Assembly (NCBI RefSeq): GCF_014192335.1
Contig: NZ_JACHXU010000015.1
Coordinates: 18,501-82,500, forward strand
Reading direction: 5' to 3'
DNA length: 64,000 bases
Source of the DNA: Aporhodopirellula rubra
GTDB taxonomy: Bacteria > Planctomycetota > Planctomycetia > Pirellulales > Pirellulaceae
Below are positions 1 to 64,000 of the stretch, in pieces; the stretch's first letter is position 1; every line of letters starts with the position of its first letter. A program made the position numbers and the translations under genes. The notes beneath the pieces are model-generated. The model was not told the origin of the DNA, made no database searches, and saw only the letters and a list, made by a program, of their open reading frames with translations.

Positions 1-1018
1 TCCAAACACCGATCCAGTATTCACTAACGCGTTCGTTTAACTGCACGGTAGATCCGGCGATCGTCATGTGATCGTTGTCGCCGAGGAACAAGCTTCCTAC
101 GTCCAACAATTTTTCGATCGTGTGCGGATTCTCTTCTTGAATTTGTTTCAACTTGCGATCGACCGCTTTGGCGGCGCACGCCGGACAGGCCCGATTGAGC
201 ACCTCTTGGCGGAGCAGATTGCCAGTAATCGGTGAATTCAATTCCGATGTTCCGTTGTCAACGACAGTGTCACGGGTGCCCAAGAAGTATCGACGAATCT
301 TCGGCGGCAATGGATCCGCGTTACCGATCGCACGCCTCTGCGACGTCGACACAAACTGCACACTGCGACCGTCACAATGAATCAGAAATTCGCTGCCACT
401 CGGAAATCCGAAATAGGCAAATTCGATGTTCGATGCCGTCCGTGGATCGTATCGCAGGTTCACCGTGAACGGGTCACTCGTCGTTCCCGCCTCGGCATTC
501 CATCGAGACACGATCATGGTACCGTCGCAGCTCCATGTCGCGAGGAATCTCCCGTCGGGCGAAAACGCGACTCCTGACGTGCATCCGGAGTGGCCCGGCA
601 ACAAACCGTGAATACGGTCAGGGCTGTTGAGTGAGTAAACCCGCGTCGAACCCAATTTCGTATTGTCGCTTACGCCGACGATCAAAAAGCGTCCATCGGG
701 AGAGAACACAACACTGTTAATCGTGCCAACTAACAATCCATGCGGCTCCTGAAAGCCGCGGAGTGTCGACCACAACTGTCTCGAATCCAATTTCCAAACG
801 CGGACCGTTTTACCATCGGCGGCCGCCAACCATTTGCGATCATGACTGATGTCCAACGCCGTGACCCAATTGCCACGGACGCCTTCCGGGTCGATCACTA
901 ATTGCCGCTCGGCGGCGTAACCCGAGTCCGTCTCGGCGGCGCGGGCAATCCCGGCAACGCTCGCCCAAAATCCGGTTAATAGCACGCTGCCTATCAACAA
1001 TCGACGCCCGATTCCCAT
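1..1018 (-). CDS. WD40-repeat-like secreted protein, C-terminus off the window
   Basis: The frame is open from an ATG at 1018 to the window edge, so about 339 residues are visible and the C-terminus is missing. The N-terminus (MGIGRRLLIGSVLLTGFW, then a small-residue stretch ending ARAAE) looks like a signal peptide. It is followed by repeated blades of the type FSPDGRFL and ISHDRKWLAAADGKTVRVW, which resemble WD40/beta-propeller units. Later residues include a paired-cysteine motif (CPAC). A periplasmic or extracellular beta-propeller scaffold is the most likely role; the partner cannot be told from sequence. The frame continues without a stop into the edge, so the protein is longer than what is seen. 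The next gene, on the same strand, starts about 1 kb away and is separated by some 200 non-coding bases. Confidence 0.75.
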   Translation of the reverse strand, partial: MGIGRRLLIGSVLLTGFWASVAGIARAAETDSGYAAERQLVIDPEGVRGNWVTALDISHDRKWLAAADGKTVRVWKLDSRQLWSTLRGFQEPHGLLVGTINSVVFSPDGRFLIVGVSDNTKLGSTRVYSLNSPDRIHGLLPGHSGCTSGVAFSPDGRFLATWSCDGTMIVSRWNAEAGTTSDPFTVNLRYDPRTASNIEFAYFGFPSGSEFLIHCDGRSVQFVSTSQRRAIGNADPLPPKIRRYFLGTRDTVVDNGTSELNSPITGNLLRQEVLNRACPACAAKAVDRKLKQIQEENPHTIEKLLDVGSLFLGDNDHMTIAGSTVQLNERVSEYWIGVW

Positions 1019-1223
1019 GTCAGCCAAACAGGTTGATGTTTTATAGGTCATGAGGGAGCCCAAAATATGTCAACAGTCCGAGGTCGGAGAGCAGCGTATC
1101 GCTACGCTATCCCGATCCAGTACATACCGAAATCCACGTCGCACCGGACAACGTTTTAGTTTACGCGATGTCGCGAGAACGTTTCAGCGTGTAGAGCGAA
1201 ACAAATTCCCAAGGCAAAATCCT

Positions 1224-2003
1224 TCAGTCGTGGCGAAACAAATGATAGGTGAATGCTCCCAACAATTCGTCGGGCTCGGCGGCATGACAATCGACGCATT
1301 GGTCGCTCGCCCGAATTGCCCCAAGCATCGAAACTCGAGATGCCGTCCGTTCAACAATGAGATTCTCGCCCGCCCGGAGCCTTTCAGCGGCCTGGGTCTC
1401 GAACGCATTGAGTAGGCGGGTAGGAACTTGGTCGCTTTTAAGACAATGCATTTTCGGCAGTTCGCTTTCGTCGTAAGCAACGGGCTGACTAAACCGATCC
1501 AAACTGACTAGCTGTACTAGATCGAGCTTCCACACGTCGGAGTCTTGTCCGCGTAAATATTCACCTGACATCTTCGACAACGTGGGATGCTCGGCGTCCT
1601 TTGCCCGAGTCCCCAGCGCCCCCCACATTCCATAAGGATTCTTGGCGGTCGGATCAGCTCGCTCATCCGAAAACGCGTTGGCGTCTTCTATAAATCGCAC
1701 TGCGTCATCACCTATGAGTACATGCCGACCGCCGCGGGAGATCCCCAATCCATCGGCGGCGCGGAACCCTTCCGTGTTCGCTCGATGCAGTGCATCGGGG
1801 GTGGTTTCGAACAATTCGATTTGCAGCGGATCCAGATCGATTTCAGCTTCATCGATCGAAACGACAGAATCCAAACGCTCCGGCACATGGACTTCACTCC
1901 GTGCCGGGTTGGGCAACGGCTCGACAGCCGATTCTCTTCCGCGGCGAAGGACTGCGACGACTGTCAAACAGAGAACCATCGCCAAGAACAGATAGGATCG
2001 CAT
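1224..2003 (-). CDS. Small exported protein with a single C-terminal CxxCH haem-binding motif
   Basis: About 259 residues from the internal ATG at 2003; an upstream in-frame start at 2045 is possible. I prefer 2003 because the protein then opens with MRSYLFLAMVLCLTVVAVLRR, a basic residue plus a hydrophobic segment typical of a signal or anchor. The only recognisable motif is CVDCH near the C-terminus, a classical c-type haem attachment signature. The sequence around it (IRASDQCVDCH..EPDELLGAF) resembles the tail of multihaem or DUF3365-type proteins, but I do not recognise the family. A membrane-anchored monohaem protein facing the periplasm is an inference. It could take part in the planctomycete cytochrome-like systems found in the next 15 kb. 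Confidence 0.6.
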   Translation of the reverse strand: MRSYLFLAMVLCLTVVAVLRRGRESAVEPLPNPARSEVHVPERLDSVVSIDEAEIDLDPLQIELFETTPDALHRANTEGFRAADGLGISRGGRHVLIGDDAVRFIEDANAFSDERADPTAKNPYGMWGALGTRAKDAEHPTLSKMSGEYLRGQDSDVWKLDLVQLVSLDRFSQPVAYDESELPKMHCLKSDQVPTRLLNAFETQAAERLRAGENLIVERTASRVSMLGAIRASDQCVDCHAAEPDELLGAFTYHLFRHD

Positions 2004-2174
2004 TTTTAAGTTCCCAGTCTCATTCCTTGGTCCCCCGCAACACATGTAGCGACGACACGCCCCAGTGTATCAAAAATAAGTGGGGTATCAAAAATGGGTG
2101 GCGCATCAGGAAGAGACAAGGATCTGAAAAGTCGCATTGTCAAAACAGTCGACGATCCAGGAATCCGTGCCGAA

Positions 2175-2633
2175 TCAAGCCGGTGGCCAACGGACGCACT
2201 GGGTTACGTTCGGACGAATGCGAACGAAGCCGTCGAGTTCAGGTGGAGTGGCGTAGTGATATCCCCACGCTTTGCCGATGCAATCATCCGAGGTGATTTC
2301 GGATTGATCGATTGAGTCAGACCGATACACCTCAACAACCACACGATCGTAGAGGTTCGCGGTACCGGGCTGGTGCGTGCCTTCGACGGCATCGATCACC
2401 TTCAGCACCTCGGCCAAGTACGCACGCTCAAATTGCCAAAGCTCACCCTGTACACGGTCGTCTCCCACGGTCAGGGCAGGGTAGTCGGAGCGGCCATAAA
2501 GAGCTCCGCAAACCCAACCCGGGGTAACGGCGAGCGGTGGATGCGGCCAGCACCTCTCGCGACACTGCCCTCGGCAGAGTGTTCCATAGACGAAGAAACT
2601 GTCGATCAAATTCGAGTCAGGCGAGGTTGGCAT
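2175..2633 (-). CDS. Gamma-glutamylcyclotransferase-like (AIG2/GGCT family) protein
   Basis: 152 residues. The family signature FVYGTL is at residues 14-19, and the probable catalytic glutamate lies at residue 84 in IDAVEG. The beta-barrel pattern (GALYGRSDYPAL, VQGELWQF) fits the GGCT/AIG2 fold. Family members open the glutamyl ring of gamma-glutamyl amino acids or related amines to release 5-oxoproline; the substrate here is unknown. The size is typical for bacterial single-domain members. No operon partner is evident: the gene upstream is on the opposite strand. One GGGCAGGG octamer (2474-2481) lies inside the gene on the opposite strand. Confidence 0.75.
   Translation of the reverse strand: MPTSPDSNLIDSFFVYGTLCRGQCRERCWPHPPLAVTPGWVCGALYGRSDYPALTVGDDRVQGELWQFERAYLAEVLKVIDAVEGTHQPGTANLYDRVVVEVYRSDSIDQSEITSDDCIGKAWGYHYATPPELDGFVRIRPNVTQCVRWPPA
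2474..2481 (+). repeat. KOPS-like octamer GGGCAGGG
   Basis: Single match to GGGNAGGG on the + strand, within the cyclotransferase gene. It is the outermost left copy seen in the window and points towards 42 kb. Context is TCAGGGCAGGGTAGTC, so a second overlapping copy is only partly formed. Confidence 0.55.
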
Positions 2634-2988
2634 GATAGTGAGAACAACTCAAAGAGCTGGTACCGATACAGGAGGACTAACATAGACTAGAAAAGCTCGA
2701 GTGGGTGACGTTCCCGAGCGACGGTTGGCGGCGGAAGGCTGCGAGAGGGAGGTCGCGACGTTCCAAAATTGCACCGTGGTGGATCGACCGAGACCGGTGA
2801 CGGCGATCCGGAACGAGGTCCAACAAACGGCTTATCACTCTTATCCGACTTCGTTGGGCGAGGATGTGGTACAAACGAGTATCAAATTGCGATGCGAATC
2901 CGTTTTACAAACTAAAATTGGATCGACGTACCCGCCTTCCGGTCCACCCCGTCGCACCGCTCCGCTGATCGCATTGAAGGAGTCGTTT

Positions 2989-5900
2989 GTGCCCCAAGCC
3001 TGCGAACGCCACATGAGATTCCGATTCCCGCTCGCCTGCGTCCCAAAATTCGTCGCGGTCGTTTTCGCGTCCGTATTGTTCTTGTTCGGCGTAGTATTGA
3101 TCGGCGGCCCGGTACGAGGTGCAGACCGCGTCGACTTCAATGCAGAAGTCCGCGTGCTGTTATCGGACAAATGTTTCCTCTGCCACGGCCCTGACGAAGG
3201 GACCCGCGAGGCCGGTTTGCGTTTGGACATCCGAGAGGACGCGATTGAATCTTCGGCGATCGTACCGGGAAGCCCCGACGACAGCGAGATCCTCGCGCGG
3301 ATCACGAGCGACGACCCGGACTTTGTCATGCCACCACCGTCGACGGGCAAAACGGTTTCGGCAGAGGAAGCCGAAACAATCCGGCGGTGGATTTCGCAAG
3401 ACGCACCCTACGACGAACACTGGGCTTTCGTCGCGCCGCGGCGACCTGAATTGCCGGACGTGCAAACGCGTAAATGGGTGCGAAACGAAATTGATCACTT
3501 CGTTTTGGCCGAATTGGAATCGCGTTCGCTAACACCCTCGCCACAGGCCGATCCCGAAACGCTCGCACGCCGTCTATCGCTCGATCTCGTCGGCCTGCCA
3601 CCAACGCTCGAACAACTCGACCGCCTCGTCAATGCAGAACCGCAAGCCGAAGCAATGGACGCTTTTGCTGGTGAACTGATGAAGTCGCCTCACTTTGGCG
3701 AGCGTTGGGCACGATGGTGGCTCGACGTGGCCCGGTATTCCGACTCGGCGGGCTACGAAAAAGACCTGCCACGTTCGGTTTGGTTCTATCGGGACTGGGT
3801 GATCGATGCGATGAATCGAGACATGCCGTATGACCAATTCATTGTCGAGCAGATTGCAGGCGACCTCCTCTCCGGTGCAACACAGAGCCATCGGGTTGCG
3901 ACCGGTTTTCTGCGGAACTCAATGACCAACGAAGAGGGCGGGGCGGATCCGGAGCAATTCCGCGTGGAAGGAATGTTTGATCGTGTTGACGCGATCGGCA
4001 AAGCAATTTTGGGCATCACGACTCAGTGCGCCCAATGCCATACGCATAAATACGATCCGATCAGTCACACCGAGTACTATCAAATCTTCGCAGCACTGAA
4101 TGATTTCCACGAAGGCTGCATCTCGGTCTACACACCGGAACAAGCCGACATTCGAGACGAGATTGCAGACGCGATCGCGGACATCGAAAATCGCCTGCGT
4201 GAGATTACCCCGGACTGGAAAGAAAAAGTGGCGGCGTGGGCGGCTAAGGTTGCGTCAGAGCAACCAACCTGGACGGTGATGAAACCGACGACGGTCCCAT
4301 TTGAGGGACAAAAGTTTGGGCTTCTCGAGGACGGCTCGATCATCAGTGAGAGTTACGCGCCGTCCAAGGCGAGCAACGATTTCTCGTTGACCACTCACGT
4401 CGGAACGATTACCGCAGTGCGACTCGATGCATTGATGCATCCGCAACTCCCTCGCGGCGGACCAGGGCGCAGCGTTGACGGAACGGGAGCGTTATCAGAG
4501 TTCAAACTCAAAATCCAACCGACCGCAAAAGACGCCAAAGCGATCGATATCAAATTCGTTCGAGCGGTTGCCGACGTCAATCCGCCACGGCGCGACCTGA
4601 AACCGCGATACCGTATTAAAGAGGCGTCCAAAGACGACCGGGTCGTCGGTCCGATCGAATACGCGATTGATGGTGACGAGAAAACCGCGTGGACAACCGA
4701 TCTCGCACCCGGGCGTCGTAATCAACCGCGGCATGCGATCTTTGTCCCGGAGTCGCCGATCGTGATTGACGGCGAGGCCACCTTGACTTTCACGATGGTG
4801 CAAAAGCACGGCGGCTGGAACAGCGATGACAACCAAAACTTCCTGATCGGACGATACCGATTCAGCATCACCGATTCGGACGTCATCCCTGAAACGACAG
4901 TCAACACGAGCATTTTGCCGCTACTAAAAATCCCGGCAGCACAACGATCGGCGGCGCAGTGGAAGCAATTGTTTTCACAGTGGCGATTGACTCAGGATTC
5001 ATTCGCCCCCCAGAACCGAGAGATTGAATCGTGGTGGAGTCGTTATCCAGAGACCGCGACGCAGTTAGTTGCAGTATCAAAAGTAACACCGCGGGAGACG
5101 TTTGTTCTCAACCGTGGCGACTTTCTCAGCCCGACCGAACGTGTTCGCGCCGACGCGCCCGCGTTTCTGCACCCGATGGAAACGTCCGACTCCCCCGACC
5201 GTTTGCGATTCGCTCGTTGGCTCGTATCGAAGGATTCTCCGACGACTCCGCGGGTGATCGTCAATCGCATCTGGCAGGCGTATTTCGGCCGCGGTTTGGT
5301 CTCCACACCGGAAGACTTTGGCTTTCAATCGGCGTCGCCTTCGCACCCCGAATTGTTAGACTTCCTCGCTCGCGAATTGATCGACAGTGGCTGGAGCTTG
5401 CAGCACATTCATCGACTCATCGTGGATTCGGCAACGTACCGTCAAAGTTCGATCGCCTCGGCGGGATCATGGCGAGAGGATCCCGAAAACGAGTGGATCT
5501 CGCGTGGGCCTCGACGGCGTGTGGAAGCGGAAATGGTTCGCGACATCGCGTTATCGGCTAGCGGTCTGTTGAACACGAAGATCGGCGGTCCGAGCATCTA
5601 TCCGCCCGCGCCGCGGTTCCTGTTCGAACCTCCGACCAGTTATGGGCCCAAGGTGTGGGCGTTGGACTCCGGCGAAACGCAATACCGCCGATCGCTCTAT
5701 GTGCATCAGTATCGCAGCATCCCGTATCCGCCACTGCAGGTGTTCGACGCACCAAAGGGAGACGCGTCCTGTGTTCGACGTGAATGCAGCAACACGCCGC
5801 TACAAGCACTCGTGATGCTCAACGAACCTCAATTCGTCGACACCGCTCGCGCCCTCGCATCCCGAACACTCCGAGAGGTTCACCCCACCGATCGGGCGGA

Positions 5901-6204
5901 TGCTCCCGGCGAAACGGATTGCCAACGCATCATTCATGCTTTCCGGTTGTGCACGAGTCGCACTCCCGACGCAGACGAAATCGACGTGCTCACGAACTTG
6001 CTGAACGAACAACGCGTGGCGTTCTCCGCCGAACCGGGTTCTTCGGCAAACGACGACAAGGCGAGCGAGCGTCTCGAAGATTTGATTGGTGTCCCCCTTC
6101 ATTCTTGTTTGCAGTTGACTGGGCAAACGCCCGCGGAGTTAGCCGCATGGATCGTCGTTAGCCGTACGATCTTGAACCTCGACGAAACGATCACAAAATC
6201 ATGA
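2989..6204 (+). CDS. Planctomycete cytochrome-type PSCyt1/DUF1549/DUF1553 protein
   Basis: 1071 residues from a GTG at 2989. That start is chosen because GAAGGAG lies 6 bases upstream; the frame is open further upstream, and ATG 3013 is an alternative. After an N-terminal signal/anchor (residues 18-45) comes a PSCyt1 domain with CFLCH at residues 62-66, then the DUF1549 region with CAQCH at 347-351, an unassigned central part of about 350 residues, and a C-terminal DUF1553 region (from about residue 700; motif VIVNRIWQAYFGRGLV). The two CxxCH motifs suggest covalent haem. The family is abundant in Planctomycetes, nearly always beside DUF1501 genes, and its function is not established. The stop overlaps the next start as ATGA, so the two are translationally coupled. 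Confidence 0.9.
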   Translation: MPQACERHMRFRFPLACVPKFVAVVFASVLFLFGVVLIGGPVRGADRVDFNAEVRVLLSDKCFLCHGPDEGTREAGLRLDIREDAIESSAIVPGSPDDSEILARITSDDPDFVMPPPSTGKTVSAEEAETIRRWISQDAPYDEHWAFVAPRRPELPDVQTRKWVRNEIDHFVLAELESRSLTPSPQADPETLARRLSLDLVGLPPTLEQLDRLVNAEPQAEAMDAFAGELMKSPHFGERWARWWLDVARYSDSAGYEKDLPRSVWFYRDWVIDAMNRDMPYDQFIVEQIAGDLLSGATQSHRVATGFLRNSMTNEEGGADPEQFRVEGMFDRVDAIGKAILGITTQCAQCHTHKYDPISHTEYYQIFAALNDFHEGCISVYTPEQADIRDEIADAIADIENRLREITPDWKEKVAAWAAKVASEQPTWTVMKPTTVPFEGQKFGLLEDGSIISESYAPSKASNDFSLTTHVGTITAVRLDALMHPQLPRGGPGRSVDGTGALSEFKLKIQPTAKDAKAIDIKFVRAVADVNPPRRDLKPRYRIKEASKDDRVVGPIEYAIDGDEKTAWTTDLAPGRRNQPRHAIFVPESPIVIDGEATLTFTMVQKHGGWNSDDNQNFLIGRYRFSITDSDVIPETTVNTSILPLLKIPAAQRSAAQWKQLFSQWRLTQDSFAPQNREIESWWSRYPETATQLVAVSKVTPRETFVLNRGDFLSPTERVRADAPAFLHPMETSDSPDRLRFARWLVSKDSPTTPRVIVNRIWQAYFGRGLVSTPEDFGFQSASPSHPELLDFLARELIDSGWSLQHIHRLIVDSATYRQSSIASAGSWREDPENEWISRGPRRRVEAEMVRDIALSASGLLNTKIGGPSIYPPAPRFLFEPPTSYGPKVWALDSGETQYRRSLYVHQYRSIPYPPLQVFDAPKGDASCVRRECSNTPLQALVMLNEPQFVDTARALASRTLREVHPTDRADAPGETDCQRIIHAFRLCTSRTPDADEIDVLTNLLNEQRVAFSAEPGSSANDDKASERLEDLIGVPLHSCLQLTGQTPAELAAWIVVSRTILNLDETITKS

Positions 6205-7673
6205 ACACGCCATTTTGCTCAACAGCGGCATCCTCAAACACATCCGCTAACGCGACCCGTTTGGCCCGTCGCGATTGGTTGCTGCGGCAGTGCGGGATCG
6301 GATTGGGACACATCGCGTTGACGACGCTTCTCGCTGAATCGGGAATGGCATCGGATCACGGAGCAACGTTATCCGAACCGGCGTCGAACCCGATGGCACC
6401 GAAAAAGCCTCATTTTCCGGCAAAAATCAAGAACGTCATCCTGTTGTTTATGGGAGGCGGCCCGAGCCAGTTCGAGATGTTCGATTACAAACCTGAACTC
6501 GCACGTCTCGACGGAACGTTACCTCCTGCTGAACTTCTCGACGGATACCGGGCGGCGTTCATTAATCCGAACTCCCAACTGCTCGGCCCTCGATTCAAGT
6601 TCAACAAACACGGCGAAGCAGGGACCGAAATCAGCGAGATGCTGCCGCATACGGCGAGTGTAATCGATGACATTTGCATGATCCGTTCGATGAAAACGGA
6701 CGCATTCAATCACGCGCCGGCCCAATTAATGATGAGCACCGGATCACAGCAGTTCGGACGTCCGAGCATGGGATCGTGGTTGACATACGGCCTCGGAAGT
6801 GAGACTCAAGACCTGCCCGCGTATGTCGTTTTCAACAGTGGAAAGAAGGGACCCAGTGCCGGGGCGGGAAATTGGAATTCAGGATTCCTACCGACGCTGC
6901 ATTCGGGCGTCGAACTCCGCAGCAGTGGTGATCCTGTTCTGTATCTTTCCAACCCGCCTGGCATGACTGAACAAACTCAGCGCAGTACTCTGCGGGCGGT
7001 GAACGAACTTAATCGCAAGCGACTCGACGTCGTCGGCGATCCAGAAATTGCCACGCGTGTGAACTCATACGAAATGGCTTTCCGGATGCAATCGAGTGCA
7101 CCGGAGGCCATGAACCTCGCCGACGAGTCTGCGTCGATGCTGGAACTCTATGGGGCCGAACCGGGAAAAATGTCGTTTGCGAACAACTGCTTGCTGGCTC
7201 GCCGATTGGTACAACGAGGCGTTCGGTTCGTGCAACTGTTTCATGAATCATGGGACCAGCACGGCGGCCTGAAATCGGGACTGGAATCAAACTGCAAAGA
7301 CACCGATCAGGCGTGTGCGGCCCTCGTCAAAGATTTGAAGCAACAAGGCATGCTCGATGAAACACTGGTCATTTGGGGCGGTGAGTTCGGACGCACGCCG
7401 ATGGTTCAAGGTGGAAACGACGGACGCGATCATCACCCCAATGCGTTCACCATGTGGATGGCGGGCGGTGGACTGAAACCCGGCATGGTTTATGGCAGCA
7501 CCGACGAACTCGGCTTTGACGTTGCCGAAAATCCGGTTCATGTTCACGATTTGCACGCAACGATCTTGCACCTGCTCGGGTTTGATCACAAACGATTAAC
7601 GTACCGATTCCAGGGACGTGACTACCGCCTGACAGACGTTCACGGCGAACTGGTTCACGGGATTCTCGCTTAA
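6201..7673 (+). CDS. DUF1501 protein (sulfatase-like fold), partner of the upstream DUF1549/1553 gene
   Basis: 490 residues, starting inside the stop codon of the preceding gene (ATGA). The N-terminus contains ARRDWLLRQCGIGLG, resembling a twin-arginine-type export signal, followed by an alanine/serine-rich stretch. Core DUF1501 motifs are visible: VILLFMGGGPSQFEMFDYKP, SWDQHGGL, VIWGGEFGRTP and DGRDHHP. These align with the metal-binding positions of the alkaline phosphatase/sulfatase superfamily. The reaction is unknown. The tight pairing with a PSCyt/DUF1549 gene, repeated at 10.7-13.7 kb, argues that the two products work together outside the cytoplasm. Confidence 0.9.
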   Translation: MNTPFCSTAASSNTSANATRLARRDWLLRQCGIGLGHIALTTLLAESGMASDHGATLSEPASNPMAPKKPHFPAKIKNVILLFMGGGPSQFEMFDYKPELARLDGTLPPAELLDGYRAAFINPNSQLLGPRFKFNKHGEAGTEISEMLPHTASVIDDICMIRSMKTDAFNHAPAQLMMSTGSQQFGRPSMGSWLTYGLGSETQDLPAYVVFNSGKKGPSAGAGNWNSGFLPTLHSGVELRSSGDPVLYLSNPPGMTEQTQRSTLRAVNELNRKRLDVVGDPEIATRVNSYEMAFRMQSSAPEAMNLADESASMLELYGAEPGKMSFANNCLLARRLVQRGVRFVQLFHESWDQHGGLKSGLESNCKDTDQACAALVKDLKQQGMLDETLVIWGGEFGRTPMVQGGNDGRDHHPNAFTMWMAGGGLKPGMVYGSTDELGFDVAENPVHVHDLHATILHLLGFDHKRLTYRFQGRDYRLTDVHGELVHGILA

Positions 7674-7874
7674 GCAACGAACGGTCGATCAACCTGGCAT
7701 TCGCCGCACAAGTCGCAACCCGTGCTGCCTGATGCCACCCCGAACGACGGGCCAAATACCGCAGAGATTCGCCGGCGCCGGTAGAATGACAGTTCCCGGC
7801 ACATTGGCTATCATCGGGAGTTCAGCGCCCGATTTTGGCGTTCGATTGAGGGCTCCCACGCGGAAGGTAGAACA

Positions 7875-8588
7875 ATGAAATGGTCACGAGTTTCCGTGCG
7901 ATCGCGGCCACGTTTTCTAGCCATAACCGTTGCAATCGCCTGCGTAGCGTTATCGCTCGACGTTTCCTCCACCTGGAGCCAGACCGTTCAATTACCGTCG
8001 GTCCGACAATTTTCCTACCGCGGCGGCGTTATGGTTCCCGACGGCGGTTCGACGTTTCTCGGCGGAAACCGTTCATCAGCAATGTCCTCGTCATCGAGGG
8101 GATTGCCGGGACTTCCCAATGTACCGGGCAGCAACCTTAGCTCGCGGGGCTCGGCGGGAAGCGTTTCAGCTTCGGTAACGATCATTGACCTGGACGAAAT
8201 GGATCGACAGATCCTCGGATACGATCCACATGACAAAAAACGAGGACGACGCGTCGACGGCACATCCGTTGCTGGAAGCGTCGAAAGAACCGTTGCCGAC
8301 GAGATCGCGGAAGCGAAATCATTGGTTCGGAACGCGCGTCGAGCGTTGAGCGAGGGTCACCCCTCGACGGCCCGTCACGCCTATCAATTGGCCATCGAGA
8401 AACTAAGCCGCGTGAGCACGCAGACTCGACGATCCCCCGGATCGATCGGTTCACCGAATGAGTCGCGTTCGAGCGGTAATTTTGTGAGCGTGAACCATCA
8501 ACCGGACTACTTGCTCGCGTACGCGCGTGCGGAGTACGCCAAGGCGTTCCCTCCAACCAACAATCCACCTCAGAAGGTATCGCCTTGA
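7875..8588 (+). CDS. Small secreted protein with secretin-like VPDGGSTFLGG motif
   Basis: 237 residues; ATG 7875 has GGAAGG 7 bases upstream. Residues 14-35 form a hydrophobic signal segment. Soon after comes FSYRGGVMVPDGGSTFLGG, which resembles the V-PDGGT--LGG signature near the gate of type II secretion secretins. The middle is serine/glycine-rich, and a helical part around residues 135-185 (AEAKSLVRNARRALSEGHPSTARHAYQLAIEKL) resembles one TPR-like unit. I do not recognise a defined family. The stop overlaps the start of the GspF-like gene (TTGA), so both are probably made together, which supports a role near a secretion or pilus system. Confidence 0.7.
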   Translation: MKWSRVSVRSRPRFLAITVAIACVALSLDVSSTWSQTVQLPSVRQFSYRGGVMVPDGGSTFLGGNRSSAMSSSSRGLPGLPNVPGSNLSSRGSAGSVSASVTIIDLDEMDRQILGYDPHDKKRGRRVDGTSVAGSVERTVADEIAEAKSLVRNARRALSEGHPSTARHAYQLAIEKLSRVSTQTRRSPGSIGSPNESRSSGNFVSVNHQPDYLLAYARAEYAKAFPPTNNPPQKVSP

Positions 8589-9625
8589 TCGGTCAGCGAA
8601 TGAGACTCAAAGCCGCACGGGATTTCTGCCGACGGTTTGGGATCGGAATGCGGGCCGGCGCTGACATGCTGCGGTTGCTCGATAGCGAGAGCAAAAACGG
8701 GCCACCCAAACAACGTGAGGCGATGGCGATGCTGCGTGAAGAAGCATCCCATGGCTCAACGCTCGCGGACGCGATGTCCAAACGAACCAACTTTTTCCCA
8801 CCGCTGTTGCGATCGATGACCAAGGTCGGTGAAGCGAGCGGAAGCCTCGAACGCACCATGTTGAAACTCGCGGAGTATTACGAACAACAAGTGACGTTGC
8901 GTAGTAATTTCCAACGTGCAATCGCGTGGCCTGCGATTCAGTTCGTGATCGGTGTCGGTGTCATCTCATTGGTGATCTACATCATGGGCATCATGACCTC
9001 GAGCGGTGGTGGTCAGATGGCCGATGTGTTGGGGTTGGGCCTTCGCGGGCCGACGGGAGTCCTGAAGTTCTGGGCGATCTTGCTCGCGTTCTTTGGTTTC
9101 CTCGCCGCTCTGATTATTGGATTTCAAAAGAACGTCGGCGGCGTACAGAATGCGATCCCGTTGCTGTACAAAATCCCCGCGATCGGCAGTTCATTACAAA
9201 CGATCACCTTGTCGCGGTTCACATGGACCTTGTCATTGGCATTAGAAACGGGACTCGATCCGATCAAAGCGATCCGTTTGTCGCTGGACTCAACTGACAG
9301 CGATTTTTATCGCAGCGGGGCCGACGATGCCGAACTCGCGATTCGTGATGGATCGACGCTGACGGAGGCGTTGAAGGCGACGGCAGTTTTTCCGGAGGAG
9401 TTTTTAACCCAGGTCGAGGTAGCCGAACTTTCGGGGACCGACGCCGAATCGATTTCACACGTCGCCCGCGATTATGACGAGCGAGCTCGTTCGGCGATGA
9501 AGATGATCGCGGGGCTCGCCACCGGTTTGATTTGGCTGATGGTGGCAGGATTCATCATTTTCTTCATCATTCGCATCGTGATGATGATCGCGGGAGTTTA
9601 TCAGGAAGCCCTCGAACCGATTTGA
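8585..9625 (+). CDS. Type II secretion system F (GspF/PilC-like) inner-membrane protein
   Basis: 346 residues from TTG 8585, which overlaps the upstream stop and has AGAAGG 7 bases before it; ATG 8600 would be 22 bases away, so TTG is preferred. Two T2SSF repeats are visible. The first contains GMRAGADMLRLL and SKRTNFFPPLLRSMTKVGEASG; the second contains ALETGLDPIKAIRLSL and FPEEFLTQVEVAELSGTD. Three or four transmembrane segments lie at about residues 120-145, 160-180 and 315-340. The protein would form the platform that couples the cytoplasmic ATPase to pseudopilin assembly. No ATPase gene is near, so this is an isolated component; a DUF1559 pseudopilin lies at 18.5 kb. Confidence 0.88.
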   Translation: MIGQRMRLKAARDFCRRFGIGMRAGADMLRLLDSESKNGPPKQREAMAMLREEASHGSTLADAMSKRTNFFPPLLRSMTKVGEASGSLERTMLKLAEYYEQQVTLRSNFQRAIAWPAIQFVIGVGVISLVIYIMGIMTSSGGGQMADVLGLGLRGPTGVLKFWAILLAFFGFLAALIIGFQKNVGGVQNAIPLLYKIPAIGSSLQTITLSRFTWTLSLALETGLDPIKAIRLSLDSTDSDFYRSGADDAELAIRDGSTLTEALKATAVFPEEFLTQVEVAELSGTDAESISHVARDYDERARSAMKMIAGLATGLIWLMVAGFIIFFIIRIVMMIAGVYQEALEPI

Positions 9626-9734
9626 GGGGGGACATCTGACCGAAGCTCAGATTTCAGCCGCCGGGACAAAACACTAGGCGATCGTTTATACTGTAAGCGT
9701 CCTTTTTGATTGATATTCCCAGGAACCGGTTTGC

Positions 9735-10400
9735 ATGATTGCTTCGTCGAATAACGACTCCTCTGAGCCCGGTGAGAACGCCTCTCGCGCTCGCACACCC
9801 TTTTTTGTTGACAAAAACGAGCCTAAGAACGACGCGGTCGACTATCCCGCGATCGAGGCCGCCGTGCGGGTGATTCTCGAGGCGGTCGGCGAAGATCCCA
9901 AACGGGACGGACTGATCGAAACGCCGGCCCGGGTTGCCCGGATGTACGCCGAGATGTTCGCCGGATTGAAATCGGATCCGGGGCGCCATTTGTCCAAAGT
10001 CTTTGAGGAGGACTACGACGAGATCGTGTTGGTCCGTGACATCAGTTTTTGCAGCATGTGCGAGCACCATTTGCTGCCCTTCACAGGCAAAGCCCACATC
10101 GCGTATTTACCCAGCGGCAAGGTTGTCGGACTGAGCAAGCTGGCTCGCGTTGTCGAAGAGGTCGCTCGGCGGCCACAGGTCCAGGAACGGTTGACGCACA
10201 CGGTCGCCAATTTGATCGAGGAACGCCTCTCGGCCCGAGGTGTCGCGGTGGTCGTGGAATCCACCCACAGTTGCATGACGATGCGAGGGGTCCGCAAACC
10301 GGGCAGTCTGTGCCTGACCAGCGCCATGCGAGGCACCTTCAAAACCGACCCGAAATCACGTGCGGAAGTGCTGGGATTGATCAACCGATCGGCAGGCTGA
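9735..10400 (+). CDS. folE: GTP cyclohydrolase I
   Basis: 221 residues. It converts GTP to 7,8-dihydroneopterin triphosphate, the first step of tetrahydrofolate synthesis. Zinc ligands are visible as C109 and H112 in [10 protein letters not shown] and C180 in SCMTMRGV. Other family blocks ([42 protein letters not shown]) are intact. The first 35 residues are a non-conserved extension. The gene is monocistronic in appearance. The downstream folate genes folD and thyA are elsewhere in the window and not linked. Confidence 0.95.
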
Positions 10401-10663
10401 GCCGCAATTGCGGACGTAAAATTCTACTTTTTTGAGCGTTTGTGTTAGAATAGAGGCGTGCGCAGCCGACCCTATCCAAATCCGCAAACGTTCCGGATCG
10501 CCCGGCTTTTGTCGGCAACGCGCCCGTGAGTACATCGTCTCCGATGGTGCGTTTGGGTCCTTAGATGCGACAAAACACCACCCGGCAGGGAAACGACCCT
10601 CATTTGCGGCGTGGCGTCTCTTCTTTTTGTTTTCGCAAAGCGTCCCCGACCAAGTTGAATTTG

Positions 10664-12349
10664 ATGCACCAATCACTGGACCGATCTGCTTTTGTGCGCC
10701 GTTGCCTCGGCATGTTTGCCGCTGGGCTGCTGAGCCTCGCTATGGCTCCACAGGTGCAGGCGGCCGAAACGCTGGTGCCACCCCAAGTCACGCTAATCAA
10801 TGATTCGATCGAACAGGTTTGGCGTGATTACGAAATCCGCCCCGCCGGTGAAGTCGATGACGCTCAATGGTGTCGACGCGTTTATCTCGACGTGATCGGA
10901 CGCATCCCGAAGTTCGAAGAACTGTCGGAATTCATGAGCGATCGGGCACCCGACAAACGTGCTGTCCTCGTTAATAAACTGCTCGAGGATGACCGTTACA
11001 CCGAAGAGTACGCCAATCACTGGAGCACGGTATGGACGAACCTTCTTATCGGCCGCAGTGGCGGAACCGATCGTCGTGACCTGACCAATCGTTCGGGCAT
11101 GCAGAAGTACCTGCGAGACAGTTTTGCACGTAACAAGACTTACGACCGCATGGTCTATGAATTGGTTTCGGCGGAAGGCTCGGGCAAACCCGGCGATCCG
11201 AATTTCAATGGTGCCGTGAACTTTCTCATCGGGAAGGTCAACGAAGAAAAAGCAACACTCGCAACGAGCAGCGTGTCACGCATTTTCCTGGGACAACAGG
11301 TTCAGTGCACTCAGTGTCACAACCACCCGTTCAATCAATGGAAACAACAAAAGTTCTGGGAGTTCAACGCGTTCTTCCGACAAACACGAGCGTTGCGTCG
11401 GTTCGTCGACGGAACCCGTGACATCGAGTCGGCGGAATTGGTGAGTGAAGACTTTGGTGGCGAATCAGGCAATCCTGAGGACGCGTTACTGTTCTACGAA
11501 CTGCGCAACGGCTTGCAGAAAGTCGCCTACCCGGTTTTCACCGATGGGACCGAAATTGGTAGAAGCGGCTATCTCGAAGACGTTAACCGCCGCGAAGAAC
11601 TCGGCCGGTTGATGCTGCAAAGCGAATATCTCGACAAGATGATCGTGAACCGAATGTGGTCGATGTTCTTGGGATTCGGATTCACTCGTCCGATTGATGA
11701 CCTCGGTCCACACAACCCTTCGTCGCATCCCGAACTGCTCGATTCGCTGGGCACGGAATTCCGCAAGGCGAGTTATGACCTAAAACAACTAATTACCTGG
11801 ATCACTCTGAGCCGTCCTTACCAACTCGCCGCCGTGCTGGGCCGACAAAATGCCGTCGATGATCCGTCGATCGGAGAGTCACCGAAGTTCTCACGCTTCT
11901 ATTTGCGGCAGATGAGTGCCGAACAACTTTACGCTTCCCTGGTCGCGGCTTCGGACGCGAAAGGCAAGGGCAGCTACGCCGAACAGGAAGCTGAGCGACG
12001 CCGATGGTTGTCGCAATTTGTCGTGGCGTTTGGAACCGATGAAGGCGACGAAGCGACGACTTTTAACGGGTCGATTCCTCAAGCCCTGATGCTGTTCAAC
12101 GGAGCATTGACGAAGAACGCGACGAGCCAGGACGCAGGATCCTTCATCGATCGTCTTTCGAAATCGGGACGATCTCCACGGGATCGCCTTACCCGTTTGT
12201 ATCTGACCGGGCTGGCTCGCCGGCCGACGAAGACCGAAACCAATGTTGCGGGCAAACTGCTCGCAGCACGTGGCGGCAATGAGAAAGAAATGTTGCAGGA
12301 CGTTTGGTGGGCAATCATCAACAGCAACGAATTCATCATGCAGCACTAA
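10664..12349 (+). CDS. DUF1549/DUF1553 protein, second copy (no PSCyt1 domain)
   Basis: 561 residues from ATG 10664; the frame is open back to 10565, but this start places a signal peptide ([20 protein letters not shown] ending VQAAE) at the N-terminus. DUF1549 begins near residue 45 ([20 protein letters not shown]) and carries CTQCH at residues 215-219. DUF1553 follows ([38 protein letters not shown]). It lacks the N-terminal PSCyt1 haem domain of the 3-kb paralogue. It is followed after about 100 bases by a DUF1501 gene, an ECF sigma gene and an anti-sigma-like gene, all on the same strand and probably one operon. Confidence 0.9.
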
Positions 12350-12447
12350 TCGTCAATGGAACTGGTCGGTGGCACTGACGTGCTGCGGGCCGCTCTGCGT
12401 GAACGATGAAATCTGCCATCTGTATCCCTGTTACCTGAAGATCAACC

Positions 12448-13716
12448 ATGGACCTTTCAACACCATCCGGCATGAGCCGCCGTCACTTCATGAGTCACTT
12501 GGCTGGCTCATCCGCGGCCGCCGCGGCTGCCTTCTCGCTGGGCAATGCGATTCAAGCCAACGCCGCCGAGATGAAGAAGAAACGGAAGTCAGCGATCTTG
12601 TTGTGGATGGGTGGCGGCCCAGCAACGATTGACATCTGGGATCTCAAACCGGGCGCCCCGACGGGCGGTCCGTTCCGACCGATCTCGACGACCGGCGACA
12701 TGCAAATCTGCGAACACATGCCGATGACGGCGCAGCAGATGAAACATCTGTCGGTCGTGCGAAGCATGTCGACACGTGAAGCCGATCACGCCCGTGGTCG
12801 CTATTACATGCACACCGGATACGTTCCCAACCCGAACATTGAACATCCGGGCTACGGCAGCGTGATCGCACATGAGCTGATCTCTCAACGCCCTGAACTC
12901 GAAATCCCTCCGTTCGTTTCCGTCGGCGGTGCCGGCAGCGGGCCTGGGTTCCTCGGCATGGCATGGTCGCCGTTCTCGGTCTCGAGTAACGGTCGCGTTC
13001 GCAACCTTGAGATGAAGATGGACGACCAACGTCTGCTACAACGGATGGCCGCCCTCAAACTGATCGAAGACGGTTTCGCCAATCGCACCCGTGACACACC
13101 CGCGACCGAGCACGCGAAGGTGCTGCAAAAGACGTTTGACTTGATGACTAGCGACCAAATGAAAGCCTTCAAAGTCGACGAAGAGCCCGATGACGTGAAG
13201 GAGCGTTACGGCACCAACGGCTTCGGCCAGGGTTGCCTGCTCGCTCGTCGCTTAGTCGAAGCCGGCGTGCCGTTCGTGGAAGTCGACCTCGGCGGATGGG
13301 ATAATCACGCGGGCATCCATGCTATTTTGAAAGACCAAAAATTGCCGCAACTCGACAAGGCGATGAGTGCGCTGGTCGAAGATCTGGCCCAGCGAGAACT
13401 GATCGACGACACCGTCGTGATGTGGATGGGTGAGTTCGGACGGACACCTCGGATCAACCAAGGCGGTGGCCGTGATCACTTCGCACGGGCATGGTCCTGC
13501 GTCGTCGGCGGCGGTGACATCAAAGGCGGCTTGGCCGTTGGAGAGACCAGTAGTGACGGCAGTGCGGTTGAAACCGAACCCTTCAGCGCCGAAGACCTCA
13601 TGACGACCGTCTGCAAAGGGTTGGGCATTTCGACCGACACCACGTTCACAAGCAAGAACGGTCGCCCGATGAAAATCGCCGGTGGCGGAAAGCTGATCAG
13701 TGAACTGATTGCGTGA
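12448..13716 (+). CDS. DUF1501 protein, second copy, with Tat-type signal
   Basis: 422 residues. The N-terminus SRRHFMSHLAGSSAAAAAAF is a twin-arginine-like signal. DUF1501 landmarks are all present: ILLWMGGGPATIDIWDLKPG, ADHARGRYYMHTG, LGGWDNHAGIH, VVMWMGEFGRTPRI and GGRDHF. These correspond to the likely metal-site positions of the alkaline phosphatase superfamily. It ends in GTGA, overlapping the start of the ECF sigma factor, so sigma factor synthesis is coupled to translation of this structural gene. Confidence 0.9.
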   Translation: MDLSTPSGMSRRHFMSHLAGSSAAAAAAFSLGNAIQANAAEMKKKRKSAILLWMGGGPATIDIWDLKPGAPTGGPFRPISTTGDMQICEHMPMTAQQMKHLSVVRSMSTREADHARGRYYMHTGYVPNPNIEHPGYGSVIAHELISQRPELEIPPFVSVGGAGSGPGFLGMAWSPFSVSSNGRVRNLEMKMDDQRLLQRMAALKLIEDGFANRTRDTPATEHAKVLQKTFDLMTSDQMKAFKVDEEPDDVKERYGTNGFGQGCLLARRLVEAGVPFVEVDLGGWDNHAGIHAILKDQKLPQLDKAMSALVEDLAQRELIDDTVVMWMGEFGRTPRINQGGGRDHFARAWSCVVGGGDIKGGLAVGETSSDGSAVETEPFSAEDLMTTVCKGLGISTDTTFTSKNGRPMKIAGGGKLISELIA

Positions 13717-14240
13717 GTGAGCGTTCTCCGGCCGAACTGATTCAGCACCACCAGAACGGAATCTGGCGATATCTTCGCGTTCTGGGATGCGACGCCACCA
13801 CGGCGGACGATTTGACGCAGGAGACGTTTCTGCGGGTACTTCGTCGTGACAATTTCGTTCAGCATTCTGACGAAGCAACGTCGGAGTATCTTCGCCGGAC
13901 TGCCTACAACCTGCTCGTGTCCAACCATCGAAAGTTGGGACGGATGCAGGTGACCGACTCACCTTCGCTGCTCGACGAAAGTTGGCAGCGGTGGGCGGGG
14001 AAGGACCTCAGCGGCGACGAGGCTGTCGACGCGTTACGTCAATGCATGGAACAACTGACCGACCGAGCCCGTGAAGCGTTACGGATGCGGTTCGTCGAAA
14101 ACACCCCACGGGTGGAAATCGGCGAGGCTCTCGGAATTTCCGACCACGGTGCTCGCAATTTGATGCAACGTGCGAAGGCCCAACTGCGTCAATGTGTTGC
14201 CGAGCGATTGCAGTCGTCCGTCGACACGTCAAAAGTATAA
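13713..14240 (+). CDS. ECF-type RNA polymerase sigma factor
   Basis: 175 residues from GTG 13713, 4 bases inside the upstream DUF1501 gene. Region 2 is recognisable at residues 9-70 (IWRYLRVLGCDATTADDLTQETFLRVLR). Region 4 is at about 105-160 (LTDRAREALRMRFVENTPRVEIGEALGISDHGARNLMQRAKAQLRQ), with the usual helix-turn-helix. No region 3 is present, as expected for an ECF factor. The gene immediately downstream encodes a membrane protein with an anti-sigma-like N-terminus, so it is likely released by a signal at the membrane. Its regulon is unknown; its own DUF1549/DUF1501 operon is the first candidate. Confidence 0.88.
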   Translation: MSERSPAELIQHHQNGIWRYLRVLGCDATTADDLTQETFLRVLRRDNFVQHSDEATSEYLRRTAYNLLVSNHRKLGRMQVTDSPSLLDESWQRWAGKDLSGDEAVDALRQCMEQLTDRAREALRMRFVENTPRVEIGEALGISDHGARNLMQRAKAQLRQCVAERLQSSVDTSKV

Positions 14241-14306
14241 ATCCATTTCGGAGCGAAACACTCGTCTCCACCGATCGAAACCCCCCGTCCCTTGAGGCGG
14301 CCAATC

Positions 14307-16376
14307 ATGAATTCCTCCGAATCATTCGACTCCAACACGCCTGCCGATTCTCGTGACGTCGATCACGATGACGCCATGCTCGACGTGTTGTTGTCAGAAG
14401 TCGTTGGCGGTCAATCGCCACCAGACCAAAGCCGAATCATCATTGAGCGATTGGACGACAGGCTCGTTCGATCGGGCAGCGCCAACCCCTCGGGCACCCA
14501 GAAGACGCTCCGCCCCAAGAAAACCTCGACATCCACTTGGCCGGTCGTGGTTGCCACCGTTGCCATTGTCGTCCTGGCGATCGGAACGGTCGTAGGTATC
14601 CGATTCCGAAACGGGATCACCGTTGCCCAGAAACCAACCCTGCCGGTCCCTGGTGAAAAATCGGTCGCGACTGCGTCCATCCCTGATTCGGCGCCAGGCA
14701 ATTCACCATCCGATGCACCGGAGCAATCGCCTAAATCGGACACCCCTAGCGGCAACCTGCCTTCCCGTTCGATCGAATTGGCGGACTCCTCGTCGGATTC
14801 GAACTCATTCAACACCGTATCGATCGGTTTGTTCGAGCGCGACCAAAAGAACCAAGGCGAACAAACCGATTCACCACCGCCAACGCCTCGTGAAATGACG
14901 CTCGTTTCCAACGTGATGAGCGATCGCCTCGAACGTTATTGGGATCGAGTTGGCGTGCAACCGACCGGCGTCATGCCCGCGGACGCGATTTCTGAACGAC
15001 TACAAACACGATTTGGCATTCGTGTACCGAGGCAAGCGATTGGCAACAGTGAGCGGATGCTCGCCGCACTCTCTCAGCCTCACAACATTGATGCGTTGTC
15101 GGTGCGAGTGCTGTCTGCGATCGCATCGCGTCCGCTCGAGTCAATGACCTCCCCTTCGGATCAACTGATGGCGACGCAAGTCAACGAGACTCTCCGATCG
15201 GGATCAGGATTCGACCAACTGTGCGCCTCTTGGTTCACCAAACGAGATCCTTCGGCTCGGCGGCAACCGCGAGGCGGCGGCAAACCTACCGGCACCCAAA
15301 CAAACGGCAACGACCAGCGAGCCCCTACGGCCTCGTTTAACGAACTGCTGCGACCACTCGACGAACACGAAACGCTGGTGACGACCGCGGCGGTGGCGCT
15401 CAACGCGGACGTCCGCTGCCAACGTTGCCATGATCTTCCGCAAAGCGGCGGTGGCGAGAGCCGAACGCTCGGACAGCACGACTACTGGCAATTGGCGGCG
15501 ACCATCGCACCGTGGATTCCGATTCGCCCGAACGCGCCGGCAGGTCGTTTCTACGACATGCCTGATGGGCGACAACGTTTGGCGCAGGTTGACCCCGACG
15601 CGGATTGGCCCGACCAACTTTTAGGATCTCGCTCGCTCGCCGAAGGATTAGTCGGCGCCATGTGGAAGATGGTCCACGGGCGTCCGCTGGCGTCGAGCCC
15701 GTATGACTTGTCAGGCAGCGCCGCGGATTCCGACTTGCAACGAATTCGTGATGAACTCGCCGACGACTTGCTGGCGAGCGACTTCAATTTGCTGCGAACG
15801 ATCGCATTGATGATGAGCGACTCAATCGTCGCCCGCAGCACACCACCGGCGATGACGCCTGCGGGCGTTTTGACGGCGAGTGACGCTGATTGGACCGGTG
15901 CAGTCGCGGCGGTTGAATCATTCGCCGCGTCGCCCCCCGCGTTAATGCCCACCTCGCTGAGCCATCGCATGCGATTGGTCCAGCAGAGTTCGCTGCCACA
16001 AATCAGCGGTGGAGGCTCCGGCGGTTCGGTGCTCGCTCAACCGCTCGGCTTCGAAGACTCCGAAAGCGTGAACGGCGGCAACGACCGCAGGCGAGGAACC
16101 AACGATCCAGATAGAAGCCAACCGAACAAAGGCGAGCCAGCCAAGCCGTCTCAAGCGGTTCTGGCAGGCTTACCGATGCGTCCGACCGTCGTGATGCCCG
16201 CCTGGATCGGCGAACTTCCGGACTTCGAGAGCCGATTGCAGCACATCTCGTATTTGGCGGGATTGGGGAATACGCCGGAAGCCGCAACGAAATTAGCGGC
16301 GCAAATGCGGGACGCGCGTGTGGAAGAGGCGTTGATTCTACAGCGGATTTGGTGGATCATTCGGCCGCAAGGTTAA
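14307..16376 (+). CDS. Membrane-anchored anti-sigma-like protein fused to a degenerate DUF1549/DUF1553 domain
   Basis: 689 residues from ATG 14307 (GAGG 9 bases upstream; TTG 14292 also in frame). Cytoplasmic N-terminus: an acidic segment with LLSEVVGGQSPPDQSRII, a pattern I associate with planctomycete regulatory membrane proteins. One transmembrane helix at residues 78-100. A Ser/Pro-rich stretch leads to an extracytoplasmic part which can be aligned by eye with the 10.7-kb paralogue: LERYWDRVGVQPTG against [19 protein letters not shown] (371-375) with LGQHDYWQL against CTQCH with KQQKFWEF; and MWKMVHGRPL against [10 protein letters not shown]. Position after the ECF factor supports anti-sigma function. 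A sensor role for the haem-motif domain is inference. Confidence 0.7.
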   Translation: MNSSESFDSNTPADSRDVDHDDAMLDVLLSEVVGGQSPPDQSRIIIERLDDRLVRSGSANPSGTQKTLRPKKTSTSTWPVVVATVAIVVLAIGTVVGIRFRNGITVAQKPTLPVPGEKSVATASIPDSAPGNSPSDAPEQSPKSDTPSGNLPSRSIELADSSSDSNSFNTVSIGLFERDQKNQGEQTDSPPPTPREMTLVSNVMSDRLERYWDRVGVQPTGVMPADAISERLQTRFGIRVPRQAIGNSERMLAALSQPHNIDALSVRVLSAIASRPLESMTSPSDQLMATQVNETLRSGSGFDQLCASWFTKRDPSARRQPRGGGKPTGTQTNGNDQRAPTASFNELLRPLDEHETLVTTAAVALNADVRCQRCHDLPQSGGGESRTLGQHDYWQLAATIAPWIPIRPNAPAGRFYDMPDGRQRLAQVDPDADWPDQLLGSRSLAEGLVGAMWKMVHGRPLASSPYDLSGSAADSDLQRIRDELADDLLASDFNLLRTIALMMSDSIVARSTPPAMTPAGVLTASDADWTGAVAAVESFAASPPALMPTSLSHRMRLVQQSSLPQISGGGSGGSVLAQPLGFEDSESVNGGNDRRRGTNDPDRSQPNKGEPAKPSQAVLAGLPMRPTVVMPAWIGELPDFESRLQHISYLAGLGNTPEAATKLAAQMRDARVEEALILQRIWWIIRPQG

Positions 16377-16430
16377 ACCACCCTCAGTCCCCTGTGGCGT
16401 CGATGCCACATCTGCTTCGCTTGGATTCGA

Positions 16431-18281
16431 ATGATATCGACTGACTTACTCAATCAAATCCACGCGGGGGATTGCGTGGCAGGAATGGCAGAAATTCCTG
16501 AGGGCACGGTCGACCTCGTTTTTGCAGATCCGCCGTTCAATATCGGTTACCAGTACGACGTCTATGACGACTCACTCGAGTCCGATGACTATTTGCGTTG
16601 GTCGGAGAATTGGATTCGTGGCGTCCACCGTGTGCTCAAACCCGACGGGGCGTTCTGGTTGGCGATTGGTGATGAATATGCGGCCGAACTGAAGGTCCTG
16701 TCGCAACGCGTCGGGTTCTCCTGCCGCAGTTGGGTGATTTGGTACTACACGTTCGGCGTGCATTGCAAATACAAATTCACACGCTCTCACGCTCATCTGT
16801 TCCATTTCGTCAAAGACCCCGACAACTTCACTTTCAACGCGGACGATCCGAACCTGCGAGTCCCGTCGGCGAGGCAGTTGGTCTACAACGACAAACGGGC
16901 CAACTCAAAAGGCCGCATGCCTGACGACACCTGGATCCTCCGCCCGCAAGACTTGCCTTCGGGATTCTCCGCCGACGAAGACGTGTGGTACTTCCCTCGC
17001 GTCGCGGGAACGTTCAAGGAACGTGCCGGTTTCCACGGTTGCCAGATGCCCGAACATTTACTGGGCCGGATCATCCGCTCGTCCAGCCACCAAGACGAAA
17101 TCGTTCTCGATCCATTCAGCGGCAGCGGCACGACGGCCGCAGTCGCCAAGAAACTAGGTCGAAAATACGTCACCTTCGACATGAGCGAAGAGTACGTTGA
17201 ACTCGGTAACGAGCGATTGCAACAGATCGCCGTTGGTGACCCCTTGGTCGGTTCGGCCGATCCGTTGCGAAGCGTTCCGTCGACCGCCGAAGGCAAACGG
17301 AAGAAAAAGAAAACTGCAGAGCAGCAAACAGCCGAAAAACGAAAGGCGACCCAAAGCCTTGGTCTGCAAATGTCACTGGGTTTTGGAAACTCGCACGACG
17401 AGGCAACCGAGGAGGTGGTCATTGATGCCTTCCGACAAACACACGCGGGCTTCTCCGTCGATCGCGTCTTGCTCGACCCGGTCATGAACGAACGTTTTGT
17501 CATCGCGTGCCGTGACGCGGGTTGCACGGTGAGCGAACACGAACTGCGAAAACACCTCGCTCAATTGCGATTCGTCGGCACATTGTCCGCCGAAGACCTG
17601 CAACCGAGCGAACCGACGATTGTGCCCGCTGCGACAATCGAACGTTATCGGTTCGCGAGTGAAATCGCATGGCGGCTCACCTCGGACCGATACCCGACCT
17701 GGACGCTCGACGATCTTCTCATCGATCCCGAAATCCTACGCCAGTTCGATACCGCTGCCGCTCAAGTCGCCCCGAATTGCGATCCACTGACCCTGCGTTG
17801 GGGAACGTTAAAACTGAGACAACTCGCTGCCGCAGTGATCGCACAAGCGGGCAAACGTCAAAACGGTGCGAAGGACAACGGGGCAGGGCAGGGCGGTAAG
17901 AAAAAGAAAGCCAAATCAAAAACGAAAGGCATGCTCGCCGACACCCCCGCCGTCGCACCCGAAGAGATCCAATGGCCCGAGCCGGAAGAATCATGCAGCG
18001 GCATTTACACGATCGAATCGAGCGAGGGATCGGTTTTGTATGTCGGCGAGTCGACCAACCTTCCCATGCGAATGCGTGATCACTTTGCACATTCCGAGTC
18101 TCGCGACTTTTGGTCGACGCTCGCCGGCGGAACCCCGCGAGTTCGCTTCCAAGAGATCGCCCCGATCCCCTCACAGAGCGTTCAGGAGCGTTTACAACCG
18201 TGGTACGGGGAACTGCTGCAGAGAGAAGACTCCGCATGCAATTGCGTCGATTTGTGGATACCCGGCGAATCACCCGAATAG
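16431..18281 (+). CDS. DNA methyltransferase (beta-class N4/N6) fused to C-terminal GIY-YIG nuclease domain
   Basis: 616 residues. The amino-methyltransferase motif IV DPPF is at residues 33-36 and comes before the AdoMet motif I DPFSGSGTT at 227-235, the beta-class order. DPPF is compatible with N6-adenine or N4-cytosine methylation. Residues 285-310 and 485-500 are lysine-rich linkers; between them lies an unrecognised, mostly helical region. The last 93 residues form a GIY-YIG domain: GIY at 524-526, LYVGES with Y537, then an arginine (NLPMRMRDHF), and a late glutamate with conserved asparagine (ELLQREDSACN). The single protein could therefore both modify and cut DNA. No separate restriction or specificity gene is adjacent. 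A KOPS-like tandem (17880-17897) lies in the second linker. Confidence 0.85.
   Translation: MISTDLLNQIHAGDCVAGMAEIPEGTVDLVFADPPFNIGYQYDVYDDSLESDDYLRWSENWIRGVHRVLKPDGAFWLAIGDEYAAELKVLSQRVGFSCRSWVIWYYTFGVHCKYKFTRSHAHLFHFVKDPDNFTFNADDPNLRVPSARQLVYNDKRANSKGRMPDDTWILRPQDLPSGFSADEDVWYFPRVAGTFKERAGFHGCQMPEHLLGRIIRSSSHQDEIVLDPFSGSGTTAAVAKKLGRKYVTFDMSEEYVELGNERLQQIAVGDPLVGSADPLRSVPSTAEGKRKKKKTAEQQTAEKRKATQSLGLQMSLGFGNSHDEATEEVVIDAFRQTHAGFSVDRVLLDPVMNERFVIACRDAGCTVSEHELRKHLAQLRFVGTLSAEDLQPSEPTIVPAATIERYRFASEIAWRLTSDRYPTWTLDDLLIDPEILRQFDTAAAQVAPNCDPLTLRWGTLKLRQLAAAVIAQAGKRQNGAKDNGAGQGGKKKKAKSKTKGMLADTPAVAPEEIQWPEPEESCSGIYTIESSEGSVLYVGESTNLPMRMRDHFAHSESRDFWSTLAGGTPRVRFQEIAPIPSQSVQERLQPWYGELLQREDSACNCVDLWIPGESPE
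17880..17897 (+). repeat. Tandem KOPS-like element (two overlapping GGGCAGGG)
   Basis: Matches 18 bases of the window consensus; octamers at 17881-17888 and 17886-17893. It is coding: it supplies GAGQGG in the lysine-rich linker of the methyltransferase-nuclease fusion. It reads towards 42 kb. Confidence 0.75.
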
Positions 18282-18494
18282 AGCACTCAAAAGGTTGACG
18301 TGCCCGTTCACAGGAGCTTGATTCGCCAGAGCTCAGCCCACGAAGTCTGGCGACATCAACGCCATCTGCTTAGATGTTGCTCCCGCGATTCGCCGAGTCG
18401 CATTTCGCAGACGATTGACTTTCCTTGGCGACACGCTTGATGCCGCCGGGCGCCGTTAATGGATCACCATTGCCGACGCCCAACCGAATATCAA

Positions 18495-19559
18495 CTACGG
18501 CCAGGTAACGACTTCACGACCGTTGCGAGTCGAAAGGCTTTGCCACAACTTGCGTTCGACCGAGTCAGTTACGAAGCGAACCGAACCGTCGAGAACGCCC
18601 ACCTGCACTCCACCGACGTGGTAGCTGCGTGAGGTAACGGCGGCGTAGGTTCGAGCAGGGTCCGTGATGTCTTTGCCTTCTCGCATGTTCGTCCAGTCAA
18701 CGTCATATTCGACTCCCGACGCCGGACACAAAACCTTGGTGTTCGGTGTGAAGGTGGTGGTGAAGCCGCCCTGGTGCACGCGACCGTCAACCCATTCGGT
18801 GTGGCCAGTCTCAGTTTTGAAACTGCCACCGAGTGTGCAGATTAGGTCCGTTTGGTCGGGCATCGCCATGTCACCTGCGGTCGCCAAATCGCGGTAGTAA
18901 GGTGTCCAACCTTTCACCTCAGCGAGTGCCAAAGTGTTGCTGAGACCGTCGAGACAATCCCGGAACCCCATGTAACGATTAGGGCCAAACATGCCTTCGC
19001 CGATGTCATCATTCGCAGGATCGAAAACGAACCAAACGCCACCGTTGGATGCGTAGTTGAGTTTGTAGTACTCCGGTCCGTCATCACCGTAGCGTGGTTG
19101 ATCCAACGGATCGCTGGGGCACTGATAGGTCGGGACACGGTAGGAAGACACGGGGATATCTTCGCCATCGACCGTCAGCATGGACGCCCCATACCCCTGT
19201 GAAAAATCGACCCCGTCGGCGAGCCCACCTTGCTCAATGAAAGGCAGAATGCGTGCCTGCATGGACCAGCCTTTTCCAGAAACCGTGTTGGTCCACGACG
19301 GTGGCAATTTCTTGTAAGCGGACTCGTAGTTGTGAATCGCCAAACTGATCTGTTTGAGGTTATTGCTGCAACTCATTCGCCGGGCGGCTTCGCGAGCGGC
19401 CTGAACAGCGGGCAACAGGAGACCGACCAAAATGCCGATGATCGCGATAACGACCAGCAGTTCGACGAGCGTGAAAGCAGATCGGCCGTGACGGCGAGTA
19501 TTTTTAAGAGATGGGCTGTGAGCGAGGGGCAAACAGGGAGCGGAAACGGCGCAGCGCAT
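18495..19559 (-). CDS. DUF1559 pseudopilin (prepilin-type N-terminus, H-X9-DG C-terminus)
   Basis: 354 residues. The type III (prepilin) signal is at residues 26-50: RSAFTLVELLVVIAIIGILVG, with cleavage predicted before F29 and the essential glutamate at +5 (E33). The DUF1559 body follows (SCSNNLKQISLAIHNYES). Near the end, HVGGVQVGVLDG has exactly nine residues between H and DG, the H-X9-DG signature of planctomycete pseudopilins. The family is strongly expanded in Pirellulaceae; members are exported and may assemble into pseudopili, but the roles of individual copies are not known. No prepilin peptidase or ATPase is nearby. It converges on the methyltransferase gene with a 213-base gap. Confidence 0.92.
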   Translation of the reverse strand: MRCAVSAPCLPLAHSPSLKNTRRHGRSAFTLVELLVVIAIIGILVGLLLPAVQAAREAARRMSCSNNLKQISLAIHNYESAYKKLPPSWTNTVSGKGWSMQARILPFIEQGGLADGVDFSQGYGASMLTVDGEDIPVSSYRVPTYQCPSDPLDQPRYGDDGPEYYKLNYASNGGVWFVFDPANDDIGEGMFGPNRYMGFRDCLDGLSNTLALAEVKGWTPYYRDLATAGDMAMPDQTDLICTLGGSFKTETGHTEWVDGRVHQGGFTTTFTPNTKVLCPASGVEYDVDWTNMREGKDITDPARTYAAVTSRSYHVGGVQVGVLDGSVRFVTDSVERKLWQSLSTRNGREVVTWP

Positions 19560-19967
19560 TAGGGCTTGTCCAGTGGCAAAGATGCAATCTCAGACCGACG
19601 CGGCGACGTTGCCGAGCGGGCGCAGAGAAACGGGATCAAGCATGGCTGGCGGCGAGAAAATGCCCCCGGTGCTCGGTAAAAAGCACGGGCCGTTTCCACG
19701 CAAATGGCTGGCTAGCTCAGGTAGTGTCCAAACGTTAATGCGAATCAGTCTCAACAGCAAGACACGATTGAGTGATTTGTCCGGAAAAAATGAGTAAGAC
19801 CGGGAGAAATCGTGTTGGGAACTCATTGGCACGACAAACGCTGTAACGGTCCCGGTCTCTGCCCGCCGATTGGTCCCACCAGCTCAGGGATGGGAAACCC
19901 ATTGTCAGCAGATTATCCTGACGCCGAAGTGAAAGCCCGTTTCCCTCTGATGAACTGATGCCCCGCT
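19560..19967. other. Intergenic gap, divergent promoters expected
   Basis: 408 bases between the divergently transcribed DUF1559 gene and the antiporter gene. Short open frames exist but none has family features. I see no convincing promoter, hairpin or repeat; both flanking genes must have their promoters here. Confidence 0.5.
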
Positions 19968-21839
19968 ATGGACTTTCTGCTTTACCTCGCCCTCGTGCCT
20001 GCATTGGGTGTGACCGCCCAGTGGCTAGCGTGGCGGACGGGCTTTCCCAGCATTCTGGTGCTGCTCGTGTTTGGGGTGCTACTGGGCTGGTTCGTCCAAC
20101 CGGATGCGTTTTTGGCCGACCTGACCGAAGGCGACCAAACCGCGGGGCCGAACCTGCTTTTTCCCTTGGTCGCGTTATCCGTCGGCGTGATCATGTTCGA
20201 GGGCGGCCTGACGCTCAAATTCGCTGAACTGGGCGAATCCGGTTCGGCATCGCTGAGATTGGTTACCATCGGCGCGCTGCTGTCCTTTGGCGGAAACACG
20301 ATCGCGGCCCACTACCTGCTGCAATGGGGCTGGCAACTGAGCGCATTGCTGGGGGCGATTTTAGTGGTGACCGGCCCGACGGTGATCGGACCGTTGCTGC
20401 GGCAGGTTCGACCGAGCCGGCGGGTCGCCTCGACGCTGAAATGGGAAGGCATCGTGATCGACCCGATCGGTGCCGTACTCGCGGTGTTGGTCTATGAGGA
20501 GGTGCTGCTACAGCACTCGGTCCCGGAATGGTCGAGCGTCGCCGCTTCACTAGCTTGGACGCTGACCGTCGGCCTAGCACTCGGGTGTGCGGGCGGAGCG
20601 CTGCTGACTCAGGCGCTACGGCGTTTTTGGGTGCCTGATCATTTGCACGGGGTGAGCGCCCTGACGCTGGCGCTGCTGCTGTTTGCGATCAGCAACAAAT
20701 TGGCTCACGAGTCGGGCCTCATCACGGTGACCGTCCTGGGCATCTGGCTGACCAATCAAAAACACTTTGACGTCGAACACATCGTCGAACTGAAAGAGAA
20801 CCTACGAACTCTTTTGATCGGTTGTCTCTTCATTGTGCTCGGGTCGCGAGTGAACCTTGCAGACATTGGGGCGATCGGCATTCCTGGGCTGATGCTCGTC
20901 CTGGCGCTAGTCTTGATTGTTCGTCCTCTGTCGGTTTACTTGTCGCTCCTTTACAGCCCGCTGAACTATCGCGAACGAACGTTCATCGCCGGCCTCGCAC
21001 CACGCGGGATCGTGGCCGCGGCGGTCAGCAGTGTGTTCGCACTCGGCATGGAAAGCCGTAGCGACCTCGTGATCCCGGGTTCGGAACAACTCGCGACGGT
21101 CACATTTCTCGTGATCATTGGCACCGTAGCGATCTACGGCATTTCGGCTGGCCCTCTGGCACGCTTCCTCCGCCTCGCCGATGAATCGTCCCATGGTGTC
21201 TTGATCGCTGGGGCGGACCCGTGGGTTCGAGACTTCGCACACGAACTGAAGGAATCCAAGATCCCGCTGTTACTCGTCGACACGAACTACAACAAGATAG
21301 CCCAGGCCCGCATGGATGGGATCCGCGCCGAATGCGTCAACATTCTCAACGAGCATGTTCGAGAAGAACTGGATCTCGCCGGAATCGGACGCTTCCTCGC
21401 CCTGACCCCCAACGATGAAGTCAACTCGTTGGCACTGCGTGAATGCAAACACCTTTTTGATTCCTCGCGTTTGTATCAACTCACGTTTAAATCAAAGAAC
21501 ATGGCAGGCCGGCGTGGGTTGACTAAAAACCTAATGGGCCGTGAACTATTTGGCGAAGGCATGACGTACACTCGTCTTCGCGAACTTCACACCGCCGGGG
21601 CGATGATGAAGTCCACCAAGCTGACCGCGGAATTTTCTTACCAGGATTTCCTGGACAAGTATGGCGAGCACACCGTCGTGATGTGTTTGATCGATCAAGA
21701 CGGTGCGTTGAAAGTCAACACGATCGACGATCCCCTTGTCCCCACGGCCGGGCAGACCGTCGTCGCGTTGGTCAGCGTCACACCGGTCCCCGATGAACAT
21801 GCCTCTCAAGACAACGGTGAAGAAACCGCAGATGTTTGA
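19968..21839 (+). CDS. Cation:proton antiporter with C-terminal RCK/TrkA-N domain
   Basis: 623 residues. About 12 hydrophobic segments in the first 400 residues have CPA-family motifs, including GFPSILVLLVFGVLLGW, FEGGLTL and VVTGPTVIGPLLRQVRP, the last with the ion-binding region of NhaP-type antiporters. Residues from about 408 form a Rossmann TrkA-N/RCK domain (GVLIAGADPWVRDFAHELKESKIP; LVDTNYNKIAQA), followed by a TrkA-C-like segment. It would exchange Na+ or K+ for H+ under nucleotide or ligand control. The last bases overlap the following membrane protein gene, suggesting coexpression. Confidence 0.9.
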   Translation: MDFLLYLALVPALGVTAQWLAWRTGFPSILVLLVFGVLLGWFVQPDAFLADLTEGDQTAGPNLLFPLVALSVGVIMFEGGLTLKFAELGESGSASLRLVTIGALLSFGGNTIAAHYLLQWGWQLSALLGAILVVTGPTVIGPLLRQVRPSRRVASTLKWEGIVIDPIGAVLAVLVYEEVLLQHSVPEWSSVAASLAWTLTVGLALGCAGGALLTQALRRFWVPDHLHGVSALTLALLLFAISNKLAHESGLITVTVLGIWLTNQKHFDVEHIVELKENLRTLLIGCLFIVLGSRVNLADIGAIGIPGLMLVLALVLIVRPLSVYLSLLYSPLNYRERTFIAGLAPRGIVAAAVSSVFALGMESRSDLVIPGSEQLATVTFLVIIGTVAIYGISAGPLARFLRLADESSHGVLIAGADPWVRDFAHELKESKIPLLLVDTNYNKIAQARMDGIRAECVNILNEHVREELDLAGIGRFLALTPNDEVNSLALRECKHLFDSSRLYQLTFKSKNMAGRRGLTKNLMGRELFGEGMTYTRLRELHTAGAMMKSTKLTAEFSYQDFLDKYGEHTVVMCLIDQDGALKVNTIDDPLVPTAGQTVVALVSVTPVPDEHASQDNGEETADV

Positions 21840-22491
21840 TCCTTTCCCCGCATTGATCGCGTTCACACCGTTGATCCTTTACCTGTTCTTTCTGGCGATC
21901 GTTCGCATTGGCGGCTTCGCTTGGGTGACCACGGGTGGGCGAGACCTCGCCGCGGTTCTGGCCGCCGTCTCAGGATTGATCGTGGTGGGACCGATGGAAT
22001 TGTTCTTCCCGAACGCGACCGCCTCGTTTCTAGGCGTTTGGGTTTGGATCCCGCTGCTGTTGCTGTATTTCTTGTTCGCCTGTTTGCTGGTTCTCGGAGC
22101 GCGAACCAAATTGGTCAGCTATGGGCGAACCGCCGAAGACGTCTACCCGGCCATGATCCGCGCGGCTCGGTCACTGGACGCCGGCTCAACCGTAAACAAC
22201 GAACAATTGCAGGTTCATCTCCCCGCGTTTGCTGCCCACCTACGCCTGGAAAATTCTCCGGGACACGACTGCGTGAGTGTGCTGGCGTTTGAGCCCAATT
22301 TGTCTCCGAACTTCTGGATGTCGTTCCGCACGCAGTTGCGCACCGAACTGCGTGCCACGTCTCCGCCGCGCCCCCGACGCGGGTGGGCCTTGATGGGCGT
22401 TGCCCTCGCGATGGCGTACATGCTGGTTCGTTACGTCGCCTCTGAACCGGCGCTGCTCGTCGAGGGCTTTCGAGAGTGGGTGATCCGCTGA
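21832..22491 (+). CDS. Hypothetical membrane protein with four hydrophobic segments
   Basis: 219 residues from ATG 21832, which overlaps the antiporter gene by 8 bases. Earlier in-frame starts (21793, 21799) would overlap more; 21832 gives a protein that begins directly before the first helix (MFDPFPALIAFTPLILYLFF). Hydrophobic segments lie at about 7-25, 40-55, 65-90 and 185-200. The region between helices three and four is soluble (ARTKLVSYGRTAEDVYPAM..). I recognise no family. The coupling with the antiporter suggests a shared physiological role. Confidence 0.6.
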   Translation: MFDPFPALIAFTPLILYLFFLAIVRIGGFAWVTTGGRDLAAVLAAVSGLIVVGPMELFFPNATASFLGVWVWIPLLLLYFLFACLLVLGARTKLVSYGRTAEDVYPAMIRAARSLDAGSTVNNEQLQVHLPAFAAHLRLENSPGHDCVSVLAFEPNLSPNFWMSFRTQLRTELRATSPPRPRRGWALMGVALAMAYMLVRYVASEPALLVEGFREWVIR

Positions 22492-22537
22492 GCGGAAGGC
22501 TTACAGAGTCGCCGTGAAGGAACTATTCTGTTCCTCC

Positions 22538-23596
22538 ATGTCAGACAAACCCAAAACGATCGCGATCACGCTGATCAAATTTCTCGTCCCGGTAGTCATT
22601 ATTGGTTACCTTCTTTGGCGGATGCCCGCCTCAGATTGGGCGAAACTATCGGAACGTTCGATCGCCTACCCGGTGTTGTTTGCCGCTTTGGGCGTCGCCC
22701 TTGCGGCGATCATCCTCTCGTTCGTGCGATGGTGGTTGCTGGTACGGAGTCAGGGCATTCCACTGAGTTTGATGGAGGCGATGCGACTCAGTTCGATCTG
22801 CTTCCTCTTAAGCTTCGTTTCGGCGGGTAGCGTCGGAGGCGATGTCTTCAAAGCGGTCTTTCTAGCCCGACGGAGCCCCGGAAAACGAATCGCGGCGGTC
22901 GCCTCCGTTTTGGTCGACCGCGGTGCAGGACTGTATGGTTTATTGCTGCTCGTTTCGATGGGTTTGCTAATTCGTAAATCGACCGATCCGTTTGAGTTCA
23001 ACGGCGTCGGACTCGACGACATCAAGTGGATGGTCGGTGTGTTACTGGGCGTCGGAACTGCGATTCTCGTAATGCTCGTCTTCGGCGGCAAGATCGTGGA
23101 CCGGCTCATCACTCGACTGTCAGAGGTTTCCGTCATTGGCCCTATCGTCGAAAAAATTGGGCCGCCTCTTCGCACCTTCCACGATCATCCATGGACGTTC
23201 GCATTGTCGTTAATCATGAGCGTGGGTGTCCAAGGCCTGCTCGTCGTGAGCATGTTCCTGATCGCAACATCCATGTACGGGGCTCCCCCTACGCTCGCGG
23301 AACATTTTGTGATCGTCCCGATCGGGATGTTGGCATCGGCACTCCCACTGACGCCTGCCGGGATCGGCGTGCTCGAGGCTACGATTGAAACGCTGTATCA
23401 CCTCGTTCCGGCGCAACCGACTGACGCGTCGGGAACTCTTGTCGCACTGGTCTTTGAATTGGTTAAGCTGGTACTCGCAATCATCGGCACCATTTTCTAT
23501 TGGACCGCCGGCAAAGACGTCCAGGAAAGTCTGGAATACGCGGAGGAACACGGCGAGGAATTCGAACACGACGTACTCGCCAAAAACACTCCGTAG
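22538..23596 (+). CDS. Lysylphosphatidylglycerol synthase-type transmembrane (flippase-like) protein
   Basis: 352 residues from ATG 22538; a GTG at 22514 is possible but gives an atypical prefix. Multiple membrane helices carry the family pattern: RWWLLVRSQGIPLSLMEA, SAGSVGGDVFKAVFLARRSPGKR, VLVDRGAGLYGLL, and near the end PIGMLASALPLTPAGIGVLEA. Members of this family (the membrane half of MprF, and stand-alone forms) translocate lipids or lipid-linked molecules. A stand-alone form near an exopolysaccharide cluster could act on lipid-linked intermediates, but this is inference. Confidence 0.82.
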   Translation: MSDKPKTIAITLIKFLVPVVIIGYLLWRMPASDWAKLSERSIAYPVLFAALGVALAAIILSFVRWWLLVRSQGIPLSLMEAMRLSSICFLLSFVSAGSVGGDVFKAVFLARRSPGKRIAAVASVLVDRGAGLYGLLLLVSMGLLIRKSTDPFEFNGVGLDDIKWMVGVLLGVGTAILVMLVFGGKIVDRLITRLSEVSVIGPIVEKIGPPLRTFHDHPWTFALSLIMSVGVQGLLVVSMFLIATSMYGAPPTLAEHFVIVPIGMLASALPLTPAGIGVLEATIETLYHLVPAQPTDASGTLVALVFELVKLVLAIIGTIFYWTAGKDVQESLEYAEEHGEEFEHDVLAKNTP

Positions 23597-23664
23597 GCAT
23601 CTCCGGTACAATCCCCGCATTCGAGAGAGCAATTCAACCGCGATGCACCGCGACCGGGTAAATC

Positions 23665-24663
23665 ATGACAGCCCCCGAAGACGAATTCCGACCTCAGACA
23701 CTCCCCGAGCAAATTCGCGGCATCTTGATACGCAGCGGATTCCAACGAAACCGGCGTCTATGGGTCGCGATACTCGGTTGGATGCTGACGGGTCTACTGC
23801 TCGCGTCGCTCGTCTATCTGTGGTTCTATGCCAACTCTGCGGGATGGGTCCCCTCGACGTTAATGGTGGGCAGGACCAGCATGTTGATCTCGCTGTTGAC
23901 ATACATGCTGCAACGCGGCTTCACCTTGGTAGGAATGGTGCACATTGTCCTGTGGTATCTGTGGCGATCCCCACAACCTTCCCTAAAACACTTTTTGATC
24001 GGTTCGATCCTGATAAGCGTTTACTGCTCGACCATGCAATATCAACCGCTCCTCACCACCATTGACCACAACCTTTGGATACGGGCGTTCGCAAACTACC
24101 TGCTCACGATCGCTTGGTTCTTGATGCTGTTTCGTGCGATGTCGGCATGGGGCCGGTTTGAATTGACACCGATCGGCGGTGGGCCACCAACATCAAGCTC
24201 GTTCCGCGGATGGACGCTCGGAGGAATGCTTCTTGCCGCCACTCTCGTCGCTATTACGATCGTGATCAAACGGTGGATCAACAACTACTTCATCGATACC
24301 GATCCGTTCTCCACCGCGGGCTACTCGATATGGATCAACCTCGCTTCCGAGACGGGAGACCTTCTCAATACGCTCGTATTGGTCTACGCAGCCGCTGCGA
24401 TCGCTGCTCGTCGTCACGCCGCCATCCCGATGGCTCTGATAATCGGGTCAGCCATCATTCGCTGGGTAATCTCGCAAATCACTGCTGAGCTGCTGCCGAC
24501 GTTTTATGCACGTCCGGAGTTGTCGGACTACCTATTATCAATCTCTGTCGGCATCTCCACGACGCTCGTCATGCAGTGGGTCGCTTTTAGCGTTTGGACT
24601 TGGGCCGGATACAAACTTCGTGTGGTACCCAAACACGATCTCAGCCCGACGGCGTTGCGTTAA
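23665..24663 (+). CDS. Polytopic membrane protein of unknown function
   Basis: 332 residues with about eight hydrophobic segments (first at residues 30-55, WVAILGWMLTGLLLASLVYLW). The N-terminal 25 residues are polar. No motif ties it to a known family. Its stop codon overlaps that of wecG on the other strand, so the two transcripts converge with no gap. It starts 68 bases after the flippase-like gene and may share its transcript. Confidence 0.6.
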   Translation: MTAPEDEFRPQTLPEQIRGILIRSGFQRNRRLWVAILGWMLTGLLLASLVYLWFYANSAGWVPSTLMVGRTSMLISLLTYMLQRGFTLVGMVHIVLWYLWRSPQPSLKHFLIGSILISVYCSTMQYQPLLTTIDHNLWIRAFANYLLTIAWFLMLFRAMSAWGRFELTPIGGGPPTSSSFRGWTLGGMLLAATLVAITIVIKRWINNYFIDTDPFSTAGYSIWINLASETGDLLNTLVLVYAAAAIAARRHAAIPMALIIGSAIIRWVISQITAELLPTFYARPELSDYLLSISVGISTTLVMQWVAFSVWTWAGYKLRVVPKHDLSPTALR

Positions 24664-25478
24664 CCGAACAGCAAGTCTTCCTGTGGCGGATCACCACCGG
24701 TACTCTTGCGATACAAACCGATTTTTTGCAGTGCGAGTAAAGTCACGTAGGTCGGATTTAAATACAGATAGCGACGCCAAAGACGCCCCGGTTCGCGTGT
24801 CAGACGGAACAACCACTCGAGCCCGGCACGTTGCATCCACGGTGGTGCTTGCTCCAGGGCTCCAGCATGGAAAGCGAACGCAGCACCGACCGCAATCAGC
24901 GGCATCGGCAATCGCTCCTTCATCTCGTAAGCGAAGATCTCTTGTCGAGGGCAACCAAGCCCGACAAAACACATCTGGGCACCGCTCGCGATGATTTCTG
25001 CAGCCAGTTCGTCTCGCTCATGCGGAGTGATTTGGCGGAACGCGGACGCCCGCTTGCCAACAATGCGTAGCCCTGCAAAACGTTCACCCAACTTGGCTGC
25101 GAACTGAGACAGCATTTCCTCGGTCGCACCAAAAAGATAGATCGGCACGTCTTGTTTCGACGCCGCTTCACAAAGACGCAGCGTTAGCTCGGGACCGTAA
25201 ACGCGATCGGATAGTTTTTCGCCGGGGAACCGACCACCGTGTAGTGAATTGAGCGCCCAGCGGACGGGTTGGCCATCGGGACAAACCAGATCGAACTGGT
25301 TCAGCCGATACTGATGCTCACGGTCGAGCACGCCCGTCATCACTCCATGCACGGCGAGAGCGGTAACCGCCATCGAACGCTTCTGCTTCGCCGAGTCAAT
25401 GATCCTATCGACCGCGGACTCGTAATCAATCGCGTTAACACCGATACCGAGGATACTGTGTTTGCCGTAATCAAGCAT
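24660..25478 (-). CDS. WecG/TagA/CpsF family glycosyltransferase (GT26)
   Basis: 272 residues. Family landmarks: VTALAVHGVMTGVLD, VCPDGQPVRWALN (D in the catalytic region), YGPELTLRLCEAA, IYLFGATEEML, FVGLGCPRQEIFAYEM and the C-terminal GLEWLFRLTREPGRLWRRY. Enzymes of this family transfer a sugar such as ManNAc or glucose to a lipid-linked acceptor at the inner membrane surface. It is the last gene of the five-gene exopolysaccharide operon; its start overlaps the deacetylase gene by 8 bases. Confidence 0.9.
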   Translation of the reverse strand: MLDYGKHSILGIGVNAIDYESAVDRIIDSAKQKRSMAVTALAVHGVMTGVLDREHQYRLNQFDLVCPDGQPVRWALNSLHGGRFPGEKLSDRVYGPELTLRLCEAASKQDVPIYLFGATEEMLSQFAAKLGERFAGLRIVGKRASAFRQITPHERDELAAEIIASGAQMCFVGLGCPRQEIFAYEMKERLPMPLIAVGAAFAFHAGALEQAPPWMQRAGLEWLFRLTREPGRLWRRYLYLNPTYVTLLALQKIGLYRKSTGGDPPQEDLLFG

Positions 25479-26460
25479 GACAGGTCGTAGAATAGGGACT
25501 GAGCTGATGGACTTGGTCGAGCATCGTACTGACGGTGAATTGTTGGCTATACATCGACAACGCCCATGTCATGAATTCGAGCTTGGCATCACGTTTCATC
25601 TTCATGCCTGGAAAATACGACATATCAGCGTCGTCCTCGCTCCCCAGAAAATCAGGCGGATGCAACAAGAGCGAGGGCGTTGTGCCGAAAAGACGACATG
25701 CCGTCAACGCCGCCCGAAAATAGGTCTTCGCGACCGTGACACTGTACCCCGCAACAAAAGTGAGATAGCTAAAGTGAATCGGAGTCCGCAACACGGGCAA
25801 GACTGTGACGGGAACCTCCCAAATACTGCCTAAGCCAGAATCGTCGCTTGCGGAGGCATCGGGGCAGGGCAGGGCACGCCGATGAGGCCAATTCGGACTC
25901 CGCATCGCCGCAAAACCTCCGTAGAGTTTCTTGGCTTTCTCTCGCTGCTCGCCTTTCAACTTCGTCCGTGCAAGAAACACCGCTCGCGCGATCGGCGCCA
26001 TCGACGTGGGGAAGATCGATGCGTCGTACTGATACCCAAGCCTACCGAGCACACGAAGAACCTCATCGGGACAACTGAACCCCGGCCCTCGAAATCCCAC
26101 TGGCGTTTGTTTGGTCGAAGCGAAAATGGCGTCATGCGTGACACGAATCTCCGTCTCGATTTCTTCGTCACTCATCGTATGCATCCACGGCAGATGATTG
26201 AGCGAATGATTGGCCGCCTCCCAGTTCGGGAGCGATGCAAACTTAGCGATCGATTCAACATCCTCGTCGCGTTGTAAATCGCGTCCGACCAGGAAAACGG
26301 TCAACGGCAGCCCAAGAGGACCGAGAACGTCAACGATGTTGGAAATCGCCAACGGAAAATAGCTGTCCGAGGACTCCCAATCTTCACGACCGGCGGCACG
26401 AAGGTAGGCCCATTTGTTATCGAGATCGAGCGACAAACTCGCGGGAGGTCGATCACTCAT
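25471..26460 (-). CDS. Polysaccharide deacetylase (NodB homology)
   Basis: 329 residues. The NodB metal-site motif begins with LSLDLDNKW (residues 9-17), and the probable second metal motif is ANHSLNH (HSxxH type) around residue 82. The RGPGFSCPDEVL segment supplies the conserved arginine block. No signal peptide is seen, so a cytoplasmic or membrane-surface role on lipid-linked sugars is likelier than a role on secreted polymer. It overlaps both neighbours (4 bases with the GT4 gene, 8 with the WecG gene). A KOPS-like tandem lies antisense within it. Confidence 0.87.
   Translation of the reverse strand: MSDRPPASLSLDLDNKWAYLRAAGREDWESSDSYFPLAISNIVDVLGPLGLPLTVFLVGRDLQRDEDVESIAKFASLPNWEAANHSLNHLPWMHTMSDEEIETEIRVTHDAIFASTKQTPVGFRGPGFSCPDEVLRVLGRLGYQYDASIFPTSMAPIARAVFLARTKLKGEQREKAKKLYGGFAAMRSPNWPHRRALPCPDASASDDSGLGSIWEVPVTVLPVLRTPIHFSYLTFVAGYSVTVAKTYFRAALTACRLFGTTPSLLLHPPDFLGSEDDADMSYFPGMKMKRDAKLEFMTWALSMYSQQFTVSTMLDQVHQLSPYSTTCHA
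25859..25875 (+). repeat. Tandem KOPS-like element
   Basis: TCGGGGCAGGGCAGGGC on the + strand, octamers at 25862-25869 and 25867-25874, inside the - strand deacetylase gene. The 3' GGT of the consensus is lost (ACG instead). Confidence 0.7.
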
Positions 26461-27953
26461 ACTGAAGTGCCTGGGCGTGACGAATCGTTCAAATTCAAGA
26501 CCGACTGAATCGCTTGGATCGCACCGGAAGCACTCCGCTCAGGCGTGTACTTCGAAGCAGTCTGGACGGCGTGATCACGCATCGCCTCGATCTGCTCGCT
26601 ACCCAATGAAAGATAACTACGCAACACCTCGCTAAGATGCGATACCGACTGCCCCGACGGCGAGTCACAACTCCGGTGCAGAGGATCGTACTGCCAACCG
26701 TTGAGACGATCCTCCACCATCGACGTCACCGCCTGCGCATAAACACTCCCGATGACCGGCAATCCCGCATGCATCGCCTCATTGACGACTAGCAACCATT
26801 CATCGGCTAGCGTCGGTGCGACTAACGCTCCATGCTCTATCATTAGTGATGGAAGTTCCGCTGCGGGGCGATTGCCGAGCACGTTAATTTTGAGACGACT
26901 GTCGGGAGCCTGGTGATCCGCGATCGAGTCCCCCGACGCGAGTACATCGATCGATGAACGCAACGGCCCGTCTCCCACCAGCGTGAGTTCCAGTTTCTCA
27001 TCGTGCCGGGCGCAGAATTCACTCAATTGATCGATCATCGGCAAAACGCCTTTTCGATCGCTCAGTTGCCCGATACAGAGCAGACGCCGACGCACCTGCG
27101 ATTCATCACGCACGGGCATTTCGTCAAAAACGTTCCGATCGTCGGCGGCGTAGGGCAGGTGAAACAACTGCTCCTCACGGGCACCGAGCGAAAGCAGGTA
27201 TCGTCGACAGGAAGGACCGTTGTAGGTAATCGCATCCGCCTTCGAAATAAGATATCTGCGAACGCGTTGCCGTAGCCAACCGCGACCCTGCTCGGTGTGT
27301 TCACTCATGAATGTCGCCAACACCAACTTCGCGCCACTGCGATGACAATAGCGGGCGGCGGCGAGTGACCGGGCCCCGAGTTCGTGAGAAAACACGACAT
27401 CGGGACGCAAGGATCTTAAACGACCGAGGGTGTCGTAGGGAACGTGGACGTAGAGCGGGTCCTCAAACCCGGCATCGCGATGCCGCCACCGACGACGAAT
27501 GGTTACCGCTTTCTGCACCTCGACATCGAGCCCCGTCCAATCGGGACGAAAATCCCGATTCGGCTCAATCGGCGTGCTCAGCAACACCTTGAACTCCCGC
27601 AACGACCGCGTGATTTCCTGGAGCACCCGAACCTGATACAGAGGAATGTAGTGCGTCAAAAACACGACACGGGCGTCGACACAACTGGTCGGCGGGTGGT
27701 GTTCAATCTTGGTTGCACTCGTATTCACAACCCTATCATAACTGGGGGCGAATCGCCCGACGACGCGAGAATCGCAACAACCCTCGTCTGCGTGCCGAGA
27801 CGAGGGATCACGGGACGCCGAAGCAGCGTTTTGAGAACAATACTCTGGCATTGCGTCTTTGACATACCCAGAACGCTGCACGTCAACCTGAAAAGACGAC
27901 GGTGGTGTTGAAGTTGAGAGGGCGTTTTTTTTCAACACGACGATTCGCAACAC
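26457..27953 (-). CDS. Glycosyltransferase family 4
   Basis: Up to 498 residues, but the first 80 or so are low in family signal and the true start may be internal; a GTG at 27728 would begin the protein shortly before the first beta-strand ([18 protein letters not shown]). The GT-B fold is evident: [20 protein letters not shown], then [20 protein letters not shown] and LTLVGDGPL in the donor domain, and AWL-type E-rich motif [19 protein letters not shown]. It would transfer a nucleotide-activated sugar during repeat-unit assembly. It is the third gene of the operon and overlaps the deacetylase gene as ATGA. Confidence 0.85.
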
Positions 27954-27967
27954 ATTTGGGGTACATA

Positions 27968-29374
27968 TTATTCACCGCCCCGTCCGGTAACGGGAACGAT
28001 CACCGTTCGAGCAATCAGTTGCAGATCTCTGAAAAATCCCAACCGATCGATGTATTGCAAGTCCATTCGCATCCAATCGTCAAAGCTCTCAGCCTTTGAC
28101 TTGTCGATCTGCCAAATGCAGGTCAATCCTGGGCGGACATCCAAACGGCGTCGATGCCATCGTTCACACGCTCGACTCTCATGCCAGGGCAGAGGCCGAG
28201 GGCCAACGAGGGACATATCACCCTTAAGTACATTAATCAGTTGCGGCAGTTCATCCAGGCAAGTTGCTCGCAAAAAGTGCCCTACTTTGGTGACGCGAGG
28301 GTCTCTACTGATTTTGAAGGCTGGACCGTCTCGATGACTCGATGCCCGCAGCGCCGCCTGCGCTTTCTCAGCGTCAACGACCATCGTTCGCAGTTTGAAG
28401 ATCGTAAACGGTCGACCGTATCGGCCTTCGCGAGTTTGACAGAACAAGGCCGGCCCGCCGTCGCTCCATTTAATCACGGCCATCGCTAGAACAATAAACG
28501 GACCGGTTAAGACCAATCCAACACTGGCCCCAACCACGTCGACGACTCGTTTGGCAACACGCGATGCCCAAGGCCAGTGGTGCGTCGAATCTTCGCTGGC
28601 GATGCTCACGCGGGTTTCGGCACTGACGTCGGCCGGCGACACAGCAGCACCTGAGACGGCGTCGCGGGGCATGGAGGTAAACGGGCGATTGGTTTGTTTT
28701 ACCGATCCGGTTGCTTCCCCAGGTACATGAACAGGAACGCTGCCCGCCACGTCAACCTGGACGCTTGGCTTCTCGAGCACCGCCGTCGTCACGTCCATCA
28801 TCCCCGACGGACGTCGGACCCAATCACCCTGATCGCTGTCGTCACGACGCCGACCTTCGGATACTACCTTTTCGTCCTCTTGATCGCCGAAGCCTTCGGG
28901 ATCATAAACCTGCAGGCTCAACTTCACATCGAGCCCCGCGCCGACAAACAAGAGCGTCATTCGATCGAGGACGGCGCGGCCCCCCATTTCCGGCGTATCG
29001 ACCAGCAACACTCCGTAACGCGTCGATGAAAGCACGCCTTTCTCATCCGTCATCCGCAAATTTCGATGCATCAAATCGACGAGCTTGCGTGATTGCTTCT
29101 TAACGAGTGACGGAGTGGCCCCTTTTTTGTTCTTCTCTGAAATCGCGTCTGGATTGCCCTTGGTCGCCTTGTTCATCGCAACGATAGAAACCAACTCAAT
29201 GGTGAGCACGCAAAACGGAATCGAGCGACGGGTCGATCGGACTCGCTCTCTCGCGATCTCACGATCAAACTGTCGTGGCGACAGCAACAGGGCGCGGCGG
29301 CTCCCTAGAGCGGATGCAGTCGGCCATGCCAACCAGCCGCGATCGCGGGCTCTTCGTTTGAGAAATGGAAACAC
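27968..29374 (-). CDS. Polyprenyl-phosphate sugar transferase with degenerate GGDEF-like N-terminal domain
   Basis: 468 residues. The C-terminal 197 residues (from 272) are a bacterial sugar transferase domain: [20 protein letters not shown] (membrane re-entrant helix), [27 protein letters not shown] and the final R-P-G-L-T block. This initiates the repeat unit by moving a sugar phosphate onto undecaprenyl phosphate. Residues about 30-150 ([40 protein letters not shown]) follow the pattern of a GGDEF domain that has lost the GGDEF active loop. Residues 150-270 are a variable linker. There is only one membrane segment, unlike the five of WbaP. Confidence 0.88.
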
Positions 29375-29476
29375 GGTGTCGTCCTAGGTGATAACTAACT
29401 TACAATACGGGGCGTGCGACGAACCGGGAGGATAACTTTGCATCCCGAACATCACCGCCAACGATCCGTCGCAACA

Positions 29477-31261
29477 TCAGCGAGGAATCGAGATAGACGA
29501 GCCCGTTCCCGAACCGGGTAACGAAACGATCTGAGTGCTGGTGCGTTCTCGCTCCACGTCTTCTTCCATAACATGACCGTCGACTGAATCAATATCTCCA
29601 TCAGGGTCAATGGAACTTTCGTCCTTGAGGTCATTGTCGGAATCAGAATCAATTTCATCTCGAACTTGAGACTCGATACGGGATGATCTTGGGTCAACAG
29701 GAGAATCCCGAAGAATCGCTTGCAGTAAACCAAGCGACAGTCCGAGCATTGCACCGACGATCGATAATAAACCTCTCATCGGACCAGACTTCTTCAGATT
29801 CAACGTTGCGGCTTGAATGACGCTCACGTCTGACATCTGACTTTTGTCTAACTCAGTGTTTACGCGTGCTTCTTCGAGCGATCGCGCATGGTCTCGAAAA
29901 GTTTCTTCTGCGAGTTCCGCTTCCCATGTTAATTGGGCCATCGTCGTCACATCGCTATTGAGGCGTCGAAGGTCCGACTGCGTTGCCACCAAGCGTTCCG
30001 CAATCGAATCTCGACGGCTTTCTAAACCAACCGCTTTCGCCCGAACGGTTTGGAATTGTGTCTCGAGTTCCTGATAGACCGGGTTGATCGCTTCGCGAGT
30101 TTCTTGACGTTCTTCACGCTCGCTACCGGCCAATCGCTCGCTCTGGTCCATTTTGGACCTGATGCGTTTGTATCGCGGGTGGGAGGGGCTCAGCCGTGCG
30201 AGTTCATCTCCGTCTTGAACCTGCACATCGTATAACTGACTGCGCATCTGATCGCCGGCCGCGTTGGCAATCCCAAGCGTGACCTCAACCGGAACCCATT
30301 GGTCAGTCGTGGCGAGTTGCCGACGGAGTTCTTCGGCTTGGCTAATTGCTTCGGCCAGTTCGCTGTCCGCGGTACTCAGCTTCATTTCCAAATCGATGAT
30401 GCGTTCACTCAGCGTGCGTTCGGCCGACTCAGCGCTGATCCATCCCATCTCGTTGCGAGTCTCTTGCAATTTCTTGCGTGCAGCGATGGCGAGCCTTCGA
30501 CTCTCAGAGGCCTGAACATCAAAGAACGACTCTGACCCTTTTACCTGATGCGCTTCGACGTGGAAGCTGCCGAACTCATCCATCACCGCTTGAACGATCG
30601 ATTGCACCAACACGGGATCATCTTCTTTGCCCGCAACCGCGACCGTGTAACCGTTCTTGGCCACCTCGACATCAATTGCCTTTGTGACCGTCTTGATCGC
30701 CCTTTCACGCTCAATCTGAGCAGCATATTCTTCTGGGGTCATATCCCCTGCGGTTTTGCCGCCACGATTCGGAAGCCAGCTCACCCATTTGCTGTCCGAC
30801 TCCAGAAACGCCGTCGTCTGCTCAACGGCCCGCTCGATCCAATTGCGAGGCTGGTTAATCTTGTCGACGCCGACTCGCTCGACGGCGCGTTCAGCAATTT
30901 CGCGACTGCTGATCATCTCACCGATGCTGACGACCTCGGCAGTGCGACTCTCTTGCATCGAAACCGAATTCGTCGTCTTGGTCGTTGGATCGCCGCCCAT
31001 CGCGCCACGCCCCAAGCGGACGTACATCATCCCCTCGCTGCGATACTGGTTCGGCCAAACGATCAACAAGGCGATGACTGCAGCAGTCACCAAAACGGTC
31101 GTGAAGAAAACGGATGGCAGACGTCGACCGATCGATCGCAAGACATCACCGGGTGTCACCATCGCCCACGATTCGGCCGTCGAAGCCCCATTCCAGCCCG
31201 CCGATTGCTCCGATTTCGATAGTGAACGCTTGGCACCGGGACCGGGTTTTGGTCGTGTCAT
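29477..31261 (-). CDS. Wzz/GumC-type polysaccharide co-polymerase
   Basis: 594 residues. A first membrane helix lies at about residues 50-70 (VFFTTVLVTAAVIALLIVW), followed by the Wzz domain (YRSEGMMYVRLGR), a long coiled-coil periplasmic part (residues 150-470, rich in E, R, Q), and a second helix at about 505-525 (LLSIVGAMLGLSLGLLQA). Together they match Wzz/GumC chain-length regulators. No Walker motifs follow, so a tyrosine kinase is not fused. The last 65 residues are a very acidic tail (DSDSDNDL, DPDGDIDSVDG) that I do not know from the family. It is the first gene of the exopolysaccharide operon. Confidence 0.9.
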   Translation of the reverse strand: MTRPKPGPGAKRSLSKSEQSAGWNGASTAESWAMVTPGDVLRSIGRRLPSVFFTTVLVTAAVIALLIVWPNQYRSEGMMYVRLGRGAMGGDPTTKTTNSVSMQESRTAEVVSIGEMISSREIAERAVERVGVDKINQPRNWIERAVEQTTAFLESDSKWVSWLPNRGGKTAGDMTPEEYAAQIERERAIKTVTKAIDVEVAKNGYTVAVAGKEDDPVLVQSIVQAVMDEFGSFHVEAHQVKGSESFFDVQASESRRLAIAARKKLQETRNEMGWISAESAERTLSERIIDLEMKLSTADSELAEAISQAEELRRQLATTDQWVPVEVTLGIANAAGDQMRSQLYDVQVQDGDELARLSPSHPRYKRIRSKMDQSERLAGSEREERQETREAINPVYQELETQFQTVRAKAVGLESRRDSIAERLVATQSDLRRLNSDVTTMAQLTWEAELAEETFRDHARSLEEARVNTELDKSQMSDVSVIQAATLNLKKSGPMRGLLSIVGAMLGLSLGLLQAILRDSPVDPRSSRIESQVRDEIDSDSDNDLKDESSIDPDGDIDSVDGHVMEEDVERERTSTQIVSLPGSGTGSSISIPR

Positions 31262-31981
31262 GGATCTCGCCTAAATGGAAGGTTTCAGATTCGTCAAACG
31301 AGCGTCTGAGGCCGTAAAACCCAAGCCTTTCTTCTTCGCGGCGAAACTTCCCTATCTCTTGTGACCGCCAAAGTCCGCAGGCTTAAGATCTACGTTTTAG
31401 TTGGTGAACAGATTTTTGTGGGGTGGATTTTTGAAAAAATTGGGTAAAGACCCTCAAAATCGCCATCGCTCCGCTTTTGGTGAGAATCCGTCCCAAACGG
31501 AATCGTCATAATCGCTCCATCTCACCCCCCCCAAAAGGGAAGCTTCTTTGCATAGAACCTCCCCCGCAAACGCCTTTGCGGGAAATGAACCAACCCATAC
31601 CCACACCTCCTAACTGTTATAACCTCTCAGCCAGCAGAGACAGCACCAAGCGGCCCACAAGAGGGGCGATTTTTAAGCATTTCCGTCAACCAGAGCGAAC
31701 GACCGCTACCTCGCGATCGACATTCACCCCGCGATAATGACCGCTCACCCCGATTCGGCGATCGCACTGATCGCCAATTCATTTTGAGATCGCCATACCG
31801 AATGGAAAGTGACGAAATCCCGCCTCTATGCCAAATCGGGGCAGGGCAGGGCGGTAATCGGGGCTGGATGCTTGCCTACTCATCGACGCCGCCGATCCCC
31901 ACAAACGCTGGCGTTCATATCCGCTTGGCGATATAAACCCCGAACCAATCTCAACCTCCCTCGAGAACGAATCGCCTCTCA
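31262..31981. other. Long intergenic gap upstream of the exopolysaccharide operon
   Basis: 720 bases between divergent genes. The part nearest the Wzz gene is AT-rich (31380-31460) and includes a small hairpin-like GGGTAAAGACCC at about 31443-31454, and a run of eight C at 31525-31532. A KOPS-like tandem is at 31836-31855. I see no gene; promoters of both flanking units are expected here. Confidence 0.5.
31836..31855 (+). repeat. Tandem KOPS-like element, full consensus
   Basis: Exact 20-base consensus TCGGGGCAGGGCAGGGCGGT in non-coding DNA, with octamers at 31839-31846 and 31844-31851. It points towards 42 kb. Confidence 0.8.
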
Positions 31982-32722
31982 ATGTTGCCCCGTGTCTGCG
32001 AACCTCCGCCGGTCGACCCCAAACTCGAAGCCGACGCCTACCGTGAAATGGATCACGAGGAGGTGAACCGACGATTCGTCCTGGATTTGCTCGAATCCGG
32101 CCCCGTTGGCCCACGCGTCATCGACCTGGGTTGCGGCCCCGCTTTGATTCCGATCGCACTTTGCGAACTCGCCGAACAGGTTGCCAATGGAAACCTTGAC
32201 TGCGCTGACCACGGATCCGATCTGAGCAACCTGGAAGTGATGGGAGTGGATCAGTGCATCGAAATGCTAGAACTCGCACGCGTCGAATTGGAGTTTTCAG
32301 GCCGGGTGGGACAGATTCAACTCGAACAAGTTGATCTGAACGACCTCGACGCTCTGCAAAGCGAACTCGCTGAGACGGTGATCAGCAACACGGTGCTCCA
32401 CCATCTCGATAACCCAACCAATGCAATGCGTCTCGCCGTAAAGACGCTCCGACCAGGCGGACGGCTATTCATTCGAGACCTTTGCCGACCTGAATCAGAC
32501 GAGGAAGTCGAGCGGTTGGTGGATCTTCACGGTGGCCCCTCGACCGACGCGGAATCACCAGTCGGCCCGCGGCAGTTGCTTCGCCAGTCTCTTCATGCGG
32601 CACTGACGCTGAGCGAAATTCAAGAGATCCTGAAATCGCTCGGCATCGAAACCGACCGAGTCAAAATGACCAGTGATCGACACTGGACCTTGGATTGCAC
32701 TCGGCCTGAGATTGAGAACTAA
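31982..32722 (+). CDS. Class I SAM-dependent methyltransferase
   Basis: 246 residues. The AdoMet-binding glycine motif is [15 protein letters not shown] (residues 45-59), followed by an acidic motif II at [11 protein letters not shown] and the motif IV-V region [13 protein letters not shown] and [15 protein letters not shown]. The order is that of the UbiE/Methyltransf_25 group. The substrate is not predictable. An insertion of about 20 residues between motif I and II ([18 protein letters not shown]) is unusual. It precedes thyA by 71 bases but the two need not be linked functionally. Confidence 0.85.
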
Positions 32723-32793
32723 CGCCGGCTTCAAACTTCATTCATTGCACGCGTCCTACTGAACGCATCGAACGCCATCAAAGAACCCGATAC

Positions 32794-33594
32794 ATGCACG
32801 GATACCTAGAACTCCTCGACGAAGTTCTCCATCAAGGACTCGACCGCGACGATCGCACCGGAGTCGGCACCCGCAGCCTCTTCGGCAGACAAATGCGGTT
32901 TGATTTAGCCGACGGCTTTCCGCTGCTGACGACGAAAAAACTTCACGTTCGCTCGATCATCTACGAACTGCTTTGGTTCCTTCGTGGCGAAACCAACATC
33001 CGTTGGCTAAAGGAGAATGGCGTTTCGATTTGGGACGAGTGGGCCGACGACGACGGCGAACTCGGACCGGTCTACGGTCAACAATGGCGAAGCTGGCCGG
33101 CGCGAGAAAGCGACGGCGGGGTGATCGACCAAATCTCGTGGGTGGAAAACGAAATCCGCACCAATCCAAAATCACGGCGTCTAATCGTCTCGGCGTGGAA
33201 CGTTGCCGACGTACCGCACATGGCTTTGCCTCCTTGCCATCTGCTGTTTCAGTTTTATGTCGCCAACGGCCGTCTGTCGTGCCAACTATATCAACGTAGC
33301 GCCGACCTCTTCCTCGGTGTCCCGTTCAACATCGCCAGCTACGCGTTACTGACATCGATGATGGCAAAAGTAACCGGGCTCGAACCGGGCGAATTCGTTC
33401 ACACCCTCGGCGACGTGCACCTGTACTCCAACCACTACGCACAGGCTCGTGAGCAACTCACGCGGACGCCTCGCCCTCTGCCGAAAATGACTATCAAACG
33501 AGAAGTCACTTCGATGAGCGATTTCCGGTTCGACGATTTCGAACTCGCGGACTATGACCCGCACCCACACATCAAGGCGCCGGTTGCGGTTTGA
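32794..33594 (+). CDS. thyA: Thymidylate synthase
   Basis: 266 residues, the usual length of ThyA. It makes dTMP from dUMP with 5,10-methylene-tetrahydrofolate. The catalytic cysteine is C148 in [12 protein letters not shown]. Other family blocks are intact: [72 protein letters not shown] and GDVHLYSNH. No dihydrofolate reductase gene follows, although the reaction yields dihydrofolate. It converges on the next gene with an 18-base gap. Confidence 0.97.
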
Positions 33595-33612
33595 GCAAAA
33601 CAGATCGCCCGA

Positions 33613-35052
33613 TCACTCGGGAAGCAACTCTTTCTTAAGCTTCTCGATCGCCTCCTGGCGAGGCTTTGGATCCTCGATCGGAAACCCGATTTCTTGAACA
33701 ATGAAGCCATACTTTGGATGCTCTGCGGCTTCATTCAATCCAAACTCAGCGAGTGAGCGGTCGTTCAACAAAATGATCGCAGCCGCAGCGGCATCACACA
33801 CGAACGCCTGCACTAACTTCCCACCGGCATACTGCTGTTCGCTCGCCGGGCGGCTATCGTCGAGAAACTTCGCGACCTTGGGCACATCAGACTTCTCGCC
33901 AAAACGTGCGATCGCCTGCAAAGCCATCCCGAGGGTGATCGGGTCGGTCTCTTTCTCGAGCGTGTTCATCGCCAGCGGCAACGTTTCGGCAAGATCCCAA
34001 CTCAACGCGAACCAAAGAATCTCCTGACGATTGACCACGTCGTCACGTGATATCCAACCGCCCAACATCGCTCGAAACGGTCCCGCCAATTGAGCATCCG
34101 CCAATAACTTAGCCGTCGCATCGCGACGCAAAACCGTGAAAACAGCGTTTTCCTCAACGCGTGTTATCGGCATATCATGATCGTTGGCGAGCAAGATCAA
34201 TGCGATCAAATCTGCTTCCGTTGGTGTTCGCTGTTCGACAAACATGCCTCGCTGCACACTCACGATCGTTTGTTGGAATGCGGACTCGCGATCCTTTGAC
34301 GTCCCCTCGAGCGATGCGGCCACTTTTTCATGCCGCATGAGGAAATCCACAAACAGCTCTCGGATCCGGACCCCGTCTCCCAAGATGGTTTGAAAGACTT
34401 CCCAACCATCTAGCGAAACATCATTGCCCGCAAGAAAGGCATCAATGCGGCCGGCCGTTTCACCACCGGTGATCCCTTTTGCGACATCGCTCGCCCGCAT
34501 CCTGACTTCGAGATCAGGGTGATCCTGCGAAGTTCGTTCCAATACGGGTAGAGCACGTTTTCCAACGCCGCGCAGCCTGGCAGTCGCTTGCTCCCGCGCG
34601 GCGAATTCAACCGAGCCGAGTTGATCAACCCACAACTCGATCTCCTCCAGCGTCGCCTCGGATTCCTCGGCCACCTGAGAACGTGCCTCCTGAGCTACGG
34701 CGTCCTGATCACCGCCACTCGCGGCAGCACCATTCTCCGGTGCACCACTTTGGCTATCCTTTTCGGTGTCACCGCCCGAAGTCTCACTATTTTCAGAAAC
34801 GCGGAAGACCTCGGCGATTTTGTCACTGGTCAGAAACGGCCGGGAGTAACTCGCGCGAGACGTGGAAGCGTCCGCTTCGGTGGTTTCCGCCGACTCGGCA
34901 GTCGGCTCGGTCTCCGCATCCTGTGCACTTGATCTCGTATCCGTGACGCCCCAAGTCAACACAAACAGGCACAACACGCGGCGCACCATTCCGCGAAAAC
35001 GGTGGCTGTTCCATCGAGACGCTTCGTTCGGATCTGTCTCACGTTTATTCAT
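33613..35052 (-). CDS. Secreted HEAT-like repeat protein of unknown function
   Basis: 479 residues from ATG 35052; an internal ATG at 34989 would start right at the hydrophobic segment (VRRVLCLFVLTWGV) and may be the real start. After the signal come about 100 acidic, Ser/Ala/Glu-rich residues of low complexity. Then helical repeats appear: WVDQLGSVEFAAREQATARLRGVGKRALPVLER resembles a HEAT/armadillo unit that is common in planctomycete secreted proteins. The C-terminal half is helical too. No catalytic motif is seen. A scaffold or inhibitor role outside the cytoplasm is possible. Confidence 0.7.
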   Translation of the reverse strand: MNKRETDPNEASRWNSHRFRGMVRRVLCLFVLTWGVTDTRSSAQDAETEPTAESAETTEADASTSRASYSRPFLTSDKIAEVFRVSENSETSGGDTEKDSQSGAPENGAAASGGDQDAVAQEARSQVAEESEATLEEIELWVDQLGSVEFAAREQATARLRGVGKRALPVLERTSQDHPDLEVRMRASDVAKGITGGETAGRIDAFLAGNDVSLDGWEVFQTILGDGVRIRELFVDFLMRHEKVAASLEGTSKDRESAFQQTIVSVQRGMFVEQRTPTEADLIALILLANDHDMPITRVEENAVFTVLRRDATAKLLADAQLAGPFRAMLGGWISRDDVVNRQEILWFALSWDLAETLPLAMNTLEKETDPITLGMALQAIARFGEKSDVPKVAKFLDDSRPASEQQYAGGKLVQAFVCDAAAAAIILLNDRSLAEFGLNEAAEHPKYGFIVQEIGFPIEDPKPRQEAIEKLKKELLPE

Positions 35053-35395
35053 CAAGGCGAACCGTTGCTATTTGCGGTGATCGTTCTATTTTCGCCGACG
35101 CATCGACGGATGGGCGAAAGGCCTGGGGGCTGATTGCAGGCGTTTGCCGGGATCTCGACGGGCGAATCCCACGCGGATCCCGCACGTCAGTCACGTCCGA
35201 ATGGTTTCAATCGGACCGCCGTCATTGTAGGCCATCGCTAGTCTCGGCAAAGCGTAAGAGGTGGTGAACATCGCACAAATCTCTCGCGAATCCCTCCAAA
35301 ACTTCCCTCAGAAAATCGCTTGCCCAAACGCTGGCAAGTAGCTAACCTGACCAACACTCTAGTCGGGATTCTTTGGAAACCCGGCTCGCAAACAT
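35053..35395. other. Intergenic gap, leader of the PLP-enzyme operon
   Basis: Some 340 bases between divergent genes. I see no reading frame of interest. The 3' end merges into the SAM-II-like leader described separately. A weak hairpin (CGGG pairing with CCCG, about 35363-35384) lies upstream of it. Confidence 0.5.
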
Positions 35396-35437
35396 GTAGG
35401 GATTTGCGGCCGCTTGCAGCCTCACTGCTAAAAAGCC
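35396..35437 (+). ncRNA. Possible SAM-II-like riboswitch in the leader of the cystathionine gamma-synthase-like gene
   Basis: Directly upstream of the PLP-enzyme start codon (6 bases away) the leader contains, in order, GATTTG (35401-35406), TTGCAGCC (35414-35421) and GCTAAAAAG (35427-35435). From memory of the SAM-II class, GAUUU, UUGCA and GCUAAAAAG are its conserved blocks in the same order, and SAM-II elements sit before methionine genes. Possible pseudoknot pairings are GGC (35408-35410) with GCC (35435-35437) and GCAG (35416-35419) with CTGC (35425-35428). The weak points are an imperfect P1 (GTAGGG against CCTCAC) and a very short third loop. It could control translation by hiding the ribosome site. 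Confidence 0.45.
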
Positions 35438-35443
35438 ATTGAA

Positions 35444-36739
35444 ATGAAAACCAATTCGATTGAATCGGTGGGTACCACCGATTTGCTGACGTGCGTCAAC
35501 ACTGACCCGTGTTCTTCACCGGTCACTTCTGCATCCGAAACCGCTTTTTCGGGTCCTCCATCCACTGGCACCTCGACTCAGTGTGTTCACGGAGGAGAGC
35601 TTCGACAGAAATCCGAGGGGGCAATCGCGACCCCGATTTACTCTGCATCGACTTTCACGTTCGAATCGACTGACCAACTGCTGGATTTTGTCGAAGGACG
35701 CGAACAACGCGAAGAGTACGGCCGCTACGGCAACCCTAACGAACGGGTCGTCGAAGCCAAACTCGCTGCCCTCGAGGGCGCCGAGGACGCGATCCTGTAC
35801 TCCAGCGGCATGGCAGCCATCGTCGGCCTTCTCATGAGCCGATTGTCGGCGGGCGACGAGATTGTATTTTTCGACCAATGCTATCACCGCAGTCGAGAAT
35901 TTTGCTCGAAACACCTCGCTCGATTCGGTGTCGTGACCCGGCAAGTTCCCACGGGCGACTTTGCCGCCATGGAAGCTGCAATTTCCCCGAAGACGAAGAT
36001 GCTCGTCTCGGAATCTCCCACCAACCCGCACTTGACGTGCGTGGACCTGGAACAGTTTGCGGCGATCGGCAAGGCACACGAGATTGAAACGTTGATCGAT
36101 GCAACGCTCGCGACACCGTACAACCTAAAACCGATTGACTACGGTGTGGATTACGTACTGCATTCAGCAACCAAGTATCTCGGAGGGCATAACGACTTGC
36201 TCGCCGGCGTGATTTGTGGTCGACGTGAACTCCTCGATCCGGTTCGCGCACTACGTGGTTGCCTGGGAAGTGTGAGTTCGCCGCACAGCCTCTACCTGCT
36301 CGAACGAGGCCTGAAAACGTTCGCGCTTCGTATGGCACGACATAACGAAAACGGCCTCGCCGTCGCACAATTCCTCGAGAGTCACCCACGCGTTGACCGC
36401 GTTTACTACCCCGGCTTAGAATCGCATCCGACACACGCGATCGCTCGTGAGCAGATGAAAGGCTTTGGCGGCTTGATCACCTTCACGGTCAAAGACGCCG
36501 ACTGGCGTGCGACGTCTCGCGTCGTCGATGCGGCCAAACTCGCTCGAATCGCACCGAGCCTCGGTGGTGTCGAATCGCTGATCGAGCAACCGCTGGTTAT
36601 GAGCTACTTCGGCTACTCACCCGAACAACGCGAGTCGTTTGGGATCGCCGATAACATGATCCGATTCTCATGTGGAATCGAAGATTCCGCCGATCTGATC
36701 GCCGATCTGGACCAAGCTCTCGCGGCGTGCGACGTATGA
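35444..36739 (+). CDS. Cystathionine gamma-synthase-like PLP enzyme
   Basis: 431 residues; the first 45 are a non-conserved Ser/Thr-rich extension. The Cys/Met-metabolism PLP fold is clear: TQCVHGGELR, YGRYGNPNERVVEAKLAALEGAEDAI, SSGMAAIVGLL, ESPTNPHLTCVD, and the PLP lysine in HSATKYLGGHND. The wording YGRYGNP and LGGHNDLLAG resembles plant-type cystathionine gamma-synthases, so the likely reaction joins cysteine to an activated homoserine to form cystathionine. Its stop overlaps the next start (ATGA). The possible SAM-responsive leader fits a methionine-pathway gene. Confidence 0.85.
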   Translation: MKTNSIESVGTTDLLTCVNTDPCSSPVTSASETAFSGPPSTGTSTQCVHGGELRQKSEGAIATPIYSASTFTFESTDQLLDFVEGREQREEYGRYGNPNERVVEAKLAALEGAEDAILYSSGMAAIVGLLMSRLSAGDEIVFFDQCYHRSREFCSKHLARFGVVTRQVPTGDFAAMEAAISPKTKMLVSESPTNPHLTCVDLEQFAAIGKAHEIETLIDATLATPYNLKPIDYGVDYVLHSATKYLGGHNDLLAGVICGRRELLDPVRALRGCLGSVSSPHSLYLLERGLKTFALRMARHNENGLAVAQFLESHPRVDRVYYPGLESHPTHAIAREQMKGFGGLITFTVKDADWRATSRVVDAAKLARIAPSLGGVESLIEQPLVMSYFGYSPEQRESFGIADNMIRFSCGIEDSADLIADLDQALAACDV

Positions 36740-37959
36740 CCAAGAAAGCGCAGGGCGACTCCGACCGCGAGCCGCTTGCTCCAGGATTCCGCACAAGGGC
36801 CATCCATGTCGGCGGTGAAGTCGACCCGGCAACGGGTGCTGTCGTTCCACCGATACATTTCGCCAGCACGTTTCGCCAGCCTGGGGCAGGGCAGTGGGGC
36901 CAATACGATTACTCGCGGAGCGGCAACCCGACGCGCACAGCACTGCAATCAACCCTCGCATCGCTGGAAAGCGAAGGTACCCAGCACTGCGCCGGAGCCC
37001 TGGCATTCTCCACAGGCATGGCCGCAATCCATGCCGTGACCATGCTACTGCGGTCGGGCGACCATGTCGTCGCGGGCACCGATATCTACGGTGGTGCGTA
37101 TCGGTTGCTACATCAAATCTGCGACGCCAGCGGCATTCGTGTCACGTTGGTCGACATGACCGATCTCGATGCGGTGGAAGCAGCGATACAGCCAGAGACA
37201 AAACTCATTTGGGGCGAAACTGTCGGCAACCCACGCCTGACCGTCCCCGATCTACCCGCAATCGCGAACATCGCGAAACGCCACGGAGTCATGACCGGCG
37301 TTGACAACACCTTCGGCACACCCGCGCTGATGCGTCCGTTGTCATGGGGAATCGATATCGTCATGCACTCGGCGACGAAGTACCTCGGCGGACACAGCGA
37401 TTGCCTTGGCGGGACACTCGCGGTCGCCGATCGCGATCTACTCGATCGACTGTACTTCATCCAAAATGCAACCGGCGCGGTGCTGGACCCGATGAGCTGC
37501 TTCCTCGTCTCACGAGGCCTCAAAACATTGGACCTCCGCGTCCGTGAACAATCCGCTACCGCGATGCAACTGGCCACCTGGCTGGAATCACACGAGCGGG
37601 TTCGCACCGTCATCTACCCAGGCCTGGTATCACATCCACAATCAGAATTGGCCCACCGTCTATTCGACCAAGGCACACCAAATGATCACAAACGTTTTGG
37701 CGCGATGATCACCTTCGAACTAGATGGATCCCTTGAGACGGTTCGAGACGCCTGCCAAAACACTCGCCTCTTCCATCTCGCTGTTAGCTTGGGCGCTGTG
37801 GAATCGCTAATCGAACAACCCGCGACGATGTCACATGCATCGTACGCACCGGAAGACCGCGCCAAACACGGGATCACCGATTCATTAATCCGACTATCGG
37901 TCGGACTCGAAAACATCGACGACCTAAAGAACGACCTGCAACAAGCCTTTGGCGCGTAG
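36736..37959 (+). CDS. Second Cys/Met-metabolism PLP enzyme (cystathionine lyase-like)
   Basis: 407 residues from ATG 36736, four bases inside the previous gene. Motifs: TRAIHVGGEVDPATGAVVPP, YDYSRSGNPTRTALQSTLASLE, STGMAAIHAV, ETVGNPRLTVPD and the PLP lysine in HSATKYLGGHSD. Compared with its neighbour, the wording TGAVVPPIHFASTF and NTFGTPALMRPL is more like cystathionine beta- or gamma-lyase, so the pair may run the transsulfuration path from cysteine to homocysteine. The exact split of activities between the two cannot be decided from sequence. A KOPS-like octamer (36884-36891) within it encodes GAGQWG. Confidence 0.82.
   Translation: MTKKAQGDSDREPLAPGFRTRAIHVGGEVDPATGAVVPPIHFASTFRQPGAGQWGQYDYSRSGNPTRTALQSTLASLESEGTQHCAGALAFSTGMAAIHAVTMLLRSGDHVVAGTDIYGGAYRLLHQICDASGIRVTLVDMTDLDAVEAAIQPETKLIWGETVGNPRLTVPDLPAIANIAKRHGVMTGVDNTFGTPALMRPLSWGIDIVMHSATKYLGGHSDCLGGTLAVADRDLLDRLYFIQNATGAVLDPMSCFLVSRGLKTLDLRVREQSATAMQLATWLESHERVRTVIYPGLVSHPQSELAHRLFDQGTPNDHKRFGAMITFELDGSLETVRDACQNTRLFHLAVSLGAVESLIEQPATMSHASYAPEDRAKHGITDSLIRLSVGLENIDDLKNDLQQAFGA
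36883..36899 (+). repeat. KOPS-like element with one complete octamer
   Basis: GGGGCAGGGCAGTGGGG; the complete octamer is 36884-36891, and the second unit has decayed (GGGCAGTG). It codes for GAGQWG in the lyase-like gene. Confidence 0.65.
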
Positions 37960-38049
37960 GCGAAAGACATTCACCTTTCACGGATGCGTGACACGAACGA
38001 ACGCCGGCATATCAACGCATGCCGACGCACGAACGCATGCTGAAACGGT

Positions 38050-39105
38050 CTAGGCGGTTGGTGACAACTCGCGACGTTTGTCCGAGATCAGCTTCAACAA
38101 AGCCCGCTGCGGTTTCACAAACTTATCAACGCCTTCCGCCATCAGAAATTCGTGCAGTTTCTGCGTATCAACCGCAGCGTCAATTTCGCTGAGGAGGTCA
38201 TCGGCGGGCATGTCCTCAACAGTTCGCGTAAACGTCACATCGCTTTCAGCAATAGCTGCGTTGGTTTCCGGCGGGTTGGTTTGAATGTCACTTCCGGCGA
38301 GTGCGGCAACATACTTCCATGCCGGATCCTTAGGATCCTTCGTCCCTGTACTGGCAAAGATTAATTCCTGCTCGAGCGGTAAGCCTTTTTCTGCCCAGAA
38401 CTCGCGGTTTTCTTTCCAAATGCGTTTCGCGTTGACAATGCCAACGAGACCTTGCGTCTTGTCTGAGAGCGAAACGTTCTTGCTGGTATAAACATCGATT
38501 CGCGAAATGAAGATGCTGTAAACCGATTTAAAGCGCGCCGGGTCAACTTTTCCGTTGACGCCACGCCAAATCGCTTCCCGAGCAGTGCGATATTGGTCGT
38601 CCGTGAAAATCAATGTCACGTTGAGCGTCACGCCCGCGGCGGCGAGCGGCTCAAGGGCACGCAACCCAGCAGGAGTAGCTGGCACCTTGATCATCCGATT
38701 GGTATGACCGGCGGACCACTTCAGCCCCAGTTCGACATACTTGGCCACAACATCGTCTTCCTTCAGGTTGAGCGACGGATCCTCCAACAGCGGATCGAGT
38801 TCGAAACTGACCCAACCCGCGTTTCCGTTGGTCGATTGGTGAATATCGGCAAATTTCGCTTCCGCTTCACTGACCAATTGGTCGGTCAGCGTCCACGCAA
38901 TCTCTTCGTCTGTTTTGCCCTCAGCCAACATCGACTCGATCTGCGAATCGCGACCACCGGCGGCAATGATGCCGGAAATAATGGCCGGATTACTCGTCGC
39001 TCCAACCGCGCCATACGCCAGGTTTTTGTCGACCTCCGCCGGTTCGACTGAGTCGAGATAGAGTTTCGTGCCAGTGTCGATTAGAGATTTTAGCGGGGTG
39101 GACAT
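38050..39105 (-). CDS. tal: Transaldolase
   Basis: 351 residues. It transfers a dihydroxyacetone unit in the non-oxidative pentose phosphate pathway. The Schiff-base lysine is K140 in [12 protein letters not shown]. Other family blocks are [13 protein letters not shown] near the N-terminus, [12 protein letters not shown] and [11 protein letters not shown]. The length is that of the longer (TalB/Tal class 3-4) group. It stands alone, convergent with the lyase-like gene across a 90-base gap that contains a short inverted repeat (CGGCAT with ATGCCG near 38010) without a T-run. Confidence 0.93.
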
Positions 39106-40081
39106 GAATCAACCTTACAGTTCAAAGTCAAAAAATATGTATCGGACAGCGTGTATCAGACAAGGCGCGACCGCCTTTCGGACCGGAAACTCTGGCAACT
39201 TCAGCGACCGCAAAACAAACAGTCGATTGTCAACAAACAGCACCGCCAACCGAAATATCGAACCCTTCGAATTTTCAGCATACCGTGTTCCGAAATCCAT
39301 CACAGCCGGCATAGTAATTGGGCCGCAAATAGCACTCAACGTTTTGTGACTCGATAACGAAATAGCGACACTTCCAGCCTCAAAACGCTGCGTGTGAAAA
39401 TTGAGCGTGAACGATTGTCGGCACAACTTTCATGCTGCTGTGAAAACGGACGACGAGTCACCTACCACACCATCACCACAAATTCACGGGGACAGCGACA
39501 AATTCGCGGGGCAGGGCAGGGCGGTTCCATAAATACGCCGACAAATCTCCAACTGCTCATCGCTAAGAAAGCAAGTCGCCAGATACTCCTATCAATTCAG
39601 CATCTCTGGGCGGGCACGCTGGGAAACCTCCCTTCAACTCGCTAACACCATTGCCTTGCAAAAAAATACTGATAATACCGCTGCGATGCGCGAGACAACC
39701 GCTCGACAAGCGGCCGATTGCGATACACGCGGCGAATGTCCACAACGAGGCTAGCAACGCTTTCTTTTAAAAACGCGCTCCCATCCATTTGGCTACCCAC
39801 GACTTCAGGCAAAGCCCCCGCATCCGATGCGACGCATTAGCGATCGCTCGAAAAGATTGCGAAATCGCCGCGTCTGGAATCAAACTTCCGACCAATAATC
39901 GATAGTGTTTCGTCACTGACCGCATCCATGCCATCGGCCCACAATCTGATATCCGAATTGGGACCATTAAACTGCCACTGCCTTTCCGCACGAGCAACAT
40001 TGCTCTGCACTAGAGCTGCTTCGATCACCATTCGCATTCGCTGATTACTAGGCTTCGTGCCAGCGTCTGCCGAGACCGAGC
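39106..40081. other. 976-base gap with little or no coding, adjacent to the terminus
   Basis: The longest gene-free stretch in the window, clearly less GC-rich than its surroundings. It contains a full KOPS-like tandem (39506-39525). The open frame on the - strand at 39837-40037 (66 residues) reads like a possible protein remnant but has no recognisable motif or start signal, and others overlap it in other frames. I see no RNA gene or repeat other than the KOPS element. Confidence 0.5.
39506..39525 (+). repeat. Tandem KOPS-like element, near-full consensus
   Basis: GCGGGGCAGGGCAGGGCGGT in non-coding DNA, octamers at 39509-39516 and 39514-39521, pointing towards 42 kb, 2.7 kb from the dif candidate. 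Confidence 0.8.
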
Positions 40082-40975
40082 TTAAAAAGCGCCAGCATCG
40101 CTAGACCAGGGCAGAGCAGGGTGGGCTGGCGGAACCGCAACACGCTGCGAATCCGACGGCGCCGCTTCCCAATAGTTGTTCGGAGCATAGCCAGGAGCCT
40201 GCTGCGTTGGGGCAGGGTAGGGCGGCACGGAATAGGAACCGCCTGGTTGGGGATAAACGGGGGCTTGCGATTCAGGAAACAGCGACGGCCCCGGAATCAT
40301 ATATCGCTCACGATCCAGTCGCACACGCTGACGGAGTCGGTCAAGAATCCCGTGATCACCCCAAGCGAGATAACACAGCAAAACGAGCTTGCCCCACACG
40401 GACACATTCGCCCACCAATCCTTCCCGAAAAATTTCAATGCCGTTCCGAATGATTTTTTGACGCGCATTCGTCCACGGCTGAAATCCAAGCTCCAAATTT
40501 CATCCAAAATCAAATGAGTCAGAAAACCGATTAACACCGCGAGCGATTTGTAAACACGAATCGCCTCGCTCGGACACGGCATGATTAAATAGGCGCCCAA
40601 TCCAGCGACCAGCGCCGCCGGGATACTATGCCACATCCCGCGATGCACCGTGTAACGCCGAAAGAATTCGACAGCGACAAAACGGATTCCGACGTAAACC
40701 AACATCGCCGCCAACGCCATCGATTCATGCGAGAGCCCCATGTCGCGAAACCGATCGATCATCAACATCGGCGCGATCGCAGCCATGAAGAGACTCGTCT
40801 CTCGCAGCGGAACGCCCGAATCTGAATCGAGATCCGGAAGCATCCCCGCAACACTGCACAAGCCACCCGCCAGCAACCCACTTTCGAGTGACATTCCCTG
40901 AGTGGCCACGCCCCAATAACCGTAGGCAACACCCACCATCGTGCTCGTCGAGATATGGGTTTTGAAGCCAGCCAA
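40082..40975 (-). CDS. YdjM-like membrane-bound metal-dependent hydrolase family protein
   Basis: About 297 residues if it starts at TTG 40975; the frame is open to a GTG at 41164, but the extra 63 residues are not conserved-looking and include DNA shaped by a KOPS element. The family N-terminus (KTHISTSTMVGVAYGY) and a run of about five membrane segments are present. Conserved acidic and histidine patterns of the YdjM (LexA-regulated inner membrane) family occur as LPDLDSDSGVP, HRGMWHSIPAAL and HLILDEIWS. Enzymatic activity in this family is presumed, not shown. A proline/glutamine-rich tail (about 70 residues) contains a further KOPS element. It is divergent from the CvpA gene. Confidence 0.78.
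   Translation of the reverse strand: MAGFKTHISTSTMVGVAYGYWGVATQGMSLESGLLAGGLCSVAGMLPDLDSDSGVPLRETSLFMAAIAPMLMIDRFRDMGLSHESMALAAMLVYVGIRFVAVEFFRRYTVHRGMWHSIPAALVAGLGAYLIMPCPSEAIRVYKSLAVLIGFLTHLILDEIWSLDFSRGRMRVKKSFGTALKFFGKDWWANVSVWGKLVLLCYLAWGDHGILDRLRQRVRLDRERYMIPGPSLFPESQAPVYPQPGGSYSVPPYPAPTQQAPGYAPNNYWEAAPSDSQRVAVPPAHPALPWSSDAGAF
40107..40124 (+). repeat. Degenerate KOPS-like element
   Basis: CCAGGGCAGAGCAGGGTG, aligned with the consensus but with no complete GGGNAGGG octamer. Same orientation as the other left-hand copies. Confidence 0.4.
40207..40225 (+). repeat. Tandem KOPS-like element
   Basis: TTGGGGCAGGGTAGGGCGG, octamers GGGCAGGG at 40210-40217 and GGGTAGGG at 40215-40222. It lies inside the C-terminal tail of the YdjM-like gene and points towards 42 kb. 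Confidence 0.75.
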
Positions 40976-41043
40976 GGGAGACGACGGGGATGAGGGAAAA
41001 ATTGAGACAGTGAAGGCCGCGCCTGCACAGGCAGCGAGCGAGC

Positions 41044-41061
41044 GGAGCAGGGAAGGGCGGT
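41044..41061 (+). repeat. KOPS-like element, last copy on the left side
   Basis: GGAGCAGGGAAGGGCGGT, with GGGAAGGG at 41050-41057. It is the last + strand copy before the dif candidate, 1.15 kb away. Confidence 0.7.
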
Positions 41062-41273
41062 CGAAAAACTTTTCCCCGATCAGCCACACTTCGACATAGC
41101 AAAAACGCTCCCATCGACGCCACCTCGGAAATATCGCGTCAATATCAACGCCCAGAATCAGCACAATTCAACAGCAATTTTTTTGCTCTTCGCCCTACTC
41201 CGCTGACTTTGCTACAAGCGACAAATTAATAACGCCTGTCCATCACGCTTATTTCATCGGCAGATCCGGTCCA

Positions 41274-41975
41274 GTGCAAACTTACGACATCTTGATGGCG
41301 ATCGTTTTGATCGGCGCGATGCTGTTTGGCGCCATTAAAGGATTCGCTTGGCAACTCGCCTCGATCGCTTCGATCGTTGTCAGTTACGCCGTCGCGTATC
41401 ACTACCGCGAACCATTCAGCCAGAACATCCATGCCGAACCGCCGTGGAACCGTTTTCTGGCAATGCTGATTTTGTACGTTGGGACATCCTTAGTGATTTG
41501 GGTCGCTTTCCGGATGATCGGCGGAACGATTGATCGGATGAAATTGAAGGAATTTGACCGTCAGATCGGCGCACTTTTCGGGCTCGGCAAAGGCGCGATT
41601 TACTGCACGCTGATCACGCTGTTCGCCGTGACGCTGCTCGGCGACCGCACTCGATCGGCGATCATCGAAAGCCGCAGCGGCCACTGGATCGCGCAGCTGC
41701 TCGATCAATCCGATGCGATCATGCCTGAGGAACTCGCCTCGGTCGTCCGCCCTTACCTCGATCAATTCGAATCGAAATTCAATCCCGCCGGTCCACTCCA
41801 ACCGTGGCTGGGCGAAGCCCAAAGCCCACCCCCAACGACTCGATTTCCCGCATGGCAACCGGAACCAAATCCGGCCTGGGCGGCAGGCCAAAACGCAGCC
41901 TCGAACTCGATCCAAAATTTCGCCCCAACACCACAGTGGCAACAAGCATCCGGCGCCGCCCCGTGGCAACAATAA
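41274..41975 (+). CDS. CvpA family membrane protein
   Basis: 233 residues from GTG 41274. Four hydrophobic segments cover residues 5-165 in the CvpA pattern: DILMAIVLIGAMLFGAIKGFAW, then RFLAMLILYVGTSLVIWVAFRMIGG and RQIGALFGLGKGAIYC. CvpA proteins are linked to colicin V production in E. coli and to envelope integrity more generally; the mechanism is not settled. The last 65 residues are a soluble, Pro/Gln/Ala-rich tail. It is the last gene on the left side of the dif candidate. Confidence 0.85.
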   Translation: MQTYDILMAIVLIGAMLFGAIKGFAWQLASIASIVVSYAVAYHYREPFSQNIHAEPPWNRFLAMLILYVGTSLVIWVAFRMIGGTIDRMKLKEFDRQIGALFGLGKGAIYCTLITLFAVTLLGDRTRSAIIESRSGHWIAQLLDQSDAIMPEELASVVRPYLDQFESKFNPAGPLQPWLGEAQSPPPTTRFPAWQPEPNPAWAAGQNAASNSIQNFAPTPQWQQASGAAPWQQ

Positions 41976-42364
41976 CGCCCGCCACCAACCGACCGAAACT
42001 CAACAGGGCAGCAGCAACACCGCTCACCACTTCGGCACACGGCCAAGCTCAATCGACACTCGACGGACCGAAACAAGATCGCCACTGAGCCCACGCCAAA
42101 CCGTACCGAGAAGCAACTCCCACAACGACACGACAGCGAGTCGCAGACAGGGAAGCGAGATCCACGAAACGCCTAAAACCATCGTTTTAGACGGATCGAA
42201 TACAACATAAGAGGCATTATCGGACGTTGCGGGGCGGTAAGAATCCGCTTAGAAACCTGCTCCCATGGCCCCGCGACCGCTCGCTCGAAGAGCCATCTCG
42301 AGCGAGCGTTGGCTCGCAAGCCGCTCGAGATCACGACGCGATTGAGCCATCGCCTGAGCCTCCG
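41976..42364. other. Intergenic gap carrying the dif candidate
   Basis: 389 bases between convergent cvpA and accA. Besides the dif-like 28-mer at 42200-42227 it holds a short GC-rich piece (GCGGGGCGGTAAG, 42229-42241) that matches the 3' end of the KOPS-like consensus. No gene or terminator is evident. Confidence 0.6.
42200..42227 (-). other. dif: Candidate dif site for XerC/XerD recombination
   Basis: Read on the - strand: an 11-base arm ACGTCCGATAA (42227-42217), a 6-base centre TGCCTC (42216-42211) and an 11-base arm TTATGTTGTAT (42210-42200). The second arm matches 9 of 11 positions of the E. coli XerD arm TTATGTTAAAT, and the first keeps the ATAA next to the centre as in the XerC arm. 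The 11-6-11 layout is that of dif. It lies in non-coding DNA between the two blocks of oppositely oriented KOPS-like octamers, exactly where dif is expected. The assignment combines sequence and position; I cannot test it by genome-wide skew. Confidence 0.7.
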
Positions 42365-43333
42365 TCACTGCGGCTCGCCGCCTTCTAAGAAGACGCCGAT
42401 TCGGCGGAACTTTTCATAGCGAGCTTCGACCAATTCATCGATCGGCTGAGCGTCCAACTCGGCGAGCTGATTCGACAGATAAGTCTTCATCCGAGTCGCC
42501 ATTTGATGGTGGTCACGATGAGCGCCGCCGAGCGGTTCTTCGAGCACATCGTCGACGATCCCGAGCCGCTTCAAATGATCGCTGGTGAACCGCAACGCGG
42601 CCGCCGCCTTGGGAGCGTGCTCGTGACTCTTCCACAGAATGCCGGCACAGCCCTCCGGGCTGATCACGCTGTAGTAAGCGTGTTGCATCACGGCGACGCG
42701 ATCGCCGACTCCGATGCCCAATGCGCCACCTGAGCCGCCTTCTCCGATTACAACGCAAATAATTGGAGTCTTGAGTCGACTCATCAAAAACATGCTCTCA
42801 GCGATGACCTGGGCCTGCCCACGTTCCTCGGCGCCGATTCCGGGATACGCACCGGGTGTATCGATGAAACAGATCACGGGGAGTTTGTACTTTTCGGCGA
42901 GTTTCATCCTCAGCATCGCCTTCCGGTATCCCTCCGGATGAGCGCAACCGAAATGACAGGCGGCGCGTTCTTTGTACGTCCGACCTTTTTGATGCCCGAT
43001 CACCATCACCTTAAAACGGTCCAGCTTCGCGAAGCCTGACAACATGGCGCGATCATCACCATAAGTCCGGTCACCATGCAGCTCAACGAATTCGTCGAAT
43101 GCAAGGTTCAGGTAATCTCGCGTGTAGGGACGATTCTTGTGCCGCGCAACTTGCACGGTCTGCCACGAATCGAGCGAACCGTAAGTTTCTTTCAGCTTGG
43201 TAACGCGAGCGAGACGGAGCGAACGGATCGCCGACTCGATCTCACCATTGCGATCGGTTGTCCGCTCCAACGACGCGATCTTGTCTTCAAGATCCGCGAT
43301 CTCATATTCAAATTCTAATCCTGGGCCAGCCAT
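42365..43333 (-). CDS. accA: Acetyl-CoA carboxylase carboxyltransferase subunit alpha
   Basis: 322 residues, normal length. It is the alpha half of the carboxyltransferase that moves a carboxyl group from biotin carboxyl carrier protein to acetyl-CoA, the first step of fatty acid synthesis. Family blocks: DDRAMLSGFAKL, ICFIDTPGAYPGIGAEERGQ, VVIGEGGSGGALGIGVGD and EGCAGILWKS. No accD or accBC is adjacent. The kinase gene immediately upstream on the same strand ends 3 bases before the accA start, so the two are likely cotranscribed. Confidence 0.96.
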   Translation of the reverse strand: MAGPGLEFEYEIADLEDKIASLERTTDRNGEIESAIRSLRLARVTKLKETYGSLDSWQTVQVARHKNRPYTRDYLNLAFDEFVELHGDRTYGDDRAMLSGFAKLDRFKVMVIGHQKGRTYKERAACHFGCAHPEGYRKAMLRMKLAEKYKLPVICFIDTPGAYPGIGAEERGQAQVIAESMFLMSRLKTPIICVVIGEGGSGGALGIGVGDRVAVMQHAYYSVISPEGCAGILWKSHEHAPKAAAALRFTSDHLKRLGIVDDVLEEPLGGAHRDHHQMATRMKTYLSNQLAELDAQPIDELVEARYEKFRRIGVFLEGGEPQ

Positions 43334-43336
43334 CGT

Positions 43337-44302
43337 TTAGCCTTTCTCTTTCTTGTCTTTGTCTTCAATGTCGTAGTTTCCGTCGGGACGTTTAATCATG
43401 TCCTCGGCTGACTTCATTCCGCCCATGTCATCGAACACGCTCTCCTCCGGCACTCTCGGCCGCTTCTTCCAAACCTGGATAGCACGGAACTCCTTCAAGA
43501 ACTCCCACACCGAATCAGGACGATCGTCAGGTTTCTTCGCCATCAATCGCTTGGTCATCGACGCAAACTCGGTCGTCACGTTGTCGTTGTAAACGATCGG
43601 ACTCGGGATCGACGCTGTGAGGTGCTTCGATAACAAATCGTTCGGCGTTTGTCCGGTGAACGGCGGTTTGCCGGTAACCAATTCGAACAGCACGCAACCG
43701 AACGAATAAATGTCACTCCGTTCGTCGCACAACTTGCCTCGAATTTGTTCGGGCGACATGTAACTCCGTGTGCCCTGCACGGTCTTTGCCTTGTAGAACA
43801 TCTTCTTCAATCCCGTGCGTTTGGGCTCGGCGATCGTGAAGTCAATGAGTTTGGTTTCACCGTCGCGGGCAACGAGATAATTGTCCGGCTTGATATCGCG
43901 GTGAATCCAATTCTTGGTGTGCATGTAATAGAGGCCTTCGGCGGCCTGCTCGATAATCTTGTCCAACATGAACGCGAGCGAATCCGGCCCCTTGCGAAGC
44001 GCCTGCTTCATGTTCAATTCGCTGAACAATTCCAGCACCAAATAAGGTCGCCCCTTGTCGGTTTGATGGTCGAGCACTTTGATGATTCGTGGACTCGCGA
44101 GTGCCTTGCCCACGTTGTACTCGTGCTTGAGCAACGCCAATTCACTCTTGTCCTCAGCGCAACTCGCCCGCAACACCTTCAACGCGTACCGCTTGTTATC
44201 CGAACTCGTTTCATCGATCGCCTCCCAAACTTCAGCGGTAGACCCCACCCGGATCAATCGGGCGAGTCGGTACGGACCGAGAAAATCGCGGGATTTGGAC
44301 AT
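43337..44302 (-). CDS. Serine/threonine protein kinase with DFT in place of DFG
   Basis: 321 residues from ATG 44302 (MSKSRDFLGPYRL); the frame extends 20 residues further upstream. Kinase motifs: VGSTAEVWEA (glycine loop, degenerate), YALKVLRA (invariant lysine), IHRDIKPDN (catalytic loop), then LIDFTIAEP where DFG would be; the metal-binding aspartate is kept, but the glycine is threonine. MSPEQ and SDIYSFGCVLFELVTGKPPF follow normally. A C-terminal region of about 60 charged residues is the only extra part; no membrane helix is seen, unlike most planctomycete kinases of the PknB group. It is coupled to accA by a 3-base gap. Confidence 0.88.
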   Translation of the reverse strand: MSKSRDFLGPYRLARLIRVGSTAEVWEAIDETSSDNKRYALKVLRASCAEDKSELALLKHEYNVGKALASPRIIKVLDHQTDKGRPYLVLELFSELNMKQALRKGPDSLAFMLDKIIEQAAEGLYYMHTKNWIHRDIKPDNYLVARDGETKLIDFTIAEPKRTGLKKMFYKAKTVQGTRSYMSPEQIRGKLCDERSDIYSFGCVLFELVTGKPPFTGQTPNDLLSKHLTASIPSPIVYNDNVTTEFASMTKRLMAKKPDDRPDSVWEFLKEFRAIQVWKKRPRVPEESVFDDMGGMKSAEDMIKRPDGNYDIEDKDKKEKG

Positions 44303-44612
44303 TAGGCAGCTACGCGGGAGAGAAGTCGGAAAACGCGGATTAGGCAGAATTTGCCGCTGCATGATAGCTCAACTGCCCCCGCTAACGAAAGGGAAGAGAC
44401 CACGCCCCCCACACCACCGGTGAAAACAGTCGCGAACCTAGGCTCCCAAGTCGCCTCTGTCCTTGTCGATCGCCTCCGTATTTCGCAGACGGCCCTCGCC
44501 GCACTCGCGTTTTATCCTCGTGGCCATGAATCGTTAGACTGGATTTCGTCCACCAAAATCAATTTTTGACCACCCTACCCTGCCCCGACTTTTGCCTCCT
44601 GCGGCACGCCAA
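44303..44612. other. Intergenic gap between kinase and sirtuin genes
   Basis: 310 bases between divergent genes, holding a KOPS-like element at 44569-44588. Otherwise I see nothing specific; short open frames have no features of genes. Confidence 0.5.
44569..44588 (-). repeat. Tandem KOPS-like element, first copy right of the terminus
   Basis: Reads TCGGGGCAGGGTAGGGTGGT on the - strand; octamers at 44573-44580 (GGGTAGGG) and 44578-44585 (GGGCAGGG). It lies in the divergent gap 25 bases before the sirtuin start and is the first copy of reversed orientation. Confidence 0.8.
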
Positions 44613-45326
44613 ATGAACATTCTCGTCCTCACCGGTGCTGGTATTTCTGCCGAATCAGGAATCCCTACCTTCCGAGACGCCAACGGCCTGTGGGAAGGTC
44701 ACGCGGTCGAAGAAGTCGCGACGCCCCAAGGGTTTGCCAGTAACCCAGTGCTCGTCCATCAGTTCTACAACGAACGACGGCGGGCATTGCGATCCGCTGA
44801 AATTCAGCCCAACGCGGCCCACATTGCATTGGCGGAATTCGAACAAAAACACACCGCTCGATCCGCGGGCGACTTCCTCATCGTCACTCAAAACATTGAT
44901 GACCTGCACTTTCGGGCGGGCAGTCGCAATGTCCTGCCGATGCACGGCGAACTCTTCAAGGTGCGCTGTCTCTACTCAAACAAAATCTTCGATTGGAAAT
45001 ACGACCTCAGCACCGAAACGCTCCATCCCGATGATCCAGCCAATGAAGAACTGCGTGGCTGCCTCCGTCCCCATGTGGTCTGGTTCGGCGAAGTCCCGAT
45101 CGGATTGGACAGGATCGAAAACGCCGCCTCCAACGCGGACGTCTTTATTGCCGTCGGAACCTCAGGACTCGTCTATCCCGCTGCCGGGATCGTCCAACTG
45201 ACCAAACCAACCTGCCGCAAGATCGAAGTCAATCTCGGCGACACTCCCGCATCCGACGCATTTGATGAATGCCGTCACGGAAAAGCGGGCGAAATCCTTC
45301 CACAACTGCTCGCCGAAATCGAATAA
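44613..45326 (+). CDS. NAD-dependent protein deacylase (SIRT5/CobB-like) lacking zinc cysteines
   Basis: 237 residues from ATG 44613. Sirtuin motifs: GAGISAESGIPTFRD (6-22), TQNIDDLHFRAG (92-103) and the catalytic histidine H111 in PMHGEL. Y52 and R55 in FYNERRR match the YxxR pair that recognises succinyl or malonyl lysine in SIRT5-like enzymes, so desuccinylation is likelier than deacetylation. Only two cysteines remain where the CXXC-CXXC zinc ribbon should be (C119 in VRCLYSNK, and one in RGCLRPH). The core RPHVVWFGEVP is intact. No partner gene is nearby. Confidence 0.88.
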   Translation: MNILVLTGAGISAESGIPTFRDANGLWEGHAVEEVATPQGFASNPVLVHQFYNERRRALRSAEIQPNAAHIALAEFEQKHTARSAGDFLIVTQNIDDLHFRAGSRNVLPMHGELFKVRCLYSNKIFDWKYDLSTETLHPDDPANEELRGCLRPHVVWFGEVPIGLDRIENAASNADVFIAVGTSGLVYPAAGIVQLTKPTCRKIEVNLGDTPASDAFDECRHGKAGEILPQLLAEIE

Positions 45327-45389
45327 CCCGGCCGCCGGACTCGAAAAGCAAACCCGCGATAACCAACGTGAGCGGCCACTCGCATCCCG

Positions 45390-45408
45390 ACCGCCCTGCC
45401 CTCCCCCG
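45390..45408 (-). repeat. Tandem KOPS-like element
   Basis: ACCGCCCTGCCCTCCCCCG on the + strand; octamers (as - strand) at 45394-45401 and 45399-45406. It lies in the gap between the convergent deacylase and sulfatase genes and points towards 42 kb. Confidence 0.75.
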
Positions 45409-45437
45409 CGCGTCGCCTCGCATCAGCAACCTCGAGG

Positions 45438-46904
45438 CTAGTTTTTCCTTACCAGCCGTTCCTGCAGCACTGCATTGAGCCGACTCACGACATCGGGATT
45501 CTCTTTCGCCACGTTCGACAATTCCAATGGGTCGACCCGGTGGTCGTATAGCTCCGCAAAACCATCTTTGTGGACAACCAATCGGTACGCGTCGGTGCGA
45601 ATCGTATTTGCCTTGCCATAAGAAATCGCTACGTGTCCGTCCCGACTTGGGTTTCGCAAAATCTCACCCAGAGAAACGCCACTCGTGGCCTCCGGGGCCG
45701 ATTGAGACACCGCCAGCTCACAGAGAGTCGGAAATAGATCAATCGACTCCACCACCGCGTTGGTAGAGATCCCTTCCTCTACCTGCCCGGGAGCACGAAT
45801 GATGAGAGGCGATCGCAGGTCGTCTTCAAACAAAGCGTGCTTGCCCCAAATCGCGTGCTCACCCAAGTGCCAACCGTGATCCCCCCACAACACGACAATC
45901 GTCGACTCACTCAACCCGAGCCGATCGAGCTCGTCGAGAACACAACCAACGTTGCGATCAGCGTAGGTCACGCACGCGGCATAGTGTTTACGAACGGCGA
46001 TAGCGAATTCACTATCTTGGTTCGGATCCTTGCCCCATCGGTGGTATCTCATGAATTCACCCGATCGATGCCACGTCGTTCTCCCATCTGGTTTTGCGAC
46101 GTTGCTGATCAGGGGCAACACCGCGTCACGATAGGGTTCCATATCTCGCTCCGGCGCACCGAATGGTAAATGCGGACGAATAAAACCGACGGCGAGAAAG
46201 AACGGTTTACTCTCGGCGTCGGATGCCAAAATGTTGAGTTGTTCCAACGAAGTCTCGGCGACGAGATCATCCGGATAACGGTCACTCTCATTGGGCGCAG
46301 ACTGAAACACATCCATTTCAGTCGGTTCAACGCGGATCTCACCATTGGCCAGCCCGTGCATCGCCCCGCGTGGATGCTGCCAAGGTCCCGTTGGCATCAA
46401 ATGCCGATCCCAATCACCAGGCATTTCAATGACTTGGTCATCATCCCAATCTTTCCCACCACGACCACCGGGATGATGCGAAACCTTGCCTATAGACACC
46501 GTCGTGTACCCACGGTCACGAAACCAACGCGGCATGCTTGACGCGACGGACTCAGGCGTCTTTTCGATGCGTTCAGCCCGCTTGAACAGCGCATCATTAC
46601 CGGCGTCACCGTACTGCCCGGTCAACATCGCATAACGGGATGCACCGCACGTAGGTGCCTGAACATAGTGCCTGTCGAATCGACAGCCCTGCCCCGCTAA
46701 CCGATCAATGTTCGGAGACTGTATGTAGTCCACCCCGTAGCAATTCAATTCCGGACGCAAATCATCCACGCAAATCAACAGCACGTTCCGACGGTCCTCG
46801 GACACACCGTTTGATGACCAACCGAGGCAGAGCACCGCGAGCATCAAGGTTCCGTGGAGCACACAAACGAAACGAAAACGGTCATTCCTAGAACGCATCT
46901 TCAC
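45438..46904 (-). CDS. Sulfatase (iduronate-2-sulfatase-like), exported
   Basis: 488 residues. Signal peptide at residues 1-35 ([17 protein letters not shown]). The sulfatase N-terminal metal motif is [17 protein letters not shown] (41-57). The catalytic cysteine, converted to formylglycine in active enzymes, is C86 in [17 protein letters not shown]; the pattern is C-G-A-S-R rather than the common C-x-P-S-R. Further metal ligands occur in [20 protein letters not shown]. The family removes sulfate esters from polysaccharides and is hugely expanded in Rhodopirellula. No maturase gene is in the window. A KOPS-like octamer lies antisense at 46687-46694. Confidence 0.92.
46687..46694 (-). repeat. 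KOPS-like octamer GGGCAGGG (- strand)
   Basis: CCCTGCCC on the + strand, followed by CGCT. Single copy within the sulfatase gene; orientation agrees with the other right-hand copies. Confidence 0.6.
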
Positions 46905-47039
46905 CGAATCCTAAACAAGACGAATTTAAACCGACGAACGCCCGATCATAGTCAACCAGTAACGTCGATCGACACGAAAATCCGCCTGCAGAATACCAAA
47001 GCAAAACACACGCGTGTGGAAGCAATCTCAGCGGTGAAA

Positions 47040-48884
47040 TCACCGGTCGGAGTCGTCTCGTGGCGTTCTCGACAACAACGGCTCAACCCAAACACCCCAA
47101 TCACCGCCCCCGCCATTGCCACCATCGGTGACCATCAACGACAGGGTGCTCACATCGCTGACGTCCAAATCAAACGTACCGCCCTGCCCTGCCCCGACAC
47201 CACGTGAACTCCATATCATTTGGCCATCGCCAACAATTTGAAAGTCGACTTTCCCAGAGTGCCCGTTCTGCATGCCAAATTTTCCTGACAAGCGTTTCCA
47301 TTGTCGATCGATTCGGTAGACGTGTGACGATGGCGCGTGAGCGTAGATTCCCTCTGCATAATATTGCCCACCGATCGACAATAGCCTCGATGGCTCTGGC
47401 ACCGAATCATAGGTGGGACTCAACCAACCGACACTCTCGGAGATCGGTATCAGTTTTGATAACCCGATCGATGAGACCCCCGAATCAAGATCATCAACAC
47501 TCACTGAGGTCGGCTTCTCGACGTCGCGAAAACGATCGAGGACTTGGCGTCCGATCTTCATCAGCGATTCATCGCCAGATGCCGCCGTCGCCAAGTCAAC
47601 CTCCGCCTCTTCAAGCTTCGATCTCCGTATGGAATCAACCATCGCCGCCAACTCCAACTCAACCCGAATCGCTGAAAGATCGGGCTGACCACTCCGCTCG
47701 ACACGGTAAAAAAAGGAGCGCACACTTGTCGCTCCATTCACATGACAAACGGTCAACCGCAACTCCCCGTCACCAACACGCAAGTTCCCCGATTGCATCG
47801 CGAATCTCCCACGGTCATCGGGAACCGCCGTGGCGGTGGTCGCATCATAGTCGCCTCCACCGCGCGGATCGAAATAGGCCACCACGCCATGAACCGGGAC
47901 ATCCGCTTGCACCATGCCGTGGACCCGAATTTGGCTCTTCTCACCGGCGACAATACGAAGCTTCGGCCATCGCGTTGCCGGACGCTTTTTCACGTCTCCG
48001 GTCATTCGCCGATTAAACACCGGATGGGCAGCCAAACGCAGGGCATGTGCCTGAGTTAAAAACGTCCCTCGCCCTTCGCCACGCAACTCCTGCGCGTACG
48101 TTCGGTTCCCCGCCCCCATTAACGCGGTTCCTCGAACCGATTCGTCTCTCCGCTGGCGACAATGGGGCAGCGACAACGCATGACCGAGTTCGTGAATCAC
48201 ACCGCCAATGAAGATGCTGTTATGGCGACCGATCGTGATATCGCCATACTCACCGTCGCGTATCGGAGTGAGATCTCGAAACCGAAGCGGGTCGAGAATT
48301 TCTGAATCACATTGCCACGCCGTTCCTGATAAATGAGACCCGCCACCATAGTAAGGACTGTGATGTGAGATCGTGCCACCAACGGGATCGTAGTCCATCA
48401 GATTGCAGAACAGCAAAATCACCGATTCGTTCGGCGCAATTCCTCTTTCTCGTAGCACCGGCACGACTTCGTCACGGATCCGACCACCATCACTTTTTCC
48501 ATAATCACCGCCCTGCCCTGCCCCGACGACGTCGATGACCTCTACCTCGTCACGATCGTTTCGCAGCACGGCCATCGCTCGTTCACGAAACCCATGTCGA
48601 CGGAGTTCGCGTTCGTAGAATCCAGCGGTCTCTTCGACGATGCGACGGATCCGCGCCACATGGTTAGTTGCCGGTTGCCGATCCGCCGGAGTGAAATAAA
48701 CAGCAACAACCTGCCCCGGTGAGTCAATCGCACCACTTTCTGTGGAATCCGCAATCCTCGCCTCTGACTGCTGAATCCCATCGGCATCGGCAAACGCTGC
48801 CAACGGCAGAACCGCAGCCTCGGCAGAAAAAGCTCTCTGGCCGATTACGCAAAATAGGAACAGGAAACAATACCATCGCGTCAT
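47040..48884 (-). CDS. Secreted metzincin-like protease with C-terminal NPCBM domain
   Basis: 614 residues from ATG 48884, which has GGAG 7 bases upstream and begins directly at a signal peptide (RWYCFLFLFCVIG..AFSA). The zinc site is HELGHALSLPH (231-241): the HExxHxxxxxH spacing of metzincins, with serine where the usual glycine is. A Met-turn candidate follows in GTALMGAGNR. The central region is a beta-rich module of unknown type. From about residue 480 an NPCBM carbohydrate-binding module appears (LLSIGGQYYAEGIYAHAPSSHVYR). Two KOPS elements lie in the gene and each encodes GAGQGG (47178-47197 and 48507-48526). Confidence 0.8.
   Translation of the reverse strand: MTRWYCFLFLFCVIGQRAFSAEAAVLPLAAFADADGIQQSEARIADSTESGAIDSPGQVVAVYFTPADRQPATNHVARIRRIVEETAGFYERELRRHGFRERAMAVLRNDRDEVEVIDVVGAGQGGDYGKSDGGRIRDEVVPVLRERGIAPNESVILLFCNLMDYDPVGGTISHHSPYYGGGSHLSGTAWQCDSEILDPLRFRDLTPIRDGEYGDITIGRHNSIFIGGVIHELGHALSLPHCRQRRDESVRGTALMGAGNRTYAQELRGEGRGTFLTQAHALRLAAHPVFNRRMTGDVKKRPATRWPKLRIVAGEKSQIRVHGMVQADVPVHGVVAYFDPRGGGDYDATTATAVPDDRGRFAMQSGNLRVGDGELRLTVCHVNGATSVRSFFYRVERSGQPDLSAIRVELELAAMVDSIRRSKLEEAEVDLATAASGDESLMKIGRQVLDRFRDVEKPTSVSVDDLDSGVSSIGLSKLIPISESVGWLSPTYDSVPEPSRLLSIGGQYYAEGIYAHAPSSHVYRIDRQWKRLSGKFGMQNGHSGKVDFQIVGDGQMIWSSRGVGAGQGGTFDLDVSDVSTLSLMVTDGGNGGGGDWGVWVEPLLSRTPRDDSDR
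47178..47197 (-). repeat. Tandem KOPS-like element, full consensus
   Basis: Exact consensus on the - strand, octamers at 47182-47189 and 47187-47194. Coding for GVGAGQGGTF in the NPCBM part of the protease. Confidence 0.8.
48507..48526 (-). repeat. Tandem KOPS-like element, full consensus
   Basis: Exact consensus on the - strand, octamers at 48511-48518 and 48516-48523. Coding for VVGAGQGGDY in the same protease, in the same reading phase as the copy at 47178. Confidence 0.8.
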
Positions 48885-49321
48885 GATCGCTCCATTGTTT
48901 ATTGCGCCGAAACGCGACAACTTTTACCGACGGCAGGTCATTCTCAAAACCGACCAAAATACCTCGGTAACGTGGAGAGGTCGGTAACGTGGAGAGGAAT
49001 GTCACCGCCTGAATTTGGTTGCACCCGTGTACACCTGCGTGAGTTTTGCCCGCCAGTACAAACGCTCATATATCACCCCTCTAAAGACAAGGTACCTACG
49101 CACAATATCACACCAAACAAACCACCCAAACAGGCGGTGCAAAAACGCGACGCCGTTGAAACATGACGTACTTTGCTTCAAACACGGATCAGGCACTCTG
49201 TTTTGCTCGCAATAACAAGAACGTTCGTATAAAACGATTACCACCGAACCTGTCATTTTGTACGTTTTCTAGCAGGTTTTCCTTCTATAGTTTCCCTTAT
49301 TAGAAAAATTGTAGGCGACCG
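48885..49321. other. Intergenic gap with a short tandem duplication
   Basis: 437 bases between divergent genes. It holds a perfect 17-base tandem duplication (listed separately) and AT-rich DNA before the next gene. No gene is supported, although an 84-residue - strand frame crosses it. Confidence 0.5.
48964..48997 (+). repeat. Perfect tandem duplication of a 17-base unit
   Basis: TCGGTAACGTGGAGAGG occurs twice in direct succession (48964-48980 and 48981-48997). It is non-coding and could be a slippage product or a doubled operator. Confidence 0.7.
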
Positions 49322-50095
49322 ATGTCAAAAATTCCTGCCAAATATCTACCTGGCAAATTCTCGCTAGCGTCGTGGCCAGCTTGGATCCAAATGGTTGTCG
49401 CCTGTTTCGCAGGCGCTCTCTTCGGGGGATACGCAGCCTCCACAGCCGCTATCTCCAAACAAGAACAATCAGCCCAACGTCAGATGGTGTCGAGCTCGAT
49501 GGATCACTTCATCAAACTCGGCGGTGAAATCATTCGCCAGCCCGACTCGGTTTCCGACGAAGGACTTCCCGTCATTAGCAAACTCGGCTTTTACGCAATC
49601 GAAAGCCGATACCGTCTCCAACAGGCGATCTTCTGTGGCGGCAGTTTTGGCGATATTCGCCAACTCGATTTTGCCCCTCTCGGCGCCAACAAGGTCGGAG
49701 CGGGAATCGTTGACGGTAACGTCCTCAAAGTCATCGCGAGAAACTTCCCCAATGTGGAATACCTCGACGTTTCGCATTGCGACGTTACCGAATTGGCTCC
49801 GATTCAGAACATGAAGAATGTTCACATCCTCAAGATCCTCAACAACCCCATCGAGTATGCCGAGTTGCAAGGATTCAGACAGTTAGACAGCGTCACCGAA
49901 CTTTGGGTCGGATGGCCGGATCCCAAACTGGATTCAGATAGTCTCTATCGAAACCTGGAAGTCCGTAAAACGATGCTGCAGTCGATCGCGGAGATGAAGA
50001 ATCTGAAAAAGCTGTACCTTTTCGACATGCGTTTGCGTGAGAGCGAACGCAAACTGCTAGAGAAATTTGAGGTCATCAACGCTCGCATGAACTAG
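49322..50095 (+). CDS. Membrane-anchored leucine-rich-repeat-like protein
   Basis: 257 residues. One membrane helix near the N-terminus (residues 18-42, WPAWIQMVVACFAGALFGGY). The C-terminal half has leucine-rich-like units: PNVEYLDVSHCDVTELAPIQNM and VHILKILNNPIEYAELQGF, followed by LYLFDMRL. This resembles the irregular LRR proteins found widely in planctomycetes. No enzymatic motif is present. Its binding target is unknown. Lower GC than neighbours in the upstream region suggests a local change of composition, but the gene itself looks native. Confidence 0.7.
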   Translation: MSKIPAKYLPGKFSLASWPAWIQMVVACFAGALFGGYAASTAAISKQEQSAQRQMVSSSMDHFIKLGGEIIRQPDSVSDEGLPVISKLGFYAIESRYRLQQAIFCGGSFGDIRQLDFAPLGANKVGAGIVDGNVLKVIARNFPNVEYLDVSHCDVTELAPIQNMKNVHILKILNNPIEYAELQGFRQLDSVTELWVGWPDPKLDSDSLYRNLEVRKTMLQSIAEMKNLKKLYLFDMRLRESERKLLEKFEVINARMN

Positions 50096-50270
50096 CGCTT
50101 TTGGCAGCAGGACCTGCCGTGCGGTGCCAATACAACAATGAAATCAGCCGCCGTTTCCCATAAGGAAGACCGCGGAAACATCCCATGCGTTCGATTTCAA
50201 ATTGCGTGATTTCATTCATCACGCATATCAGAATCTTTACTACGTCAAACGATGCTGATCAGCCGACGTC

Positions 50271-52037
50271 CTAAGGACGCGGAGCGGCTTCGGCCAATTC
50301 AGCGAGCTTCTCGACACCGACGCGGGCGCAAAAATCGCCGAACGATTCCGTGCCTTCTCGATTGGCTTTGAACGCAGCGAAGAGGCCGATCATTTCGTCC
50401 ACAACTTCGTCGTCCTTCACCGCGTCTTTGTAAATTTCGGCCAATCGGTTTCCGAGCCAACCGCCGCCGGTGAACAAGGTGTACTTCCCGACCGCTTTTC
50501 CAACCAACGCGAGGTCGGCGTTGTAGGGACGAGCACATCCGTTGGGACAGCCGGTCATGCGAATCGTAAACCGCTCGCCCGACAGCCCTAACTTGGCCAA
50601 CGGTTCTTCGATCGAATCGATCAGGCTGGGCAATCGTCGCTCACTCTCGGTAATCGCGAGTCCGCACGTCGGCAACGCTACGCAGGACATGGACCAACGA
50701 CGCACCGTGCTGGTTTGCTCGGTCGTTGGGATTCCGTGTTCCCGAATGATTTCGATCAGCCGATCTTTCTCACCCTCTTCGATGTCACAAAAGATGATGC
50801 TTTGATGGCCGGTAAACCGGATTTCACGATTGAATTCGGCGCAAATCTTCCGGAACGCGGTTTTGAACTGAGTCTTTTCGTTGTCGTAGAGTCGGCCGTT
50901 TTCGACGTTGAGGCCGTACGACCATTTCCCATCACCTTGAGCTTGCCAGCCCATGTGGTCGTCGAATCCGTGTACGTCGTCTTCCGTGCAATCAGCGAGT
51001 TTTTCGCCGAAGACGGTTTCAACTTCCGATCGAAAACGCTCGATTCCCCAATCAGCGATGAGGTATTTCATCCGGGCAACCTTTCGATCGCTTCGATTTC
51101 CATTGTCGCGTTGAACAATGATCACCGCTTTGGCAACATCGATTGCTTGCTCGGGCGTCACAAACGCCATCCGCTTGGCCAACGCCGGGAAAGTCTTTTT
51201 CGCACTCGGTGTACGTCCCATGCCACCGCCAACGGTCACGTTGTAACCGATGATCTTTTCATCACGGACGACGGCGATGAAACCGAGATCCTGAGTATAG
51301 ATGTCGATGCAGTTGTCTTCGGGCAGAGCGATACCGACTTTGAATTTGCGTGGCAAATAGGTCGGGCCGTACAACGGTTCGTCGATGACGGGGTTGCTGC
51401 TCGAATTCGGTTCGCCACCGTCGGCCAGCGATTTTTCGCCGGTATCCGGGTCGGTGATCCACAATTCGTGATACGCAGGCGTTTGTGGGGCCAATGCGGT
51501 CGTCAGTTCGTCAGTGAACTGTTCCAATTGAGCATGGATCGGTCCTACCCGTTTGGCCGGGCAGCACATGATGTTTCGGTTGACGTCACCGCAGGCGGCG
51601 AGCGATGACAATCCGCATTCATTGACCCGCTTGATGACTTCCCGAAGATCCGATTTAAGAATCCCGTGGAGTTGCAGTGTCTGGCGGGTCGTGATTTTCA
51701 GCGTTGAGTTGCCGAGTTCGTCACACATATCGAGATGGGCAACGAGTTGGTCCGACGTCAATCGACCACCCGGGATACGACAACGCAGCATCATCGAATA
51801 CGCTTTGCCGCCGCCACTCTTTTTCAGTTTGATCCGCATATCGCGGTCATCTTGCTGATAACTGCCGTGAAATTTCAGCAGTTGCAGGTTGTCGTTATTG
51901 AAATGGTCGACCGGATCCTGAAGTTCTTGATCGATCGTCCCCATCAAATAATTGCTCTCCTGCTTGATCTTTTCGACCGCGCTGAGTTTGATCGGAGCCT
52001 CAACAGGGGTGCTGGAATCGGGAGCGTCGGTAGACAT
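50271..52037 (-). CDS. cysI: Assimilatory sulfite reductase, hemoprotein (siroheme/4Fe-4S)
   Basis: 588 residues. It reduces sulfite to sulfide in six electrons for cysteine synthesis. The cluster-siroheme ligands are C452 and C458 (SCVALPTCGLA) and C497 and C501 (TGCPNGCARPY). Sulfite-binding arginine and lysine blocks (TTRQTLQLHGIL, NIMCCPAKR, MKYLIADWGIERF) are present. The two-fold pseudo-repeat of the family is complete. No flavoprotein (CysJ) or other sulfate assimilation gene is adjacent, so electrons may come from ferredoxin. The product feeds the transsulfuration-type enzymes at 35-38 kb. Confidence 0.94.
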   Translation of the reverse strand: MSTDAPDSSTPVEAPIKLSAVEKIKQESNYLMGTIDQELQDPVDHFNNDNLQLLKFHGSYQQDDRDMRIKLKKSGGGKAYSMMLRCRIPGGRLTSDQLVAHLDMCDELGNSTLKITTRQTLQLHGILKSDLREVIKRVNECGLSSLAACGDVNRNIMCCPAKRVGPIHAQLEQFTDELTTALAPQTPAYHELWITDPDTGEKSLADGGEPNSSSNPVIDEPLYGPTYLPRKFKVGIALPEDNCIDIYTQDLGFIAVVRDEKIIGYNVTVGGGMGRTPSAKKTFPALAKRMAFVTPEQAIDVAKAVIIVQRDNGNRSDRKVARMKYLIADWGIERFRSEVETVFGEKLADCTEDDVHGFDDHMGWQAQGDGKWSYGLNVENGRLYDNEKTQFKTAFRKICAEFNREIRFTGHQSIIFCDIEEGEKDRLIEIIREHGIPTTEQTSTVRRWSMSCVALPTCGLAITESERRLPSLIDSIEEPLAKLGLSGERFTIRMTGCPNGCARPYNADLALVGKAVGKYTLFTGGGWLGNRLAEIYKDAVKDDEVVDEMIGLFAAFKANREGTESFGDFCARVGVEKLAELAEAAPRP

Positions 52038-52210
52038 CGAGAGGAAAATCCTGTGTATTTTGCGTCCGGTCGTTCGACCGTTTTTGAGCGAAACGTGTGC
52101 AGTCGTCCACCTGCGACGGTGCGACTGGGCGTCTAGTTATAACGATTGGGCGAAGATCTCACTACGTCGAACTCAAAACTCCCTAGTTTTCCCAAACTGA
52201 AAGATTGATC

Positions 52211-53110
52211 ATGCCCGCAACACGGCTCGATGGCAAGAAAATCGCACTCGAAATCCGAGCAGAAGTCGCTAAGGCGGTGGAGCAGTTTGTCGCCGAGGGG
52301 AACGCACCGCCAAAACTGGCCGCCGTCCTTGTAGGAGAAGACCCAGCCAGCCAGGTGTATGTTCGCAATAAAGAGCGGGCGTGCGAAAAAACCGGCATCG
52401 CCAGCCAACTCGATCGGCTGCCCGCGTCGACGTCACCGACCGAACTTCTAGAACGAATCGACCAACTCAACCGTGATCCCTCGGTCAACGGGATCCTCGT
52501 CCAGCTTCCCCTCCCCCAACCCACCGGCGACGGCCCGGCCCTGGATGAGCGGGCGGTTCTCGACGCCGTCGACCCGATCAAGGATGTCGATGCCTTTTCG
52601 CCAATCAACGTCGGATTGTTAATGCAGGGTCGGCCTCGTTTCCTGCCATGCACCCCACACGGCATCGTGCAAATGCTTCATCGGTGCAATATCGCAACCG
52701 CCGCGAAACACGTCGTCGTGGTCGGACGCAGCGAAATCGTTGGCAAACCGATGGCCATGATGCTGGCCCAAAAAGACGGTTCCTGCGGGCCCGAAACGGC
52801 CAACGCCACCGTCACGATCGCTCACAGCCGGACCAAGAACCTGAAAGAGATCTGTCTTTCGGCCGATATTCTGATCGCCGCAGTCGGTCGCCCCGAAATG
52901 ATCCGCGGCGACATGATCCAGCCCGGCGCCGTCGTTGTTGACGTCGGAATCAATCGCGTCGAAGATCGCTTGGTCGGCGACGTCGCATTTGACGAAGCGG
53001 CAGAAGTCGCGTCGGCGATCACGCCGGTTCCCGGTGGCGTTGGTCCACTGACGATTGCCATGTTACTGCACAACACCCTGTTGGCAGCAAAACTGCAAGC
53101 CGCGAAATAA
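52211..53110 (+). CDS. folD: Bifunctional methylenetetrahydrofolate dehydrogenase / methenyl cyclohydrolase
   Basis: 299 residues from ATG 52211 (MPATRLDGKKIALEI); a TTG two codons earlier is also in frame. The catalytic lysine region is SQVYVRNKERACEKTGI, the GILVQLPLPQ block and the NADP-binding VVVGRSEIVGKPMAMML are complete, and PGGVGPLTIAMLLHNTL closes the protein. It interconverts 5,10-methylene- and 10-formyl-tetrahydrofolate, providing the cofactor for ThyA. It is divergent from cysI. A KOPS-like octamer at 52509-52516 lies within it. Confidence 0.96.
   Translation: MPATRLDGKKIALEIRAEVAKAVEQFVAEGNAPPKLAAVLVGEDPASQVYVRNKERACEKTGIASQLDRLPASTSPTELLERIDQLNRDPSVNGILVQLPLPQPTGDGPALDERAVLDAVDPIKDVDAFSPINVGLLMQGRPRFLPCTPHGIVQMLHRCNIATAAKHVVVVGRSEIVGKPMAMMLAQKDGSCGPETANATVTIAHSRTKNLKEICLSADILIAAVGRPEMIRGDMIQPGAVVVDVGINRVEDRLVGDVAFDEAAEVASAITPVPGGVGPLTIAMLLHNTLLAAKLQAAK
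52509..52516 (-). repeat. KOPS-like octamer GGGGAGGG (- strand)
   Basis: CCCTCCCC on the + strand, in the LPLPQP codons of folD. It is a single copy in the right-hand orientation and may be partly dictated by the coding sequence. Confidence 0.45.
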
Positions 53111-53193
53111 CGGTCGCATCACGATGCCACCGGAAATGAGGCCGCCGGAGCCGAAACTGCTGCGACGGCTGGAAATTCATCGTTCTCAGCCTA

Positions 53194-53219
53194 GCGACCG
53201 TCGTTCCGTTTACGGTCGC
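53194..53219. terminator. Possible bidirectional hairpin between folD and the GIY-YIG gene
   Basis: GCGACCGT (53194-53201) and ACGGTCGC (53212-53219) form a perfect 8-base inverted repeat around a 10-base loop. It spans the stop codon of the GIY-YIG gene and follows folD by about 85 bases. There is no T-run on either side, so termination is uncertain. Confidence 0.35.
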
Positions 53220-54142
53220 AGGTTGTATTTCGGCTCCCGGCTTCGAATCAATTCGCTTTCATAGGCTCGTCGCATGATCGCACGATTCCCCGGAGAATCC
53301 TTTGCGAAGACGTGCAACTCGAGCGTCAACGGCGGATGACTGTCACTCTCGGCAAGGCTCAAGCGTTTGGCCAACCCTCGGTTGTGGCTGCCGCCGAGAT
53401 GTTGACTGATTCTCGTGGACAGGTTTTCTGCCTCGCCGATATACAAATATCCTTCCTCGCTGCGAAAGATATAAACGCCCGGCGAACTGGGGATCGCATC
53501 GAGGTCAATTTTATCAAACGCCAGCGTCACGACCCGCGTTTGCCAATCGGCCACTCTTAACACCAGTTCCGGCCTCAGACGACGCACCTTCCGCAAACGC
53601 AACACCGCCTTGCGAATCAAATCGGCCGGCGCATCGGAACCGATCGCAACCGCTTCGGCTTGCAACTCCGACCGCAACCTGGGGTCACACATCACGTCGT
53701 CGATACTGACTTGGTAACGATCCAAAACCGTGCGGATCGCGATCTCGGCGGTGTCGGTCCATGGGCCGACCTCAGCATGACTGCGCCGAGTCGCACGAAC
53801 CTTGAGTTTGCCCGCCTTTCGAACCTTGAATAACGAGTGGAGCGCAGAGGTTTGCACATCATCATCCGCGGGGTCCGAAGGATCGATCCCAAGTTCTTTC
53901 AGGAATGCATTGCGGAGAAGATCGCTGACGATTAATTCGTCGCTGCTGTAACCGTCATGTGTCTTCGCGAATGCATCACGGATTTCCTCGGCCGAGAACG
54001 TTCGCACCGAGGGATCGTGGGCTCTCAACGTCCCTGATCCGGCCAAGAACGCCTGAATCAAAATGAACAGCCCTGCAATCCTGGGGCCTCTCGTCCACCC
54101 CAATGAACGGCTAAGGGGACGGCGACTGGGTGAAACATCCAT
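53210..54142 (-). CDS. GIY-YIG domain protein with N-terminal export signal
   Basis: 310 residues. The last 89 residues are a standard GIY-YIG domain: GVY at 222-224, YLYIG at 232-236, arginine and histidine in NLSTRISQH, a late glutamate (RAYESELI) and KYNL asparagine N307. The N-terminus (RIAGLFILIQAFLAGSGTLRAHD, residues 21-43) looks like a signal peptide or anchor, which is unexpected for a nuclease. Residues 45-200 are helical (EEIRDAFAKTHDGYSSDELIVSDLLRNAFLKELG) and of unknown type. The domain shares the EG-x(2)-LY-x-GE wording with the GIY-YIG domain fused to the methyltransferase at 16-18 kb. Confidence 0.8.
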   Translation of the reverse strand: MDVSPSRRPLSRSLGWTRGPRIAGLFILIQAFLAGSGTLRAHDPSVRTFSAEEIRDAFAKTHDGYSSDELIVSDLLRNAFLKELGIDPSDPADDDVQTSALHSLFKVRKAGKLKVRATRRSHAEVGPWTDTAEIAIRTVLDRYQVSIDDVMCDPRLRSELQAEAVAIGSDAPADLIRKAVLRLRKVRRLRPELVLRVADWQTRVVTLAFDKIDLDAIPSSPGVYIFRSEEGYLYIGEAENLSTRISQHLGGSHNRGLAKRLSLAESDSHPPLTLELHVFAKDSPGNRAIMRRAYESELIRSREPKYNLRP

Positions 54143-54430
54143 AAGCTACGCCAAATAGGCAAGATTCCCTGGTTCAGAAGACTTCAGCGGAAAGGCAATC
54201 CGTGAGTGTAATGCATGTTAAACCGGCAAAACGCATGAACCTTCGGAAAAAACTGATGGTGATCATTTGCATTTCCCCGAAAGTGTGCCGATGACTTTTG
54301 ACAGATCACTCTCGCATCTCAACATCGCTGATACCACCAGACGATTGAGACTCAATATTCGAAGTGGCGCCGTGAGTCGTTATGACGGCGACCGTCGTAA
54401 CAACCACAGCCATACCCAGAGATTTTCGCT

Positions 54431-56470
54431 ATGACACGTATCAACACTAATGTTCCTTCGCTCGTCGCCCAAAACCGTTTGCAAGCCAGCAACGCGGACT
54501 TGCAGCAGGCGTTGACGCGATTGAGCACCGGTTTGCGGATCAACAGCGGAGCCGACGACCCGGCAGGTTTGATTGCGAGTGAGGCCCTGCGTAGTGAGGT
54601 AACCAGCCTCGGTCGCGCGATCTCGAACACACGACGGGCGAGCCAAATCATCAGCACCGCCGACAGCGCCTTGGGACAGACCAGTAACCTACTCAACGAC
54701 ATTCGGGGCCTCGTCGTTGAAGCGGCTAACAGTGGTGCATTGAGTGATGAAGAGATCGCCGCTAACCAGTTGCAGATCGACAGCTCACTCGAAGCGATCA
54801 ACCGGATCGCGCAAACCACGACGTTCCAAGGTCGAAAGCTCCTCGACGGCTCGCTCGATTTCGTCAGCTCCGCCGGTACCATCGCATCCCTGAACGACGT
54901 TAATATCGATCAAGCTAACCTGGGCACGACCGGACGAATTGACGTCGCAATCGATATCAAATCCGCCGCCCAACAAGCGAGCGTTTCCGTCAGTGACTCT
55001 GCGTTCAACGCAGCCGACGTCGACCCTTCGGCAACAAACACCGTCGCGACGAAAACCATCGATATCGTTGTCGGCGGCGAAACCGTGACGATCACCGGCA
55101 ACGCTGATTTTGCCAGCGTCACGATCACCGATGACACCGCGTCGAACGCGACCGCAACGGCAGTCAACACCGCTGGTGCAGTCGAAATCACCTTCGACAG
55201 CGACTCAAACCCCTCTGACGTTCAAGATGTCTTAGATGCCCTCAATGGCATTGAAGGTCTCGTCGCAACCAGCGACGGCCCCGGAACAGGTACCGTGGTC
55301 GGTGGTGATGCCGCCGCGAGTGCCAACACCGCCGACGGAACTGACGTGGGACTCGAAGTGACCGGTACCGGACTCGATGACCTGACTGTGAACTACACAG
55401 CTGGTACCGACGCTGACGTTGTCGCGACGTTCGATGCAGACACCAACACACTGAATGTCGCTCTGGGTACCACCACCAGCAACAATACACTGACCAACAT
55501 CAAATCCAAAATCGATGCACTCACGGATCTTTCCTCTACTATCGTTGACGATGCAGGCGATGCCCTGACCGGATTCGATGACCTGACCGTTTCGACCGCG
55601 GATCTTCCCGCGGAAGCCACGGGAACGAAAATCACTGCCGGGCTGAAAGACACGCTCGTCTTCCAACTCAATGGTGCCGACGGTGCGGAAACGTTTAACT
55701 TCGGAGCCGGAACTTCCCTCGCACAAATCAAGGCTGCTGTGAACCTGGTGAGTGACTCCACCGGCGTTACCGCTGACGATACCGGAGGACTTTCCTTCAC
55801 CAGTGACGCCTACGGATCGGACGCGTTGGTGAATATCGAAATCATCAGCGAGGGAACTCTCGGTGAATTCGAATCCAGCCTCTCGAGTACACGGCAAACC
55901 GGGTCCGATATCGAAGCCACCATTAACGGCGTCGAAGCGAGTGCCAAGGGGAATACATTCTCGATCAACACATCCACCCTCGACCTCAGCCTGACCGTGG
56001 ACAAAGGCAGCACGACTGACTTCACGTTTAGCATCACCGGTGGCGGTGCCCTCTTCCAACTCGGCCCTGACGTAACCAGTAACCAACAAGCTCGTTTGGG
56101 CATCGGCAGCGTCAGCACCGGTCAACTCGGGGGTGTCTCGGGTCGTTTGTACGAACTAGGTAGCGGCCAAGCCAAGAGTTTGACCAATGACGTCAACGGT
56201 GCCGCTCGGATCATCGACGAAGTCGTCGACAAAGTCACCAGCCTTCGCGGTCGTCTCGGTGCGTTCCAAGCAACGAGTTTGGAAAGCAACCTGGTCAGCC
56301 TCAATGAAACGCTTTCCAACCTCGAAGAGGCCGAAAGCTCGATCCGTGACGCCGACTTCGCTCAAGAATCCGCAAACCTGACACGGGCACAAATCCTCGT
56401 TCAATCGGGTACGAACGTGCTGTCGCTCGCAAACCAAAACCCACAAAACGTGCTGTCGCTACTACGATAA
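54431..56470 (+). CDS. fliC: Flagellin
   Basis: 679 residues. The conserved N-terminal D0/D1 coiled coil is clear (INTNVPSLVAQNRL..ALTRLSTGLRINSGADDPAGL), as is the C-terminal D1/D0 part (FQATSLESNLVSLNETLSNLEEAESSIRDADFA..NVLSLL). In between, about 400 residues of Asp/Thr/Ala-rich beta-type sequence form the surface-exposed D2/D3 domains, which makes this flagellin large. It polymerises into the filament of the swarmer cell. No flagellar export or regulatory gene is adjacent. The 288 bases upstream show no convincing sigma-28 or sigma-54 promoter. A hairpin lies just after the stop. Confidence 0.96.
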   Translation: MTRINTNVPSLVAQNRLQASNADLQQALTRLSTGLRINSGADDPAGLIASEALRSEVTSLGRAISNTRRASQIISTADSALGQTSNLLNDIRGLVVEAANSGALSDEEIAANQLQIDSSLEAINRIAQTTTFQGRKLLDGSLDFVSSAGTIASLNDVNIDQANLGTTGRIDVAIDIKSAAQQASVSVSDSAFNAADVDPSATNTVATKTIDIVVGGETVTITGNADFASVTITDDTASNATATAVNTAGAVEITFDSDSNPSDVQDVLDALNGIEGLVATSDGPGTGTVVGGDAAASANTADGTDVGLEVTGTGLDDLTVNYTAGTDADVVATFDADTNTLNVALGTTTSNNTLTNIKSKIDALTDLSSTIVDDAGDALTGFDDLTVSTADLPAEATGTKITAGLKDTLVFQLNGADGAETFNFGAGTSLAQIKAAVNLVSDSTGVTADDTGGLSFTSDAYGSDALVNIEIISEGTLGEFESSLSSTRQTGSDIEATINGVEASAKGNTFSINTSTLDLSLTVDKGSTTDFTFSITGGGALFQLGPDVTSNQQARLGIGSVSTGQLGGVSGRLYELGSGQAKSLTNDVNGAARIIDEVVDKVTSLRGRLGAFQATSLESNLVSLNETLSNLEEAESSIRDADFAQESANLTRAQILVQSGTNVLSLANQNPQNVLSLLR

Positions 56471-56550
56471 AAATCTGATTCGGAAACCGAGCCCGCGATC
56501 ACGTCTGAAAGGACGCTCGCTACCTCGCCCCACCATCTTCCCCACCGCTC

Positions 56551-56600
56551 GCGGCCTGCGTATCCTTCCTACCTAGGACAGATACTCAGGCCGCGTTTTT
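56551..56600 (+). terminator. Hairpin with T-run between flagellin and the DUF11 gene
   Basis: GCGGCCTG (56551-56558) pairs with CAGGCCGC (56587-56594), extended inside by GTATC with GATAC; a five-T run follows (56596-56600). It is a rho-independent-type terminator 80 bases after fliC. It ends only 15 bases before the start of the giant surface protein, so it could also act in that gene's leader. Confidence 0.7.
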
Positions 56601-56614
56601 GGGAAATCAGGGCG

Positions 56615-59600
56615 ATGACGGAACAGCCGAGGCGGAAGAAGGCATCCAACCGCAACAAGAAACTGATTGGTCGACGCGGAAAGGACGCTCGATCCGTCCG
56701 TCGCCGACCAAGTTACGAGGCTCTCGAGAGCCGCAGACTATTGGCCGTTGCGACGGATCTCGCCAATCTTTCAGGTCGGGTCTACGACGACTTCACAGGT
56801 GATGGATATTCGGCAGGAGAAGAAGTTGCCGGCGCGAGCCTAACGCTCTACCGCGACGACGGCGACGATCAATTCGAACCGGGTGCCGGCGACGCCGAAA
56901 TCGCGACGGTCACCACGGATTCCGACGGCCGTTACGTTTTTGAACGTCTTTCCGCGGGCGACTACTTCGTTCTTCAACCCGCCCAAACCGCGTCAGGCAA
57001 CACACTCCTGCGCTCGGTATCGCCCCTGGTAACAATTTCGAGTGAACAGGTTTCCGGTCGCCTGATCCAAACCATCGACGGCTTCGATGGCAACTTCCAA
57101 ACCGTCGAAGACGAAACGCAAAACGACGGCCCCGTTACATCCACAGCGTCGGCACCAGAGGCGATCGGCGGATCGCGAGATCTGCTCGTTGAAAAAACCA
57201 GTGACATCGGGTCCGTCAGCCTTATCGTTAACGACCCCGCATCCCCAGATTTGCTGCAGGTAAGTTCAGACGCTTTTGGCGGTGGTCGACGGGCAGTCAT
57301 TTGGGATGGAGCGGGCGACAATCCTGAGATCGTTGACGACGACGGACTCGGATCGGTCGATCTGACCAGTGGTGGGGACGCAGCGGGATTAAGACTCGTG
57401 ATCGGCGCCGACCTCCCCGCGGGAACCGCCGTCATTCGGCTCTATACCAATGACGGCGTGGACGGCTCACTCACCCGAATCAGCTCCGCCGAACTCGACA
57501 TTCCCCCGCTGACCACTCAACCGACCTCGGTTGAGTTTCTTCCATTCAGTGAATTTTCAACCGCAACCGGCGCCAGCGGTCCAGCCGACCTCACCGACAT
57601 CGGTGCGATCGAATTCGAAGTCATCGCGGGCCCCAACTATGACGCGCTCGCGGATTTGATCGGAACGATCGGGCCGAACATCATTCCCGTCGCCGACTTC
57701 GACAACTTTGAATCAATCGATCTGAACCTATCCAAAGAATTGATCACCGCAAACGCGAACGTCGACGATTTGGTTTCATTCCGTTTGTCGCTAACCAACG
57801 AAGGCGACGACACGGCTACCAACGTCGTCGTCACCGACACCCTGCCAGCGGGAATCTCCTACCGCAGCGATCAACCCGATGCCGGCACCGCTTTTGAATC
57901 ATCAACCGGTCGGTGGACGATTCCGACTCTCGCGCCCGGCGTCACCGTGAACGTCATCCTCACGGGATTACTGACGACGAGCACAACACAAACCAACACC
58001 GCCGAAGTCACCGCCGCGGATCAGTTCGACATCGACAGCAGCCCGAACAATGCGGATGCAAGCGAGGATGATCAAGCCTCCGCCGACGTCACCGCAGCTC
58101 AGATCAATCTATCTCTCGACAAAGCAGTATCGAATGCACGTCCGAACGTCGGCGATGCAATCACCTTCACGTTGACGCTCACCAACTCAGGCATCAACGA
58201 CGCTACCAACATCGTCGTACAAGACACACTGCCGCCGGGCTTTTCGATCACGGCAAACGATCCGGATAGCGGTTCTTTCAGCGTATCGAACTCGCGGTGG
58301 ACCATCCCGCAACTCGCTGCGGGACTGTCGACCAGCCTGACACTCACCAGCACCGTTAATACCGCGGGCGACTTCACGAACGTCGCCGAAGTCATCTCGG
58401 TCGATCAGTTCGATATCAATAGCACGCCAGGTAACAACGTCTTATCCGAAGACGATCAAGACGAAATCAATTTTCAAACTCCGATCGCTGACCTCTCGCT
58501 CGACAAAACCATCGTCGGTCAAGTCGCCAGCATCGGGGACAATGTGACCTTCGCGATCACCGTCAACAACGCGGGCCCCGACCCAGCAACCAACGTCAGT
58601 ATTCGCGAAGTCCTTCCCGCAGGACTGACGTACGTCTCCGACACAACGAGCCTCGGCGAATACAACCCATCGACCGGCATTTGGACACTGCCCGATCTGC
58701 CGGTCACCACCGCTGGATCCGCCCCTGTCACACTCACGCTCATTGCCGAAGTGAACAATGCAGGCACCAAAACAAACGTTGCCGAAATCATCGCTTCGGA
58801 TCAATCTGACCCCGATAGCACGCCCGGCAACGGCTCCGGTGGTGCCGCCGGACAAGAAGATGACATCGATTCGGTACTAATCACCCCAGTCACGATCGAT
58901 CTCGAACTCGAAAAAAGCGTCACCTCAACGCGGCCGACTCCAGGTGAAACGTTCACCTACAATGTGACCGTTCGCAACACCAGCAACGATGACGCCAGTG
59001 GCGTGTTTGTCGAAGACGCCATTCCTACCGGACTCATTTTTCAGTCCGCCACCGATGGCGAAATTTACTCACCCAGCACCGGCGTATGGAACGTAGGAAA
59101 CGTACCCGCGGGCACCTCGCGAACGCTCGCTATTAATGTCATTCTTGACCAATCGCGAACCGACCTTCTCGATGCGATCACCAACACCGCTCAGATCACA
59201 GCCGCAGATCAATTCGATACCGACAGCACACCTGGCAACAACATTGCCAACGAAGATGATCAAGCGAGCGTTGCCATCACGCCCGCACGCGCCGACGTGT
59301 CACTCACCAAAACGACATCAAGCTCAAAGATAAACGTCGGAGAAGAAGCCGCGTTCACTATTACAGTTCGCAACGACGGTCCCGACCCATCGGGCAGGCT
59401 GATTGTTGCGGACCCGATCCCCAACAACGCCGCCTTCGTCAGCGCGACCGAACCCAGCGGCACGTCCTATGACGCTGTAAATCGGCAATGGATTATCGAC
59501 GGGCTGCAGAACAATCAATCGGTAACCTTCTCGCTCGTCCTACGCAGCACCGCGAGCGGGACGATCAACAACGTCGCGCAGATCACCTCCGCCGCATTGC

Positions 59601-62530
59601 CCGATCCCGACAGCTCACCGAACAACTCGATCGCGACCGAGGATGACCAAGACGACGCATCAATCGTAGCAGAACAAATCAATTTGTCTCTGACCAAAGG
59701 CGTCAGTGATCCCACACCACGCGTGGGCGAAACATACAGCTATACCATCGTCGTCAGTAACTCCGGTCCCGATACCGCTACTAACATCGTCGTCGGCGAT
59801 ACGCTTCCTTCGTCGATCACTCTCGTCGACAATGATCCCGAAACCGGTTCGTTTGTCACCTCGACTCGACGATGGACGATCCCATCGCTTGCGGCCGGAT
59901 CTTCCACGACACTCCGTCTCGACGCACGCATCTCATCGATCGCAAACTTGCCCGACGGTGACCCGATCAACACGGGACTCGTCAACACTGCAGAAATCCT
60001 CTCCGTCGACCAAGTGGATGCCAACAGCACACCCGGCAACAACGTGGAAGACGAAGACGATCAAGACTCCGCGACGGTACGCATCCCGATCGCAGACATC
60101 TCCGTCGAAAAGAACACACTCACCCCTGCCCCAAACATCGGTGACATCGCTCGATTCGAAATCATCGTTCGAAACGCGGGCCCCGATCCCGCAACCAATC
60201 TCGTCGTTCGAGACCTATTGCCTAACGGTTTAACCTACCGATCCGATAGCCAAAGTGATGCCGGCAATACCTATGTTTCCTCCAACGGTTTGTGGACCAT
60301 TCCATCACTCGGCGTTGGCCAATCCACAACCCTACAAATCAACGCCGATGTCACCGCATCGGGGACGTTCACAAACTCCGCCGAATTAATCGCTGCGGAC
60401 CAGGACGACCCTGATTCGACACCCGACAACGTGGTTCCGAACGAGGACGATCAATCGAGCGACTCGCTCACCACACCCGTTATCGACCTTGAACTCACCA
60501 AATCATCTTCACCCGAACGCCCTCCCGTTGGCAGTGAAATCACCTTCACTCTCCGACTCGACAACACGGGTCCAGATGACGCTTCCGGCATTCAAGTTCG
60601 TGACACTCTACCAAGCGGATTTCAGTTCACCTCATCAATTCCCTCGGCTACCTTCAATGCGTCGACCGGAATCTGGAACGTTGAAACCCTCGCCGCAGGT
60701 GCATCGACCGAACTCGAAATTCGCGGGATCGCAAACACGACTGAAACATTCACCAACCAAGCGGAAGTCATTTTCGCGGACCAATTCGACCGCGATAGCA
60801 CACCCGACAATGGGTTCCAAAACAACGAAGACGACATCGCATCCGTCACCGTAACGCCCGCCAACGCCGACTTGTCGCTCGAAAAAACGATCAACGACGA
60901 CACGCCCAATGTTGGCGAAGACGTGACTTTCACACTAACGCTTCGCAACGATGGTTCCGACACCGCCGAAGAGATCGAGGTACGCGACTCACTGCCCGCC
61001 GGACTCACGAATGTCCGTTCTTCAACAACCGCTGGCACATTCACCACGTCTGACAACATCTGGCGAGTTCCCGAACTCCGCCCCAATTCCTCGGCGACGC
61101 TCACCCTCACCGCGACCGTCGATTTCGAATCGAACAATAGTACGCAGCCAATCACTCGTACCAACTATGCCGAAATCACTGCGTCCTCCCAATTCGATCC
61201 CGACAGCACACCGAACAACAACAGTAATGATGAAGACGACGACGCTTCGGTTGATTTTACCCCGCAACTGATCGACCTCGCGTTGACCAAGACCATCGAC
61301 GAAAGCCGTCCCAATGTGGGCGACACAGTGGAATACCTACTGACCGCAACCAATGAAGGCCCGAGCGATGCAACCGGCGTCATCGTGGAAGACGAACTGC
61401 CCAGCGGTCTCAGCTTTGTCTCCGCCTCCTCATCGGCTGGCGGCGCATACAATCCAACGTCAGGACGATGGACCATTCCTTTGATCCCCGCGGGTGAATC
61501 GAGGGAACTGACCATCCGCGCAACCGTGTCTCCGAACACCAATAACATCGACACGATTCTCACCGAGGGCATTACCAACATCGCCGAAGTGATCGCCGCG
61601 GACCAACCGGACCGCGACAGTACTCCGAACAATGGGGAAGGCGAAGACGACTATCAATCTGTCGCTCTCACTATCGCGCGAGCCAATTTGTCGCTCTCAA
61701 AAACAGTCGATATCGCCAACCCTGATCAAGGCGACCTCGTTACCTTCACGGTGACTGCGAACAACGCGGGCCCTGACGCTGCGTCGAACATCGTCATCCA
61801 AGACATCTTGCCATCCGGTTTAATTGACATCGAAGTCAGCACGGCGGATGGGGAATACACTTCCTCGACGGGACGCTGGACCATCGATCAACTCGGAATC
61901 AACGACTTTTCCGTCTTACAAATTCGCGCTCGCGTCTCAACCGCTGACATCGTAACCAACACGGCGGAAATCATTTCGGTCGATCAATTCGATCCCAACA
62001 GTGTTCCTGGTAACGGGAATCTAGACGAAGACGACATCGCCTCGGTCGTTGTTTCTCCCAAGGTTGTCGACGTCAGCGTGTCGGCGACCGTAACCCCGAC
62101 GCAGGCGAGTGTGGGAGACACGATTCAACTCACAGTCACCGCACAAAACGGGCAAGTCACAACTGCCGCCTCGATCGCTGCTCTGGCCGCCACCACCGAT
62201 CGCGTTATCTCAGATGCGTCCGGAGTCGTTGTCGGTATCGAAATTCCCGAGGGTTTGACACTGCTCAGCGCCGATCCCGCAGGTGAGTTCAACCCACAAA
62301 CCGGGCAATGGCAGATCGGAAACCTTGCCGCCGGCACCGCTCGACAACTCACGCTCAACTTCCGAGTCGACGTCCAAAGTCTCAAAACGTTTTTGATCGA
62401 AGTCGTCGAAACGGAAGAGTTCGATATCGACAGCACCGCGGGGAATAACGTTCCAACCGAAGATGATCAAACGAGCGTCTCGGTGACTCCACCACGAATT
62501 CTCTCGAAGCGTTTATTCCTCGCCCGTTGA
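56615..62530 (+). CDS. Giant secreted surface protein with SdrD-B-like and twelve DUF11-type repeats
   Basis: 1971 residues. The N-terminus is strongly basic (residues 5-35) and carries YEALESRRLLA (34-44), the LE-R-LL motif at the start of many planctomycete extracellular proteins. Residues 49-125 resemble an SdrD B-like (collagen-binding protein type) domain (LSGRVYDDFTGDGYSAGEEVAG). After an unassigned part come twelve DUF11-type units of 128-137 residues from residue 368 to about 1960. Each has ATNVVVTDTLPAG-type and WTIP-type motifs and ends in an acidic junction of the ADQFD-D-DS-P-N type. The C-terminus ends in ILSKRLFLAR, with no sortase or PEP-CTERM signal seen. It is probably an adhesin or sheath component beside flagellin. 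Confidence 0.88.
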   Translation: MTEQPRRKKASNRNKKLIGRRGKDARSVRRRPSYEALESRRLLAVATDLANLSGRVYDDFTGDGYSAGEEVAGASLTLYRDDGDDQFEPGAGDAEIATVTTDSDGRYVFERLSAGDYFVLQPAQTASGNTLLRSVSPLVTISSEQVSGRLIQTIDGFDGNFQTVEDETQNDGPVTSTASAPEAIGGSRDLLVEKTSDIGSVSLIVNDPASPDLLQVSSDAFGGGRRAVIWDGAGDNPEIVDDDGLGSVDLTSGGDAAGLRLVIGADLPAGTAVIRLYTNDGVDGSLTRISSAELDIPPLTTQPTSVEFLPFSEFSTATGASGPADLTDIGAIEFEVIAGPNYDALADLIGTIGPNIIPVADFDNFESIDLNLSKELITANANVDDLVSFRLSLTNEGDDTATNVVVTDTLPAGISYRSDQPDAGTAFESSTGRWTIPTLAPGVTVNVILTGLLTTSTTQTNTAEVTAADQFDIDSSPNNADASEDDQASADVTAAQINLSLDKAVSNARPNVGDAITFTLTLTNSGINDATNIVVQDTLPPGFSITANDPDSGSFSVSNSRWTIPQLAAGLSTSLTLTSTVNTAGDFTNVAEVISVDQFDINSTPGNNVLSEDDQDEINFQTPIADLSLDKTIVGQVASIGDNVTFAITVNNAGPDPATNVSIREVLPAGLTYVSDTTSLGEYNPSTGIWTLPDLPVTTAGSAPVTLTLIAEVNNAGTKTNVAEIIASDQSDPDSTPGNGSGGAAGQEDDIDSVLITPVTIDLELEKSVTSTRPTPGETFTYNVTVRNTSNDDASGVFVEDAIPTGLIFQSATDGEIYSPSTGVWNVGNVPAGTSRTLAINVILDQSRTDLLDAITNTAQITAADQFDTDSTPGNNIANEDDQASVAITPARADVSLTKTTSSSKINVGEEAAFTITVRNDGPDPSGRLIVADPIPNNAAFVSATEPSGTSYDAVNRQWIIDGLQNNQSVTFSLVLRSTASGTINNVAQITSAALPDPDSSPNNSIATEDDQDDASIVAEQINLSLTKGVSDPTPRVGETYSYTIVVSNSGPDTATNIVVGDTLPSSITLVDNDPETGSFVTSTRRWTIPSLAAGSSTTLRLDARISSIANLPDGDPINTGLVNTAEILSVDQVDANSTPGNNVEDEDDQDSATVRIPIADISVEKNTLTPAPNIGDIARFEIIVRNAGPDPATNLVVRDLLPNGLTYRSDSQSDAGNTYVSSNGLWTIPSLGVGQSTTLQINADVTASGTFTNSAELIAADQDDPDSTPDNVVPNEDDQSSDSLTTPVIDLELTKSSSPERPPVGSEITFTLRLDNTGPDDASGIQVRDTLPSGFQFTSSIPSATFNASTGIWNVETLAAGASTELEIRGIANTTETFTNQAEVIFADQFDRDSTPDNGFQNNEDDIASVTVTPANADLSLEKTINDDTPNVGEDVTFTLTLRNDGSDTAEEIEVRDSLPAGLTNVRSSTTAGTFTTSDNIWRVPELRPNSSATLTLTATVDFESNNSTQPITRTNYAEITASSQFDPDSTPNNNSNDEDDDASVDFTPQLIDLALTKTIDESRPNVGDTVEYLLTATNEGPSDATGVIVEDELPSGLSFVSASSSAGGAYNPTSGRWTIPLIPAGESRELTIRATVSPNTNNIDTILTEGITNIAEVIAADQPDRDSTPNNGEGEDDYQSVALTIARANLSLSKTVDIANPDQGDLVTFTVTANNAGPDAASNIVIQDILPSGLIDIEVSTADGEYTSSTGRWTIDQLGINDFSVLQIRARVSTADIVTNTAEIISVDQFDPNSVPGNGNLDEDDIASVVVSPKVVDVSVSATVTPTQASVGDTIQLTVTAQNGQVTTAASIAALAATTDRVISDASGVVVGIEIPEGLTLLSADPAGEFNPQTGQWQIGNLAAGTARQLTLNFRVDVQSLKTFLIEVVETEEFDIDSTAGNNVPTEDDQTSVSVTPPRILSKRLFLAR
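57718..62470 (+). repeat. Twelve tandem DUF11-coding units
   Basis: Unit starts (IDLNLSK-like) are near 57718, 58104, 58489, 58894, 59290, 59677, 60091, 60481, 60868, 61270, 61680 and 62070, i.e. 385-415 bases apart. Units are diverged at DNA level, so they are old rather than recently amplified. The last unit is the most divergent. Confidence 0.75.
60124..60131 (-). repeat. KOPS-like octamer GGGCAGGG (- strand)
   Basis: CCCTGCCC on the + strand in the codons TPAPN of the seventh DUF11 unit. Single copy in the right-hand orientation. Confidence 0.5.
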
Positions 62531-62973
62531 AAAATCCCGTCGCGGTGGCACCAAAGTCGCCCAGATGCCTCCAGCAGCCGACACGGTTGGCGGGAAACTG
62601 AATTGCGAGGGAGCCTGAATAGATTGGGCCCAAAATCCATCCTGATCGAAATTCCCGAGGAACGGATTCCATGGGGACCCGAGGTCGTGAAAGACAGGCC
62701 TCGCCAGAGACGGAGCTCGTCGAAGCCAGTCCTCACTCACACTGATTCCCAAAGACCGCCTCACGGCACCAAATTGACCGCAAATTCCCCTCAACGCGGA
62801 TCTGGCCGCATTCTAGCTTCCCCAAACCGTTCAGCGACAAAGAGCCCAATTTCCTGTATTTTCAGCCGCCAAACGTGTGTGGTGCCCCCGGATACCCTAC
62901 CGCTGGACAGCCTGCTATCGTTTCTGAAGATTGGAACTGTCAATTTCTTCACCTCAAACTCTCCCGAAACATC
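62531..62973. other. Intergenic gap upstream of the superoxide dismutase gene
   Basis: 443 bases. Long open frames cross it on both strands, but none has family features and the + strand one runs out of frame into sod. The promoter of sod must be here; I see no clear consensus. Confidence 0.5.
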
Positions 62974-63597
62974 ATGGCCTACACACTTCCCGAATTGCCA
63001 TACGCCTACGACGCTTTGGAGCCACACGTTGACGCTCGGACGATGGAAATCCATCACACCAAGCACCACAACGCTTATATCACCAAAGTCAACGATGCGC
63101 TCGCTGGCAGCGATTTGGCGTCCAAACCGATCGAAGAAGTCATCGCAGATCTGTCTGCCGTTCCTGAAGCCAAACGTGGTGCCGTCCGCAATAACGGCGG
63201 CGGTCACGCAAACCACTCCCTGTTCTGGACCGTCATGGGCCCAGGCAAAGGCGGTGCCCCGAGCGGCGAATTGGCCGCCGCGATTGACTCCGCATTCGGC
63301 TCGCTCGATGCATTCAAAGAACAATTCGCCAACGCCGGCGCAACGCGTTTCGGTAGCGGATGGGCTTGGCTCTACGTTTCCGGCGGCGCTCTGAAAGTTG
63401 GCAGCACTGCCAACCAAGACAGCCCCCTGATGGGCGAAGCTGTCGCCGGTATCGGCGGCACCCCAATCCTCGGTCTCGACGTTTGGGAACACGCCTATTA
63501 TCTGCACTACCAAAACCGCCGCCCCGATTACATTAGCGCGTTTTGGAATGTCGTCGACTGGGACGCAGTCGCCGCTCGTTTCGCCGCCGCAAAGTAA
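62974..63597 (+). CDS. sodA: Superoxide dismutase, Mn-type of the Fe/Mn family
   Basis: 207 residues from ATG 62974 ([18 protein letters not shown]); upstream in-frame codons give a prefix unlike the family. Metal ligands are seen in [24 protein letters not shown] and [19 protein letters not shown]. The [11 protein letters not shown] block with its glutamine is the pattern of Mn-dependent enzymes. It removes superoxide in the cytoplasm. A strong terminator follows 70 bases after the stop, so it is monocistronic. Confidence 0.95.
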
Positions 63598-63665
63598 GAC
63601 TCATTCGCACACGGCGATGAGACGACCGCGACCCTAACCGCGGCGAACCATGCACAACGCACCTG

Positions 63666-63697
63666 ACCCTGGACATGAATTCATGTCCAGGGTTTTT
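63666..63697 (+). terminator. Rho-independent terminator after sodA
   Basis: A perfect 28-base palindrome (63666-63693; each half reads ACCCTGGACATGAA or its complement) runs directly into five T (63693-63697). This is the clearest terminator in the window. Without an A-run it is directed to the + strand. Confidence 0.9.
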
Positions 63698-63782
63698 CTT
63701 TGCATCCACAGCACCAACAACCCAATCGCTCCGAATCCAAACCAACTCGGGAACACGATTGAACTACCGAACCAAGTTTTAA

Positions 63783-63807
63783 ACCGCCCTGCCCTTCCCT
63801 GCCCCGA
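63783..63807 (-). repeat. Triple KOPS-like element
   Basis: Three overlapping octamers on the - strand: 63787-63794, 63792-63799 (GGGAAGGG) and 63797-63804. The flanks match the consensus at both ends, so this copy has one extra unit. Non-coding. Confidence 0.8.
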
Positions 63808-64000
63808 CCTGCCAGCTATTTCCCAGCTCAATCATTCGCCCCCACCTCAACGCCCTAACCTCCGGTTCCGAAATCAAACCCACTCGTCCACAGCTGACCC
63901 AACAACAACCTGTCACCTGCTCCAATTACACCGAACAACATCGATGTTGGTGTCTGAAACGATATTCCTGGTACGAAATCGCGTCGATTCAATTTGCAAT

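Follow-up and report, generated by a model that had tools for sequence, protein, structure and literature searches.

In Escherichia coli and Vibrio cholerae, polar octamers known as KOPS (GGGNAGGG) are read by the gamma domain of FtsK; they point toward dif, rise in density as it is approached and switch strand there. GC skew elsewhere usually switches at dif as well. The octamer GGGCAGGG is read by FtsK of both species (PMC2533119), and N1296, R1300 and E1303 are described as the three KOPS-reading residues of the E. coli gamma domain. The skew switch is reported to lie on average 13 kb from dif, and in Pseudomonas aeruginosa PAO1-UW segregation ends at dif while replication ends elsewhere (PMC6199493), a reported precedent for a dif that need not coincide with the end of replication. 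A related class of sequence, AIMS, is described as strand-biased octamers of the leading strand that increase toward the terminus (PMC5993296). For planctomycetes, an earlier survey reports that dif prediction failed in the single member included (PMC3025954), and in the open-access literature no report of KOPS or dif beyond that failed prediction was found, nor anything on point concerning skew. In Planctopirus limnophila, which is without ftsZ and ftsA, ftsK is reported as the sole essential gene of the dcw cluster (PMC12283558).

The window described here is a 64 kb stretch of the Aporhodopirellula rubra genome. A sequence-only reading had listed 27 GGGNAGGG octamers in 16 clusters, with 13 on the + strand (2474 to 41050), 14 on the - strand (44573 to 63797), none of wrong polarity on either side of the switch, and a spacing that shrinks toward 39–49 kb. 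A recount returned the same positions, strand split and spacing, with 0/27 octamers wrongly oriented. Dinucleotide shuffles of the window (n = 100) gave a mean of 5.29 and a maximum of 12 octamers. The whole genome (8,548,319 bases, 75 contigs) carries 548 (294/254; backwards control, 328/387), or about 4.1 per 64 kb, so that the window is enriched approximately 6.5-fold. The shuffles, the genome rate and the counts on the G-poor strand given below together rule out chance or base composition as the cause of the pattern. The enrichment is due mainly to GGGCAGGG, a point missed by the earlier reading; this octamer is often tandem and then sits within an 18-mer. Plain GGGNAGGG proved too loose a description of the unit, as its N is usually C and most of the signal comes from doubled copies.

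The 18 bp consensus, GGGGCAGGGCAGGGCGGT, contains GGGCAGGG, often doubled at a 5 bp step, and reaches past the octamer from -6 to +11. Over five regions around dif, 78 of 87 close octamer pairs are 5 bp apart. A mobile repeat was considered and rejected, since conservation ends at about 18 bp (153 clusters). The exact 18-mer occurs six times in the A. rubra genome, always on the contig of the window. On the + strand, the window begins with an octamer GGGCAGGG at 2474..2481 (octamer search), followed by doubled sites with the exact 18-mer at 17880..17897 (inside the ORF 16431-18281), 31838..31855 and 39508..39525, doubled sites with three mismatches at 25861..25878 and two at 40209..40226, a site with three mismatches at 36883..36900, and the final + site, with the octamer GGGAAGGG and two mismatches, at 41044..41061. 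The initial - site (44569..44586) is doubled with two mismatches, and further doubled sites lie at 45390..45407 (one mismatch), 47178..47195 and 48507..48524 (both exact 18-mers). The octamer search added GGGCAGGG at 46687..46694 and 60124..60131 and GGGGAGGG at 52509..52516, and the last - site is tripled (63783..63805, octamers at 63787, 63792 and 63797). To our knowledge, doubled or tripled overlapping KOPS are otherwise found in laboratory substrates. Overlapping KOPS were used in this way in two studies (PMC2680272, PMC2533119), the triple form with GGGCAGGG in the latter.

Between the two opposed groups, at the polarity switch, lies a dif-like site, ACGTCCGATAATGCCTCTTATGTTGTAT (42200..42227, - strand), with a XerC arm followed by a XerD arm when read on that strand. 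At about 28 bp, with arms flanking a short centre (CGATAAT ... TTATGTT), it has the architecture of canonical dif. Allowing up to three mismatches, it was matched in 16/60 genomes (backwards control, 0), namely the 13 of the genus as well as G018, G023 and G025, and like canonical dif it is present in one copy in all 16; a looser pattern yields additional weak matches in some genomes. Outside the genus, following the switch of the doubled motif led to dif-like sites in 8/8 trials, from sequence alone. Adjoining the XerC arm is TGCGGGGCGGT (42228..42238, + strand), conserved across the 16 loci of the genus group, a few of which differ at one position. On the XerD side is a possible accessory block, an imperfect inverted repeat TAAAACGATGGTTTTA (42170..42189, - strand). 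Across 26 dif loci of the family and order, positions +34 to +47, counted from the core, are conspicuous: nine columns exceed 0.60 bits, the highest background value. A block so placed (34–47 bp past the core) is an addition to canonical dif. The site at 42.2 kb is likely the dimer-resolution (segregation) terminus. It supplies a putative dif and a likely guide code for a phylum in which the survey cited above reports failed prediction in its single member.

The same organization recurs in relatives. In five single-contig genomes, all 83 doubled motifs (13-mers) are directed to dif, and 68 of them fall in the tenth of the half chromosome that is closest to it; those farther away are rare, yet keep their polarity. 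When all octamers were ranked for dif-directed bias, GGGCAGGG came first in 5/5 regions, with pooled toward:away counts of 208:8, and 51:0 for the 13-mers. Among the matches listed, 18-mers on the dif-bearing contigs of 15 genomes are directed to dif in 92/92 cases, a tally set apart from 38 matches on other contigs, 11 further G002 matches and all of G018. Abundance and bias climb toward dif as reported for AIMS; by definition, however, AIMS belong to the leading strand, on which the skew and ribosomal-gene data below give conflicting indications for the Rhodopirellula group. KOPS of E. coli are spread along both arms from origin to dif, although this is not strictly defining, whereas the single octamer GGGCAGGG in G003 is biased within 200 kb of dif (60 toward, 2 away) and shows no arm-wide bias in four 100 kb samples at least 0.8 Mb from dif (1 toward, 5 away, sides set by the antipode of dif).

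When site positions were compared with G003, 1/31 from the window's contig and 2/76 from G018 could be aligned, and none retained the motif, while in the close pair G002/G003 36/41 clusters aligned and 24/41 retained it. Inheritance of the same sites does not explain the first two pairs, but close members do share sites, so the genomes of the genus are not independent observations. Octamers directed to dif occur in intergenic, sense and antisense placements, which rules out gene-driven placement; the intergenic share was 0.49, 0.17, 0.48 and 0.19 (expected 0.09–0.12, simple ORF calling).

The earlier reading had named ftsK, xerC and xerD as genes to look for. Genes for FtsK-gamma and XerD are indeed present, along with one for a second Xer protein, as canonical dif/XerCD would have it. 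The FtsK_gamma domain (PF09397) was found in 56/60 genomes, that of A. rubra included, and 11/11 genomes have a XerD above the cut-off together with a second Xer match of 320–333 bits, presumably XerC, scored without a XerC model. Compared with E. coli, two of the three reading residues differ: in 29/30 loci where the helix was read, R1300 is kept, N1296 is replaced by G and E1303 by D. We infer that the Rhodopirellula-group FtsK-gamma reads the motif despite these changes, and different residues may read the same sequence. The sequences themselves establish that polarity switches around the putative dif, that relatives repeat this, that the motif is tandem and concentrated near dif, and that FtsK-gamma and Xer genes are present. 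We consider it probable (about 0.85) that the converging sites around the single dif-like site act as KOPS. FtsK would load on these G-rich sites through its gamma domain and move toward 42200-42227; there, XerC and XerD would turn chromosome dimers back into monomers, so that the daughter chromosomes can separate. Recombination would probably take place within 42200-42227, and overlapping octamers would probably make a stronger loading site than a single one.

The sequence-only reading had also placed the replication terminus in this window, and allowed that a skew changing sign elsewhere and not at 42 kb would count against it. The KOPS-like arrangement of that reading is borne out by the polarity switch at the dif-like site, but a replication terminus is not supported by the GC skew, which keeps one sign at 42 kb. 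Up to about 22 kb the skew stays near zero, with small values of both signs; from there it is negative through 42 kb and over the rest of the window, and it is negative in 11/11 20 kb steps of the 236 kb contig. Its sign was unchanged across dif in 4/4 genomes (20 kb steps), so that a skew switch close by, a usual but not defining feature of canonical dif, is absent in these four; in P. aeruginosa PAO1-UW, by contrast, skew is reported to switch less than 15 kb from dif. In two relatives sampled at points all around the chromosome, the flip closest to dif lies about 0.24–0.93 Mb away in G018 and 0.98–1.16 Mb away in G003 (where two samples from the positive half came out negative), both origin-type by the usual reading. 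Two more genomes were sampled thinly. G042 (10 samples, 4 kb each) fits the usual pattern: its skew is weak near dif, at 2.44 Mb, and turns from negative to positive in the interval 4.8–5.6 Mb. In G031, 8 samples of 5 kb gave no clear pattern, and the 40 kb around dif are near zero on both sides.

These data also bear on a compositional explanation, in which the polarity would simply follow from base composition, or from the direction of genes, beside a skew switch. Octamers rich in G, like this motif, commonly track the leading strand, but the skew does not change sign from one side of dif to the other, other octamers lack such polarity, and the sites are intergenic, sense and antisense. On the arm with a G-poor pointing strand, GGGCAGGG was observed 16, 27, 26 and 23 times against 0.5, 1.1, 0.8 and 0.9 expected, or about 25- to 32-fold above expectation. 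The skew data refute a compositional origin for these four genomes, and its overall probability is negligible. Polar fork barriers (Ter-like, with an unknown binding protein), which would let forks enter the dif region and not leave it, predict the same geometry of two opposed groups concentrated around dif. Ter sites of E. coli are few and fixed, whereas the sites here are many and in fresh positions, and GC skew shows no sign of forks ending at dif. Their core, moreover, matches what FtsK recognizes in E. coli and V. cholerae (PMC2533119), and we regard barriers as quite unlikely. A reader other than FtsK, either an unknown DNA-binding factor or an SMC-related loader acting on polar segregation signals, is only marginally less improbable; a consensus longer than the octamer (-6 to +11) and the two altered residues would suit it, but the core is identical to known KOPS, FtsK-gamma is present in 56/60 genomes, and polarity switches exactly around a XerCD-type site. 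The matS motif is palindromic and Chi-type sites are spread across the chromosome, while this motif is directional and concentrated near dif.

With FtsK as the preferred reader, the system is a tandem variant of KOPS/dif that shares its octamer core and polarity with E. coli and V. cholerae, differs in its natural doubling or tripling (5 bp step, 18 bp consensus) and concentration near dif, and is uncoupled from GC skew. That polarity is kept against the skew was unexpected. Two things that normally coincide therefore separate in these chromosomes, and the question of why skew and dif switch together becomes directly testable. On where forks end the indications diverge: ribosomal genes favour dif and GC skew does not, and a replication terminus in the GC-skew sense is not established for the window. 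The rplB gene, found in 9/9 genomes, is directed to dif in 6/8 scored (away in G042 and G059, the latter hand-scored from a rounded length; G041, with an ambiguous dif, was left out). The 16S gene, found in 4/8 genomes, is directed to dif in 4/4 (G059 by hand, almost at the antipode of dif), as is 23S in G003. Orientation of tRNA genes gave no signal (4/7), and gene strands show no bias toward dif, with a weak excess on the C-rich strand (657/1231, hand sums). One tentative picture, to which we give slightly less than even odds, is that chromosomes of the Rhodopirellula family have two distinct axes, one of segregation (dif and tandem KOPS) and one of GC skew, offset from the first by about 0.3 to 1 Mb; the skew switch closest to dif would be the one conventionally read as the origin. 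If so, forks would terminate a long way from dif, or else the leading strand would be rich in C, and the rule of a skew flip at dif would be broken in both cases; tandem KOPS would then be a near-dif code with polarity held against composition.

The polarity has exceptions that count against the KOPS reading. Immediately around dif (within 1.5 kb), octamers number 4 toward and 8 away at 16 genus-group loci, and 18 toward and 11 away at 28 family and order loci. In other genera, contigs G262:C51 and G030:C10 carry 13-mers in reversed order among the matches listed. On a further contig, G295:C1, the listed 13-mers are convergent, with an interval of 782 kb.

All 27 KOPS-consensus octamers listed in the sequence-only reading were recovered at the same positions and strands, where shuffling of the window (100 shuffles) gave a mean of 5.29 and a maximum of 12, and the genome-wide count (548 octamers in 8.55 Mb) predicts about 4.1 per 64 kb. 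Plus-strand octamers stop at 41057 and minus-strand octamers begin at 44573. Their layout had been described as that expected around dif, and this is borne out by a dif-like site, ACGTCCGATAATGCCTCTTATGTTGTAT, at 42200–42227 (minus strand, sequence match), which sits in the strand switch, inside a 389 bp gap between a gene for a Colicin_V (CvpA-type) domain protein and accA. The window likely carries the dif of a chromosome from the Rhodopirellula group, with tandem KOPS-like sites on both sides of it.

When 60 relatives were searched with up to 3 mismatches, ACGTCCGATAATGCCTCTTATGTTGTAT was found as a single copy in each of the 13 genomes of the genus and in three others, while a looser pattern matched 59 of the 60, with more than one match in some. 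A scan of named genomes found the site in 21 records, including Rhodopirellula europaea, R. solitaria, R. sallentina, R. maiorica, Neorhodopirellula pilleata, Aporhodopirellula aestuarii and several Rubripirellula. Across 26 family and order loci (30 fetched, less two doubtful or repeated and two with short flanks), the bases flanking the search pattern, AACGTC ahead of it and CGGTT behind it, are either invariant or conserved at 77–96%. A second conserved block, shared by families of the order, lies on the XerD side, 34–47 bp from the start of the dif core (window 42170–42189; also dif loci L107–L136), and looks like an accessory site.

The dominant octamer form, GGGCAGGG, is present in most octamer clusters, often twice at a 5 bp step, and its wider context is the 18-mer GGGGCAGGGCAGGGCGGT. 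When 153 clusters from five genomes were profiled, information content was seen between about -6 and +11 relative to the octamer. The exact 18-mer has six copies in the A. rubra genome, all on the contig of the window (C15); one falls within an ORF (16431–18281) whose product is a DNA methylase (N6_N4_Mtase) that also matches GIY-YIG weakly. Allowing up to 3 mismatches gives 50 matches versus 8 in the backwards control, and 40 of the 50 are on contigs C15, C6, C32 and C42.

The polarity is shared by the relatives. On the dif-bearing contigs of 15 genomes, all 92 of the 18-mer matches listed (up to 1 mismatch) point toward dif, a count that leaves out 38 matches on other contigs, 11 unlisted ones of genome G002 and 6 unlisted ones of G018; 13 of the genomes have 18-mers on both strands, and there the strand switch falls in an interval of 3.6 to 45.4 kb. 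In five single-contig genomes, the doubled form, the 13-mer GGGCAGGGCAGGG, points toward dif in 83 of 83 cases, 68 of them in the tenth of the half chromosome nearest dif. In all five regions compared (40 to 400 kb), no octamer has a stronger dif-directed strand bias than GGGCAGGG (pooled, 208 toward versus 8 away). The two exceptions in G003 lie about 1.0–1.1 kb from dif, and at distances of up to 1.5 kb from dif the rule breaks down, with 4 toward and 8 away at 16 genus-group loci, and 18 toward and 11 away at 28 family and order loci. For E. coli also, tolerance of a lone wrong-way site close to dif has been inferred (PMC2680272). At six of the 16 loci (L004–L007, L009 and L015), an away-pointing GGGCAGGG occupies a similar place on the XerD side, about 1.03–1.25 kb from dif.

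The motif switch could also be used to locate dif-like sites. In G031, the 13-mer switch (8,450,727 to 8,459,715) was noticed before the dif of this genome was known; no dif match occurs there at up to 3 mismatches, and a looser pattern subsequently matched a dif-like sequence at 8,454,294. Across a phylum sample, the 13-mer occurs in 103 of 294 genomes, many of them with single matches at a frequency no higher than in the backwards control. Among the matches listed, seven contigs from outside the genus with a plus-to-minus switch of 25 kb or less were examined (six from three other families, the seventh from the same family but a different genus). Each of the seven contains a dif-like site within its switch interval, with scores of 24, 20, 20, 20, 21, 17 and 22 of 25 versus shuffle maxima of 14 to 17 (five shuffles per contig); the weakest, 17, is that of G177. 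An eighth convergent contig, G295:C1, has a switch interval of 782 kb. Two contigs, G262:C51 and G030:C10, carry 13-mers in divergent order, against the rule.

Of the machinery proposed for checking, FtsK-gamma was found in 56 of 60 genomes and XerD, over its cut-off, in 11 of 11, each with a second match of 320–333 bits that is presumably XerC. In 29 of 30 loci, the recognition helix of the gamma domain has the sequence GYGRAAR[LM][IV]D[YF]M. Relative to the solved FtsK-gamma sequences 2j5p (E. coli) and 2ve8 (P. aeruginosa), R1300 is kept but N1296 is replaced by G and E1303 by D. When these reading residues were changed together, E. coli and V. cholerae FtsK no longer read KOPS (PMC2533119). 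The FtsK of the Rhodopirellula group probably reads the motif.

The sequence-only reading had the window spanning the replication terminus; the likely dif site stands, but GC skew does not change sign at dif on the A. rubra contig. Skew keeps a single sign in every 20 kb step on both sides of dif in this contig, G003, G018 and G002, and where the pointing strand of an arm is G-poor the octamer was still seen 16, 27, 26 and 23 times, versus order-2 model expectations of 0.5, 1.1, 0.8 and 0.9. The expected switch is on average 13 kb from dif according to PMC6199493, unlike the case here, and the end of replication need not coincide with dif (PMC6199493, PMC13342612). Sampled skew in G003:C1 (two stray samples against the two-half pattern) goes from minus to plus at 5.42 to 5.60 Mb and back to minus at 1.77 to 1.95 Mb, with dif at 4.44 Mb; in G018:C1 dif is at 0.60 Mb and the sign changes lie at 6.92 to 0.36 Mb (across the record start) and at 3.67 to 4.00 Mb. 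From these positions, dif is nearest the switch conventionally taken as the origin. Both chromosomes show two clean skew halves, with dif within one of them, 0.24–1.2 Mb from the nearest switch.

DnaA gave two strong matches per genome in six genomes, none above the family cut-off. The paralogues, one short and one long, lie at different places in each genome (L177–L182, L203); in G031 the short dnaA is followed by ORFs that we take, by eye, to be dnaN and gyrB. In four fetched loci a dnaB-like ORF comes after the long dnaA; the long dnaA is opposite dif in G003 and G002 and about one third of a chromosome from it in G018, G023 and G031. Ribosomal genes are mostly oriented toward dif, which would fit forks converging there. 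In G003:C1, 23S/5S rRNA genes and rplB flank dif at 0.17 and 0.24 Mb, both dif-ward. The skew, dnaA and ribosomal-gene lines disagree on the location of the terminus.

An arrangement of dif and KOPS-like sites is known as a kind; within the literature searched, what appears new is the variant, a natural tandem that is concentrated near dif and does not depend on skew, in a phylum in which dif had eluded prediction. Elsewhere in the window, a flagellin gene (54431–56470) adjoins a gene (56615–62530) made up of repeats of about 390 bp, whose 1971-residue product has 12 DUF11 stretches.
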